Below the pieces are notes generated by a model, which saw nothing but the letters and a program-made list of their open reading frames with translations, was not told the origin of the DNA and made no database searches. The translations under genes were made by a program, and so were the position numbers. Shown here one piece after another: positions 1 to 64,000 of a stretch of DNA of 64,000 nt. Each line of letters starts with the position of its first letter. Position 1 is the stretch's first letter. The stretch is taken from assembly GCA_017506865.1 (NCBI GenBank), contig JAFCMP010000223.1, forward strand, positions 1,364,001 to 1,428,000. The letters run 5' to 3'. The DNA is from Tribonema minus. Its lineage: Eukaryota > Sar > Xanthophyceae > Tribonematales > Tribonemataceae.

Positions 1-549
1 CCCCCACCCCTTCCGTGACAGCCTGGGCTTGTTGCTGAGCGCACCTGCATTTCTATTCTTTCCACTCCTATCCACACGTGCTTGGAGTATGGTAATGGGT
101 GTTTTGACGTTGCGCCACGGGGACGGCTGAGTGGAGGGTGGTGTGCAGCTGTCAGAGGCGCCTGCCCCTGTGTTCTTCAAGTTGAGGTTTGCGTAGAGAG
201 TCAGAGAGTGTGAAACAGACAGCATTGGCTCAGAGGGCGGTGCGGGAACGCGCACACACATGTGCCGCCTGTCGGACTGGCGGCGCGGTGCGTTTGGGCC
301 GGCGCTGTGCCACTGACATTCATACAAGTGACACGCAACAATGCACGAGCAGACATCACTTCTTGCACCGAACGCCTCATGTTCTGTAACATTTTGTCGT
401 CGTTTGGATGTTTGTTGCATGCGGGTCATGTAGGCGGCGCACTTTTCGCGGTGTGTGTGATCATGATGCCCAGCGAGCAGCACCATGCTTCTAAGGTATG
501 ACATGCTTTTAAAAAACACAGATCTGCGCAAATAGGAGTAAAAAAGCAT

Positions 550-760
550 CAGCACAAGCTAGGGTTAGTGTTAGCGTCCTCGTGTATTGTAGCAAGCACT
601 GATGTAGCAAGTACTTTACACGCATTCCGGGTGTCTGCCTGCTTCAGGTAGGACATGCGTTTGGAAGATCGGAGCATGTGGTCAGCACAAGTTAGGGTTA
701 GAGTTAGCGTCCTCGTGTTATTGTGGCAAGCATCTGGTACATGACATGCATTCCAGGGTG
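550..760. repeat. Two-copy tandem duplication, unit about 133 bp
   Basis: Two similar blocks start with CAGCACAAG at 550 and 683. Each continues with TAGGGTTAG-type sequence, then GTTAGCGTCCTCGTGT and GCAAGCA, and later a GCATTCC...GGGTGTCT stretch. The copies differ by scattered substitutions and small indels. Confidence 0.75.
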
Positions 761-1311
761 TCTACCTGAGCAATACATGACGTCGCGTGTGCAACAGACA
801 TAGGGGGCCTCTGTAACTTTCAAAAAAGCCAAAATGCGAGCGCAGTGGCAATGCAGTAAAATCATCGCGCATGCGTTCTCAAGTGCATGACATTGCCTTG
901 TCTTGCTCATTCTTGCAGGTAGCAGTAAACATGCGCAGTTGGCGAAAAGTCTATTATATATTGTTCGGCGGCGCACGGTCGTGCTGACACTGCACCAGAT
1001 ATAAACGCGCACTATTTACAGCCATGCAGAGCTTGTGTGCGATCTCTAACGGAGGCGATTCAACATGGAAGTCAATGCGCAACATCCGCCATATCTACAT
1101 GCTTTCCGGCCACCTTGCTCCAGCCCTTGCGATCACATTTCGCAGGGCACATTCTGGCACACACTCACACACCTCGCGATCTAGCACCAGCGACTCGCCC
1201 TGTGTATCGAACATCGCGCCCTGGACTGCTGTGCCACGATACCTTCTCTCTGCAGCTCTGGAAAGAAGCTACACGCACGCGACAGCGCTCAAACACCACC
1301 ACGCGCCCCTC

Positions 1312-1375
1312 AGCAGCAGCGCTCAGCGCCGACAGATCTGGCTGATGTCGCGCACAATGTGGTCTCCGAAAAGAA
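1312..1375 (-). repeat. Echo of the last p25-alpha exon, stop codon included
   Basis: Read on the minus strand this repeats the last codons of the gene at 1425-1475: GDHIVRDISQICRR followed by TGA. The codon for the residue after ISQI differs synonymously (TGT against TGC) and the next one as well (CGG against AGA). It lies downstream of the functional stop, so it is probably untranslated unless alternative splicing reaches it. Confidence 0.75.
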
Positions 1376-1424
1376 AATACCCACACGACAGCGCTCAACA
1401 CCAAGCGTCCCTCAGCAGCAGTGC

Positions 1425-4400
1425 TCAGCGTCTGCAGATCTGGCTGATGTCGCGCACAATGTGGTCGCCGCCGGCGTTGGTGTGCCCGCTGAAGCCGCGC
1501 GGGCCGCAGTTGACCGTGTCGTCGTTGATGCGGCCGCCGGCGGCGCCGCCCTTGAACCTGCGTCACCAACAAGTGTTGAAGTTTATGTTTACGTTTGAAG
1601 GTGAGGTACCGTCGTGTTTTAAAGGGCGCGCGCAACACAGCGCCATGCGTCAGTGCTGGGGGGAAGCGTGGTGATGTGTGTGCGCGTGCTTGGGGAGGGG
1701 AGCGTCACTGCCAGCGTTCATATTTACACATGAAGTGTGAGGCTCTGGCGTTTACTGCGTACGTGCAGAGGGCGCTTTGCGAAGCGGTTGCAGTTGACGC
1801 TGCAAGTTTCTCTTTTACCCCAGTTACGCTCGCTGCGCTGACCGAACACGCTGATCAACCACAAGATGACCAGACAGTGAGCATCAGCAGCATTGCGGCA
1901 AGCGCACACTTGCTCACCACCTACCTCCAACAGTGCTCAGCAAACACTTGCTCAGCGGCGTACCCATCTGCTGTCGTTTCAGACATCAAGCCCGCCAGAC
2001 TCAATTCTCTGATTCACATTCAGGCTACAAAATGCACACTGCAGTTATGATCGGCTGCTTTCAACTAATCCCATCAGACTATATCATTTGCATAGCAGTT
2101 TTTCAAGCTTGTTTCACGCAGGTACTCAGTTGATCTACGCAGTTGATAATACACACATTGGTTGCTGTATCACAATGGCAACTTTGTCTGAACACCCCAC
2201 GACAGAGAAATTCTTGAAGTATTTGTTGAAGTTTCACCTCTCCGCGTACACGCCTGTGTACGAGTTGGTGTTGCACAGGCGGTCGTACACGCCGCCTGCC
2301 CTGTTGGCAGATCCCGCAATCGTACCCCCAGCAGCACTCAGCGACGACTTGCGCTGCTGCTGCTGCGCCGCTGCCGCCGCCGCGCCGCTATCACGCCTGG
2401 CGGCGGCGCCGGCGCTGCTGTCACGGCGCGCGCCTGCCGCGGAGTCGCGGCGGATCGGCGAACTTGAAGTTGGTCTGAGCGCTGCTGCTGCTGCGGCGGA
2501 GCTGCTGGAGCGTCGCCTGTCATCAGTTGAAGTTCCGGCGCGCCCGCGCAGCGCTGGGAGGGGGGAGGGGTTGTGGTGGACGGCGGCGGGGGGGGAAACG
2601 TTGCCTGCCAGCTGCGGCGTGGAGGGAACAGGGGGGGGGGAGAGGGGGTCAGTGCTGATGTGAGCCGCTTTGATGCTTCTGAAGCTTCGAAAGCCTTGAG
2701 TGCTGATGAGACTTGACAAATGCGTCACTCGGTTACAGTGATTCAGTTGCGAAGTGTGACAGAGCGCTGATGCGGGATGGGCGGGTGGGGGGGCTGAGGG
2801 GGCTAATGCGGAAGACGCCTGCCAGCTGCGCAATTAGATGCTTGCCGCTGGTTGGTGCTATCTTGCTTGCACTTGACCTTCAGAGTGTTGCCCTGTTACA
2901 TACCTCAAGTCTGTTGCCGAGCACGCCAGGTCATGCGACCCTGAGGACAGCACTTAAACTTGAAGATGGTACGGCACTGTGTAACGACAGCATCATGGGG
3001 TCACGGCGCCATAAGAATAAAGGTATGCCAATCGCCAAACCTGACCGCATAGACACGTCGCATGCTGCTTTCCCCCGTGCAAGGTCCACTCAGCCAACAT
3101 CTGCACATATGTGCGGCATCTTGCTGTACAGATCAAAGCGAGGTGGAACTCCTCAGAGCGAGGTCGAACTACTCAAAGCGAGGTGGAGCTACTAGTATAC
3201 TGCCCGTGAACTGCTGCGTGCTTGACACGGGCATCCTTCTGAGCTGTCGCCTCCCCCACCCCCCCCTTGCATCCTCCTTCAATTGTCCGACAAGTCATGC
3301 TGTGGCCACTGAACTGACGGCTGTGCGCTCTCGCCCCATGCAGGCTGAAGCGCTGCCCTGGCGGCTGGGTGTAGCTGGGGCCAAACGCGATGGGAGTATA
3401 AACATCTCAGCTCATTTTCCAACCGCGCAGTGCTCAACGCACCAGCATCGCGTCCCTTTTGATGCCGCGGACGTTGGCGTCGCTGCGGTCGGCCAGGTTG
3501 CTGAGCGTGATCACGCCATCAATGGTGGTGGGGCCGCCAACGCCGTGCGTGCCTGTGTAGGTGGTCTTGTCGTCGTGGAAGCGCACTGCGTCCGGCACCG
3601 TGCCTGCAGTCACAATGCGTGACATACGGTAGGTATATGAGTGCAGTGCACAAAGGCAGCATCGTTTTATCAGTGAAACGCGTGCGTGTCAGCACTGGAT
3701 AGTAGCCTTGCCGGTGAAGTTAAAGTGCACCTCATGCGGCACCGAGGCTGCAATACAAGAGTGCGTAACATGGGGAGGTGAGTTTTGCTGCTGCTCGTGC
3801 CGATGTATGGATTTAGTCATCAAAGCGCATCCGGCACCGTGCCTGCAGCAGACAGCGCATGATTGAACGTCATCAGACAGTACAGATACAGACACCTGCA
3901 CCCGCTTTATTTGCCAGTTGTTTTTGTAGCATGCTACATACATATGGAACCCAGTCAGCGCCAAATGAGTGCAAAGGATCAGGTGCGTGCAGGTGAGGCG
4001 CGGTGAACAGCGCATGTAGGCACGTAGAAGTGAAGGCAAAGCAGGCATGGTCGCCACACGTGCCATAACATCTGGGGCAGTCGCCATAGCAGCGCACCAT
4101 GGTCAGGTTCAGGTTTAGGGTTATGGTAAGGTCAGGCACCGTGCGGCGCTTAGGGTTAGGGTTAGGGTTAGGGTTAGGGTTAGAGTTAGGCTTAGCGTTA
4201 GTGGGCGTCGTTGCAAGGATACACACTTTGCGAGGCACAGCAAGGTAGGCATATAATGATGTCAGCATCACCTATCCACTTGTGCCCCAAAACCTCGACC
4301 GCAACCCCTACACTTCACCGTGCGCACACTGCCCAGCGAGCCCGCAAAACCGCTGTACAGCATTGCGTGCAGTACGTGCATTGCGTGTGTGGGGCACAAC

Positions 4401-6183
4401 ATGTAGCAATCGCATTCGCAGCTTACTGGCCCCTGCGGAGATGCTACCCCCCCCCCCCCCACACACACACACACATAACAAAGAACTCCCCCCTAAAAAC
4501 ACGCACCTGTAGAGCTGACGCACTGCACCGACGCGATCGCCGCCAGAACGCTCTCCTCGGACACGTTCTTGCCATCCGCTACATACGGTATCGCCTGCGC
4601 GCGGAAGGCGGCCCAGCCGAGCCTCTTCTGCGTCGCGGCGCGCGTGAAGACGAGGTCGCACTGCGTGCGCCCGAAGCGCGCGTCGATGAGACGCGCGTCA
4701 GTGCACAGCTTGAAGAAGCGCGCAGAGTCCAGTTCCGAGGAGGTCTGCGGGGGACGGGGGTAGGGGGGAAAAGGGGGTAGATTAAGAGTTAGCGTGAGGG
4801 TTACGGGTATGGCCAACATCCAGGTAATGGTTGTCCTTAGGCTTAGGGTGTCAGGTGAGACGCGCGTCAGTGCACAGCTGAAGAAGTGCGCAGAGTCCAG
4901 CTCCAAGGACGTCTGCGGGGGGGCGGAAAAGGGGGGGGGGGTAGCGGGTAGAGCTGGTGCGTCAGTGCACAGCTTGAAGAAGCACGCAGAGTCCAGTTTC
5001 GAGGACTTGAAGAAGCGCGCAGAGTCCAGTTCCGAGGACGTCTGCGGGGCGCAGAGAGGGGAGAAAAGGGGGTAGAGGGTAAGGGGTAGAGGAAGGGGTA
5101 GGATTAGGGTTACGGGCATGGCCAGCATCAGGGCAAGGGTTATCCTTAGAGTGAGGGTTTGGTAGGGTTAAAGTTGAGGTGAGTGTTTACAAGGGTAAGA
5201 CTTGGGCTGAGAATTAGGCTCAGGGTTAGAAGTAGGGTGTGAAGTCTGCGGGTCGCGGAGAGGGGGGGGGGGTAGGGGGGGGGTAGGATTAGGGTTACGG
5301 GTATGGCCAGTATCAGTGACAATGCACGCATCAGTGCTCGGCGTGATGGCCTGCACGTTGCGTGTGCTTGCTGCACGCGGCAGATTATTGCGCGGGCGTA
5401 CGCACACGTAGTACGGCGGCGCCATGAGCAGCGCAACTTCAACGACCAGCGTTCACAAACTCCACATCTTGAAGTTTGCCTTCAAGCGCCAGAGTTTTAA
5501 CAGATCCTGAGCGCGGTAACTTCAACATGCGCCCTGCAACCTGTCAGCAAGCTCAGGCCCAGGCTCTAGGCTAGCTTCACCAATTAGGGTTAGGGTCAGC
5601 GTTACCCCGCCCATGCACCTACATACCTTTGCGGCACTGGAGCAGAACGCCACAAACACATCCGCGACGCGTGCCTCCACATCCGCTGCCGCCGCCGCCG
5701 CCCCTGTGACTCTCCCAGGACTCGGCGACCTCGACTCAGACCTTGACTCGGTAACGCCAGACGGCCGCCGCGGCGACGCCTTCGCGGTAGGCTTGTCCAT
5801 CAGAACCTCGCGATGCGCGGCGGTGGGGTCCAGCGCGGGGACCTTGATGCCGCGCACGTTGGCGTCGCTGCGGTCTGCCAGGTTGTCGAGCGTGATGGAG
5901 TAGTCGTTGGTGGTAGGCGGGCCGCCGTGCGCGTGGACCTGCAGCAGCGGCAGCAGCAGCGGCGGCGGCGGCGGCGGCGGTGGTTGCGTCGGCGGCGGCA
6001 GCAGGCGGTCAGTTGCCTAGAGGGCTGGCACTAGCGCAAGCAATGTAAGTGAACGGACACGCGGCCCTTGCAGTGACTTGTCACTCATGCTGACACAGCA
6101 CACGTTGAGTGTGTGCCGTATGTATGTGGCACTGCAGCGACAGCAGCGGCGGCGGCAGCGGCAATGGCGGCGGCGGCGGCGGC

Positions 6184-6217
<34 letters not shown>

Positions 6218-7247
6218 GCGGCACAGGTAGCGGCAGCAGGTAGCCGCAGCTGCAGCAATGCTCAACCTGGCGTATAAAGCTCATGGTCTCTGCATGGTGT
6301 GTCATGACAGTGGCGGCCATCTTACACCGTTGGTGGTATTGGTGCTGCCTGGTTATGTATGTTTGCACCGCGCGTGATGAGCGCTGTGCTGCCATGCCCC
6401 CTACGTCCATGCACTTGTCAGATGCTGCAGGAGTGAGCACCTGCAGAGTTCGGAGCATCTGTTGCTGCCGTGCCAGAATGACAGTACGTGTGCAGCCGCC
6501 ACCGAGGTTGTGCAAATTGCTTCTGCGTGTCCCGCACTCTAAGCAGCAACGCGTAATGGGGACTGCTTGTTCTTGCCGTGTCAACTGCACTCTGGCGGTG
6601 ACATGCCGCATTGGCTTCATCAGCAGCGACCACAGCATGCAAGGTTGCTGAGGCACGAAGTAGACATCCACACAAGCGCTCTGGTGTGATGTTGCCAACA
6701 TGCTGATGCCATCAGCGCGTGCATCTTGTGCAAGGACGAGAGCTCTTGATGACGCACTGCTGCCACGTGAACTGTTGAAAGCACTACCAGATGCATTGCG
6801 ACACTAAGTGCTGCAAACGTTGGGCAGAGCAGTTCTGTTCTGCAACAAACAACACAATGCGAATTTGCATGCATGCCCGTCGCTACTCACCCCAGTGTAG
6901 GTAGACTTGTCATCGTAGAACCGAGTAGGAGCAGCTACTGTTGCGTTGTCGACGCTGGGGCCTCCAGAGGTAGCCACCCTGCGTGCAATGGCGTCGTATG
7001 AAGTCCCCTTCTTGTTCGCTATTTCCTGCAGGGCAGCCGAGAAGCCCCCGAAGTCTACACGCTTCATGCCAGGAGCCTTGACCTTCGTGAAAATGAGGTC
7101 CAGGTCCGTGGTGGACAGTCTCTTGTCTACGAGGCCGCTCTCCTTCGCCATCTTCTGAAACTTTGCGCTGTCCATCTCTGCCGACCCTGCTTGTCCTGCG
7201 CCGAAGGCGCAGTATCTGCAGAATTCATTGTAGAGCTGTGCTTCCAT
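1425..7247 (-). CDS. Tandem p25-alpha (TPPP-like) domain protein
   Basis: Exons on the minus strand are 7247-6891, 5938-5627, 4744-4507, 3603-3443, 2611-2238 and 1557-1425 (1575 nt, 524 aa); all phases join and all introns are GT-AG. The p25-alpha family binds tubulin and is linked to flagella and microtubule bundling. Repeat 1 (exons 1-2) shows MDSAKFQKMAKESGLVDKRL, LDLIFTKVKAPG and PTRFYDDKSTYTG, then VHAHGGPPTTNDYS. Repeat 2 (end of exon 2 to exon 4) shows ELDSARFFKLCTDARLIDAR and VRFHDDKTTYTG, then THGVGGPTTIDG. After a Ser/Arg/Ala-rich linker with RRDS motifs (exon 5), a third partial unit gives GGVYDRLCNTNSYTGVYAER and NCGPRGFSGHTNAGGD. Single-domain homologues are about 170-220 aa, so this is a duplicated form. 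The start is the first ATG ahead of repeat 1. Tubulin binding is inferred, not shown. Confidence 0.88.
3829..3856 (-). repeat. Echo of p25-alpha exon 4 acceptor and first codons
   Basis: On the minus strand CTGCAG plus GGCACGGTGCCGGATGCGC repeats the functional exon 4 start at 3603-3585 (CTGCAG, GCACGGTGCCGGACGCAG). It lies inside intron 3, upstream of the real exon in transcript order. Confidence 0.7.
4150..4183 (+). repeat. Short TTAGGG array
   Basis: About five consecutive TTAGGG units followed by degenerate TTAGAG/TTAGGC units, inside intron 3 of the p25-alpha gene. The sequence is telomere-type, but the array is short and internal. Confidence 0.85.
4447..4476 (+). repeat. C14 homopolymer followed by (AC)n
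   Basis: Fourteen C residues run directly into about eight AC dinucleotides. It lies in intron 3, about 30 bp downstream (in transcript order) of the exon 3 donor. Confidence 0.85.
4860..5320 (-). repeat. Echo array of p25-alpha exon 3 start in intron 2
   Basis: The exon 3 5' end (acceptor CCGCAG at 4750-4745 plus codons for TSSELDSARFFK) recurs at about 4867-4920, 4965-5003 and 5004-5050, each time with the pyrimidine-rich acceptor. Separately, a flanking block GGGTTACGGGTATGGCCA recurs with small changes near 4798, 5105 and 5291, so flank and exon end were amplified together. Confidence 0.8.
5939..6235 (-). repeat. Two GGC/CAG trinucleotide tracts in intron 1
   Basis: Mixed CAG and GGC triplets fill 5939-6003, next to the exon 2 acceptor, and 6145-6232. 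The second contains a pure run of about twelve CAG units. In transcript orientation these read CTG/GCC and extend the polypyrimidine side of the intron. Confidence 0.8.
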
Positions 7248-7285
7248 GGTGTGTACTGTCTGTCGTTGACGTTTGTGCTGCTTGG

Positions 7286-7340
<55 letters not shown>

Positions 7341-8493
7341 AGTCTTAGCACCGCGGGTTGACTGTCCTGGGCACTTGTAGCCTCACTGCGGGCTTGGCAA
7401 TTAGTGCGAAATACGGGCTCCGTAGGTGTCGCTAGCTCTTTCAGAAGAGTCACCAGGACCCCGATCAAGCAGCGGTTGCCGACCCCCCCACTCCCCCCTG
7501 CGTGCGGGGGGTCGCAATGCAGTGTTCCATTACTTGCACTGTGTGGCTGTTGTGCGTCCCACCTAGATGCACTTTGACTTGCAGAGCTCAAGCTGGAAGC
7601 GAGGCACTTTTTTGTGTCGTATCATTTCCTTCGATTGTCTCCCTCATCAGGGATCTTAGTAGAAAGCATATCATTGTCGAGGCAGGCAACGTATCCCGGG
7701 TTCTCCTGTGTTTTCGCCCGCTGAAATGCATTAATGCACTCCAAATGCGCTATAGGACCATTTTTGTTTTTTTGTTGCTCGTAGCAGCAAGGCGCGCTAA
7801 AATCGCTCGACTGCAAGTGCACCAGAGATGATGCAGAGAGCGCATGATCAAGGCATTGCTTCTCACACACAGGGCCATTGAAGCGTGCTTCGGGCGTGGC
7901 CACCTGTAATATTCTTCAACATCACACAAAAGAAAGTGTGAGCAAAGCACCCATTCAGTGCGTAATTCCATCTATTAATCCATAGAAACAAAGGGGCGGC
8001 CAGCGCCCGATACCAGGCTCTATGTGGCACAAGGCTCTCTATGTAGCCTGTTTACAAAAGCGGCGAGAGGGGGAGCCCAGACGGGGGCAGCGCTCGAAAG
8101 CCGCTGCCACAACGCTCAACAGCACTGGAATGCTGAGCGCTGCTGCTGCATCATTGCTCAGCCATCGCGCCCAAGGAACGCTGGCTGAATGACCGATGCG
8201 CAGCGCGGAACGTGGTGGGGGGGGAAGAGAGCCACGAAACGCGTCTGTGCCACACTTTGCACACGAGCCAGCAGAGCACCCACGTCCCTGTGGCTGGTGC
8301 TTGGCTTAGTGTGGGACACAAGGATCCGAACACGCGAGCGGGGGGGGCACCTGTCGCGAAGATGCCCCAGTAATCTCTCTGACCACAGCTAGCAGCAGGG
8401 TTCCACCTCCTGCTGTTTTCCGCGCACCTACCTACACATTCACACGCGCAGTTTCCCAAAAACCTCCTCCGCCTAGCAAAATTAGTAGCGCCT
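7248..8493. other. Intergenic: p25-alpha promoter and leader side, SAT 3' side
   Basis: This region separates the p25-alpha start (7247) from the stop of serine acetyltransferase (8494); both genes run leftward. It contains a (CTG)n tract at about 7285-7338 and C-rich and G-rich runs at 7483-7510 and 8215-8225. I see no further exon. Long open frames here are GC-driven and have no recognisable motif. Confidence 0.55.
7285..7338 (-). repeat. (CAG)n tract upstream of the p25-alpha start
   Basis: About seventeen CTG units on the plus strand, i.e. CAG in the direction of transcription, end about 38 bp upstream of the ATG at 7247. It is out of frame with, or untranslated relative to, the CDS, so it most likely lies in the promoter or 5' leader. 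Confidence 0.85.
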
Positions 8494-11400
8494 TCACATG
8501 AAGCTCCGCAACGGGCGCTGCTGCGGCCGCGGCCGCTGCTGCTGCTGCTGCTGCTGCTGCTCCTGCCGCGCATCCGCCGCTGCTGCTGCCGCCACGGGCT
8601 CAGCCCCCTTTGCCTGCCCCCCCCCCTCCGCCCCCTCCTCCGCAGCGCCGCGCGCCGACGACGCCTGCGATACGCGCAGCGCGTCACGCCGCACGCCTTT
8701 TGCTGCAGCCGCAGCAGCAACCGCGGCGGCATGCGCGCCGCCGCCGCCGCTGCCGCCGGCGGCGCGCGCGCGCAGCGCCCGCGGGTCAAAGAACGACACA
8801 TTGCTCAGCGACTGGTCCACTTCGCAGCCCGGCTTGTCTTCCATGGCGCGCCCGACAATTTTGGCGGGAACGCCGGCGGCGGTGGTGTGTGCGGGGAGCG
8901 ACATGAGGACGACGCTGCCGGCCGCGATTTTGCCTGCGGAGCATTGCCACGGCGGGTGCGGAGCGCTGTGGATGAGTGCGTGTGAGGGATGGCCCTTGCG
9001 GAGCCACTTGAGTCAAGAGCGGTGAATGTGCTGTACGCAATGTATGTGATGGCGTATGGGATGTCGCCTGCAGAGCCGCTTTAGTCAAGAGAGGCGAATA
9101 CGCTCAAGGCCATGTACGTTGACACTGCGCATTGGCGCGCGAGCGATTGACGCTTGTACCTTACCTCACTGCTGATTAGCATGTTGGCAGCATGCTGCAT
9201 GTGATTGCTTCACAACTAGTTTAGGTTTAGGCTAGTAATTCCCTACATGACAAAGTTAATATTTTTGTAGCAGTTGACATCATGCCCCAACAGACTGATC
9301 CCTGGTACTTCTGTTTGTCAGTGCAGTCCAGCAAGGCAGCCCACGAGATTGCAGTTGAACTCGCAAACATTAATTCAAGAGCGACTCCTACTTCAACACT
9401 TCTGCTTCCCAACATGCACAGGTGCGTGAATGGACTGCAGTTGCGCTACAGCCTAACAATTATTAAAACAAATGCTTTGATCTGTGAGTATGAGCTGTAA
9501 TGTAACCCCAATGTCGTTTTCAGGAGATGAGCAACAAAGGAGTTCAACATCAAACTTCAAATTCAACTTCAATCCGTGTGCGCCACCTCTCACTCACATC
9601 CATCGCCTATCCGTATGTTCCCCAGAATGAGCGCCCCCGCCCCTATCAGAATGCCGCAGCCCAGCTTAGGGTGTCTGTCGCCACGGTCCTTGCCGGTGCC
9701 GCCAAGCGTAACGCCGTGCAGGATGGTGCAGTCATCGCCGATGACAGCCGTTTCGCCAAACACCACACCTGTGTCGCGCCGCGAAAAGCACAAATAGTGG
9801 CCACGTCAGTCAGTGCTTGGATGCATACGATGATGTGAAACTTGTCAGGAAAGCGCAGTCACATCACACCGGTGCTCAGAAGTGCGTGCTGATAAAAATT
9901 GTATTTACTTCAACAGTACATCCCTGACCCTCTGGTTCCACCTGCAATCAGCGACAAGGCAGACGTGAAAGAAGTACTTGCAGTAGGATGAGATGCCGGG
10001 CACTGACGCATGACGTCACGCTAGTGTCCGCTCCTCACCTTTTTATATCAGCATGTATGCATCCCAGCGGTCAATGCCTCATGTGACATGGTGCATTAGT
10101 CGCTGGGCATCTGTAAGAAAACTTCAGTATTGGAGAATACTTCAACGTTGAAGTATGAGGCGTTGAGCGCCAGCGACTGCTCGTGTCGCTAATGACTGCA
10201 CCTACTGCATTTACAAGAAAATGAGTGCATTGCGCATGAGGCACAGCGCGTGTGGTGCCACTTGAAAAGCATGCAACTAACGGGCTAGTTTGCAACAATG
10301 CTCAACACCGGGTCGTGTCACCACTTTGATTCGTTGAGCATCACCCCACGGCCGATGCGACTTGCCGAGTGAGCTTCACACTTGAAGTTCATAGCGCCTT
10401 TCTCATGGCCACATCCACTGTGACCTCTTGAAGCATGAATCATGCCTACAGCGCGACTACTTTTACCTCCTCAAACGTAAATTGCCAAGTATCATGACTC
10501 ACCAGTAGCATGGTCAATCATGACGCGCCGCGGCTGGTGCGCCACTACCAGCTGAACTCCAACATTGAACTTTTGAAGTGCCTCTCTTGCACATCATCCT
10601 ACACTGACCTGTGCAACCACAACGCCATGTACCATGCCCGCTCACTGCACTGTCGACTCCTCAAAAGTATACTGCAAAGTGTCATGACTCACCAGTAGCA
10701 TGGTCGATCATGACGCCGCGGCCGATGCGACACGCAGGGTGTATGTCCATGCCAAAAATCTCGCTCACGCGCGACTGTATTGCCAGCGCCAGCGAACGCC
10801 GCTTCCGCAGCCACAATTCATGCGCCACGCGACTCGCCTGCAGCCCTAGGTAGCCCTGAATTAGGGTTAGAGACAAGGTCAGGGTGAGGGGGGCAGGGTC
10901 AAATGCAGGTTTCATTGACCCTGAGCCCTTTGCGGTTTGCGCGTGCAGCCTTGGCCATGCCCAGAGGGTCAGTGATGATGCATGATGCCATACAATGATT
11001 GGCCGTACACATCTGTGATCGTCTTGCCAAAACGAGACTGGATGGTCATCGCTCACATTATTCACACCAGCACGCCCCCATCTATGTGACTTTCATAGAT
11101 AAAGCAGTTGTGTGACATGATGGCAATGATGCGCTAGATAGGCGATGATATACCATACCATAGGTAACCCGGTTCGCGGTCAGGATCAGGGTAGCGGTCA
11201 GCGAAAGGATGTGGTTCTCTATACCATGTATCACATAGCTTGCCTGCAGCCCCCACGTAGCAGGCACATTCACCAGCGCCAGCACTGAGCATTGGGCATG
11301 TGTGAACTTCAAGCATTTGCTTCACACCAACCTCACCAAGTACATGAATATGCTGAGAGCCGCTAGGCAAGTTCCTACACCGATGTTAGGTGTTGATAAT

Positions 11401-13940
11401 GATGCTCATTACACGCAATCAGCCCTCCAAACAAGCCTCTTGTTGCACTAACTAGTGAAGTGAGGCTGCTCAGTGCTGCAGAAGGTATACCGACGGTAGG
11501 CAGCACATCTGGCATACATGCCCCCCGCCCCCGCACGCGAGGCCACTCGTCATCATTGTCTGCAAGTCTGCGCGCGTTTCCCCAGCCGTTGCCTCTGAGT
11601 AGACACAGGCGCAGACGCTGCCAAACGTGCGGCAGAATGCGCTTACCATACATACCTCGGAGAGATAGATTCTGCTGCCCAGTGCGCGACAATGGACAGA
11701 CAATTGTATGTGGGGTGAATTTCACTGCCAACACCAGCGTACATATTACCATGCTCACCTGTGAATTTCATTCTACTGCCGTGTAAGTGTTGACAGACCT
11801 CAGTGTATGTATGCAAACAATTTTTGAGGTGTGAGCAGATGCACGTTCACAGCTGGCTGGAGGTATGTGTATGCAGAACAGGATACTACCACATTGAAGA
11901 ACTACCTATATACGTTGTAGTTGAGCAGTGCTGCGCCACATGCAGGGTAGCGCGTCACGATCGCCTTCAGGTCCACCGCAGCGCATGTCATATAGATGCG
12001 TGTGTTCAGAAGTCCGCATTGGAGTTTCAGTAATGTATAGGACCACCTATATGCATTGTAAAGGAGCAGTGCGTGCGCCGCGCCTTGCGCACATGAATGC
12101 ATGTCATGATTGTCTCCAGGTCCACTACAGCTTTTGTATGCCATATAGAAGTAGATGCCTGTGATTATGTATGCACGTATGTGTCATGTATAGGACTGCC
12201 TGCATACCTTGTAGTTGAGCAGCGCCGCGCACGCGGGCCCTCGCACCCGTGATAGCGCGTCATGATGTGAAAGTCCACGTCAGCACATGTACGTATTCAT
12301 ATACGCATACATATACTATACATACCTTGAAGTTGAGCAGCGCATGCGCGGCGCCCTCGCACGCGGGGTTGCGCATCATGATCCGTTACAAGTCAGTGTT
12401 AACGCATGTCTGCATATGAATCATATTATATATACATATACCGTGTATACATACCTTGTAGTTGAGCAACGCGTGCGCAGCGCCCTCGCACGCGGGGTCG
12501 CGCGTCATGATCGCCTGCAGGCCCGCGCGCATGAGCATGTAGGTATGTATACGCGCATACATATGCTATACATACCTTGTAGTTGAGCAGCGCGTGCGCG
12601 GCGCCCTCGCACGCGGGGTCGCGCGTCATAATCGCCTGCAGGTCCGCGCGCATGAGCTCCACCAGCTTCCCTCCGCACGGCTCCCGCAGCACCCCTTCCA
12701 GCAGCTTGTACCACTCCCCTGACCCCACGCTATCGTTGGCGAGCTTGTTGGAGAGATGGTGCACTAGTGCGCAGTCCAGCGAATCGTACTGCAGGATGGT
12801 GTTGCGGTAGTAGCGCCGCAGCGCAGGCTCCTCCGCCGCCATGTCCTGAACCTCGCCGCACATGCGCCGCCATCTGCATGGGGGGAGTCACAAGTTGAAG
12901 ATTGGGCGTCGTTACTTTCAACGCCTGGCGCTAATGCCTTGTCTTGCCCCTCGCCGCACAAGCGCCACAATCAGCACAAGTCGCCATTGAAAGTTTTTGA
13001 AGGTGCAGTTGAGGTGTTCCTACGGGCTCTGCAGCCGTGTGTCTCCCACTCCTCGCTAGTGACAATTATTGAAAGCAGCAAGCCTTCTTTGTTGAGCAGC
13101 TGGCTGCCGCGCTCGGACAAGTACCGTTTGCAATTTTTTTGAAGTATCTGTGCAACTTGCGGCAGCATGCAGTTTCATCGGCAGTGCGCGCAGATTCACC
13201 CCGATTTCTTGCAGCAAAATGCATCTCTGTGAAGGCAGTGCGCAGAAGGCAGTGCTCTGCGCCTGAGGCTGCCAGAACAAAAAAACTGCCTGCAAATTTG
13301 AACATTGACTTACTCCAGGAAGAATCTTCAGACGTGTAATGAAGCTACGACACCCAGCACAGCCCTCTCAATGGTCATTGCTGAGAGGACAGTGCAAGAA
13401 AGGCAACATCGACTCGAATCACGCTGCATAAAATGTCAGCCTGCGTGTGCTTTTCCCGCAGATGTTGACATACTCCCTGCTGGGACGTTTGGCACGGTCT
13501 AATCATGCTTAGCAAGAAATTCTAACTGTTGTCCAACCAAACAAGCGAAAATTTCGAACTGGCAATCTTGCAAAACGTAGTGTAGCAAGGCTGCTGCTTC
13601 CGGTAGCATTGGTGTGGAGTGTTACAAAGAACGAAACCCTTGTTGGACAAGAAGAGCTTCCGAGTAAGCAATGCGGCATGCGCGGTATGGAGACAGGGTT
13701 GCACAATTCATTACGCTTTGCGCGCACACGTCATTCGTGTTGATTGCGCTTCGAGCAGGGCACAAGCCCTAACGGGAGACGGTTCTACATGCATGACGGA
13801 GTTCTGCGCAACAGTTTCGAGGGATGCTAAACGACAGAACAGAACAGCACACAAGTGCGTAGAGGCCTCGCAACTCACAATGGGTCATCCGCTGTGTCGT
13901 TGCGAAGGGCGAAGATGCCAGTGGGCCCAGCGTTCACCAT
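8494..13940 (-). CDS. SAT: Serine O-acetyltransferase
   Basis: Exons are 13940-13879, 12873-12576, 10855-10693, 9768-9598 and 8933-8494 (1134 nt, 377 aa); all phases join. The enzyme acetylates L-serine with acetyl-CoA, the committed step of cysteine synthesis. The N-terminal helical domain is in exon 2 ([20 protein letters not shown]), followed by [20 protein letters not shown] and [14 protein letters not shown]. The left-handed beta-helix core has [35 protein letters not shown] and [16 protein letters not shown]. The family's active-site Asp-His (DHATG) and second His (GDRHP) are present. After [12 protein letters not shown] comes an atypical tail of about 110 residues rich in Ala, Gly and Gln. 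The ATG at 13940 is the first in its frame and gives [20 protein letters not shown] with no obvious transit peptide, so a cytosolic location is possible. The tail might instead hide an unrecognised intron. Confidence 0.92.
10500..10560 (-). repeat. Echo of SAT exon 3 end
   Basis: CATGACTCACCAGTAGCATG followed by GTCAATCATGACG on the plus strand repeats the functional exon 3 donor region at 10684-10718 (donor GTGAGT). It lies inside the following intron. A weaker third trace is near 10325-10355. Confidence 0.75.
11905..12575 (-). repeat. Five-copy echo array of SAT exon 2 end
   Basis: The functional exon 2 ends at 12576 with GCGCTGCTCAACTACAAG then GTATGT. The same block with its donor recurs in the following intron, with the plus-strand CATACC at 12450, 12321 and 12203 and decayed versions near 12046 and 11905. 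Spacing is about 121, 129, 118, 157 and 141 bp. The 12450 copy keeps the codons for [20 protein letters not shown] with only synonymous changes across that stretch (ATT to ATC, GCC to GCT, CTG to TTG). Decay increases with distance from the exon. Confidence 0.9.
12925..12968 (-). repeat. Echo of SAT exon 2 start
   Basis: On the minus strand TGGCGCTTGTGCGGCGAGG recalls the functional exon 2 start TGGCGGCGCATGTGCGGCGA at 12872. The reading frame ([12 protein letters not shown]) resembles the functional [13 protein letters not shown], but the acceptor AG has been lost. Confidence 0.7.
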
Positions 13941-14230
13941 TCCTGCCTCGCAAAAGTCCAACAACCGCTGCGTCCACACACACGGAGGTTCGCTGCTCTG
14001 AATCAGGACTCGTCGATGCTCACGTAAGCTGATCCGCCACGCACGGACCCTCCTCTGCAAGCGCTGTGCAGGCCGTTATCCCAGGGCACCGAGGCGGACC
14101 GCTGCTCACGAAGCGCGTGATTGCAAGTGCCGAAAAAAAAAAAAATCGCTCACATTTTGCAGTAGACGCGCCGACTTGAAGTACCTCTGCGTTGGAGAAT
14201 ATACAGGTTCTCAAGCAGCTTTGCAATCAC
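13941..14230. promoter_or_regulatory. Divergent intergenic region between SAT and PGM-like gene
   Basis: Only 290 bp separate the two start codons, which face away from each other, so both promoters must overlap or lie in transcribed sequence. An A13 run is at about 14133-14145. I cannot identify a TATA box or other named element with confidence. Confidence 0.45.
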
Positions 14231-16338
14231 ATGAGGCGATGCATGCTGGCTGGCGTTCTTTTAACGGCAGCATTAGATGTCCTGTCGGCACTCCATGCGG
14301 GGCTGCCTCGGGTCCGCCTGGCACGGTCGTCAACTCCTGTAATGATCCAGGCGTCAGCAGATGCTGACTCGAGCAGCATCACGGCCTGCGGGATGGACCG
14401 GCGGCAGCTGCTGGCTGTCTTACTCGCACAGACCCTTGTTATACTGCCACTTGCACAGGCCAGAGCTGAGAGCTCTCCAAGTGTGGCCAGCTTGGTGGCG
14501 CAGTTGCCGCCTCTGGCACGTGGCAACAAACGAATCTTCCTGTGCCGGCATGGAGGTAAGCACTGGTTTGAAATCAGACGTCCGAATGGTCGCAACTTTC
14601 GCATATCGCAGCTACAAACTGCAGCCCTATGCAGCAGATGCGGAGCCGGCACAAGCAAACTATTCCAAAAGTGCTCATGAAACACACAATTCTGAATTAA
14701 GCACTTCAGCAAGATACACGCATGACTCACATAACTCTTGACCTCTGCACCATCCCACCGCCGCACCCCACCCGCCAAATCCCAGAAACCCGCTTCAACG
14801 CGCAGCACATCGTCCAGGGCCGCCGCCTCGACCCAGACCTGGACTCTACCGGCACGAGTCAGGCAGCAGCGCTCGGCGCCGCCCTCTCCCGCGTCCCCCT
14901 CGTCGCCGTCTACAGCAGCCCCCTGCTGCGCGCGCGCGTCACCGCGGACGCCATCGCGGCGCGCCAGGCAGCGCCGTCGCCGCGCCTTGTCAGCGATGCG
15001 CTGAACGAGGTTGACTTTGGGGAGGTGGATGGGGTGCGGCAGGACGTCGGCGCGGCGCTGCTGGCGCGCGTGTACGTGGCGTGGGCGGCGGGCGCGGAGG
15101 GCGTGCGCGCGGGCCGCAGCGGCGAGAGCCTCGCGGAGGTCAGTGTGTGCATGGGGCTTGTTCAAACCTAGCCTGGAAGTTGAAGTTGATGATTGCAGCT
15201 AAGCGCCGCATGAGGGGCGAGAGCAAAGATCAGGACAACAGTGGCAGGCGCGGAGGGCGTGCGCGCGGGCCGCAGCGGCGAGAGCCTCGCGGAGGTCAGC
15301 GCGTGCGCGGAGGCTGTTCGTAGCTAGCCTGGAAGTTGAAGTTGATGATCGCAGGCAATTTGGCTAAGCGTCGCGAGCAGCGCGAGGGCAAAGATCAGGA
15401 TGACGACGGCATGCTGTGCACGACGTTGATGACAGTCGTCTCGCGTGCGCACCTGCTGTTTTCCAACCGGTGTCCGTGCCATCGTGACACCTTCAGCTCC
15501 ACCCCCATGTCCTGCTCAGTGCCAGCTCATGACCTGGGATTTCACATTGATGATTGCAGCCGTTGCTTCAGCATCGCATCTAGAGGGGGCCAGGATAAGA
15601 TGGAATGCTGCACATATGGGGTAGGGTTAGGGTTAGGGTTACCTAATCCTAAAACAGACAAGTGTGAACCACAGCGGCGAGAGCCTCGCGGAGTCAGTCT
15701 GTGTGGATTAACTTTAAGTGATGCAACGACAACAGTCGTCATGCATGCGGCCCTGCTGTATAGCGCCATTCGCGCTGGTGGTGGTCAACTCCACGTCATC
15801 CTTCAACAAATGTTTCTTTATAATCAAGCGAGTCAGTGCTCAGCCGCCGATGCGCCTCGCGTCGCTCCACTGATCACCTCCGATCTCCTTTGTGACCACG
15901 TGCGTACAGGTGCACGCACGCGCTGACGGAGCGCTGGCGCAGCTACTCTCTGCAGCATCGATCAGCAGCAGTCTAGATAACTTCAACTACAGCATCCACA
16001 GTGACGCCCTCAGCTCCCCTCTCACCAACACCAGCACCAGCAGCGGCAGCATCGCTACACTCGCCAGCAGCGTCAGCTACACTGGCAGCAGCGGCGGCAA
16101 CAGCGGCGGCAGCATCAGCGACAGCAGCGGCGGCGGCGGCAGCGCAGTCGCCGCCGTCTCGCACAGCTCCATGATCAAGGCGACGCTGTCACGTGTGCTG
16201 CGTGCGCCGCTAGAGCGCGTGCGCGCACTGGGGCAGGACAACTGCGGTGTCAACGTGCTCGACTGGGACGCCACGACAGGCGTGGTGACGGCCATAGCGA
16301 TCAATAGTCGCCCGCTTCCGCCGGGCTGGCGCGGCTAG
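14231..16338 (+). CDS. Phosphoglycerate-mutase-like histidine phosphatase, lumen-type leader
   Basis: Exons are 14231-14555, 14786-15138 and 15910-16338 (368 aa, TAG stop); phases join. The catalytic RHGETRFN spans the first junction, with the phospho-accepting His at about residue 107. AVYSSPLLRARVTADAI and EVDFGEVDG are typical of the family, and the second catalytic His is in AVSHSSMIKATL. The leader starts with the hydrophobic MRRCMLAGVLLTAALDVLSA, followed by a Ser/Arg/Ala region, then MDRRQLLAVLLAQTLVILPL ending in AQARA. That is a twin-arginine, hydrophobic core and A-x-A layout. In a secondary-plastid alga it would send the protein through the ER and plastid into the thylakoid lumen (inference). 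Between the two His motifs lies a Ser/Gly/Thr-rich insert of about 55 residues. The substrate cannot be told; the family includes phosphatases as well as mutases. Confidence 0.88.
15245..15302 (+). repeat. Echo of PGM exon 2 end
   Basis: The block GAGGGCGTGCGCGCGGGCCG through CTCGCGGAG plus donor GTCAG repeats the functional exon 2 end at 15097-15142 with no change in the coding part. A shorter copy (AGCGGCGAGAGCCTCGCGGA) is at 15664-15690 with a damaged donor. The flanks (GGAAGTTGAAGTTGATGAT) are duplicated too, near 15176 and 15332. Confidence 0.85.
15614..15642 (+). repeat. Short TTAGGG run
   Basis: Three to four TTAGGG units inside intron 2 of the PGM-like gene. Confidence 0.75.
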
Positions 16339-18747
16339 CCTAGCCCTAGGCCTGAACCCTTGTACCCAAATAGGGCTACAGTTAGGGCTAGGGTTAGGGT
16401 TGGGTCTGGAGTTATGGTTAGGGATGTCGCGGCCAGCCTGAACCTCAACGCCTTCTTAATAGCCAGTCACCTCTACCCAGCTGGCTTGGCTAGTCTCAGT
16501 CTAGCCTATGCCCTGATAGCCGCTGCCGCCAGGGTTGCGCGGTGAACAGGTCGCTGGATGATCTGGTGCTGCAGTGTCGCAAATGGCGCTAGATAGCTGC
16601 AGAGACGTCGTGCTCACGTCCCCACGGGGTGCCTCTGGTGCGGCAAAGCGGCTCCGTTGCCTGACTGCACCTGACAGCGCCACCAGTCAACTAGCAGCTC
16701 ACCAGCAATTGACAATTAGAGCTGTTGAGTGCACGTGAAAAAAAATGGTGTTGGGGTACGGGCCCACGCTGACGCGCCCGCCTCATCACGTGGCACGCTT
16801 CAGCACGGCCGCTGTGCTTAGGGTTAGGGTTAGTCTAGGGTTGACCCAACTCCACTAGACACACTGCAGCGCGGCCGTTGCGCCCATGTTCACAGGCGCC
16901 CGCACCGCCGTCGCAAACCTTGCGTGAATCGCAACGGACGTGTGCGCGTTGCGTCAGGTTCCTGAGCGGTGCCGTGACCGTGCTGCGGGTGCCCTAAGCG
17001 GAGGCTGGGTATTTAAGTAGGTGTGGGGGCGTTGTGCATGCGTGACGCGCTGCACGCTGCTGCAGTGGCCTATGAGCCCGGCGGGTGAATGCATGCGGAG
17101 CACGCTTCACATTGCGCGGGTGTGCTGCGTTGCGTAGATTGCAGGTGGGGCCTCGCTGTCGGTATGTTGGCACATTCGGGTCGACAGCGCATGATCGCGG
17201 CTGATGTATGAGCGGGCACCTTTGCGTAGTTAGCCGCAAGGCCTGCAAAGCATCGTCGGTGCATGTTGGCATGGTATGACCCAATCATGGCACACGGTAT
17301 CTGAGAATATGGTAATTCTTGTCACCCTGAAGTATCGCTTTGATAAGTACGCCTCAGCTGTGTATTGCACATGAAGTTGCAGCGCAGGCGTACTTCATGT
17401 GCCAGGCGTGCTGGTGCACCAAGTAAAAATCATGACAGCGCTCAGGAACGATGTGAGTTGTCTACTCTCCTTCTTCTTCATTTCCGTGTGAGCCGTGTGA
17501 TTTGATTGGGCTTTGAAATGTGTGTGGTCTTGCGTCATGCACGCAGCGTACATACCACTGCGTTGTCTCCGTTGACGTCACTGCTTTTCGCGTCCTTCAG
17601 CTTAGGGTGTCTTGCAGCGTTGTTACTGCAACTGGCATGGTGCAAGACATGTAGGCATGTGCCAAATTCGAAAAGGCGCACTCCAGACAGCAATTGTGCA
17701 CGTTTGCTGCGGGCTCTGTCGCAGTTCACTTTAGTTCCTTGCGCACCACCAAGCGTGCCTGTGTTGCACCTGAATTGATTGCTGTGAGCACAAGTATGCA
17801 CATCCATATTATGACATTGCCACGGCATGCATTTGCCCTATGATGACTTCAGTCACGTGAATGTTGATGCTTTGCTTGCAACAATGAAGTCAAATGGTGC
17901 TGTCATCATGGCAGAGCTGCTGAGCATTGGGTGTCCATCTACAGCTCACTGATAAACCAACGACCTTCCAACTTGCTGACATGGTGCACTTGCCGCGCTC
18001 TAGAGCCCTCCTTGAAAGCACAAAAGCAAAATGTGTGCTGAAACAGCGAGCAGATGCGCTAGCAGCGCTCTCCAGATGCGCAATGGACCATCTCCAACCG
18101 TGACCCTAACGCTAACCTTTAAGGCACCTGCGGCGTTGGAAAGACAGTGGTGAACGATGGCACCCATGGGCGCAGCATACTCTCTACGTTCAAATGCCCA
18201 AAAATCTCGAGCAAAGCCTGGAGCCACAACCAAGTCAGCAAAACAGCGACCGTCAATGGATGTCCTCAAAAACGGTGTACGATTGTGATTTGAAACTTCC
18301 GTGTGTTTGCTGCGGCTCTGGGCAGGCGTATCAGCAGCACACACATCAGCGCAGAAGTGTGCGACAAGGCACACGCATAGCGCGTGCCGAATCCGAAACG
18401 GCTGTAATCCGCGTAAACGACATCATAGCACCCTGCCTGTGTTCACTGGTGCAAAGATCGCACCAACAGCGATAGGCGCACCGCACCATCGGCGGCAGCA
18501 GTGCAAGAACTGGCGGCACACTAGCACTGATGACACGTGCCACAGTGTCACTGCAGTTCCCCCTAATGTGACAGCTGAGCATGGCTGACACCGCACTTGC
18601 GCTGACACCCCCCCCCCCCCCGCACCGCACACTCCTTCCCCGCCTGCCCTGTGCCCCTCCATGCTATACATCAAACTACAACGGCAGTGCACAACATCGG
18701 GTGAGTGACTCATTACACGACTTGTGTACGACTCATGGCGAGCGCTG
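16339..18747. other. Convergent intergenic region, no gene seen
   Basis: Lies between the stop codons of the PGM-like gene (+) and AK-HSD (-). It has degenerate TTAGGG-like runs at 16380-16400 and 16815-16835 and a C-rich run at 18605-18620. I found no ORF with recognisable motifs on either strand; both 3' untranslated regions presumably lie here. Confidence 0.5.
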
Positions 18748-21700
18748 TCACGCTGACCCCAGCTCGCCGTACGACACGCGCTTCATGAGGTGCCGGTGTC
18801 CACGATCTCTGGCACCAAGATCGCGAGCCACGCGTATAAGGTCGGCAAAGAGCGCTGCTGCGATGGCGCGCGGCCCCCCCACGGGCCCCCGCAAGATGAG
18901 CGGTGCTGCCTCTGTCATGCGCTCCGTTGTGTAACTGTCGGGGTGCAGAAAGGGGGGAAGGGGGGGAGGGGGGGGGGGGGGCACGAGTCGAGGGTCAGAA
19001 TTGTCGGCGATGGAGGCACAGCATGCGCATCAGCACAGCATTGGGCACTTGAATGAGTTGCAAATGGCGTTCACGTTGATAACCTAACCCTGACCCTGGC
19101 TATAACCCTAAATGCGGCCATGGCCTTGCGCACACGCACGCACGCCTGCGGACTCATGCTGCTAATCGGTACAAGTACAACTTAGCCTCGCTCGCACGAC
19201 GACGGACCTTGCAAAGGACTCTAACCCTACGCCTCGGTTGCACGGTGACGGACTTTGCAGAGGACTCTAACCCTAGGCCTCAGTACTTGAAACCCTAGCC
19301 TTAAACTGGCAGCATCTTCATGATTGTACGCCTCTTGTCAATATGCCCAGCCCACGGCTCAGCGATGACCACAGCCTCACCCTAGTATGGTGTGCTCGTG
19401 ATGATGTCAAACTACCATGACACACGCGCGCTCACCCGACAACACGTGCAGCTTGCTGTCAAGCGACATGTGAGCTGCTCGTCGTTTGCCGCCAACGCTC
19501 ACAGCCCGAGACACAGCAAGCCTAACCCTAACCCTAACCCTAACCCTTGCGACAACGCAACCGCAAACAAGCGCGCGCGAGAGCACCCACCGAACGCAGT
19601 ACGAAGCCCCCTCAAGCCTCGCCAGCGGATCTTTCAGCGGGACCTCCACCAAGCCCGCCTTGGCCTCCCCTGTGCGCGCATCGGCGGAGGCGACGTAGCG
19701 CAGCACAGCGCCGTGAGCGTGCGCGCGCGCCGCCGCCGCAGCGAAATCCGCGTCGCGCGCGCGCAGCAGCGCCAGCAGCGCCGGCGGCAGCGCGTTGCCC
19801 TCCAGCAGCTGCATCGCGCCGCCGCTGCCGCCGCCGCCGCTGTCGTCGCCGTCTTCGCTGCCTGCGCCGCCTGTTGTGTGGATTGGCGTTTGGCGCAATG
19901 GTTGTTCGTGAGAATGGTCGTCCGTGAGTGAAGGTGAAGTGCGGCTCTCGCAATGGTGGTGACGAGCAGCAATCATTAGGAGGGGTAGGGGTAGGGTAAA
20001 GTGTGCAGTGGGCCAAGCAGGGCTCAGCCTTGGGGTACCACCATCGCTGGCTGTGGCAGTATGCCCTAACCTAACGCTAACCCTAGGCTTTAGCTGACCG
20101 TACCTCACACCATCCTTTGATGTGAAAACCTTCAGGCTGGTGGCTTCTGCTTTATTACCAGGCGATGAAATCACCGGCACATCAAATGGCTGCTGCTGCA
20201 ACTGTAAACAAGGTTGGTTTCTACCTGACCCGCCACCTCTGCTTGGTAAAACGCTTGAGAAACACTCACTAAAGGTGCACCGATGACTTCATCAGTTTCA
20301 ACTTGAACGTTTTCACCCAACATCATCGCCCAACGTAACGGCTGGCTCGACCGCCAAGTCACTCGCTTCCAGCTCCATACCCAGTTCCTGTCCCAGGATA
20401 AGCAGCCGCCACGACACAATCAACTTCAACTACAAGTTCAACTGTTTCACCCACCATCATCGCCGAGCGTAACGGCTGGCTCAACCGCCAAGTCACTCGC
20501 TTCCAGTTCCATACCCAGTTCTCGTCCCAGGATGAGCAACCGCCGTGACACGTCAGCACACGCCAGCTGCTGCATGGGGTCACGAGTGTCGAGAAGGCCT
20601 TCGGCAGCTGCCATCGCGCATGCCTGTTCATGAGCGGGGGGGTGGGGGGGGGGGGGGGGTAGCTAAGTTGAAGTAGGAAGTTGAAGCCAGTGGGCAGGTG
20701 CGTATTTTGAGACCCGTAGGCGCACTACTGCTGCGGCAGACGCAAGGGACTTCAGTCGTCGCAGCCGCGCCTGCCTGGCAGCGCAAGAGGGCGCATGCAA
20801 AGCGGACGCGTCGTCAAGGCACGGCAGTGCCCACCCCCCACGTGCTGCGGGAGCATGACCTGGTTGCCTGTTAGGCATTTTAGAGGGGCAGCAGCGGCAC
20901 AACAGTGCTGTGCAGCAATGAAATTGAATGCGCCGCTGCAATTATCGGCAGCGGCGCCGCCGCCACAGCGTCCGCTGTTAACCCTAACTCTAGCCGTAGC
21001 TCTATGCTGCTGCCGCCGCCCCATGCCCTGGTGAAATATCGCATTCAGGACGCGGCTGACGAACGCGCGCGCCATTGACACGATCAACGTAATGTTAGGA
21101 GCGTCACATCCCCTCAAACATCACCACTCTGCTGAGCATCACCGCGGCCGCATGCATCTCCAGGAACAGCGGCAGCGGCGCCACACTATCCTCTTTCGCT
21201 TCCGCTGCCGCCGCCGCCCCCGCGTGCCCCGGCGAAATCGCATTGAGAACGTGGCTGAGGAACGCGCCGATGACACCATCAATGTGGTGCGGAGCGTCAC
21301 ATCCCCTCAGACATCACACTGAGCATCATCGCAAACGGACGCACCTCCGAAAACAGCGGCAGCGGCGCCGCCGCCGCCGCGCCCCCCTCTTCCGCCGCCG
21401 CGTGCCCCGGCGAGATCGCGTTGAGGACGCGGCTGAGGAACGCGCCGATGACGCCGTCGACGCGGTGCGGAGCGTCACCCGTTGACTGCAGCGATTGAAG
21501 TGTGAGCAGCACGGGCAGGCCGCCGCCGATGGTCGTCTCGTACTGGTACGAGTTGCTGGTGCGGCGGCGCTGGTCGAGGAGCGCGTGGTAGGCCGCGAGG
21601 CCCGCGCCCATGGCGCGCGAGTTGTTGGAGACGACGTGCGTGCCGGCGGCGAGCCAGGCGATGTGGCGCGCCGCGACGGCGCGCGACGGCGTGCAGTCGA

Positions 21701-24700
21701 TGATCACGCTGCGCAGGCATAGAAAAGCACCATTGATTAGCCAATACTAATCCATTGGCCAATAGTGATGAAGTACGTACTTGGGGTTAGGTTGAAGGCA
21801 GTACATGTGACAGGCGAGCCACGCGATGTGGCGCGCTGCGACGGCGCGCGGCGGCATGCAGTCGATGATCACGCTGCATGGGCATGCACATGCCAGCGCC
21901 GCGAGATCTACGGGAGCAGAGCTGAACTTAAACTTCAAGAAGTGACGCACCTGTGTGGCACATGACACGGCCGCACGTGCGCCGCCAGCGCCGCGAGATC
22001 GACGGGCACGCCCTGCTGGTCCAGCGTTTCGCGCCAGCGCGATAGATCGATGGGGGCATCGCTCAGCACCATGCGGCGCGCGTCCGCGATGGCGCGGATG
22101 CGCAGGTCGCAGTTGTAGCGCACGCGTAATGCATCGAGCTGCCGCAACGAGGGGGGGGGGGGCAATGGGTCAGGGGCCAGGGTGGCGGGGCGCTGGTGTT
22201 AGTCAGGGTTAAGGTGAGGGTTTGGCGATGGCGCAAGCGCAGGTCGCAGTTGTAGCGCACACGTGATGCATCGAGCTGCGGGGAAGGAGGGAGGGGGGCA
22301 AGCAGCAGGTCTGGGGTTAGACCTTTTGTCATCCTGAGTGTGCGTGTTCAGGAGGGGCCTGAGTGTGCGTGTTGAGGAGGGGTCTCAGTCGAGGATTGGG
22401 GGTGGACTCGACTCAACTGGGGTATCAATGGGGTCGGTTACGGCTAAGAGTTTGGTGATGGCACGGATGGTCAGGTCAAAGCTGTAGTGCACGCGCAGTG
22501 CGTCAAACCCGCCGCAAAAGAGGGGTAGGGGGGGGGGGGGGGTAGGTCAGGGTTTAAAGGGGCCTGCGCACGGCTCCTGAGGGTTAGGGTTAGGTTATGG
22601 CACCCTTGCCATGGCACGCTACACATTGGTGCACACAATACGATGACGGACACAAGACATGCACATGTAAACTTGGAGCATACTGCAAGCATGTACTTCA
22701 AGTATACCAGTCAGCGGCAAGTATTTGTGCGTGTCACAATCGGCGGTGTTGCCGATGCACAGCTGATTGTTCTTTAGCAGTACATGGCAGGTTTAGCGGT
22801 GAAAGTACAAGGGCAAGTTGCAAGTAGCAATTCAAGTAGAAAATCACAGCAGCAGGGCTGTCGCCGCCCGCCGCAATGGGTGCAGCCTCGCATGATCCTT
22901 ACAACATGGCAGCTTTACAAGACTGCAATGTACTTACAGTATATTTCTTGAAGCTGAAATACACAGCAGCAAGGTACATACCTGTTGGTGCACGACGTCG
23001 AGGAAGCAGGCTCCAACCTTGCCAAGGCCCACCACGGCGGCGCTGATGGTGAGGTGGGACAGCAGGAACGCCGCGTGCACCGTGCGCAGCGCGCGCGCTG
23101 AGTCGATGGCGTTGACCACGCATGAAATGTTCTGCGACGTTGCAGTGAAATATCAGACAATTGGAATAATCAGCTTACTCGCATATCACGAGTGTGCGCA
23201 GCGCGCGCGCCGAGTCCATGGCGTTCACCACGCACGATATGTTCTGCGATGTCGCACAGTGATGTCGAACAATTGGGATTAGCAGGTTGAGACAAGCGGT
23301 GGCGCGCGCAGTGAGTACGCCAAGTCGGCAGATATGTTCCGCAAAGCCATCACAACAAAAACTGCGACAGATCAGAACTTGATGATGCAGCACCTACGCT
23401 GCTAGCCGCTATCTGAGAGCCACATAACCCAAACATGACCATGAGTACATCTGAAGGTTAGAGTTGGGGTCACACAAGACCTACATACCCCTAACCCTAA
23501 TCCTAAGCCCCTCACACTCATCATTTAAAAGAGAGGGACAGAGCATCCAGAAGCACGGGCAACACTTGGCACACAGGACGAGTGTCCCGCCAACCCAGCA
23601 GAGCTCAGCTTATCCGCTCGCTGCAGCAATGCAGCAGCGCTCGGCACTCACCCACTCGCTGCAGCCCTGCGCGATGGATGGCGAGTATCGATCAAATGTC
23701 GACACCGACGTCCACCGTGGAAGAAAAGCGACCCGCACAGCAGTGCTCAGCAACCGGTACTTGCCCCCATGTCACTGCGGCAATTGTGTGCCAGGGTGTT
23801 GTCATACAGGTACCGACATGCGTTGTATCGACAACACCTGGGCGCACACAATGCGCCTGACCTCTCCTTGCTGGCGAGTACATTTGATGCCGGCGGCGCC
23901 CAGTGCGGGGAAGGAGCAGGCAGTGCTCACCGCGGGGAAGGAGCGGTGCCATACTTCTAGCAATGACGCACTGCAGCAGCAGGGCTCACCCTCTCGCTGC
24001 AGCACTGCGCGGTTGATGGCGGGTATTGTACCAACCGATCGTCGATATTGGCGGTGTCCAGCGCGAAGAAGAAGCGGGCCGCATCATGCAGCAGCGCTCA
24101 GCGCCAAGTACTGCGCCCTAATCCCGTCAATGGTTCACTGCGGCGTCAGCGCTTACCCTGCCGCTGCGATGGCGAGTATACTGATGCCAGCGCAGAACAA
24201 AAGCCGCCGGCATCGCCCGCGGTCTTGCTCATGCGATGTCCGCAGTGCTCAACACCAAGTACTCCACCCTTATGCCACATCAACGATGCACTGCAGCAGC
24301 AGCGCTTACCCTTTCGCTGCAGCCCTGCGCGATGGCGAGTATGTTGATGTCGGCGGCGCCCAGCGCAGAGAAAAAGCGGCCCGCAACATACAGCAATGCT
24401 CAGCGTAATGCTATACTTCTATTATTGATATAATGTACTACAAATGCTGCGGCAGCAACACTTACCCTCTCGCTGCAGCCCTGCGCGATGGCGAGTATGT
24501 TGATGCCGGCGGCGCCCAGCGCAGAGAAAAAGCGGCCCGCAACGCCCGTTGTCTTGCTCATACCGTCTCCCACCGCGGCGACGATGCAGCACGGCGCGTG
24601 GCAGTCGACGCTGGTGATGTGGCGCGACAGCAGCTCCTTGTAGAACGTGTCCTTCACGCCCGCCTGCACAAAGTAGTCATCGCGCAATGCATCAGATGTG

Positions 24701-27700
24701 GGTATGAAGGTATGTATTTCAAACAACGTTTGATGTGGAGCAAGTGCTGCATTTGAGCTGCTGGTGATGTGGCGTGAGAGGAGCTCCTTGTAGAACGTGT
24801 CCTTCACGCCGGCCTGTGAAGGGTAATCACCGTACAGCGTACATGAAGATAGCAGTATGTACGACAACAACTGTCACAGTGTAGCCTTGTAAAGGCACGT
24901 ACATAGAAGCACACATTCAAGGGTCATCATGCCGGTAGTGTGGTACAACAGCAGATGTGGCGCGAAGGAGCTCCTTGTAGAAAGTGTCCTTCACGCCCGC
25001 CTGCACAACCAGCGGGTGTCGTGCAACGCATGTAGACATGGGTATGAAGCAATGTACTTTCAAGTGTGTTTGGGGTGGAGCAAGTGCTGCATCTGAGCTG
25101 CTCGACACGCACCGTTTGTAGAACGTGTCTTTCTCGCCGGCCTGCGAAGAGTATTGGCATGCGAATGCGACTGCATGGGGTATGTAAGACAACAACTGTT
25201 ACACTGTACCTTACAGTGTGTCGTTGTCAAAAGCGCATACATTGAGGCACACATTCAAAAGTTATGCTAATAGTGTGGTACAACAGCAGCTGCTTGTAGA
25301 GTCCGTCACGCAGGCCCGGGACGGGCAGTCGGTGTGGATATAGAGGTTTGTGAGCACAGGAGTTAGGAGTATGAGTTTGCGCTTCCAGGTCAAGCGCCAA
25401 TGGAGCAAGCGCTGCATCTGATTGGATGCTGGTGACACGGCTTGACAGTAGCTTCTTTTGGAATATGCCATTGACAAAGGCTCAGTTCAGCTCATCCAGT
25501 GATGTGACCATGCAAGGTATGCAAGGTAGAGAAACAGCATGCACGCAAAGGCACGCCAGTTAGTTGACCAGGTGTGCCAGATTAGCAGGGCATGCTTGGT
25601 GTCACTGATGGGCTGCTCTGTAATGAACGTGAAGTGTACATCAAAAAATTGTTCAGTACTTCAAATGTACATGTGTACAGAACGTATAATATGCATGCTA
25701 CATGTGCCGCTGCCGGTGCACTCGCAATCAGCCTGACACCACTTTGAAGTGTGACGCAAATGTTGAAGTTGCAATACTAAGCTTCAGAACATGCATGTAC
25801 TTCGAAGTATACTCATAAAACACAAACACACAACATGCATTGTTTGCCAATGCAGCAGTGGCGTATTTGGCATCAATTGCAATGTGCTACTGTGTAATTG
25901 ACCTCATGCAAATACTTCAATGTGTACATGCGATATTTACGGCGGCATGTATGAATACAAAAGCGCATGAGTACTTCTGCAGGCATAATACACTTTGCAG
26001 TGTACCATTTGCGACAGATTACACATGCATTTATTAACGTGTTGCGCTTACCAAGGCAGCAGCGGCGTGCTTGGCGTCGATGGCCACGCTGATGGAGTGC
26101 TCGCTGCTGGCCTGCGAGATGAGAATGACGCTGATACCCATGCGGTGCAGGCTGCCGAAGAGCCGCTGCGCAACGCCGGGCACGCCTATCATGCTGAGGC
26201 GTGATGCACACAGACAGTACACAGTACACAGTTTGCGGTACAGGGTTACTTGAGACCAAGTTGTTGAAGTACAAAAAGCCGCTGCGCAACGCCGGGCACG
26301 CCTATCATGCTGAGGCGTGATGCACACAGACAGTACACGATAACACAGTACAGATTCACTCGGAAACTATGTAGTTGAAGTTAGAAGAGCTGCTGCGCGA
26401 CGCCAGGCACGCCTATCATGCTGAGGCGCGATGCACACAGACAGTACACAGTGCACATTACAAAAGTACTAGGAAACTAGTTGAAGTACGAATAGCCGCG
26501 ACACCGGGTACGCCTATCATGCTGAGGCATGATGCACACAGACAGTACACAGTACAAAGGTCGCAGTATAGAGTTACTTGGATATTATTGAAGTTCAAAA
26601 AGCCGCTGCGCGACGCCAGGCACGCCTATCATGCTGAGGCGTGATGCATCCAAACAGTACACAGTACACGCTTACTGGAAACTGATTGAAGAACAAAAGT
26701 GAAGTGATTGCGCATTGAGATATTTATAGGTTTTCACAAGACACGTAGATTCTGCTAGCACCTAGCAAGCTGGACATCCAGCATCTGGGCTTTTCTGCGT
26801 CCTAAGCGAGAATGAATAAAGAGCAAAGAAATGTATCTGCCCATGTACAATGTGGCGTGTGGCGCATGTGACGTGAGCGTTGCGCCACTGCTGAGCTGCA
26901 GCACAGTGCGCAACACATGTGTACACCAATGTACTGTAGAAGTCAGCAGTACACGGTCGAGTACAGTGCAAGGCGCACGCAGCAAGTACACAGAGCAAGT
27001 GCCGCACACAGTGCCACACAGAGCAGTGCAAATACACAAGGCGCGCCGCAGCGCGCAGGCGGGGATAGCTGCCAGACAGCCGCCGTGCGCCGGTTCTGCT
27101 GCGGAGCATTGCACGCACCATGCCATTCTCGCGTTTTAGTGTACATTATGATATGCAGTACTGTGCTGGCGGTATTTGCGACACAGGTACTGACTGATCC
27201 AGCTGACTCGGCCTGAACCAGACACATGATGAGTTTTTGTTGTTGTCTGCTGTGCGTTAAAAAAAGTATACTTCCGAAGTATGCGAGATTTGCTCACCCT
27301 GATCCTTCGATGTTCAGCAATGCTATGTCGTCCACAGTCGCAAAGCCGCACACGCATCTGCAACACAGAACACAAAGCAAAATTGTCAGTTCAAACCAAT
27401 CAGTGTGGCCCCAAGCCCTAACCCTAACAGCGGGATACTAGCAACCTAGCCGGCGTGCCACAGTGAACACTGCATTCTTGGACCGGCCATTTGTACTTCT
27501 AATGGATTTGCTGCACCTCTTGAGCAACGCTTTCCACGTTGACAAATGCGCCATGTCAAATGACATTCATCAAATGCAGCTGTAGCAGGCAAGGGAATTC
27601 ATGATTAGGAAATGCATGACACCCTGGTACACCCCTGTGCTCCACCAACGCAGAGCCTGATCCTGTATTGAAAAGCTGTGCAGCTGCCTTGATGCAGATG

Positions 27701-30700
27701 TAAGTACTGTAGTCCTGTCTAATGTTTGGCAGCATGGAACTGCACGTCTTCTGGTAGTGAACTTCATGTTGGATGTAGGATCAGATGAACTGCGCTTCCA
27801 AACAACCTCAGGCACTGGCAACGCACCTTAGCCTGTCTTGCAGTGGCTGCGCTGCTGCGGAAGAAGTATTTATCTGCTTCATAGTTGTACAGATTTTCAA
27901 GTACTGCGGACTCATGAATATACAAACACATTCTGAAGTGTTTCCCACAATACTTGTACACTGTGTGCGCTACAGGGCAACTGCTTCATGAGCTACACTG
28001 GTGCAAGCTGTATGTACTTCGAAGTACATACTTTCAAATACTGCAGACTCATGACTATACATGCACATTCTGAAATACTTCCTTCAACACTTGTACGTTG
28101 GGCACGGTATAGGGCAAACCCTAACCCTAACCCGATACCTAACCCTAAAAACCTACTGCAAGCGCACCTGAGCCTGTCTTGTGTGGCTGTGCTGCTGCGG
28201 AAGATGCGCGTGCCGGGAAACGTCGGGTTGAATGTGTTCCTAATAAATATGGGGATGCCGGCCTCCACCGCTGGCAGCATGGTCTTGGGGTGTATGACCT
28301 GACACGGATGACATGCATACAAAGTGACATAAACAACACTATGCAAACGGACATAACCGTCATGGCAGCATGGTTTTGAGGTGTATGACCTGCCGCGGGA
28401 TGACATGCACAGTGACTTGGACATGATGCAAAAGAGACACAATTATCATGCAAAGTGACATAAATATCAGGTGTCATGACCTGAACTTCACTCAGCATGA
28501 TAGTTGTGCAACATTCGATTTAAAAAAGTAGATGAGCATGATTGACGGAGGGACATAAACATGATGCATCGCCATGTAACCGTCCATGCGCGTGGTGACC
28601 TGGACATATGCGGCATGACTTCTATGAGTAATGGGACATTATGGCGCGCTCAGCAGCTGTGCACTCTTCGTGTAGGACAGGCAAACAATCGGTAAATGCT
28701 AGAGTCGTGCGAGCCACCGCGTACACAAACGCGCAGGCATTGCTGAGCGCTGCTGACTGAAGCGAAATGCAACCGTGATGGTATGCGTATCTTGCACAAC
28801 CTGCATAGGATATTTCATACTTCGAAGTACCTTGGCACAGACGTGCAGGCGTCCCTGAGCCCGGCTGACAAGTGAACTGCCAACAGTGAAGGTGTAGGTG
28901 TATTAGGTATGTGACACTGCAACATACCTTAGCACCAAAGTAGGCTGCGTACTTTTATTCAAACCAGACACTCGACCATTGAGATATTCTTGAATCGGTA
29001 GACTATAAGCCGCGGCATACACAGACGTGCAGGCCTCCCTGAGCCCTGCCGGAAGTACTGAACTTCAATAGCGACAATATGGGTATCTCACACCACCTGC
29101 TTATACATACCTTGGCGCCAAAGTAGGCCAGCTCCATGGCCTCGTTGAAGCTCACGTCTGACAGCACCTGAGCGGACACACGCAGCAGAAGGCACCTTGA
29201 GGTTGATGTTTGCGTTGAAGTTGAGGTTGCACTGGTGACAGTTGGGTGTCGAGACCAGGCACGCTAAAGTGCGTACTTTTGTGCAGCAGTAAGTGGACTT
29301 GGTGGCAGCAGGGTGAAGCATGACGGTCTGATGTGCTGCATGCAGAGCACTGCTGCTTGGGATGTTAGCTCAAACGCTGGCATTTTGGTGGTGATGAATC
29401 AAGTGAATGAGTCAGGTGATGAACACTACGGTAAGCCTGTGGTAAGCCTGTAACTATCGCTGACATTCAATACTCGCAACACTATTGATAGTTGGGATGC
29501 CTCTCACGTGAATTTCCTGTTGTGCGGCCATCTCGCGCGTTCAGCTTATACGCTTGTCGCTACCATTTCATGCGACAGCGCTAATAACATGCTGGCACCT
29601 ATCCTCCTGTACCACTGTCACAGCAGGCGTTACTTAGGGCTAACCCTGACCCTAACCCTAACCCTAATCCTAGGGTGCCACCGCTGAAACGCTGCATAGC
29701 ATGCCGCCAATAGGGCTGGGGCTGGAGTGGGCAAGGGTCGGGTATAGGGGCCATGCACACAGCCGCAAGCCAGTGTGTAAAGCAGACGCTGACTTTGACT
29801 TTGGGCATTGGTGTACAGTAGTTTTCGCCTCAGTGAAAATGGCTCAGCAGTGCGAGGCAGTGGCAACGCGCCACTGTGACTCAGACTGAGACTCTACACG
29901 TTGTTGCCCAGTGGACGGGCAAGTGTCCTCTGCACCTCAGACTCAGAACCTGCACCTTAATGTCGGTGCAAGTCGCAGGTCCGCAGACATGGCGCCGTCC
30001 GCGCGCAGAGCCTACTGCGACTCGGACTTGGGCTCCTTACCTTGGCCTCCGGCACGCTCCGCGGATCGGCGGACATGACACCGTCCATCTGTCCCCACTG
30101 CGACTCAGACCCTGACTCCTTACCTTGGCTTCCAACGCACACGAAGACTACGCTGTCCACGCGCACTGCCTTCTGCGACAGACGCTGACTCCGTACCTTG
30201 GCTTCCGGCACGCGCCTTGGGTCCCAGACCGTGACCATGGTCGCCGCTGTAGCCCTAACAATAGCGCTGAGAAAGCTTGATGGCACGCTAAGCGCCTGCC
30301 GTGACTCAGACTGAAACCCCCTACCTTGGCTTCCGGCACGCGTCGCGGGTCGGCGGACATGACGCCATCTACGTCTGTCCAGATGTTGACGGCGCTCGCG
30401 CGCAGCAGCTTGCCGAATATGCTCGCGCTGCGGGGGAGGGGAGGACAATGGCAGGGGGGGCAGCGCTCCGCATGTAAGCGCTTGCAAGCGACGTTAGGGT
30501 TAGGTTTGCAGGCGAAGTTACTATTAGGGTTAGGGTCAGCGGAGTCTTGCCGAATATGCTCGCGCTGCGGGGGGGGTGAGAGCCAACGTCGGGGGGGGGG
30601 GGGGGCAGTGAACAGCACATCAGCGGCTGAGGGAGACATGGAGTCAGGGTCAGCGTCTTTTGCAAAGGGCTAGGCTTAGGGTTGTATTCGCACATGCCCT

Positions 30701-33700
30701 GCTCGTGTAATGATACTAACGCCGGATATGCTGCGCCTTTGCGCAGGGCTAGGCTCTATTCGCACATGCCCTGCTGCTGTATTGATACTCATGCCGACTA
30801 TGCTCGCGCTGCGGGGGGGGCGGAAGCCACGGGCACGGAGGATAGCTCTGCATGCGAGCTGTTGCGGGCACAGTGGAGTCTGGGCTTAGGGGTAGAGTTA
30901 GGTTAGGCTGTGGTGTGCAGTATCAAACATTTTGCAGAATTGCCAACTACGCTGCGCGCAAGTATTGCCAAGATAGAATGCCGCAAAACGTGGCACTCAG
31001 CAACGCGCACGTGTTGTGTGGGTTAATTTCATGGTAAGCAGGGCTCTCAGGGGTTCACCCCACTGAGGCCTCCAGAGACAGAAAACATGAAACATCGACT
31101 GTGGAGCAGGGCAGCGGGCAACAAGGAAGGACGCGTGTACGTGAGGTGCAACCTCAAGCACGCAACTTCAAGTAGTGACGCACCTGTAGTCGCTGCCATC
31201 GCGCTTCAGCGTCGTCGCGACGCCGTCAACGGTCGCGGCGATGAACCCCGTGATGACGAGGTTCTTGTCATCGCCAACTTCCTGCAGTACAGCCGCAAGC
31301 TTCTGTTGACAGACGTCCCAGACGATCTCGGGGCCTGTTGAAGCGACAGGCGGCGGCGGTGATCGCGCATTTGTTAGGTGCGCCTGCAGATTACCGTTAC
31401 AACGCGAGTAATGCACTCATTCATCATACAGAATAACCTATTTCTTGGCACACTCAGTGTGGGCGAGCCCTAGGGATGGAGCTAGCTTGCGCTAGGGGTT
31501 TTGCTACTGGTGACAGGCTGTCCCAGACGATCTTGACGCCTGCGCAGGCGGGCCGGATGCAACGGTAACATCGCGCGTTCCTCGTCAAGCGCCATTGCAA
31601 TCTCACCTCAATGGCCTGCGACATGCACCTTAAAGAGGCAGTGCTGATGCACATGAGTTGTGCGCCCATGCCCACTCAGCATGAACACGTGCGCCATGCA
31701 CTCATTCATACCCGTGAGTTGGGCATTGCGCGCAGTGCCCGCACACGCGCCCGTGGGAATCCTAGTGGTACCTGCAAGCATGACCTGGCGAATGCGAGCG
31801 CTGCTTGGGCTAGGGTTAGGGTTAGCCGAACACGAAGCTCAGTCACCTAACTCTTACCCTAACTCACAAACCACAGCTCATACTCACTGCGCAACTCACC
31901 CAGCCGCTTTCGTTGAGCAATGGGCACAGGACCTACAGGTTGCGCATCTGCGGTAGCCGCTCACGAGTTCGTACAGGAGCGCATACGGAGAGTAAAGCAT
32001 ACAAGCGCGTATGTCAACTGACATCGAGTTATCTCGGGTGTCTCCTCAACGGCGACAACACGCCTCCTGCTGAGTTACGCAAGGTCCTGGCCCGAGAGCG
32101 AAATATTGTATGAATAGTATACATACGGTATGTACAGGTATATCAGTGCTCATACTGACCTGTTTCGGGCGTTTCATCCACGGTGACGACTCTCCGCGCG
32201 TTGAGGTACGCAAACTCCTGGCCCGACGCGTTGAGCAATGCGCACAGGACCTGCGAGCTCCACGTCTCGCCATAGCCGCTGACGAGCTCGCGCAGGCGCT
32301 CGTTCTCGTGCTGCATGAGGGACACCGCGCGCAGCAGGTCGCGCAGGTCCGACATGTCCTGGTCGAGGCACGCCACAATGTTGCTCGCCTGGCCCCAGCT
32401 CAGATTCAGGTCCGCGATTGCCTGTAGTTAAATAGAGAGGGGGGCGGGGAATGGGAGTCAGAAACCCAGCTCAAGATTCAGATCTGCAATGGCCTGTGCA
32501 TAGATAGAGAAGTGGGGGGGGGATTAAAGTCAGAAACCCAGCTCGAGGTTCAGATCTGCGATCGCCTGTGCATAGGCGGGGGTGGGGACGGGTGTGTGGG
32601 GGGCGGAGGGTGAATGTGGCGAGCCAGCACACCAGTTCAGGTACAGACCTGCAATTGCCTGTGCATAGAGGGAGGGGAGGGGGGGGGGGGTCACGGGGGG
32701 GTCGGCAACCCAGCTCAGGTTCAGATCTGCACTTGCCCGTGCGTCAGTAAGGGGTGGCGGGGCACATGGTGGCGAGGCAGCAATAGATGATCAGAAATGT
32801 TCATATTCCTATGCAGAACTACAATAAAACATAATCAGGTCCATCGATCGAAGGGGGGCGCGCAGTGCCATGTTGAGGCCGGGCTGCCCTAGCTCAGGTT
32901 CGTTAGCATCTTGCCCATGCGACGCCAACAGGCGTCCGCAAGGATGTTCAGCGATTGAGGTTTGATTCAGAATCATTAGCGATGCACCAGCTTGAGACTG
33001 GAGCGTCCTCAAGTCGGTGCTCAGATAAATAGTTAAACCCAGCGCTCAGCACACCTGCATTGATGTTCTGAAAGTGTGAGCTCACTTTTGACAGGCAGTA
33101 CATCAAATGACAAAACACTGCTGCCCGTGTGGTAATTAATTACGCATCATTGTAGACGGAAGACTCTGAGCACTGCTTCCGTCAAACAAAACTTGTCACA
33201 TGCATACGGTGTGTGTAGCTAGGGGCAGGGGCCCTGTGCCACCACCATAACCCTAATTCTAACCCTAGCTTTACCCCCGAAGCTGCCGTGGTACCCCAAA
33301 TTGCCATATGTCGAGCCTGGGATCTGAGGGGACGAGCCTCGTGCTGCACACAAGATCAGCATGGGTCAATTGCGCTCTGCCGCCGCACTAACCTAACTCT
33401 GACCTTGAGCCGAACCTTACCTCTAACCTAACCCTCAGCCGCACTAACCCTAGCCGGCTGGGTGCAACAGGACCGTGACAGTCCCCGACATCACATGTGG
33501 AGCACATATAAGAAGTACTGGTGCAAGCTGTAACCGCAATACTGACCAGCTGCAAGGTGTGCTCGCTGCACTGTTAGGCGCTCCTAGTGACGGCCTAGCA
33601 TCCATCATCAATTGTCTTGTAGGAAAAGTTTTCACATATCATTGTGCCATGATTTGCGCTTATTTGAGTGTGCTGTAGTGACGTGCACGTGTGATATCAG

Positions 33701-35098
33701 GAGCCTCCAACTTCATGTCACCGCGGCAGCCAGCAGCTGCGGCTGTCATTGCGCCCTGCTGCGTTGCGCAACTTCAGGTTCAACCTCAGTATTGCATGCA
33801 GGCACGTCACCACAGGTGTCTCACTGTCATGATAACAGGGTGTCCGATTGTGAAACCAACAGGTCGTCCAAGCTGAAAGTTCTATGTACCAGCAAGTGAT
33901 TAGTTCAAGCAGTGATACTGGCTACCGTCGCCGCATGGCATCTCTATGATGCCAGATCATGCGCGCGCCCAAATTGCATGCCCATTCTTGACCAATGTGA
34001 CAATTACGCCAACCAGCAGTAGAGCTCAAGGAAACATGGTGTGCATGCTATGCAAATCAGCAGCAGCTCTTGCTGGGTGTTGATTTGCCAGCAGCGCACT
34101 GGTACCGCTGCCTCCACTGAAAAACCGCGCAGCAGATTCTGTCAGCTTTGGGAAAGTCACAAGCATCTCAGATGAGGCACCCACTAACTGAAAAGTCCTT
34201 CTGGCATTGTGGTCGCTGCAAGCCTCCCGATCCCACAAAAATAACCGTGGCTTAAAGCGTGCATGGACGTATGTACGCGCGTTCAGTGCACTCAATGCTG
34301 CCCACAGCCCTAGAGTTGTGACGGTCAATTGAACTTAACCTGACACACTGTTGAAACTTTATTGAGTGCAAAGACTCTGCGCGTCTGTTCATGATCAGCA
34401 CAGCCTCAGGGTGCTCTGCATCAGGAAATTCAAGTGCTCCAAGCTCATGTGAGCGTGCGACATTACATATGCATGATATCATGAGCTGACTTGTCAACGA
34501 GTTGTGCTGCCATAACCGCAAACCCCAGCCAGCACCTCGCTGCCATCAACAACCTATGCAGCGCGCTGCAGTGCCCTTCAAACTGCACGCCTGATGTTGT
34601 CTAGACGACTAATAGACATGCCCCTTGAGAGAGGTAGTGCCTTGTTCATCAGTCAATCTAACAGCAATTGGCTGCCAGCATCGATTAAAACGTAGAGATC
34701 CAGCATTATCGGATCTGGAGCTGTACCTGTGTGTGCTTGTCCCTGATCTCCTGCAGCACTCGCGCGTACCCCTCGTGATCGCCAGCAGCAGCCAGAGTCA
34801 CCGTGCTCAGCAGCATATCCGTCACCTTGGGTTTCCCACCCATCGCGCTGACAACAACAGCCATTCGGCCACTGTTGTCTCGCCCGTTCATCTCGGCAAC
34901 GATGATGTCCCTGGCTCGTCTCATGGCATCAGCATTGGCAACGCTGGTTCCGCCGAACTTATTGACGGCCCAGCCTGACTGCGCCATAGCGTTCGGATCC
35001 TCTATCACCAGGTCCAGGTGCTGATCGCCCATGATGGCTTGCGTAACGAGTACCCAACACACACCAAGAACGACGAACTTCAACTGCAAGTTTGACAT
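18748..35098 (-). CDS. AK-HSD: Bifunctional aspartokinase-homoserine dehydrogenase
   Basis: Fifteen exons: 35098-34727, 32421-32160, 31334-31184, 30427-30325, 29167-29111, 28298-28168, 27357-27298, 26193-26052, 24663-24466, 23131-22982, 22138-21951, 21708-21345, 20623-20455, 19870-19591, 18934-18748. Total 2814 nt, 937 aa; all phases join. Aspartokinase: KFGGTSV near residue 47, [42 protein letters not shown]. Two ACT-like parts: [20 protein letters not shown] with [12 protein letters not shown], and VAAVGDGM with [12 protein letters not shown]. Homoserine dehydrogenase: [17 protein letters not shown] near 525, then IIDCTPS and [11 protein letters not shown]. The enzyme phosphorylates aspartate and reduces aspartate semialdehyde for Thr and Met synthesis. 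[20 protein letters not shown] resembles an ER signal peptide, fitting plastid import. The dehydrogenase part lacks several expected catalytic residues (see findings). The exon 14 acceptor could instead give a start at 19861. Confidence 0.9.
19521..19547 (-). repeat. Short TTAGGG array
   Basis: Four CCCTAA units on the plus strand (TTAGGG in transcript orientation) in the last intron of AK-HSD. Confidence 0.8.
20296..20420 (-). repeat. Echo of AK-HSD exon 13 end
   Basis: Near-identical to the functional segment 20437-20553. Shared blocks include CGCCAAGTCACTCGCTTCCA and ATACCCAGTTC, running through the donor region. It lies downstream of the exon in transcript order. It leaves an open frame of its own, but one out of step with the neighbouring exons. 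Confidence 0.8.
21021..21345 (-). repeat. Echo array of AK-HSD exon 12 end
   Basis: The functional block 21405-21480 (codons for [20 protein letters not shown]) is repeated around 21225-21300 and 21030-21110, with unit about 180-200 bp. The copies also carry the GGC-rich alanine tract and the CACATCCCCTCA flank. Confidence 0.8.
21785..21895 (-). repeat. Echo of AK-HSD exon 12 start
   Basis: Repeats GCGAGCCACGCGATGTGGCG and CAGTCGATGATCACGCTGC of the functional exon at 21651-21713, in the preceding intron. Confidence 0.8.
22225..22520 (-). repeat. Two echoes of AK-HSD exon 11 start
   Basis: Blocks at about 22228-22280 and 22455-22510 repeat the functional exon 11 start (codons for [19 protein letters not shown]). 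The nearer copy is the better preserved (GCAGGTCGCAGTTGTAGCGC). A G-run follows each copy, as it follows the real acceptor. Confidence 0.8.
23185..23262 (-). repeat. Echo of AK-HSD exon 10 start
   Basis: Repeats the functional segment 23075-23140. Shared pieces include TGCGCAGCGCGCGCGC, GGCGTT, CCACGCA and ATGTTCTGCGA, including the acceptor. A weaker trace follows at 23305-23345. Confidence 0.8.
23580..24400 (-). repeat. Echo array of AK-HSD exon 9 end
   Basis: The functional exon end at 24466-24540 (TCGCTGCAGCCCTGCGCGAT on the plus strand, with donor GTAAGT) recurs at about 24300-24385, 24145-24200, 23985-24085, 23870-23945 and 23610-23740. The 24300 copy is nearly intact; the more distant ones are progressively scrambled. 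Confidence 0.85.
23806..23851 (+). repeat. Dispersed 46-bp repeat, copy 1
   Basis: ACAGGTACCGACATGCGTTG followed by TATCGACAACACCTGGGCGC and ACACAA. A second copy in the same orientation is at 60116-60162, inside the ankyrin/RING locus 36 kb away, with only a few differences (GAGATGCG, GCGTCGAC). Confidence 0.8.
24755..25325 (-). repeat. Echo array of AK-HSD exon 9 start
   Basis: The functional exon start at 24663 (codons for [18 protein letters not shown]) recurs with acceptors at about 24815, 25003 and 25143, plus a decayed copy near 25280-25325. The 24815 copy differs from the exon at four positions in its first 18 codons, all synonymous third positions (GCG/GCC, CTG/CTC twice, TCG/TCA). 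Confidence 0.9.
26194..26645 (-). repeat. Four-copy echo array of AK-HSD exon 8 start
   Basis: The functional acceptor plus CATGATAGGCGTGCCCGGCG (exon start 26193) is repeated at 26308, 26420, 26521 and 26633, with spacing of about 115, 112, 101 and 112 bp. Each copy carries the CCTCAG acceptor, and the flank CACACAGACAGTACAC follows most copies. Changes inside codons are mostly silent (CCC/CCT, GTT/GTC, CTC/CTT, TTC/TTT). Confidence 0.92.
27818..27872 (-). repeat. Echo of AK-HSD exon 6 end
   Basis: GCACCTTAGCCTGTCTTG...GTGGCTGCGCTGCTGCGGAA repeats the functional exon 6 end at 28164-28205 (GCACCTGAGCCTGTCTTG). The donor is changed. Confidence 0.8.
28115..28150 (-). repeat. Short TTAGGG-like run
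   Basis: CCCTAACCCTAACCC followed by a degenerate unit, beside the exon 6 donor of AK-HSD. Confidence 0.7.
28363..28402 (-). repeat. Echo of AK-HSD exon 6 start
   Basis: GGCAGCATGGTTTTGAGGTG then TATGACCTG repeats the functional GGCAGCATGGTCTTGGGGTG TATGACCTG at 28274-28302, acceptor included. A weaker trace lies near 28460-28492. Confidence 0.8.
28815..29060 (-). repeat. Echoes of AK-HSD exon 5
   Basis: CATACCTTAGCACCAAAGTA at 28923 repeats the exon 5 end with its donor (CATACCTTGGCGCCAAAGTA at 29106). The block CAGACGTGCAGGCCTCCCTG at 29023 and its variant at 28840 form a second repeated pair in the same intron. Confidence 0.75.
29640..29672 (-). repeat. Short TTAGGG-like run
   Basis: Four to five CCCTAA-type units, two of them degenerate, in an AK-HSD intron. 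Confidence 0.75.
29965..30225 (-). repeat. Three or four echoes of AK-HSD exon 4 end
   Basis: The functional exon end, plus-strand CTACCTTGGCTTCCGGCACG at 30321, recurs as TACCTTGGCTTCCGGCACGC at 30195, TACCTTGGCTTCCAACGCAC at 30120 and TACCTTGGCCTCCGGCACGC at 30037. The last continues through GGCGGACATGACACCGTCCA. A further decayed piece is near 29980-30002. All keep the donor dinucleotide. Confidence 0.88.
30535..30825 (-). repeat. Three echoes of AK-HSD exon 4 start
   Basis: The functional TTGCCGAATATGCTCGCGCT plus G-rich acceptor flank (30410-30440) recurs at 30548-30582, 30721-30755 and 30790-30825. The 30548 copy is identical over at least 25 bp. Confidence 0.85.
31495..31555 (-). repeat. 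Echo of AK-HSD exon 3 start
   Basis: GTCCCAGACGATCTTGACGC resembles the functional GTCCCAGACGATCTCGGGGC at 31315, in the preceding intron. Confidence 0.65.
31905..32100 (-). repeat. Decayed echo of AK-HSD exon 2 end
   Basis: GTTACGCAAGGTCCTGGCCCGAGA at 32074 and TTGAGCAATGGGCACAGGAC at 31912 match, in displaced order, the functional exon 2 pieces GTACGCAAACTCCTGGCCCG and TTGAGCAATGCGCACAGGAC at 32205-32252. Confidence 0.7.
32460..32910 (-). repeat. Four- to five-copy echo array of AK-HSD exon 2 start
   Basis: The functional start at 32421 (codons for AIADLNLSW) recurs at about 32495, 32568, 32663 and 32737, plus a remnant near 32885-32920. Reading codons, the first copy is GCC ATT GCA GAT CTG AAT CTT and the second GCG ATC GCA GAT CTG AAC CTC, both still spelling AIADLNL. 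Spacing is about 75-95 bp and G-runs separate the copies. Confidence 0.9.
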
Positions 35099-35666
35099 TT
35101 GAAGTTGCTGGGTGCTTGAAGTTGTATATTATGTGCTTGAAGTTCAGAACTTGGACTTTGTTTTTGATGGCGGGGACAACGTGTGCTAATCTCTGCTGAT
35201 CGTCTGCATGAGGACTCGACGTTCATGCGCACATGAGCGTCGCAGCATTGCGTGCGTTGGTTGTCAAACCGAATATATGCCTGCACTCGCTCGATTCATC
35301 TGCAACAGAGTATACATAGAGGGGAGCCATTCAACGGCGTGCAAGAGCACGGCAGAGTGTGTGTGTGCACGGGGCTCTGCAGGGGGGGGGGGGAACTACT
35401 CGAGACACACAGTTAAACCTTCCTAAAATCGCCGAGCACGCCATGACCATGCAGAACTCGCCTTGTGGAGGCAGTTTGTTTGCGCGTCGGCATTTTACGC
35501 TGCTGCCTCCTGCGCGCGTGTGCACAGCCGCAAGCTACGGTAGTAGTAGTAGTGGCGCTGCTAGCGCTCGGCGAGGCCAAAGGCAGCGCAGTTGCAGCCG
35601 ACTGCAGCCCTGGAACAATGGTGGAAACACTCACTTGATTGCGCCGGAGGCCGCGGTCGCAGTGTG
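35099..35666. promoter_or_regulatory. Divergent intergenic region between AK-HSD and TauE/SafE gene
   Basis: 568 bp separate the two outward-facing start codons, so any promoters for both genes must lie here or in the leaders. TTGAAGTT-type words recur at 35099-35150 and a G12 run is at about 35381-35392. I cannot assign specific elements. Confidence 0.45.
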
Positions 35667-38600
35667 ATGGCTCAATGGCGACGGCCACTGCTAGTCCTTG
35701 CAGTAGCGGCCGCTGTGCTGCTGGTGGTAGTATGCAGCAGCACTGCCGGTACAGGCTCTCGTGCGCACCACCCATCTGCCGCTACAAGGCTGCTGCTGAA
35801 CCAGGACTTCGACGACGTGCCTACGATATCAGACATCGGGGGCTGGGATGTGGTCGCGCTTGTATTCATGGGTACCTGTCTGGCTCTGGCAAGCGCGGGA
35901 GGCGTGGGGGGTGGCCCTATGCTGGTGAGCGTGCCGCCAACCTGTGTACTGGTGCTTCTTGTTTAGCCGGCACGCACTTGGGCAAGACTATGTGTGTTGG
36001 CGTGAGCAGATCATTTCGTTTGTTTCGGTGGTCCTATAGTGCACCAAAATATTCATAATGGCTGCAGACGGTCAGTTCAACGTGCAATAACTTCACCAGT
36101 CAACGCTGTCACCAACTTCGCGTGTCAACTCGTAATTACTTTGCTCACTGTTGCACTGTCTGAACGATGGCTCGCAGGTGCCCATCCTCACCGTCTTCCT
36201 GAACTTCCCTCTCAAGCGCGCCACCCCACTCAGTAACGTCATCATCATCGGGTGAGTGGCGCACCAGGTTTAACAAGCCAATTCTGTCATCACGCAGTTC
36301 AGTGCTGCTAGCCCATGTACTTGCCATGTGCTTTGCCTGAGCCTGGCTGAACGCCAACATAGCCTTGACGGCATGCATGCAACAACAGTCATGTGCATTT
36401 ATTTCTCGCATGCGCTGACACCTGGTGCCATGCGCGGCCTGCTGCTTCCGTGCTGCAGAGGTGGCATCAGCAACTGCGCCTTCAACTTCATGCGCGCCCA
36501 CCCGAATGACAGCAGCGGCCCTGTCATAGACTTCAGCCTGGCAACCATGATGGTCCCCATGGTGAGCATGCCTTTTGTGCCGGCACACTGAGTGTTTTCA
36601 CAGGTGCGCTTTGCCTGGTCTCGCCTTGTCCAAATTAGAATGTGTGCATGCGCTCATCTCATCATGTCTACAGAGTTGCATCGAGTCCAGGCATTCATCG
36701 ATCGACCCACACCCTAGGGCATGGCGTATGCGCCACTGTGCAAACAGGCGGATTCTCGCTCGCAGTGCGCGCCAACGTCAAGTTTGAAACTCGCAGCGTG
36801 CGCGCCAACGTGGTGTCCATGACCAAGCGGCCCGCACTTCTTGTGATCGCAGACCATTCGTCGTCTCCTGCTTTTTTCTCTCGCTGTGCTGCTGATTGCT
36901 GCCACATTGATGCCGTTGTCACCACTCAACTTGGACCCACCTTACAGGTAGTGGCGGGTGCGGTCATTGGCGTCTTCTTCTCCAATTAGCTGCCTAGCTG
37001 GGTCACCGCCATCCTGATGGTTCTCGTGCTGGGCTTCAGCGCGTACAAGAGCATACAGAAGGGCCTGCGCATGCGCGCAAAGGAGAGGGCCGTCAGGAGC
37101 GCATCCAAGCAGGCTCAGCCTGAGCAAGCCGCCACTACTGCTGTGCCGCAGCAGGCTGTGGTGACAGGTGGGTTGAGCAGTGTTGAAGTTTCCTGGAGGA
37201 TTTCTTTTTGCAAGTTCTTGCACATTCTTGCATGTTCTGGCAGGTGCTGGTGCACAGTGCAAGGAAGCAATCCCATCGCCACTTCGGGCATCATGTCGAT
37301 GCCTTTGCTGCCTGTGCATTGCGATCCTGTCAGGCGTCAATCTGCAACTGCGAAGGTGAGGATGGCAAACTTGTACTGCTGCCACAGGCTGGCGCACTGT
37401 GCGGTACACGTCAACAGAAATAACGTCATGGCGCGAAACTGCGCATGCAGGTCATGTCCTGCTTGCTCGCTTGCTGACAGTGCTCAGGCGACGCTCTCAT
37501 CCTCGCACTTCTCCTGCAGCGGAAAAGGAAGCTGGCGCACCGGTCGACACACTGCCCGCGGAACAAGCACCACCCGCCGCTGCCCCTCCTGCAAAGAAGA
37601 CGGCGCTGAGCGGTTTCTTGGCCGCCTGCAGCCGCACTCCATGGAAGCAGGTGCGCGCTCACTGCTCTGAACTCGAGTGCACGCTTGGCACCATCCCTTG
37701 CTGGCAGTCATTTTGCTGCAGAACACACATGGTGCGGCAGTGGGTGAGGCGGAACACTGTGCCCGGCGGTGCGGTGTGGTTAGGGGCGAGGAGAGGGTTG
37801 CGTGCGGAAGCACATGCACGCTCGCTGGCGCAGACGTGCGCACACGTCCGGCATCGTCGCATGCATGCAGAATGGGCAACTGGGCAGCGTTGTGGCTACG
37901 CATGCATTCATGGTGTACTGTACTTGCACGCGCACTCTGTGTATATACATACACTTCTAGACTGTTCATACTTGCTGTTTATGTTCCAAGTTTGTTGTGT
38001 GAAGCCATCATGCCGCAGCGGCTGCGGAAGCCGCCACTGCCTGTGCCATGATGGAGGGGCATGCAGTCTGACCACTGCTGCCTCATTGCGCTGTGGTGAC
38101 TCAGGTGACATTCCTAGGCGTGTGCCTACTGGGCATCGTGGCGCTCTCGCTGGCGGGAGAGGCCACTGACTGCGGCTCTGTGGGGTACTGGATCCTGTAC
38201 TGGTTAGTGGAGTGGAAAAATCAAATGTGTACAGGATTCTGTACTCCCTGATCAGTGCTTTATTGCAATACCAGTTCAAGCGCTCACTGCTTACAGTTAT
38301 TGCTTGCAGGCACTGCTTGCAGGCACTGCTTGCCGGCACTGCTTTCAGTCAGCGCTTGCAGTCATCGCTTGCACACACAGCATGCGATGCTTGCAGTGCC
38401 ATGGCAGATGCCGAGTTACCGAAACCGCATCTGAATGCCTCGGCTGCCTTGCTATTGCCGCTCTCTCCTGGGCAGGACGGAGGTGCCCTGGGCCGCAGCA
38501 TTCAGCTTGTACGCCACCATGGTGATAGAGAAGCACCACCGGTAAGTCGCGCTCACTGTGCTCCCTGTGAATCTGGTGAATCACTTGAAGTTTGGTGTCA

Positions 38601-41581
38601 TTGCTCCACGCAGTTGACAGCATTGGTTGGCCGAGCTTTCGAAAAGGATTCAACATGTTTGCGGTGCTCGGCCAAACCCTAACCCTAACCCTACCCCTCG
38701 TTTGAATTGCGGCCGCAACTCGTCAACAGTATACATGTAGATCAACTTGAAGGATTGCCATTCCATGCATATGACGTACCGTGCAATGCGTTCCATGCGC
38801 GCTGACGAGTGCAGGGCCAGTTTGGACAATCACACGTGAGCCCATCTTGATGTTTTGCTGTATGTGACACACCATGTAATGCTCGTCTGCGTGCTCATGT
38901 ATGCAGGGCCAAGTTGGCGGCGGGCAGGATTTTGCTGAGGGCGACTATGCGTTCACCCCGTCCAAAAGCGCCCGCTTCCTGGCGCAGTGCATGTTTGCAG
39001 GTACGGCGGCTGTTGACGTTGAGATATTGGCTGAAGTTGCTGTGGTTGCCATTGCCAAGTGTCACCACATTTTTCATGATCGCTGTGCCAGAAGTTGACA
39101 CCAGCAGTTCCACAAAGTAGTCTAAGCATTAAGATTTGGAGTAGCAACCTGTGTAATCAGGGCTGAAGTAGTAACCTGTATTCAGCTTTGCTGCTGTTGG
39201 TCTCAATTATCATCAGCATCTTCTGATCAGCATGTTCTTATCGGCCAAAAGTTGCTGATGGCGTTGTCCTCACCTGAATCTTCAACCATCGCACAGCTTG
39301 GTTAATGTGGCCGTCCATGCCTGTACGTCTGTGTTCATGATGGAAAGGTGCCATGGCTGGCCTGTTTGGCATTGGCGGCGGCGTCTTCATCGGCCCGTGA
39401 GTACCATTTATTGACAGTACTACCATTGCTCAAGATGTAAAAACTAAGGGTGGTCCCTCAATTAGTTTTACAAAAAGGATTTTTTGTAGATTAGGAAGCA
39501 TCAGGCGCCAACGGCTGCCAGCCGTTGATACTCAGCTCGTGCATTCTATCAGTTCCCGTTCAGCGAGCGGAATCTTGAGCCCGTTCTTGGCAGCATTGCC
39601 TGTGATGTCCAGGGGGTGCCATGGATGCAGGTGTGCGGCAGGCCGTGATAGTTGCTTCACAGTGAGGCCAGGCTTGGTGCATGTGTAGGGCAGGCAGTGG
39701 CATTTACTTCACAGCGAGGCCATGCTGGGTGTGTATCCATCATCCTTGCTCGCATGCGCGCAGTATTCAGCACAACTGCGCAGTTAGTTGAAATGAGGAT
39801 ATTGTGGTGCTCGCTCTGGGGCAGTGTTGCTGTTTATGGCCGCATGCGGCAGTGCTCAGTGGTCGTCCATAGTAAGCCCCATGCCAGCCTATTGCTTGGC
39901 TTGCCTCTGCACAATGCGCTTGTGCGACCCAGGTTCAGATGCACCTTTTGTTGTGCAGAATCATCGCTACTTGCTGTGTGTGATGCCAAAATTGCTAAGT
40001 TTGGCAGTTGTTGGAAGTATATGCACTCTGTTGCCGTCCATACGAACCTTCACACGCCGCAGTTTTGGTGTGCATCATGGCAGCATCACATGTTGCAGAC
40101 GGCAATTGTCAGTGCATGTCGCCCGTTGCGCCTGGGCTCATTCAAATTTTGTTCGTTCAAGGGTTCACGCATTCGAATGAGTGTTCACCCGATTCATTCA
40201 TTCCATTCATTCACTCCCGCCATACATTCTGCGACGCCACCTGCCCGTGCAGCCTCCCCGAATGCGCTAATGCTGATGCCACCCGCGGCAATGCACGCGC
40301 CGCCGCATGCGGCCGCCATCACATTTAACTATTCACTGATTCATTCGCTCACCCATCCATTCATTCATGGACGCGCCTCATATAGCCCACTATGCCACCT
40401 GCCGCGCAGGCTGCACATGGAAATGCGCGTGCTGCCGCATGTGGCCGCCATTACAGCCAACCTTCATTGATTCATTCGCTCACTCATGCATACCCCTCAT
40501 ATATCCTGCGATGCCACCTGCCGCGCAGGCTCCTGGTGGAAATGTGCGTGCTACCGCACGTCGCCGCCATTTCATTCAACACACATTAATTCATTCGCTC
40601 ATTCATGCGTTCAGTCATTCATTAACGCGTCTCATATCCTGCAATGCCACCTGTCGTACAGGCTCCTGGTGGAAATGCGCGTGCTGCCGCACGTCGCCGC
40701 CGCCACCACAGCAGTGCTCGTCCTGTTCGCGTCCGCCGCCGCGGTGCTCAAGTTCTCGTTGCAGGGCACCATCGAGTACACGTACTACACGCTGCTGCTG
40801 TTTCTGATGGGTCTGGTGCTCACATTCGCAGCGCAGAAGCTCATCATGGGTAAGTGCTTCAAAATCGATGAGATGCAGTATGAAAAGTTGAACTGGGGGA
40901 GGGGGGGGGGGGGAGGCGTAGCGAGTGGAAGTCACGGGGCTCACAACAAATCCATTTACGCACCTACTTGTTCGACAATGTTTGTTGCGGTGTTTCAGTA
41001 CTTGTTCGTAAAGCATCGGTAACCACAGCTCTGACCCCCCCCCCCCCCCCCCCCCTCCTTTTTAGTTGCCTTCAAACGTTACTCCTGGCATCGCGCTCAT
41101 GTATGCACCTTGTCCCTGCAACTTGCTCGTGAGCCTGTGCTAGCTGTAGGGATCACCCACACATAGCTAGCACTAGGTAAGCCCCAGGCAGCGTCACTCC
41201 ATGCAATCCATGTTTCGCCGCTCTGCAAAGCTGGTGACCGCTTATCGATGCCCTCCGGAGAAGGACGCCTTGCCTCATAGCATGTGGGCCACTTGAGCTT
41301 CTTGAGCTTGCTAATTATGCTACAAGAAATGAACTTGCATACCCCTGTGTTCACACTGCCAACCCTACTCTGATGCAAATGTTGACGCTGTGTACTCTCT
41401 GGACGTGTCGCCACTTGTGCATCCTTACGCAGGCTACGTGCGCCGCACGGGAGCAGCGTCCATCATCGTTCTATGCATTGGCACAAGCATCGCGCTGGGC
41501 AGTATGCTCATGGTTTATCTCGCGGTCAGCCTGACTGTCTCCGACGCCGGCGACGGATACAGCGCGGAGTTCTGCATTTGA
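35667..41581 (+). CDS. TauE/SafE-family membrane transporter, possibly broken
   Basis: Exons are 35667-35924, 36178-36251, 36459-36561, 36948-37167, 37520-37650, 38105-38202, 38476-38541, 38907-39000, 39348-39396, 40662-40849 and 41433-41581 (about 476 aa). Family features: LALASAGGVGGGPML early; LKRATPLSNVIIIGGG with NFMRAHPNDSSGPVIDFSLA; CGSVGYWILYW; FAEGDYAFTP; the second glycine motif AGAMAGLFGIGGGVFIGP; and several hydrophobic spans. MAQWRRPLLVLAVAAAVLLV can act as a signal anchor. Members export sulfite, sulfoacetate or other anions; the substrate here is unknown. Two defects are visible. A TAG at 36987-36989 interrupts VFFSN and LPSWVTAIL, and exon 8 needs one extra base near 38922-38926 to pass from RAKLAAG to QDFAEGDY. 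Otherwise all phases join. Pseudogene, recent allele damage and assembly error are all possible. Confidence 0.75.
40245..40661 (+). repeat. Three-copy echo array of TauE exon 10 start
   Basis: The functional acceptor and exon start (GGCTCCTGGTGGAAATGCGC at 40661) recurs at about 40529, 40409 and, decayed, 40255-40320. Each is followed by a flank of ATTCATTCATTCACTC-type words. Codon changes include CTG/CTA, CAC/CAT, GTC/GTG and CTC/CTG, all silent. Spacing is about 120-140 bp. Confidence 0.88.
41035..41055 (+). repeat. C21 homopolymer
   Basis: Twenty-one consecutive C residues in the last intron of the TauE/SafE gene. Confidence 0.9.
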
Positions 41582-42970
41582 AGTCGTACGTCAATCCTAC
41601 TAGTCTACCGGGCGACTGCAATCTCAACTGTGGAGTTTACATTGCTGCACAGTTGCTGGCCCCCCTGCAGTGCCCGAGAAGACATCCGCAGAAAACTCCA
41701 ACTCGGGTTCTAGACCTCTTCTATCCTCGACGCTAACCCTACAAGCCACGCCGCACACGCACAGCAATGGCATGTATAGTGAACATCCTGCCCGGCGTGT
41801 TGTTGAATTATTCGGGCCAGAGCTGGTGACGCACTCCTTCCTCCGTACCAGCGGCGCATGATCGCCCAGCGTTGACATGTAGATGCATCCGAATTACTTG
41901 GGCTCACGCACGGTTTGAACATCATGGGACTGCATCGCCTCAGAGTCCGACACCTGCCTACATTGAGTGAAGGGGCTCATGCAAAGCCCATTGCAGGCCT
42001 GCTGCCTGATGTGGCTGCTACACATGAACGCAGTGTGAGCCTTGCATTTTTTTTTTGCCGAAGGCTGCATTGTTGTTTGTTTCGTGTCCTCGCATTTCGT
42101 ATGCATTGACATACTACGTAAAGGTTTTGCCACAGCTGCAAGTACTGCGTCACGCCCCGTTCACCATTGGCAGCGTACATGCATGAACGCCCGTTATAAC
42201 TTGTGAGCTCTACATTCGACTACATGAAAAGCGGGTTGAGGGCTGTTGCCATTCCGATGATCCACATGCATCGGAGACATTGCCCTCGGACGTCACATTA
42301 TCTCATCTACCGTAGCCAGAAGTTTTTTTCGTACACGAGTCAGGATTGCATACATGATGTCATGCAAAGCATGCCCAAGCCAAGAAACAGACAAACAGAA
42401 GAGCAACAAAGTGCTGTAGTATACTGTAGTCAAGATATTGGCATTATGTATGGAGAGGGGAGGGGGGGTTGGGTATACCCTAACCCTAACCCCTGCCGCC
42501 CCTAGGATCCGACCCCCGAGCGTGAGCCCGGTCGCCGACTCCAAGAAGAACCCCCCCCTTCCCCGCTCCTCCCCCCGCACCTACTCTTGACGAAAACATA
42601 GGCGTGGGTGGGTGGGTGTTTTCTCGTTCCGTGTTAGCTGGCTGTACTACGGTGGCCTGCTTGATAACGCACACAGTGTGATCAAACGCAGGGCCACCAA
42701 AATTGTGTGACCGCAGTGACATCACTGCAGTTCAACCGAAACCGATATGTTTATGCAATCGCTTATGGCTCCCGAAAAACGGCCTGCCTCTCCGTGAACT
42801 CCGATGCACTCCGACCTTTTTACACCTTCTTCAAGGAGTGACGTGCCTACATTCAAAACTTCAACATATTTTACCGCGTTTTGAACGAGCGTCATCGTCA
42901 TCGCAGCAGCTTAAGCCACTGCAGTGTCCCGACTCTTGTGGCATAGCTGCAGCAGACAGCTAGCAGCACC
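41582..42970. other. Intergenic: TauE 3' flank and IDI-SQS upstream region
   Basis: No recognisable exon on either strand. It contains two CCCTAA units at 42478-42492, flanked by a G-rich and a C-rich stretch (42455-42575), and a T10 run at 42048. The last few hundred bases should hold the promoter of the IDI-SQS fusion gene. Confidence 0.5.
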
Positions 42971-45900
42971 ATGGCCGCAGGAGCGCAATGGGATGGCAAC
43001 AGCATGACCCAGGACGAGATGATGATCAAGGATCAGGTGATCGTCCTCGACGATGACGACAACATCATAGGGCAGGGAAGCAAGTGGGAAACCCATAGAT
43101 TTGTACCTGGCCAGCCCCGAGGCATCCTGCACCGAGCCTTCTCTGTGTTCCTGTTCAACGGGGAGGGCAAGCTGCTGCTGCAGCAGAGGGCAGCGGAGAA
43201 GATCACTTTTCCAAATGTCTGGACCAACACCTGTTGCAGCCACCCGCTCACTGGCTTTACACCAACAGAAGTGGACAGGCCGGAGGATCTGGCTGACGGG
43301 AGCGTGATGGGGGTTAAGCGAGCTGCGGTGAGGAAGCTGGATCACGAGCTGGGGATACCGGCGGAGGCGGTGCCGCTGTCGGCGTTCAAGTTCTTGACGC
43401 GACTGCATTATTATGCTGCGGACATTGTTACTCATGGCAAGCACAGGTGAGAAAGTCAGCAAGTGCATTATTTTTTCATGTGGGGGGCTCTGCCGCCTTT
43501 GCGTGCCATTTAAGCGACGAGAGATGTGATTACAGCAGTGCTCATCGCCTGGACAAGCAGACCATTCAAAGCAACGTTGCATAAATGCTTGGCAAAGCAA
43601 ATGAAGCAAGTGGCTGTTGCGCCATGCAGCGCCAGCTCTCGTGTGGTTGTCCCCGCGCATGGCTGGTGTCAAGCTGATGAAGCAAGGAGGTTGAATCTTC
43701 GCTCAAACGCCTTCTGCTGTGCTGGGCTACTAGGCCCTCACATGTAGTCAAGTACAGTGCACTCACTTAGGGTTGGGGCGAGTGCTACGGTTATAGAGTT
43801 GTGCAGGAGATGCAGGTGTGCACCTGTAGGTACGCAGGTTGAATGACCGCAACAAGTCAGTCAGCACGCAGTGCGCATCTATGACAGCAGCTGCCTTCCT
43901 TCATTGTGAAAGTGCATGCAGCGGTGCAGCTATGAATATGCGAGAAGATGGTCATGTGCGTTGCATGTCTTGGGCATAAACAATACAGTACTGGTACGTG
44001 GCAAAACACATTAATAAACGGCATTTGCTTGCAAGAATTTAAGCAGCAGCTGCTGCTGCCGCCGCTGCTGCTGCTGGTGTTGCTGCTGGTACCAACGCTG
44101 ATGCTGCTGCTGCCACTGCTGATGCTGATGCTGCTGCCGCTGCTGCTGCTGAACGCCCGCAGCCCGTGGGGAGAGCACGAGATCGACTACATCCTGTTCA
44201 TCCAATTAAGCGCGGAACCCGCCATGAAAGCGAACCCCGAGGAAGTCAGCGACACGCGCTGGGTATCCGCAGAGGAGCTGGTGGCGATGATGAAGGAGCC
44301 GGGACTGCTGTGGTCGCCGTGGTTCCGGATCATTGCTGAGCGCTGGCTGCTGCCGCTGTGGTGGAAGGACCTGGGGGCAACGCTCAGCACGGACGTGCAC
44401 GTGGACACAAAGCAGATCAACAGGTACGCGTGGAGCTTTGTGTGCAGCGGGAGTGTCACTTTAATGAGGCGTTGAACTTGAAGACCGTGGCAGTTTTCGG
44501 ATGCTCAGCACAGATCAGCATCTGGGCACAAGGCAGATGCACACGTTATGATGGTTCAGGTGACGGTCACGGCATTTTTGGAGGCAGGTCCTGAGCATTT
44601 TGTCTTTTTCACAATCTGCTAACACATTGTGCACACCTTCACGTAAGGCTGCTCAGCACTTCAAATGCATACTGCAAATGTGAAGTCATGCTTGTGCTGT
44701 CACCAGTGCTTGTGCGCCAACTTGATGACCGCCCCATCACTCGCCAGTGCTACTGTAAGCCGCACTTCGCAGGGGGGATGGGGCATCATGTGCCAGTGCT
44801 AACTGATGCAAGCCACACTTCTCTTGGGGGGGGGGGAGGGCGGGCTTGGAAAGTTGGAAATTTGCAATTTATGGGCTTTTGAGGTTGCATTGGCAAAAAC
44901 GTTGCAGCACTTCAGCAAAAGTTCAGCTTGCTGAATTTCATTGTTGTCTGTGCTTGTTGCCACAGGTTTGACCCCCCGCCGGAGCACAGGGGCGGCGCAG
45001 GCGTGTGCGGTCTGCGCGATGAGAAGGACGCTTCGAGCTCAAAAAAGAAGCAGGTACAGTGAATAAATGGAGAGGGCTAGCATGCACTGCTTCAATTGTT
45101 TATGATGTTGCAAGTTTTGGCGGTAGTTGTCTTGTTCCTACAAGTTTTGGCGGTGGCTGTGGCGCCATCAAATGCCATTGCGGCAGCACCAGCTGCCTGG
45201 GACCTGACAGCCAGACGCAGCAGCAGCAGCATCAGCGCTCAGGTGCAGCAGCAGCAGCAGTGCTCAGCAGCAGCAACCTCGCGCTCTCTGGGGGCCGCAA
45301 TTCGTGCAATGAGGCAGGCAGAACTGACGCCCCAGCACCTGTGCAAGTATCGCCTGCAGCGGCAGCAGCAGCGGCAGCGGCGGCGGCGGCAGCGGCGGCA
45401 GCAGCAGCGGCAGCGGCGGCGGCGGAAGCGACGGCGGCGGCGGCAGCGGCAGTGGCGGCATTGGCACCGCCATTGCATGCATGTGGCCACAGTGTGGTGC
45501 GCCCGTGTGTGCTGGTGCACCTGCTGCTACGGCGGCGGCTGCTGCTGCAATGCGGTGGCGAGCAAACGGAATGGAAGCCATTGCGATGCCGCTCTGACTA
45601 CTGCCGCAGGGCGCGGATGAGAAGTGGTCCTAGCTCAAGCACAACTTCACCCCCATTCATCAACACCATGAGCTGAACGAACCTCTGAGCCATTGCGCTC
45701 TGGCTGAGTGTTGCTGCAGGGGCCTTACGAAAAGCCCCCCCCCTGACGCTCTAAACACAATTCCAAACAAACCCTTGAATCTGAATTGCAGCGATGCTGC
45801 TCTGCCCGATTCGCGGCTGCAGGGGGCGTACGGAAAAGTGCCCGTCTTTGAGGAGTCGAAGCTGCGGCAGCTGGCACGTGTGGACGAAGTGTTTATGGCG

Positions 45901-48900
45901 CTGGCATATAAAGCGGGGTACGGGGGGGGCGCGAGCAACGTGAAGATAGGGGCGGACCTGGGGGGGCACAGGGCGTTCTGCGATGACATGCTGGGGCGCG
46001 TGAGCCGCTCTTTCGCGGCAGTGATCAGGCAGCTGCCCCCTCAGGTACATACGTACCCCCCCATCGCTGCCAGTATGTACAGCAACTTTACGTAGAATTA
46101 CATGGCGTTCGGGGGCCGCGTAGCCGCTCGTTCGCGGCAGTGATCAGGCAGCTGCCACCTCAGGTACATACATACCTCCCATCGCTGCCACTCGGCAAAT
46201 GGTGAAATGCTGTTAAGTTTGGCATTGTCCTTCGAGTATTTGACAAGTATATGATGTGCTGGGGCGTGCAAACTGCTAGTTTGCGGCAGTGACCAGGCAG
46301 CTGCCGCCGCAGGTGTGTGTATGCATGCATGTAGAACATGCCCACCTCTGCTAATGTTTTCATGGTTGCATTTGTGACATTTGAATGTAATAAACTCCAA
46401 AGAAACAAGATATGGTGGGGCGCGTGAGCGTCTCGTGCGTGGCAGTGATCGGCAGTGACCGCTGCAGGTACAAACATACCCCCCATTGCTGCCAGTTGGC
46501 TGGGGTCTCATGCATGTATGACAGCAATTTTGCGTAGAAGTATATGGCATGCAGGGACCTGGTGAACCGCTCATTCGCGGCAGTGATCAGGCAGCTGCCG
46601 CCGCAGACACCTACATGCCTGCGTACCACTGCCACTTTGGCAAATGCAGAAATGCTGTATTCTTGACATTACGCCTCAAGTTTACGACTTGACCGGGTGT
46701 GCGCAGCTCATTTGCGGCGGCGCTCAACTGGCAGCTGCCGTTTGGGGTCAGCATTGCGTTAGGGTGAAGACGAGGGTGAAGGTCAGGCTCACCTGCGCAC
46801 GTATGAACAACTCACCACCCCTTGACTCTGTGACTCTATGACTGGCGCTGTGACTCAATGACTCGCTCGCCCTCGCAGCTCTGCATTGTATGTACTGGTC
46901 ACTCCATCATGCTGCGCCCCCCTGGACACCTTTGAGGCCCAGATGACAGCCCCCCCCCCCCCCCCCCCCCCGTCTCCCCATAAGCATGGCCATATAACTA
47001 CACAACACGCGTACGATGTGACACAGCACAAAAACACAGTTCACCTCGCCCACACACAAACATGCATCTCTCGTGCCTCTGCAGCTCTGTATGGACGTCC
47101 TGGTCTTCTACCTAGTGCTTCGCGCCTTGGACACCGTCGAAGACGACATGACGGCATTCGGCTCCCCGGAAGACAAAATACACTGCCTGCGCGCATTCCA
47201 CGCGACGGTCCTCGTGGGCCTCACGCAGAACCTGGGGAGTGGCGGGGGCAAGCAGGGGCGTGCATCGGTGGATAAGTTCCTGACGGCGAATGGGATGGTG
47301 GGGGTGGGGGAGGGGGACGAGAGGGCCCTGCTGGAGCAGTTCATGCGCGTGACACAGGTGTGATATACGTGCGCATACCTTCTCGTATGTTGTCACATTG
47401 ACCATTGCACTAATGCATCGGTCGTATATGACCTTTGGCAAGTTACCATCATCATATCCATGTTATTCCAGTAGTCTGTGGTCTAGTTCCTTGACGGAAC
47501 ATGCAATGGTGGGGGCGGGGAAGGGGGGCAAGAGGACCCTGATGGAGCACTTGACGCGCGTTATGCAGGTGCATTGGTCATTTGCATACTTTCCACTGTA
47601 ATCGCATTGGCCAGTGCGCTGCATTGGTCATATATCGTATTCAGCAAGTTGCCGTATAAATGAGAGGCGTCACTTAGATTCAGGGCATGTTAAGTGCAAG
47701 TTGAAGATGTAGCATGGCAAATTCAAACACCTGCAGTCAGGCTTGGCAGGTCTAGACACTTGGGGGGGGGGGGGGGGGGGGGGGTCAGCTTGCAGATTGT
47801 TCCCAAAGCACTGCTTGCAAAGTATCATCAAAGCACTGTACTGCAAGACCACGGTAGAGAGCTCAGCGACAATGCTGCTCTTGGCGTGGGCTTTTGGATC
47901 CTGACTGTGATGGGTAGGAAGCAGCTGACGTCCGCACATACACTCTCTGATCTATCACTTCCAACAAAATTAATGTATACTGTGATGCATGGACGCCCTT
48001 ATCAAGCCTGTGTATCCATGTACTACTACCATCATCATACATTCTTCAGGGCCTTTATCGCTGCACACAAGCTGTGGCCCAACTCTCTGGTCTCGTTCTC
48101 CACCTCTCGCCCCCCCCCCCCATTAACAGTTAGAAGTATATGGAAGCTTGAACGTGTACCATTATTCGCGAGATCACGCGCAACATGGGAGTACCTTTCA
48201 TCACTATCATACACACATCTAGTGCTAGACTCCAAGCTTGTTGTACCGCTAACCCGAAGCTTCTGCGTTGCTTTCTGCACCTCTCTGTCCTCCCTAATTA
48301 ACAGGTATATGGAAGCTTGAATTCTGGATCGCGCACCGTGATTCGCGAAATCACGCGAGACATGGGAGCCGGTATGGCTGAATTTGTGTCCAAGGACCTG
48401 GGTCAAGGCACAGCAACACTGGAGGAGTACAATTTGTACTGCCACTATGTGGCGGGACTGGTGGGACAGGGGCTCAGCCGCCTGTTTGCAGTTACACAGG
48501 TGAACACCCAGTATGAAGCAATTGTAAACGTGGCCAATGACTGCAGCAGCGGCGACCACGGTCAATTGGTGGAAGGCACTTGCGGCTAACCATCCTTTGT
48601 CACCTAGAGCTCTACGATCTTTTGATTCGTTTCCATAAACAGTGACACGGCCATAATGATATGGGACAGGGCTCTGCAACACGAGAGGAGTACAATTTGT
48701 ACTGCCACTTTGTCGCTGGCCTGATGGGACAGGGGCTCAGCCGCCTTTTTGCTGTGACACAGGTGAAGTTGCTGAAGGAAACTTGTTGCAAACAGTTACA
48801 GAACCGTTACAGTATGGGGGCAGGGCACCAAAAACAACACCAGAGGAGTACAAAGCGTAGTGCCAGCAGGTGAAGTTTATGAAGGAAATGTGTTACAAAC

Positions 48901-51900
48901 AGTTACGTAACTGGTACAGCACCGTACTCACCCAATCTGTGGCTGGGCTGGTGGGACTTGCGGTGAGCCGCCTGTTTGGCGGGACACAGGGTTTGAACGA
49001 CTGTTGCAAAGCAGTTACATCTGGGAATAAACGCTGTCACGTTGGCTGACGTGACGACAATGCGAGTTGGAGGGGGAATGCTGCTTGCATAGTTGCGATG
49101 GTCATGACACAAGTTGAGCGTGAGCACCCTCTGAGGCGGTGTCAATGCATTGCGCAATTTGCATCCATGAGAACATGATGCATATATTCAGATCTCTATT
49201 TTTTGTTTGCCTTTTTGAACGTTGGTTGTTTTTAGGAAGCATTCATCTTATCAGCAGCCCTAAACAAATGCAACGCGGACCGCGAGTGATACTGGCCATG
49301 TGCCATTCCGTCACAAATGCTTTCACTGCCCAGCTTGAGCTCTCATTTGAGGTGTGGTGAGTCACTGCGTTCAAGTTCCAGGCTGGAGACGCCCGGCAAT
49401 TGGGTCCCTTGCAGTTGACGCCGTCAGGCGATTGCATTTTGCACACGCGCTCTTCACACATCATCTCCCCACCCCCCCCCAAGTGTTGTTGAAGTATGGT
49501 CGTTCACTTCTTGAAGTTGATGTGTGTCATGTGACGCTCCAGGTGGAGCTGCCCGGCATCGCGTCGCGCATGGACCTGGCCAACAGCATGGGCCTCTTCC
49601 TTCAGAAGACAAACATCATCCGCGATTACCTGGAAGACTACGTGGATGGGCGCGCATTCTGGCCAGCCGAGGTATGTAGGTATAGTAGTGTCAGAGTTGA
49701 GTGGCAATGGCCAAGCTATGTATGTAGCGTCAGAGTAGTGGCAAAGTTGAAGACCAAGGTATGTAGGCCAGCCGAGGTATGTAGTGTCAGCGGTGTATGT
49801 GCCGTCGAGCAAGGTTGAAAACATTTTCTGAAGAAAACGAAGGCACCATGAAAGTCTTTCAGTTCAAAGGTATGTATGTAGCGTCAGATTTCAAGGCCAA
49901 GTTGTATGCCAGCCGAGGTATGTAGGTACAGCAGTGTCAGAGTTGAGTGGCTAAGGTATGTACGATGTAGCGCCAGATCTCCTAGATAAGTGTCAGAGTT
50001 GAAGGCCAAGGTATGTTTTCCAGCCGAGTTGTTCTCGGCTGAGGGAAAAGTGTAGCACCAGCGTTGTGCGCGCTGTCGCACAAGTGTTAAAGCGCTTGAG
50101 AAGGAGGCATGAAAGGAAGTCCACTAATTTCAGCAAGGAGAAAATTGCTACTGTGACCTACTCCGGGAATGCTGATTTCAACAATCAGGCATATCCTGTA
50201 CAGACAGCGCGAGCGTACCCGCTGCGCGCCTGGCGAGCACCGGGCTCTGTTGATTCCGTGTAGACGTGTACGCCATAATATGTATACAAGGAAACGAATC
50301 AAAAGTTCGCAGAGCTCTAGGTGACAAAGTGTGGTTAGCCACAAGTGCCTTCCACACATAACCGTGGTCGCCGCTGCTGCAGCCATTGGCCACGAGTCAA
50401 ACAGTGCCACCATATCCACAGTAGTCAAAGACTTCTGTGGGCAAGCTCTTTATGTATGTTTGCGGAGACATTCCTCAGCTTCATGCGGTGCACTGTTGAC
50501 CATTTTTGCCGGCTGTCCTAAAAGGAACACTTCAGGAAGCGTGATTCCACTGCTACATGTTGAAGGCTGCTGAACGCTCAACCTCCACCAGAACATTCGG
50601 TCTGTATCTTGCGGTGCATCTGGACGTAGTGCGCTGAGCCATGCCCTACCCAGGGTATGTATATGTAGGTATGTATAGTATGCCTTACACAAGCTATGCA
50701 GGCATGTGGCATGCCCTGCCCCACATACCCAAGGTATGTAGGTATAAGACATGCCCAACAGGGATTTGAATCATTCGACCCTGCAACAGCAGCGCTCCAC
50801 TGCGGTTTTTTAAACTCCAGCAGCCCTCAACCATACATATCTTGCACCGTTAGCTCTCTACGCACCCTGTGATTGATCAGGTGTGGGAGAAGCACGCCGT
50901 AATCACAGCGCTGCTGCAGTAAAAGCGCAAGTCCATGCAGTGCTGGCTGCATGTTAGCAACACTCAAGTACAGTCAGCGCTCAACTTTGAAGCCCCCCTC
51001 CCCCCCTCTCTCCACGCACCCCGTGCTCAGGTGTGGAAAAAGCACGCCGTAAAAACAGGGCTACTGGGCAAACTCGCGCTGCCTCACTGTATCACGATCA
51101 CATGACAACATGACGACATCATTGTGTATTCAACTGCACGTCAGCAACGCTCAACCTTCAAGCCCCCTTCCTTCCTCTTCCTCTCTCTACGCGCCCTGTG
51201 ATCGATCAGGTGTGGAAGAAGCACGCCATGAAGACAGGGCTGCTGGGCGAACTCGCGCTGCCGTACTGTGTCACGATCACATGACAACATGACGACATCA
51301 CGATGTATTAACCGGCATCAACTGTGCGACAGCAGCACTCCACTGTGACTCTTGTACTTCAACAGCCCTGAACCATGAAACCCCACCTCTCTCTTTCTCT
51401 ACGCACCCCGTGTTCAGGTGTGGAAGAAGCACGCCGTAAAGACGGGCCTGCTCGGCGAACTTGCGCTGCCACACTGCATCCTAACCAACTGACAACATGA
51501 CGACAACATTGAGTATCCAAGCGCCACTTACTGCACGGCAGCAGTGCTCAACTTCGAACCCCCCGCGCGCCCTGTGATCGATCAGGTGTGGAAGAAGCAC
51601 GCCGTAAAGACGGGCCTGCTTGGCGAACTCGCACTGCCGCAGAATGCGCGTGCCGCGCGCGCGTGCCTCAACGAGCTCGTAACTGACGCGCTGGAGCTCA
51701 TCCCCGACTGCCTGGAGTACATGGACCAGGTTCTGGATGACGGGGTCTTCAAGTTCTGCGCGATACCACAGGTAACTTCAAGTTGAAGTTGCACCGCTTG
51801 CGTGAGCGTGGCGCCGTGCGCCTTACAGCTATTGCATGATGTTCACAACTATACTCCGAAGTACATATGAAGTGCTTGTTATGCAGAAGTGCGGACATAC

Positions 51901-52759
51901 GTAGAAGTACATCGTATATATATCGTGGCCAATGACAGCAGCAGCGGCGACCACGGTTATTGGTGGAAGCACTTGCGGCTAACCATCCCTTGTCACCTAG
52001 AGCTCTACGATCTTTTGATTCGTTTTCCATACAAAGTACATATACTTCCGAAGTACACGACAGCTGCATACACTTCGAAGTACACGACAGCTGGTCGTTG
52101 ATGTCCGCAAACCCGTAGCTCTACCTTCACCCTGTTCTCTGAAGCAGGTCAACCCTGGCCCAACCACTTCCCCCCTGGTAAACCCCAACCCCTGTGACCC
52201 CCCCCCCGCCCCTCCCCCCAAACCCTGTTCCTGGCCTCAACTGCACCGCGCGCAGGTCATGGCGGCGGCGACGCTCGCCGAGGTCTACGACAGCGAACGC
52301 CTCTTCCGCGGCGTCGTCAAGCTGCGCAAGGGCCGCGCCGTCAAGCTCATCCTCTCCAGCGGCACGCCGCACGGCCTCGCGCGCCACTTCCGCGCCGCCG
52401 TGCGCAGCATCGCTCAGCGCGTGCCGCGCAACGACCCGTCCGCGGAGCGCACGCGCGCGCTGTGCGACCGCCTGCTGGCCGCGCTGGCGCCGCGCTGCGT
52501 GGCGCCGCGCGCGCCTTTTGCCGTTGTCGTCTATCGTGTGGCCCTGATTGCGCTCGCGTGCCGCCACCTGTCGCGCCACCTCGCGCCCGCCAGTGGCGCG
52601 CCGCTCGGTTATGTGATAGCGCCGGGGGCAGCGCTCACCGTGATGGACGTGGTGATGGCGGTCATCTCGCTCATGACTTTGGGGCAGCTGTTCGAGTGGG
52701 CGGCGACGTTCGTGCGGCCCGCGGCGCCCGCCGCCGCTGCGAAGCCTAAGCAGGAGTGA
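42971..52759 (+). CDS. IDI-SQS: Isopentenyl-diphosphate isomerase / squalene synthase fusion
   Basis: Exons are 42971-43446, 44163-44423, 44966-45053, 45823-46044, 47085-47357, 48305-48499, 49543-49671, 51586-51771 and 52256-52759 (2334 nt, 777 aa); every phase joins. The IDI domain (about residues 1-245) interconverts IPP and [39 protein letters not shown] with the family's active-site Cys, and [13 protein letters not shown] with the acidic pair. A Lys/Ser-rich linker (about 245-275) leads to squalene synthase, which condenses two farnesyl diphosphates. It shows the first aspartate-rich motif [11 protein letters not shown] (near 362), [17 protein letters not shown], and the second motif [19 protein letters not shown] (near 520). 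A hydrophobic stretch [20 protein letters not shown] near the C terminus fits ER-membrane anchoring. IDI-SQS fusions are described in diatoms and related algae. The ATG at 42971 is the first in frame before conserved sequence. Confidence 0.94.
44040..44156 (+). repeat. CTG-rich tract before IDI-SQS exon 2
   Basis: Interrupted CTG/GCTG repeats fill the 110 bp just upstream of the acceptor at 44161-44162, acting as an extended pyrimidine-biased region. The tract is open in frame with exon 2 but encodes only Leu/Pro, so I treat it as intronic. Confidence 0.75.
45355..45470 (+). repeat. GGC/CAG tract in IDI-SQS intron 3
   Basis: Mixed GGC, CAG and GCG triplets. They produce a long alanine or arginine frame with no homology and no role in the spliced product. 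Confidence 0.8.
46100..46750 (+). repeat. Five-copy echo array of IDI-SQS exon 4 end
   Basis: The functional exon end at 45990-46044 (codons for [13 protein letters not shown], donor GTACAT) recurs with ends near 46163, 46313, 46467, 46604 and 46742. The 46604 copy reads CGC TCA TTC GCG GCA GTG ATC, then ends CTG CCG CCG CAG, silent relative to the exon. Its donor is lost (CAG followed by ACACC). Spacing is about 120-155 bp. Confidence 0.9.
46950..46971 (+). repeat. C22 homopolymer
   Basis: Twenty-two C residues in intron 4 of IDI-SQS. Confidence 0.9.
47460..47575 (+). repeat. Echo of IDI-SQS exon 5 end
   Basis: Resembles the functional 47270-47357. TTCCTTGACGG, AATGGTGGGGGCGGGGAAGG, GGACCCTGATGGAGCA and ACGCGCGTTATGCAGGTG parallel the exon codons for [20 protein letters not shown] and its donor. 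Confidence 0.8.
47762..47784 (+). repeat. G23 homopolymer
   Basis: Twenty-three consecutive G residues in intron 5 of IDI-SQS, the longest homopolymer I noticed in the window. Confidence 0.9.
48110..48215 (+). repeat. Echo of IDI-SQS exon 6 start
   Basis: ATATGGAAGCTTGAACGTG then ATTCGCGAGATCACGCGCAA and CATGGGAGTACC mirrors the functional ATATGGAAGCTTGAATTCTG ... ATTCGCGAAATCACGCGAGA at 48306-48370. GAA/GAG is a silent change. Confidence 0.8.
48529..48635 (+). mobile_element. 105-bp repeated element, copy A
   Basis: Runs from CGTGGCCAATGACTGCAGCA through GGCGACCACGGT and CTTGCGGCTAACCATC to GATCTTTTGATTCGTTTCC. Two more copies occur in this gene: 50290-50394 (inverted) and 51924-52028 (same orientation). 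No clear terminal inverted repeats. I suspect a small non-autonomous element, but the class is unknown. Confidence 0.75.
48661..48765 (+). repeat. Long in-frame duplicate of IDI-SQS exon 6 end (candidate alternative exon)
   Basis: Encodes [18 protein letters not shown] and SRLFAVTQ followed by GTGAAG, against the functional [20 protein letters not shown] at 48424-48483. Of about thirteen codon differences, around eight are third-position changes. The frame is open through the copy and the donor is kept. A decayed further copy lies at 48830-48990. Confidence 0.7.
49764..50042 (+). repeat. Echoes of IDI-SQS exon 7 donor
   Basis: GCCAGCCGAGGTATGTAG, the last codons and donor of exon 7 (49662-49680), recurs at 49768 and 49909 and as TTTTCCAGCCGAGTTG near 50018. 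GGTATGTAGGTA-like words are scattered between. These copies retain less exon sequence than those of other arrays. Confidence 0.75.
50290..50394 (-). mobile_element. 105-bp repeated element, copy B (inverted)
   Basis: Reverse complement of copies A and C. Reading the minus strand it starts CGTGGCCAATGGCTGCAGCA and ends TTTTGATTCGTTTCC. It lies between exons 7 and 8 of IDI-SQS. Confidence 0.75.
50870..51585 (+). repeat. Four-copy echo array of IDI-SQS exon 8 start
   Basis: The functional acceptor plus GTGTGGAAGAAGCACGCCGT at 51586 is repeated at 51418, 51210, 51031 and 50881. Over the first 18 codons, the three nearest copies differ from the exon at 4, 6 and 9 bases (19 in total). Sixteen of these are synonymous third-position changes. 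All copies leave the exon sequence at the same point (after codon 18) and share a flank with ATGACAACATGACGACA. Confidence 0.93.
51924..52028 (+). mobile_element. 105-bp repeated element, copy C
   Basis: Same orientation as copy A and very similar: CGTGGCCAATGACAGCAGCA ... GCACTTGCGGCTAACCATCC ... GATCTTTTGATTCGTTTTCC. It lies in the last intron of IDI-SQS and is followed by TACTTCCGAAGTAC-type words. Confidence 0.75.
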
Positions 52760-54098
52760 GCGGCGGCGACTGCGGCTGCTGCGGCGGCGTCAACAACGGC
52801 GGTGGCGGCAGCAGCAGCGGCAGCAGCGGCGGTGGCGGTGGTGGCGGCAATGGTGGTGGCAGCAGCAATGGTTGCGGCGGCAGCAGCGTCGGCAGCAATC
52901 GGCAGTGGCGATGACGATGCCACCGTCGGTGGCGGCGGCGGCAGCGGCGACGATGATGCCAGCAGCGGCGGCGGCGGAGGCAGTGACGGCAGTAGCAGCA
53001 GCTGCAGCGGCAGCGGCGGTTGCGGCGGTGATGGCGGCAGTGGCTGTGGTGGCAGCGGCTGCTGCGGCAATTTGAGTTTTGGTAGCTAGAGCGGCGGTGT
53101 CGTGTCCACTTTGAAGTTGTTGGGGGTATGCTTGGCTGCAGGGTGTGTGTGGGGGGGGGTATTGTGTGGCGCGGGGTAGCTATGGGGGGTTACTGAGGCA
53201 TGCTTCTATTGGGCATTTACGCAGGGGGGCCTGCCGTGTGGTGTCCGGCGTATCCGCAAGCATTGGTTAGGATCGATTGCACCAAGCGTCGTCCAACTCG
53301 ATTAATCCCATTACGTTTCCCCGACTTGCACTCTCGCTTCCCTCGTTGATGCTCATAGTTGTGCCCACACTGGGCTCTATGTTGCGGGTACTCTAGATAT
53401 TGGATGGCTGCATTCTCACAATGTGAAGAAGGGCCCACGAGTAGCATCCTGGTCCTCCAGTTGGCTCATTGGCTGATATGTGGCTGCATGCAACTCCGGG
53501 CCTGGCTAACCCTAACTCTAACCCTACGTGCTGACAAGAGTCTCACGCTAGCGCGGTCACGATGCTTCACTTCCCGCAATAGCCATTGACACAAGTGTTC
53601 CAGTGGTTCCGTACCTCAAACGGAAGTCAATCATGTGCTCGAGCAAAAATGCAAACGATCGACCATAGCGCAGCTCCCTCCTGCCTGGCCCGCTTTTATG
53701 GCGGTGGCACAAGCGGAGACATAGAGACAGTGCAATATCAGGCGTTGCTGTGCAAGACTAAAGAGCATGCATGTGCGCCCCGCTCCAGCGGCAGCGCTGG
53801 CGGAAGGCGCTGCCGCATTGCGCAGCGGCGGCGGCGACGGCGGCAGCTGCTGCTGCTGCAACAGCGACCAGCGTTGCACAAAGTTTGTGCAAATGCATCC
53901 TGTCACATGCCAGGCGTGCCAGAGATGCATGCTCCGGCTTGTTGTCTGGTGTGTATCAGCATGCTGCACAAGCGCTTGGACAAATGACATCTACTGTTGA
54001 TGCTGTTGACAGCCCCGTTTAGATCAAAGAGCGCACAAACACCAGCAACAAAAACAACAGCTCACGTGACGCATTCAAACCAGCTTCTCAGAATGGCT
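52760..54098. other. Convergent intergenic region with GGC-rich tract
   Basis: Lies between the stops of IDI-SQS (+) and the EF-hand-like gene (-). Positions 52760-53085 are a GGC/CAG/GGT triplet tract that leaves long Ala or Gly frames without homology, probably 3' untranslated sequence. A second small tract is at 53790-53870. Nothing else is recognisable. Confidence 0.5.
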
Positions 54099-57000
54099 TT
54101 AGTTCATTGGGCTTCGAGGCGCCGAGCGCTGCCACGGCACCTCTGCAGCAGCGCTCCGAACCTTGCCGTCCGCGCACGCCGCCGCCGCCTCACCACCTAT
54201 TTGCCTCCCCTCAGGCAAATCGTCACGACCATACGCGCCAGCTTTCGGCGGTTGAAGGCCATACATACCATCTCTGTCCGACCCGTCCCACGCATCGCCG
54301 ACGCCGTTGCACGCAAATGCCTCATCATATGATGCGCACAGTGGCGCCGCCGCCGCTGCAGCGTGGCGGCCGCTGGCGTGGCTGCTGCGCGCGCTGCCGG
54401 GGCTCGCGTCACCGCTTGAACTTTCATCGTTGAAGTTGACGCCGGCTGCGTCGCCGAAGTCGATGTCGTCGTCGGCGTCTTCCGCGACGGTTGCGTCGTT
54501 GTTGTTGTTGAGCGCTTCCCCAGGGGGGGCGCGGCACGGCATCGACTTGGCGCGTTCAGGGAGGCAGCTCTCCTGGTGGTGAAGCGAGAGGGCAGCACAG
54601 AGCGGTGTGGACTGTGTTAGAGCTTTATGTTGATGTTGAAGTGATGGGGTGTGGCGCGCTCTGAAAAACAGCCAACAGTTGCATCGACTTGGCGCGTGCA
54701 GAGGCAGCTCTCCTGGGGCAGCGTGGAGAGGTTGGGACTGTGTGTGAGCACTTCAAACAGATGTTGAAGTGCTGCTGCTGTCGGCAGCAGTGTGCGTGAC
54801 TTGGGCGACAGCAGCATGGCTGAGGGACGGTGTGAGTTGTGCCATGCAACTTGAATGGACTTGCTGAAAGAGGTGCCCACGTGAGTGGTGTTGGTAAGCA
54901 TGCAACTTGAATAGAGATGTGGAAAGAGGTACTGACACGAGTGGTGTTGGTGAGCATCAGCGGTGATGAAGCGCGGCCCACACATGCAGACTTCACGATT
55001 GAATGTCTGTTGCAAGCACACTGCTGCCTAGCCGCAAACTCTTCATGGTCATGCTCAGATGAGACATGCCTCACAATGGCTCATCCAATGTACAGCACGG
55101 CTTGTGACTCACTGCCGTGACTCATGACTCATGCACTTCATGGCGATGAGTCACTGTCAGACTCACCATGTGTTCGTACTCGTCGTCCCTGCTTTTGAGA
55201 TGCACATACTCTTCGTTGCCAGACTCGTGTAGCACGACGTCACCGTTGAACGTTTCCGCCGCTTCAAAGTCGGTTGTCTGGATGGGGTGGGGGGGGGGGA
55301 GGGGACGCCTGTTAAAACAGACTCTCATTATTTGATCAAAGCCTTGAGCAATTTGAATTTAGAGGCTATACCATTCGCGAAGAGGGTCCACGCATCTTCA
55401 TAGCATAATTTTGTTGAATCCCCGTCTGCGCAAACCCAATGTGTCGGAGTACTTTTTTTTCAATTGCCTGGCTGTGCATAAAGGGAAGAAATGACCACTT
55501 TAGTACATGTATTTGAGGGTTGACTGTGAGCAGTTGCGGCCGCGCACTTAACACAGCTTCAAGCGCAAGTCAGCCCAGGTCAGCTCTGCGCTCAGCTCCA
55601 TTGCATTCCTTTCGAGCACAAGCGAGGGAGCTCGGCTGCAAACAGGAAGTGGATTCTTGCTTTGATGAGCCTCTGCGTGGCCCTTTATGGCAGCAGAACA
55701 GTGGCCATATAGGATATTGGTCAAGCAATACCACTAACTCCGCCAGCACATCTTTTTATGCCGGCTACGTTAAGCTATGCCAAGCTGCCATGGTGGCCAG
55801 TTTGCTGACAAGTGTGTGATGGCAATGACCTCCGGAGCCTTCCCATGTTCACCGTAATGCTCTGTGTCGTTTGCGTTTCTAGCCCAGAAGTTAGTGTATA
55901 AAACTAATCTTCAACTGCCATGTTATGACATCGCAAAGTGCAATACAGCTTACTACACACTGCACAGACGTTTCAAGATATGGTTTTGTATGGGATTTCT
56001 ACGCACCACAACGCATTGATGTTTCAAAGCGAAAGAAGTTCTTCAAGCCTGTCAACAAACGTCAATGCAGCCAGCCGGGTACTGTAGTATGTGCCAGTTG
56101 CTGCGTGTACACCTGCATTGGTGCTTGCCGAAACAGCGGATGTCTGTCCTGTGTGTATGGCTACCACACTCGATGGCCATCTTGTCAGGTTGGCTAAACC
56201 AAACCCTAATGCCAACCCTCTCATCCCCGCCCTGGCACTTCTGCCTCAAATTGTGTTGTCCACCTTGTGCGCTTAGGGTTAGGGGTAGGCGATCAGGGTC
56301 AGCTCAACCTCGCCCTACACCTAACCCTAACCCCCCTATCCCGATGCCTCGTGCTAACCTCATACCTATCCCTAACCCTACCCCTTCCTGTCTGTTGGTC
56401 GCTCGCTACCACTGCCCCTAACCCTACTGTAGCCTCATTTGCGTGTGAGTCACACTGGCCCTTGCGGCAGTGTCCTGCAGTTCACCCTGACCCTACCTTC
56501 AACTGTGACTCACCTCGCGGTGCGCAAACTCCCCCGTCTCCCTGCACTCCATGTGCACCACGTTGCTCATGTGCCGCTCCCTCTCCGTGAGCTCCTGCCG
56601 CCGCCCATCCACATCAACCGTCGTGTAGCACACAATCCTCTCCTGGGATGACGCAGATAAAAAGTGAAGACAATTGCGATTTATCATACTTTGAAGTATT
56701 TATAAAAGATGGTCGTACAAAAACAACAAGTACTATCATTGCATGTCAAACATCGACATGGCATATAATACATGTACTTCGAAGTACACATTGTTTGTAC
56801 ATTCTCATGACCAAGTTGCGTAGCTAGACACACCTGCACATGCACAAGGAATACATGAAATCATACCGCCTTTACACTGGTTTGTACCTGAATGATGGTC
56901 TCTGACTTCTGCCAAATAGGGTGTGGCGGCCGCGTGCGCCTGTAACTGTCGCGTAACTGCAAACTAAGAGCGGTCCCCCGGTGCGGCACCATGGCTCCTT

Positions 57001-58108
57001 CCGAGAGCTCCTGTTCCGCTGAATTAATTAGTGCTGGTAAATGAGGCACACATTTTGTAGCTGGCACGGATACAGCAACAGCTGCTGCTGGCGCTTGCGC
57101 GCTGTTGTGTGCCGCTGTTGGCCCTTCCGCTGCTATAATTGGCTGCCCTGTCGCCAGCACCGCCTCCCCTGCAGCTGTTGTGGCAACATCCATTCCAGTG
57201 CCCTCGTGAGGTGGGCATTTTTCATCTACAAAGTTGTGCACATATGGTGCTGCCGGCGCCATTTGTGCAATGCCAATGCCGCAGCTGGCCCTGCTGTTGC
57301 CACCACCGCTCCCGCCACCGCCGCCGCCACCATCGCCACCGCTGCTGTCGTTGCCACCGCCGTGTTTGCTGCCGCCATTACTGCTGCTGCTGCCACTGTT
57401 ATAGCTTGGCCTAGTGTGGCAGCAGTCGCTGGCACTGCTGCTACCAGTGTACGCGTGTTGCAGATGCTGCTGCAGCGGCAGCGTCGGCACCACCGGCGGC
57501 GGCGGCCGCGGCGCCGCCACCTTGAGTCTGTACGACGGAGGCGGGTCATTGACACACGCCAGACTCGCTACGCTGGCGCTCTTTTCTACGTGCAACCCTA
57601 TTGCTGCTGCAGCACCTGCTGCGGAGGCCTTGGGCTGCGGGCTGTAACAACGAGCTGACGATGACGCTGCGCTGGCAGTTTCGGTGGAGCATGTGCTGCC
57701 GCTCGACACATTGCCCTCATCTTCGCCTATCCACAATTTGCCAGTGCGCACGAAGCGCATGAAAGCGTCGAATGAGACTGTCGTGTCGGCGCTGCCTAGA
57801 GCATCGTCCAGAAGCCTCGCTATTTGGGGGGTGGAATCGAGGTTCAGTGCTTGACGGATGTCCTCCTTGGTTAGGTATGCCATGCCCGTGGCCGAGTCGA
57901 TGCGCCTGTGCCGGGAGAACTGCTGTGCCAGTGTGGTGCCGCTCTTGCGTGCATTGAAGGCCCTGATGATCAAAATTTGCCTGCAAGTTGACGTCATCAC
58001 AGGGACATGAGCAAGGTGATGAGAAGAGAGGAGCATGAGCCAAGAAAGGCGTCGGGCGAGATTGAAGTGCGCACGGTGACCCACCACCCTGAGCAGCGAC
58101 GACACCAT
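54099..58108 (-). CDS. EF-hand-like protein of unknown function
   Basis: Exons are 58108-56888, 56642-56514, 55277-55167 and 54572-54099 (1935 nt, 644 aa); phases are all 0 and introns GT-AG. I do not recognise the family. Residues about 50-125 look like a degenerate EF-hand pair: HRRIDSATGMAYLTKEDIRQ, then LLDDALGSADTTVSFDAFMR. A long low-complexity Ser/Gly/Ala/Pro region follows, with an uninterrupted Gly-rich stretch. Exons 2-3 encode a compact segment that looks conserved, with motifs RIVCYTTVDVDG, VVHMECRETGEFAHRE, ETFNGDVVLHESGNEEYVHL and SRDDEYEHM. The acidic tail has NNNNDATVAEDADDDIDFGD. The start at 58108 is the first ATG of the frame; an acceptor-like TTGCAG near 57977 leaves the N terminus uncertain. 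It is convergent with IDI-SQS. Confidence 0.72.
54688..54722 (-). repeat. Echo of exon 4 start of the EF-hand-like gene
   Basis: ATCGACTTGGCGCGTGCAGA then GGCAGCTCTCCTGG repeats ATCGACTTGGCGCGTTCAGG ... GGCAGCTCTCCTGG of the functional exon start at 54541-54575, including its acceptor. Confidence 0.8.
56195..56425 (-). repeat. Cluster of degenerate CCCTAA units
   Basis: Many dispersed CCCTAAC words and variants in intron 2 of the EF-hand-like gene, with few perfect tandem units. Confidence 0.65.
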
Positions 58109-58975
58109 GCTCACTCAACAGGCGCGCATTTGTAACAATATTTAACAGAGGGCCGAGTTAGACACTTTATGCTTGAGTTGGCGAACTTGGCTTGAGCAGC
58201 TGGCTCACCTGAGCTTCTGCGGCGAAGGCCCCGACAGGTCTACGGTACATGTGTTGAGTGGCAAGCTGCCGGAAGACGCTCCCGCGCCCATGATGCAAGC
58301 GCTTACTCTGTGTGATGGCTCTCACTTCTTACGAGGTTGTGTCGCGTGCGCACTGTGTGATCAGCGAGTTGCACATGCAAAACTACGGGAGGCCAACTTT
58401 CGGTTACGTAATGGGGGGACGCGCCAGTTTCAACTTGAACTTGTGGCAGGTGTTTCTATGCACACCGCTGCAGCGGAGGCACTGCAAGCAGCACAGCACA
58501 GAGAACCTCCAGAGCATGACGCTGTATGCATCATGCGATCACGCCAACAGCTGACACACAGCTCAGAAGTGGGAAGACGTGCCTTGCGCATTGATTGACA
58601 GTGTTGATAGTGCGGTCGTACAACAGGTTCCGTCACACCCCCTCTTCCAAACATCTGACGGTGCTGCAAAGCCCAGAGATCGCAACATCAGCCAGACAAT
58701 GCTGCTGTGGCAATGGCTGTGATGCAGCAACCCAATGGGCATGGCAGCGGCTGGCTGTGTGTGACGACACCTGCACCAATGACATGTTGCCGCGGCATCA
58801 GCCCGTGCACGTAACTGCACGTCGCGCACCCCACCATTGTCGCTGACTGGTGCTGCATCTAAGAGCGCGAGGGGCGCTGCAAGGTGAAGTCAACAGGGCC
58901 CGACCTCAATGCGCAGCGGTGTGTCCACGTTCGGCATATGCGCCACGCCTGATCATGCGGATTGCTCAGCAGCTG
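58109..58975. other. Intergenic between EF-hand-like gene start and ankyrin/RING gene end
   Basis: Both flanking genes run leftward, so this should hold the promoter of the EF-hand-like gene and the 3' flank of the ankyrin/RING gene. Open frames here have no motif I recognise. Confidence 0.45.
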
Positions 58976-61900
58976 CTAGCAGTGGTCAGCCAAGCACGGC
59001 AGCCACGTCAGCAGAAAGTCTTCAGGTGGCAGTGGTTCCGTCAGTTGGGCGCTAACAGGGCTGCCAGCAGACGCAGCAGTGCGGCACAACCTGCAATCTG
59101 CGGTGCGCTGCCGTGCCGTCGCGTCCGCGCATCGCCGGCAGACGAGCGCGCCGCAGCAGCGCAGGCGCCGCATGATGACGTTGCCAGTTGACGCACAGAG
59201 TGGGCATGCGCCTCCAACATTAACTCTGCCATTGGTGGCAGCGTGTCCAGCTGGCGCGGCGCCTAGTGCAACTGCTGCTGATGGTGTTGCTGTTGCAGCT
59301 GCTGATGCCGCTGCCACCGCTGCCACTGGCGGTGCTGCCGCCTCGACTTTCAGCGTTGCTGGTGGCGGTGGCGGAAGTGGCGCCGCTGCGGGTGTTTCAG
59401 CTGCAGCTGGCGATGGAGGCATTGCTGTCTCCCCCACTTGACGTGGTGTGGTCGCACTCGCTCGTTCACTGCTGTTTTGACAAGTGTTTGTTGCTTGCTG
59501 GCGCGCTACGTCGCACGCTGCGCCGCTGCTGGCAGCACTGGGTTGGCACGCTGCAATGAGACGCTGCAGTTCTGCCTGAGCCACCGGTTGACATACATCT
59601 AGTGGCGTCAAGCCGTTTGCATCTGGTGCATCAGCACCGGCACCAGCAGCCATCAGTAGCCTGGCATATGTAGGAAGGGCGGGCAGGAGGCGAAGAGCGA
59701 AGAGCAAGTCATGCGTCAAGCGCAAATAGCCAAAAGATGTACTGGACACCACAGGGAAGCGGATGAGTTGCTCATGCTGCGTATACTGCTGCCCTGCCAT
59801 TCTTGATAAGCCGTTGGATATACACACAACACTGCACTAGCGCTGCGGAAACAGTGATGGTGGCATCCTGTGCAAGGCTCCGAACAAGGATTTTCGCGCA
59901 AAACAACTCATTTTAACCTTGTGTTGGCGATGTGTGATGCCAGTGTGGTAATGACAAGTGTTGTGAGGCAACCCTATAGGGTTAGAGGGGGCTATTTAGC
60001 CATATTCTGCCACACTGGCTTTATGCCATATTCTGCCACTGCAGATGCTTCATGCTAGTCACTGACACCTGTAAAACCATGCTATAAGCCTTAGCGCCTT
60101 CCTCTGCTAATGCCGTACAGGTACCGAGATGCGTTGCGTCGACAACACCTGGGCGCACACAAGCAAGGGCGTGGAAGCCGCACAATCTGTTGAGCACGTC
60201 CATAGCTGCGGCGCTTAATGCTGTTGTCGCTTACTTCTGTGAGCAGCATGGTTGCTAGCCACATGTGTGTACTGCCTGTATGTTACCACCACACGCGGCA
60301 GCCAGATCTGTTTCCGCAACACCGTGCATAGCCGTCAGATGCTTTCAGCTGGCGACCGCACGGCTATTTTCACAGTGTGTAGTGTCAAGCATTGCAAAGG
60401 ACTCCACAAATGCAGAGGAGCGCTGCTGCTTGTGGGGCGTGTTCTGCATCAACTGATCTGCCGTAGCTGTACGACAGCCCTGCTACTTGCAAATCAGCCG
60501 CCTGGCTGCATGTTGTGCAGTGCAAGTGCACTGTAACATCTCACAGCGCATCACATATTGACCATTGAGGTCCCTGCCATGTACCAACATGTCATAGCAT
60601 TCATGCTAATTCCTTGTTCGTGGCCTGTAACTGAATTCATCTACTTGTGCAGGCATCTGATCGAAGTACAAGAGTATGCCAGAACTCTCTTGAATGTATG
60701 CATGGCTCAAGACAAGCATGCTACAGTTGATTCATAGGACGGCAGTGCTGACCTAGCAGGTTCCTCGTGAGTTACAACATCGTGAATCGTACCAACACCC
60801 ATGGCTATGCAAGTTACGATTGTACGTCCATGTGCAAATTAGGCCTGGTTTGCCACGTTTGACGCACTTCATGAGGGGAGGCATCAGTCAGGCTCACAGG
60901 TGGCAGGGCTCACCTGGCGGAGTCCATATGCCCTTCGCATGCAGCTTTGTGAAGCGGAGTCCTGGATGCATGCACGCAGCGCAGGCAAGACATGCATCAG
61001 CTCGCTGCCATGATAGCTAGGCAGTATTGCTGAGTGCTGTGCAGTGTCGTAGGACGACACCACCAGGCTGCACCTTGTGCGTTAAAAGTAATTAATCGCT
61101 TTTGTAGAGAATTGAAACAGGAAAAAGAACACATGGCGCAGATACACTGGTATAAGCGGGAGCACCATCCATTCCAAGCATTTAAGGTACGACCTACCCA
61201 AGGTCAAGTTGCTCAAAGCCACCTTGCATCGCTGAGATTCAGCCTGCAGTGGCTCAAATCATCATGGCCTGTTGATCTGTGGGCAAGCAAAGGCAGCTGG
61301 CACAAGTTTTGCATCCGTGCATTCACGAAACTGTGGCCCTGATTTGCATAAAGGTATGCGTGGCTTGTCAAGTAAAGTCGGAGAGTCACGTCCATCGAGA
61401 AGGTGATTATGTGATCAGCATCAGCAGTCTCACCTGAGGTCTCCATACGATGCATCCTGAGCACTGACGCTTGCGCCAGCTGCAAGCAGCAACCTCACCG
61501 CTTCTGTCTCGCCCCTGCCCAAAAGATGGCAAACAAGTGTGCGTCATGAGCCTACTGGTCTGCAGCACTTGAGGGAAGCGCTGTTGAAGCAAGCACTGCC
61601 CTCAAATCCTAAATCACTGAATTGCCATAAAATGAAGTACATGAATCGAAGTACTTCTACGTAAATTTGTTTGCTCTCAAGAGTATGGAAGTAGCATGCC
61701 CTCATCGCTGATGTGACTAACCCTGTGCGAGTGCTGCCACTAAGGATTTTACCAATCCACTCATAACTTCACTCAGGACTAGCAGCCTTTGCTGCTTTGT
61801 TGCAGAACGGGCTGCTGCTGCGCGAGCTGTCATAGCGCAGCTATTGCTGCACTAGCTTCCTAGCAAGAGGCTAGTGATGTCGAGCAGATGTCAATATTAC

Positions 61901-63349
61901 AGGATTAGCGCAATATTGCACCTGCATTGCCATGACTACTCTGGATTGAGTGCATTTGATAAGGATTAGATGGCGTGCAGGGAAACTATGAGCATCAGCT
62001 GCTGCCTTGCCTTGGCAATGACACCGATCAGCCTCAAAGGTGGACTACAACTTCAAAAGATAAGCGTAGATGCCCCAACTGTAGCCCTTCAGATCACCAT
62101 CGTTTACCGCGAGAGTCATGAGCTGAATGCAAAGAAGGGACATCGCCAATAGCTTCAGGACAACGTGAGCAATCTGAACAACTGCCACCACAACTGCTGC
62201 CAAATGGGCCAAGATGCGTGGGCGCCAGGGCAGCTTGCCAAGAAAACAAGGCAGCACATACGCCAGAACACAAGAAATTTGCACTTATGTTGCTACCCTC
62301 GTTGCATGCTGCCTGACCGTGTGAAGCTCACTTGGAGCAGTTGCTTCTCAAGCATTGCCCTAAGATGCTGCTGACGTCAACGCAAGATCGCGCACAGGCA
62401 GCAGTGCACAATCGTCAAGTATGTTAACATGCAACAGCAACTCACCTAAATGCAGCTCGATGAAGCGGAGTTGCCCCGCAGCCTCCCTGCACGCGAGAAA
62501 AAATGATGGTAACAGCAGCCATTATTCGTGTCAGCAGCAGGCCACAAAATACACTGTGTTGTGCTTCAAGCAAGGTTCGGGCATGGGACGTGCATCACAC
62601 ACAGTCAGTGCAGCGATGTGCGGTAGCACCACCTTCGCAGCAGGACTCGTAACATTGATCATGTACAGAAGCAGGCAGCGACGAATTGCATGGTTGCTGA
62701 GACTCGGCAGGATAATGGGCGCATCTTGCTGACATGATTCATGAGCGTCAACGGTTGTTTGTCTTGACTTCGGAACAGCGCACAACCTATGAACACCACT
62801 GCTCTGCCATTTGCCAGATTTTGACGACACATCTGCAAAGGCCTCGCCGTGTTCTGAACGGTGTTTGAAGCAGTTGGTAAAGTTGCTGAAGTGCAAGGCA
62901 GTTTAGCATTGTCGTTGAACTCTGGCACATGCCAGAGGTGGCACCTGGAGCGTGGATGCACTACCTTGACGTTGCATATATACAGTCGCATTAGGGCCTG
63001 TATCTACTAACTATGTGGTTGAAGTGACAAGAAACGATTTTCAACAAGGAGGTAAATGCGGGTATATGCACTGGAAGTGGTACCTCTTTGCTGCATGCTG
63101 TAGGTCGCCTTCCGACGCGTGCAGTGGCGCAAGGGGTGGCACCTGATCCCCCATGGTGTCAGTGACACATACGCATGCCCTACAACCAATAATGCGGTAA
63201 CCATGCATGCAGTCAAGGCAACATGTCCTTCCTGCATGCCGTAGGTTGGTGGGTTAAGTCGTGCACAGTGTCGTGGTAACAGTACCTGATCTTTGGGGAG
63301 GCCATCCACCCTTGCCCCTGCCTCCAGCAGCAGGCGCATCACATTCAGT
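58976..63349 (-). CDS. Ankyrin-repeat protein with RING-like zinc finger, partial model
   Basis: Three exons join cleanly: 63349-63286 (MRLLLEAGARVDGLPKDQ), 62486-62446 (GGCGATPLHRAAF) and 61514-61434 (GETEAVRLLLAAGASVSAQD). Together they spell ankyrin repeats (TPLHRAA, LLLAAGA). The last coding segment, 58976 to at least 59660, holds another repeat (LLMAAGAGADAPDANGLTPL) and an Ala/Pro-rich linker. It also holds a cysteine pattern CPLC-x11 or so-RCCGALVCRRC-DCRLC, which resembles a RING finger but lacks an obvious His. A TAG stop follows CLADHC. Ankyrin plus RING suggests a ubiquitin ligase (inference). The link between 61434 and 59660 is not resolved; at least part of a repeat is missing. 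The first exon upstream of 63349 was not found and may lie outside the window. Confidence 0.6.
60116..60162 (+). repeat. Dispersed 46-bp repeat, copy 2
   Basis: ACAGGTACCGAGATGCGTTG CGTCGACAACACCTGGGCGC ACACAA; its partner is at 23806-23851 in an AK-HSD intron. It lies in an unresolved part of the ankyrin/RING gene. Confidence 0.8.
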
Positions 63350-64000
63350 CTGCAGTGCGGGAGGGTTTTGAAATGAAGGAAGTGTAACCCCCCTGAAACG
63401 CATCAGCCATACCCCAAAATAGGTACTGGTAGAACCAGGTACAGGATGACTGGTCAATGAGTCTAAAGTGCTTCAGTGACATATGATTCAAAGATTCAAG
63501 CGGTCATGCAACAAGCAGAAGCAGCGTCAGCATCTTAATGCAATGATCTGCGTCCTGGATGTCCTGCGTTGAGGTGTCTGAACTCTTGCATCGTACTTGT
63601 AAACTCTATTGCACATTGTCTACCATGTACCCCGACATTTTTCAGACAAAGTCAAAGAAACTGTAGAGGTCTTCAAAACTCTCAAAAATGCGCCCTGGAG
63701 CAAAGCTTGCCAATACGCTGGACATGCAAGCAACACCCAGGCAGATTTATTGTTACCTGAGTGCACTGCAATGCATTGGCAGACAAAGATCAGTGAAGCT
63801 CAAGAGTGGCAGCATACTGACGGCGGTTTTGTGAAACTTGATTCCTTCGCTGATGCACGAACGCCTGATGCCAGAATTGGCTCATGCCGGTGGTACAATT
63901 CGGTACACGAAGAGGGGCGACACTCGACAATGCCAGGCATTTTCTCACAGCTGAATAGTGCTATGGTATGGAGGAGCGTGCCAGCTTGGACTATGCACAG
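63350..64000. other. Right end of window, no gene assigned
   Basis: Presumably intron or upstream sequence of the ankyrin/RING gene. I see no frame with ankyrin or other recognisable motifs on either strand. Confidence 0.45.

Follow-up and report, generated by a model that had tools for sequence, protein, structure and literature searches.

Introduction

To our knowledge, the lengthening of introns without intronic transposons is poorly understood. In tandem whole-exon duplication, exon sequence is repeated within a gene. In the intron-gain model of Rogers (1989), as outlined in passages of PMC3443670 and PMC4974935, a tandem genomic duplication of an exonic AGGT yields a new intron. For potato RdRp, a section of PMC4974935 describes a tandem duplication comprising the branch site, pyrimidine tract, 3' splice site and exon sequence, together with an 83-bp intronic duplication. 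Introners (Micromonas, Aureococcus, Amoebophrya) are characterized, in the portion of PMC7789003 concerned with them, as genome-dispersed and provided with inverted and short direct repeats. Within open-licence PMC text, no paper was recognised as describing serial duplication of exon-intron junctions.

In the window, a stretch of 64,000 nucleotides from Tribonema minus, introns carry copies of the adjoining exon end (here called echoes). As in the Rogers model, these are short intragenic tandem duplications with duplicated splice signals, lying locally and head to tail; unlike in that model, as it is outlined in those passages, the unit already contains the junction and an existing intron lengthens. 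Intron gain by exonic duplication was rejected, as no exon-to-exon repeat flanking the introns was present among the matches listed for 31 intron regions (200 nt flanks, E 1e-3). The potato RdRp duplication also carried intron-exon structure, but according to that section of PMC4974935 it made a new intron and added exon sequence, whereas here serial copies occur at 28/60 junctions and the modelled exons are unchanged. Introners share with the echoes that repeats shape protist introns; in contrast to their description in PMC7789003, the two echo units searched are local and gene-specific.

Results

Gene models

Five genes (SAT, PGM-like, AK-HSD, TauE and IDI-SQS), out of eight in the first-pass annotation, were modelled by hand. 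The AK-HSD model has 15 exons (35033..18749, minus strand) with a frame open throughout and no stop. SAT, whose exons were found by tblastn with E. coli cysE as the query, was modelled with 4 exons and a stop-free reading (SAT E1 here is exon 2 of the first-pass annotation), and the gene that we take to be PGM-like with 3 exons and a frame open up to the terminal stop. The TauE frame is readable only in part. IDI-SQS comprises 9 exons with introns bounded by GT/AG, and its assignment to squalene synthase depends on E8, which matches that enzyme in the PDB; the joined exons of this gene gave no clear reading frame, and within the window the tests of codon position and of shared changes cover SAT, PGM and AK-HSD. 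The features are listed in Table 1.

Table 1. Source exons and echoes in the window (positions in the window).
Feature	Position	Strand	Remarks
SAT E1 exon, source of largest donor-side echo array	12576..12873	-	tblastn, exon model
Six echoes of SAT E1 end	11499..12575	-	nearest 121 nt from donor
SAT E2 exon, donor-side source	10693..10855	-	tblastn, exon model
Two echoes of SAT E2 end	10322..10545	-	
PGM-like exon 2, donor-side source	14786..15138	+	exon model
Two echoes of PGM-like exon 2 end	15243..15703	+	exon-part identity 0.98, 0.96
AK-HSD E2 exon, acceptor-side echo source, also source of donor-side exon matches	32160..32421	-	
AK-HSD E2 acceptor-side echo array	32465..32762	-	period ~72
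AK-HSD E4 exon, echoes on both sides	30325..30427	-	
AK-HSD E4 acceptor-side echoes	30546..30865	-	
AK-HSD E4 donor-side echoes	29955..30216	-	
AK-HSD E6 exon	28168..28298	-	acceptor-side echo 28363-28409, donor-side echo 27818-27864
AK-HSD E8 exon	26052..26193	-	
AK-HSD E8 acceptor-side array, four copies	26229..26669	-	AG intact in 4/4
AK-HSD E9 exon, five echoes per side	24466..24663	-	
AK-HSD E9 acceptor-side echoes	24760..25292	-	
AK-HSD E9 donor-side echoes	23626..24404	-	
AK-HSD E10 acceptor-side echo	23194..23288	-	
AK-HSD E11 acceptor-side echoes	22225..22535	-	
AK-HSD E12 acceptor-side echo	21813..21885	-	
AK-HSD E12 donor-side echoes	21006..21300	-	longest exon part (134 nt)
AK-HSD E13 donor-side echo	20299..20417	-	
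TauE exon 10 acceptor-side echo array	40287..40568	+	source exon 40662-40849
IDI-SQS E4 exon, donor-side source	45792..46044	+	exon model
Five echoes of IDI-SQS E4 end	46113..46750	+	
IDI-SQS E5 donor-side echo	47485..47653	+	
IDI-SQS E6 acceptor-side echo	48096..48191	+	
IDI-SQS E6 donor-side echoes	48662..49019	+	
Copies of IDI-SQS intron 7 start and ~10 nt of E7 end	49766..50028	+	40-nt score 22, sub-threshold
IDI-SQS E8 four acceptor-side echoes	50854..51473	+	AG intact in 4/4; source exon 51586-51771

Echoes at exon ends

The outermost 40 nt of each exon, beside the splice site, were compared with the adjacent intron, and a score above 25 (the 99% control threshold) was called an echo. 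Echoes were found at 25/60 junctions, that is at both exon ends (5'ss 14/30, 3'ss 11/30), as the first-pass annotation had claimed. Antisense matches were seen at 3/60 (2/30 and 1/30, respectively), and the unrelated-intron control gave 0.4% (5'ss) and 0% (3'ss). The copies had been said to lie solely on the intron side of the matching boundary, and the wrong exon end indeed gave 0/49 in exons longer than 120 nt (0/24 for 3' ends against upstream introns, 0/25 for 5' starts against downstream introns). Further inside the exons, 4/138 windows match for donor ends (>=80 nt inward) and 4/147 for acceptor ends (>=60 nt inward), the signal fading within ~60–140 nt of the boundary. With 90-nt queries (score >27), 64 echoes were detected at 28 of the 60 junctions, with a maximum of 6 per junction; every example named earlier (SAT, AK-HSD, the TauE exon 10 start, IDI-SQS) was seen. 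Copies just past the last exon, also described there, are unsupported in the five genes: PGM scores 26, one point above threshold, SAT gives an antisense match only (39), and same-strand scores in the remaining three genes are below threshold.

Local direct copies have a similar frequency in deep-intron windows (30%) and junction windows (36%), which indicates that the introns are repeat-rich overall. Detectable direct-repeat copies account for 31% of the intron bases of the five genes (8,113 of 26,313), and 2/80 nearby matches in the window were inverted. The median length is 884 nt for introns with echoes (n=22) and 534 nt for those without (n=8), a difference confounded by the greater room that longer introns leave for echoes.

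Repeat unit and placement of the arrays

The repeat unit, duplicated head to tail, combines 11–134 nt from the exon end with the splice site and intron flank. The direct local copies have listed offsets of 77–340 bp, from which the intron share of the unit is 37–303 nt. Arrays reported by Tandem Repeats Finder include 12203-12657, 26161-26669 and 32394-32575. Two 81-base exon-end queries (AK-HSD E8, IDI-SQS E4) matched their own locus only, exon and intron, in 158 Mb searched with very common words skipped. Mobile elements, introner-like or other, do exist as dispersed short sequences in this genome (e.g. one of ~106 bp with at least 41 matches), but their delivery of the copies is extremely improbable given this locality and the direct, head-to-tail arrangement. 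The first-pass statement that neither whole-exon duplication nor a transposon is involved is supported: in contrast to tandem whole-exon duplication, only the exon end nearest the intron is present, and the opposite end is absent (0/49 here, 0/86 in the additional region C1a). An assembly artefact was rejected because the exon parts of the copies differ by up to 27%, as judged from the assembled sequence.

Across 30 introns, 29/32 repeat arrays touch an exon (donor-side 18, acceptor-side 11, internal 3); the donor-side count includes three exon-only matches (AK-HSD intron 2 twice, intron 11), and the partly modelled TauE region was excluded. Minisatellites are likewise head-to-tail copies of one unit, but their location is unrelated to exon boundaries. 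Such placement could in principle arise by survival alone, if short tandem duplications fell uniformly, those inside exons were purged, and the conserved exon kept old junction copies readable. The direct repeats in deep-intron windows agree with this explanation, which we nevertheless consider unlikely. Uniform random duplication, simulated under the same scoring rule with detection bias built in and with author-chosen, loosely matched settings, gave junction fractions of 0.46–0.65 in a first set and 0.35–0.58 in a second, in which P for 29/32 was 5e-5 to 7.5e-11; moreover, in unannotated DNA local copies occur at 5.8% (direct) versus 4.0% (inverted). The intron flank alignments are gap-rich (222 gap events in 2177 aligned positions), so internal arrays may escape detection more often than in the simulations.

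It is also improbable that the duplications begin in exons, for instance through GC richness, and that only those reaching an intron survive. Exons are GC-richer (65% vs 53%) and this origin would account for the scarcity of intron-only arrays, but the exon part is less than half of the listed offset in 23/26 arrays (some offsets may cover more than one unit), and echo-bearing exon ends show no significant GC excess (0.652 vs 0.626, p=0.23). GC-rich exon ends were rejected as a trigger on the same value.

Divergence of the echoes

With increasing distance from SAT E1, the exon-part identity of its echoes is 0.95, 0.91, 0.89, 0.76, 0.88 and 0.80. The claimed decay with distance holds in 9/10 window arrays of at least three copies but not in C1, where the nearest copy is the more similar in 9/15. 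Substitutions at codon positions 1/2/3 number 54/63/133 over ~715 sites each (SAT, PGM and AK-HSD echoes), and coding constraint on the echoes was rejected on these counts; in C1a the position bias is weak (74/75/89). In all genes, G>A and C>T changes together outnumber A>G and T>C (153 vs 82). Judged from these changes, the echoes wear like neutral DNA. Splice dinucleotides in the window echoes are intact in 17/24 (GT) and 21/26 (AG), as might be expected if the echoes were kept for a function, e.g. as decoy or reserve splice sites; such retention is very unlikely, since neutral decay at ~8% per site would, by our estimate, leave ~84% intact, codon positions 1 and 2 often differ, and the changes are AT-biased.

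Neutral decay would also suit uniform duplication with passive survival, as would the divergence of the flanks, which amounts to 19% of their aligned positions compared with ~8% for exon codon positions 1+2; free change in both copies of a flank would be expected to give this. The shared changes speak against it. At positions 1+2, echoes of the window share 10 changes, versus 8.4 expected, of 290 (0.034), and those of C1a share 12 versus 5.0 (0.054), while the simulated fraction is 0.10 and 0.18 for uniform and 0.06 for junction-only duplication. As the window echoes have scarcely more changes in common than chance predicts, most of them seem to derive from the exon itself and not from earlier copies, unlike minisatellite units, which are copied from one another. 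In C1a, the above-chance sharing and the lack of a clear distance gradient indicate that copying from copies occurs.

Recurrence in the genome

Outside the window, exons were predicted ab initio (content score >=15), and those used for the wrong-end test were longer than 130 nt. In C1a, echoes were present at 29/92 junctions (90-nt queries, score >30). The like-for-like 40-nt test (score >33) was positive at 15/45 donors and 8/47 acceptors, with antisense backgrounds of 1/45 and 0/47 and controls of 3/225 and 0/235, respectively; the wrong exon end gave 0/86 at the same threshold. Nearby repeat matches in C1:800-900k are 82 direct versus 1 inverted. Repeat clusters in C1a lie over predicted junctions in 19/34 cases (mean 9.2 and maximum 17 in 500 circular shifts), the other 15/34 being without a predicted junction. 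In C312/C551, echoes occur at 2/5 junctions, both of one exon. In C223:500-600k none was found at 32 weakly predicted junctions, and in C223a 1/11 clusters lies over a predicted junction (null mean 1.5).

Junction echoes are also present in the phosphoglycerate kinase (PGK) paralogues, whose corresponding junctions bear copies that resemble their own exon more closely. In 99 informative comparisons, some with a site counted against two paralogues and with the C13 and C113 genes covered in part, the echo agrees with its own exon in 75, with the paralogue in 11 and with neither in 13. By this count, the PGK echoes arose, or were converted, separately in the paralogues; exon-to-echo gene conversion is another possible source of both this result and the independence of the echoes. 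The suggestion that the process acts genome-wide rests on samples, of which C1, C312/C551 and PGK are positive and C223:500-600k is negative. These samples are small: five genes modelled by hand and two additional stretches of 100 kb, one clearly positive and one negative.

Discussion

The wrong-end controls, the locality, the excess of junction arrays, the PGK paralogues and the intron lengths support the earlier proposal of a recurrent local process that amplifies junctions and lengthens introns. In our reading, recurrent short tandem duplications spanning live exon-intron junctions are probably what lengthens these introns. A duplication would take the exon end, the splice site and intron flank across the live junction; each new copy would be placed beside the exon, pushing older ones deeper into the intron. 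By an exon-definition argument, splicing would stay at the outermost boundary, leaving the protein unchanged and the intron longer, and junction duplications would be tolerated for that reason, while those entirely within exons would be purged by selection. The elementary event looks like an ordinary short tandem duplication, and the preference for junctions over intron interiors may stem from mutation or from survival. Only tentatively do we propose a mutational process aimed at junctions, perhaps linked to transcription or splicing, by which live exon ends would be copied into introns again and again; the echoes would then be dated growth rings, and introns would lengthen from their ends and not via transposons.

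Recurrent duplication across live junctions suggests a transposon-free route to longer introns, and many duplicated junctions are apparently ignored by splicing. If the process is general, every intron would keep a history of how it grew, to be read against an exon that changes slowly, and the duplication rate, neutral mutation and splice-site choice would be measurable inside one genome.

Gene models

The window lies at 1364001-1428000 of contig C223, in a genome of 158 Mb in 554 contigs. The 60 junctions analysed (30 donors and 30 acceptors) belong to five hand-built gene models, for which E. coli ThrA guided AK-HSD and CysE guided SAT; squalene synthase was assigned through a PDB match of one exon, and the remaining genes were modelled by reading the sequence. 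The labels IDI, TauE and PGM are presumptive, in part taken over from the first-pass annotation. The AK-HSD frame is open across all 15 exons. The IDI-SQS exons have proper splice ends; their joined reading frame is provisional. The in-frame stop of the TauE candidate exon (see the table) points either to an overlooked splice boundary or to a damaged segment.

Copies of exon ends in the adjoining introns

Self-comparison of the window gave 80 matches less than 6 kb apart, 78 direct and 2 inverted. The outer 40 nt of the exon recur on the same strand of the adjoining intron at 14/30 donors and 11/30 acceptors, against 2/30 and 1/30 in the antisense control, and 0.4% and 0% for unrelated introns. 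The signal fades within the exon, with matches in 4/138 windows on the donor side (at least 80 nt inward) and 4/147 on the acceptor side (at least 60 nt inward), compared with 25 of the 60 junctions. The wrong exon end, searched for exons longer than 120 nt, gave 0/24 and 0/25 matches to the intron. Such copies had been proposed in the first-pass annotation to occur at both 5' and 3' exon ends and only on the intron side of the matching boundary, as is found here. A search of higher sensitivity revealed 64 echoes (worn copies of the exon end, its splice site and intron flank) at 28/60 junctions.

The copies are direct and head-to-tail, with listed offsets of 77 to 340 bp in 26 junction arrays. 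The exon part spans 11-134 nt at donors (median 56, 15 arrays) and 19-64 nt at acceptors (median 50, 11 arrays), which is less than half of the listed offset in 23/26 arrays (some offsets possibly cover more than one unit). Two 81-base exon-end queries, in a whole-genome search that passes over very common words, matched only their own exon and intron. Introners are dispersed (PMC7789003), whereas the echoes tested are local to their own gene.

Introns with echoes have a median length of 884 nt (n = 22), versus 534 nt for those without (n = 8), and echo number correlates with intron length (rho 0.84), partly because long introns offer more room. Detected copies cover 8,113 of the 26,313 intron bases.

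Ageing of the copies

Differences between exon and echo at codon positions 1, 2 and 3 number 54, 63 and 133 (~715 aligned sites each; SAT, PGM and AK-HSD), and the echo changes in all genes are AT-biased (153 vs 82). Splice dinucleotides are kept in 17/24 donor and 21/26 acceptor echoes, close to what would be expected under neutral decay. In the intron flanks of 46 echoes, 414/2177 aligned positions differ, with 222 gap events, a divergence about twice that of codon positions 1+2 (117/~1429), as expected because both flank copies change freely. This neutral-like ageing speaks against a function of the echoes.

Junction preference

Local direct copies are also frequent away from the junctions: junction windows carry them in 36% of cases, windows within introns in 30-34%, exon windows in 31% when less than 60 nt from the end and in 14% when deeper, and unannotated windows in 5.8%. 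Repeat richness thus spans whole introns and not the ends alone; inverted copies stay at 3-7% in every class. Tandem duplication placed uniformly was simulated, with conserved exons, neutral introns, and detection and counting as for the real data. Junction arrays made up 46-65% of the simulated total in four settings and 35-58% in five further ones. The 30 introns hold 18 donor-side arrays (3 based solely on exon-sequence matches), 11 acceptor-side and 3 internal; under the five further settings the probability of 29/32 is 5e-5 to 7.5e-11. The tie of the copies to exon boundaries thus exceeds the simple uniform model.

Echoes copied from each other would have changes in common. At codon positions 1+2 (SAT, PGM, AK-HSD) common changes amount to 10/290 (3.4%; chance 8.4), against 10% and 18% in simulated uniform duplication and 6% in junction-only duplication; at position 3, at which the exon drifts too, they amount to 37/273 (chance 15.7). 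In 13/15 arrays (p = 0.01) the nearest echo resembles the exon more than the farther echoes do on average, and similarity declines with distance in 9/10 arrays of at least three copies. The corresponding simulated counts were 15/23 and 10/17 for uniform and 62/87 for junction-only duplication.

Other loci in the genome

Four phosphoglycerate kinase loci are present, three matched in at least seven pieces (contigs C13, C113, C468) and one in three (C3). Echoes accompany the exon-1 end in C13 and C468. C13 also has them at the exon-2 start, where C468 shows a weak match, and at the exon-3 end. In 99 informative comparisons, they agree with their own exon in 75, the paralogue in 11 and neither in 13, so the paralogues had already separated when these echoes formed or underwent conversion.

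Elsewhere, exons were predicted with a small gene finder written for this work and trained on the window. At 800-900 kb of contig C1, echoes occur at 29/92 predicted junctions; the wrong exon end, scored more strictly, gave 0/86. In the equivalent of the window's 40-nt test, 15/45 donors match and so do 8/47 acceptors, against 1/45 and 0/47 in antisense, and the signal drops almost to zero within the exon. Predicted junctions are spanned by 19/34 repeat clusters, whereas the shift null has a mean of 9.2 and reaches 17 at most. Three observations at this locus count against the main reading: common changes above chance (12 vs 5.0), weak codon-position bias (74/75/89), and a nearest echo more similar in just 9/15 arrays. 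The proposed decay with distance thus stands in the window but not here. In 40 kb of contigs C312 and C551, echoes occur at 2/5 junctions, both at a single C312 exon. At 500-600 kb of the window's own contig, echoes were found at 0/32 predicted junctions; the exon predictions score poorly, and either biology or bad prediction may be responsible. Coding signal is weak in that region (500001-600000) and local repeats are few (19 direct, 0 inverted).

Other repeats and RNA genes

The ~106 bp element has at least 41 matches genome-wide (96-100% identity, both orientations) and appears to be a short mobile element of recent origin. The palindrome ACTTCGAAGT occurs at 5 window sites, against ~0.05 expected, and is possibly an element end or binding site. 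For 5S rRNA, 47 scored matches are scattered across many contigs of the whole genome.

Additional features of the window
Feature	Position	Remark
Presumed p25-alpha/TPPP-like gene, first	4500-5316	minus strand; label assigned from translations
Apparent acceptor-side echoes of this gene	4856-5316	from self-comparison repeats
Presumed p25-alpha/TPPP-like gene, second	6800-7382	minus strand; label assigned from translations
TauE exon candidate	~36940-37060	TAG in frame between conserved-looking segments
~106 bp element	48529-48643	same gene at all three places
~106 bp element	50290-50394	inverted
~106 bp element	51924-52037	
Interstitial TTAGGG/CCTAAC array	4150-4201	
Interstitial TTAGGG/CCTAAC array	19521-19547	
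Interstitial TTAGGG/CCTAAC array	29640-29672	

Interpretation

Searches within the open-licence literature yielded no recognised account of serial junction duplication lengthening introns, which does not prove its absence. Junction-spanning segments are copied locally, directly and recurrently on the intron side, and wear neutrally. Short tandem duplication, repeated over time, would produce such arrays, with the live exon as the probable template in most cases in the window. The preference for junctions may be either mutational or a matter of survival. The outer splice site would stay in use, and the duplication would thus be harmless.
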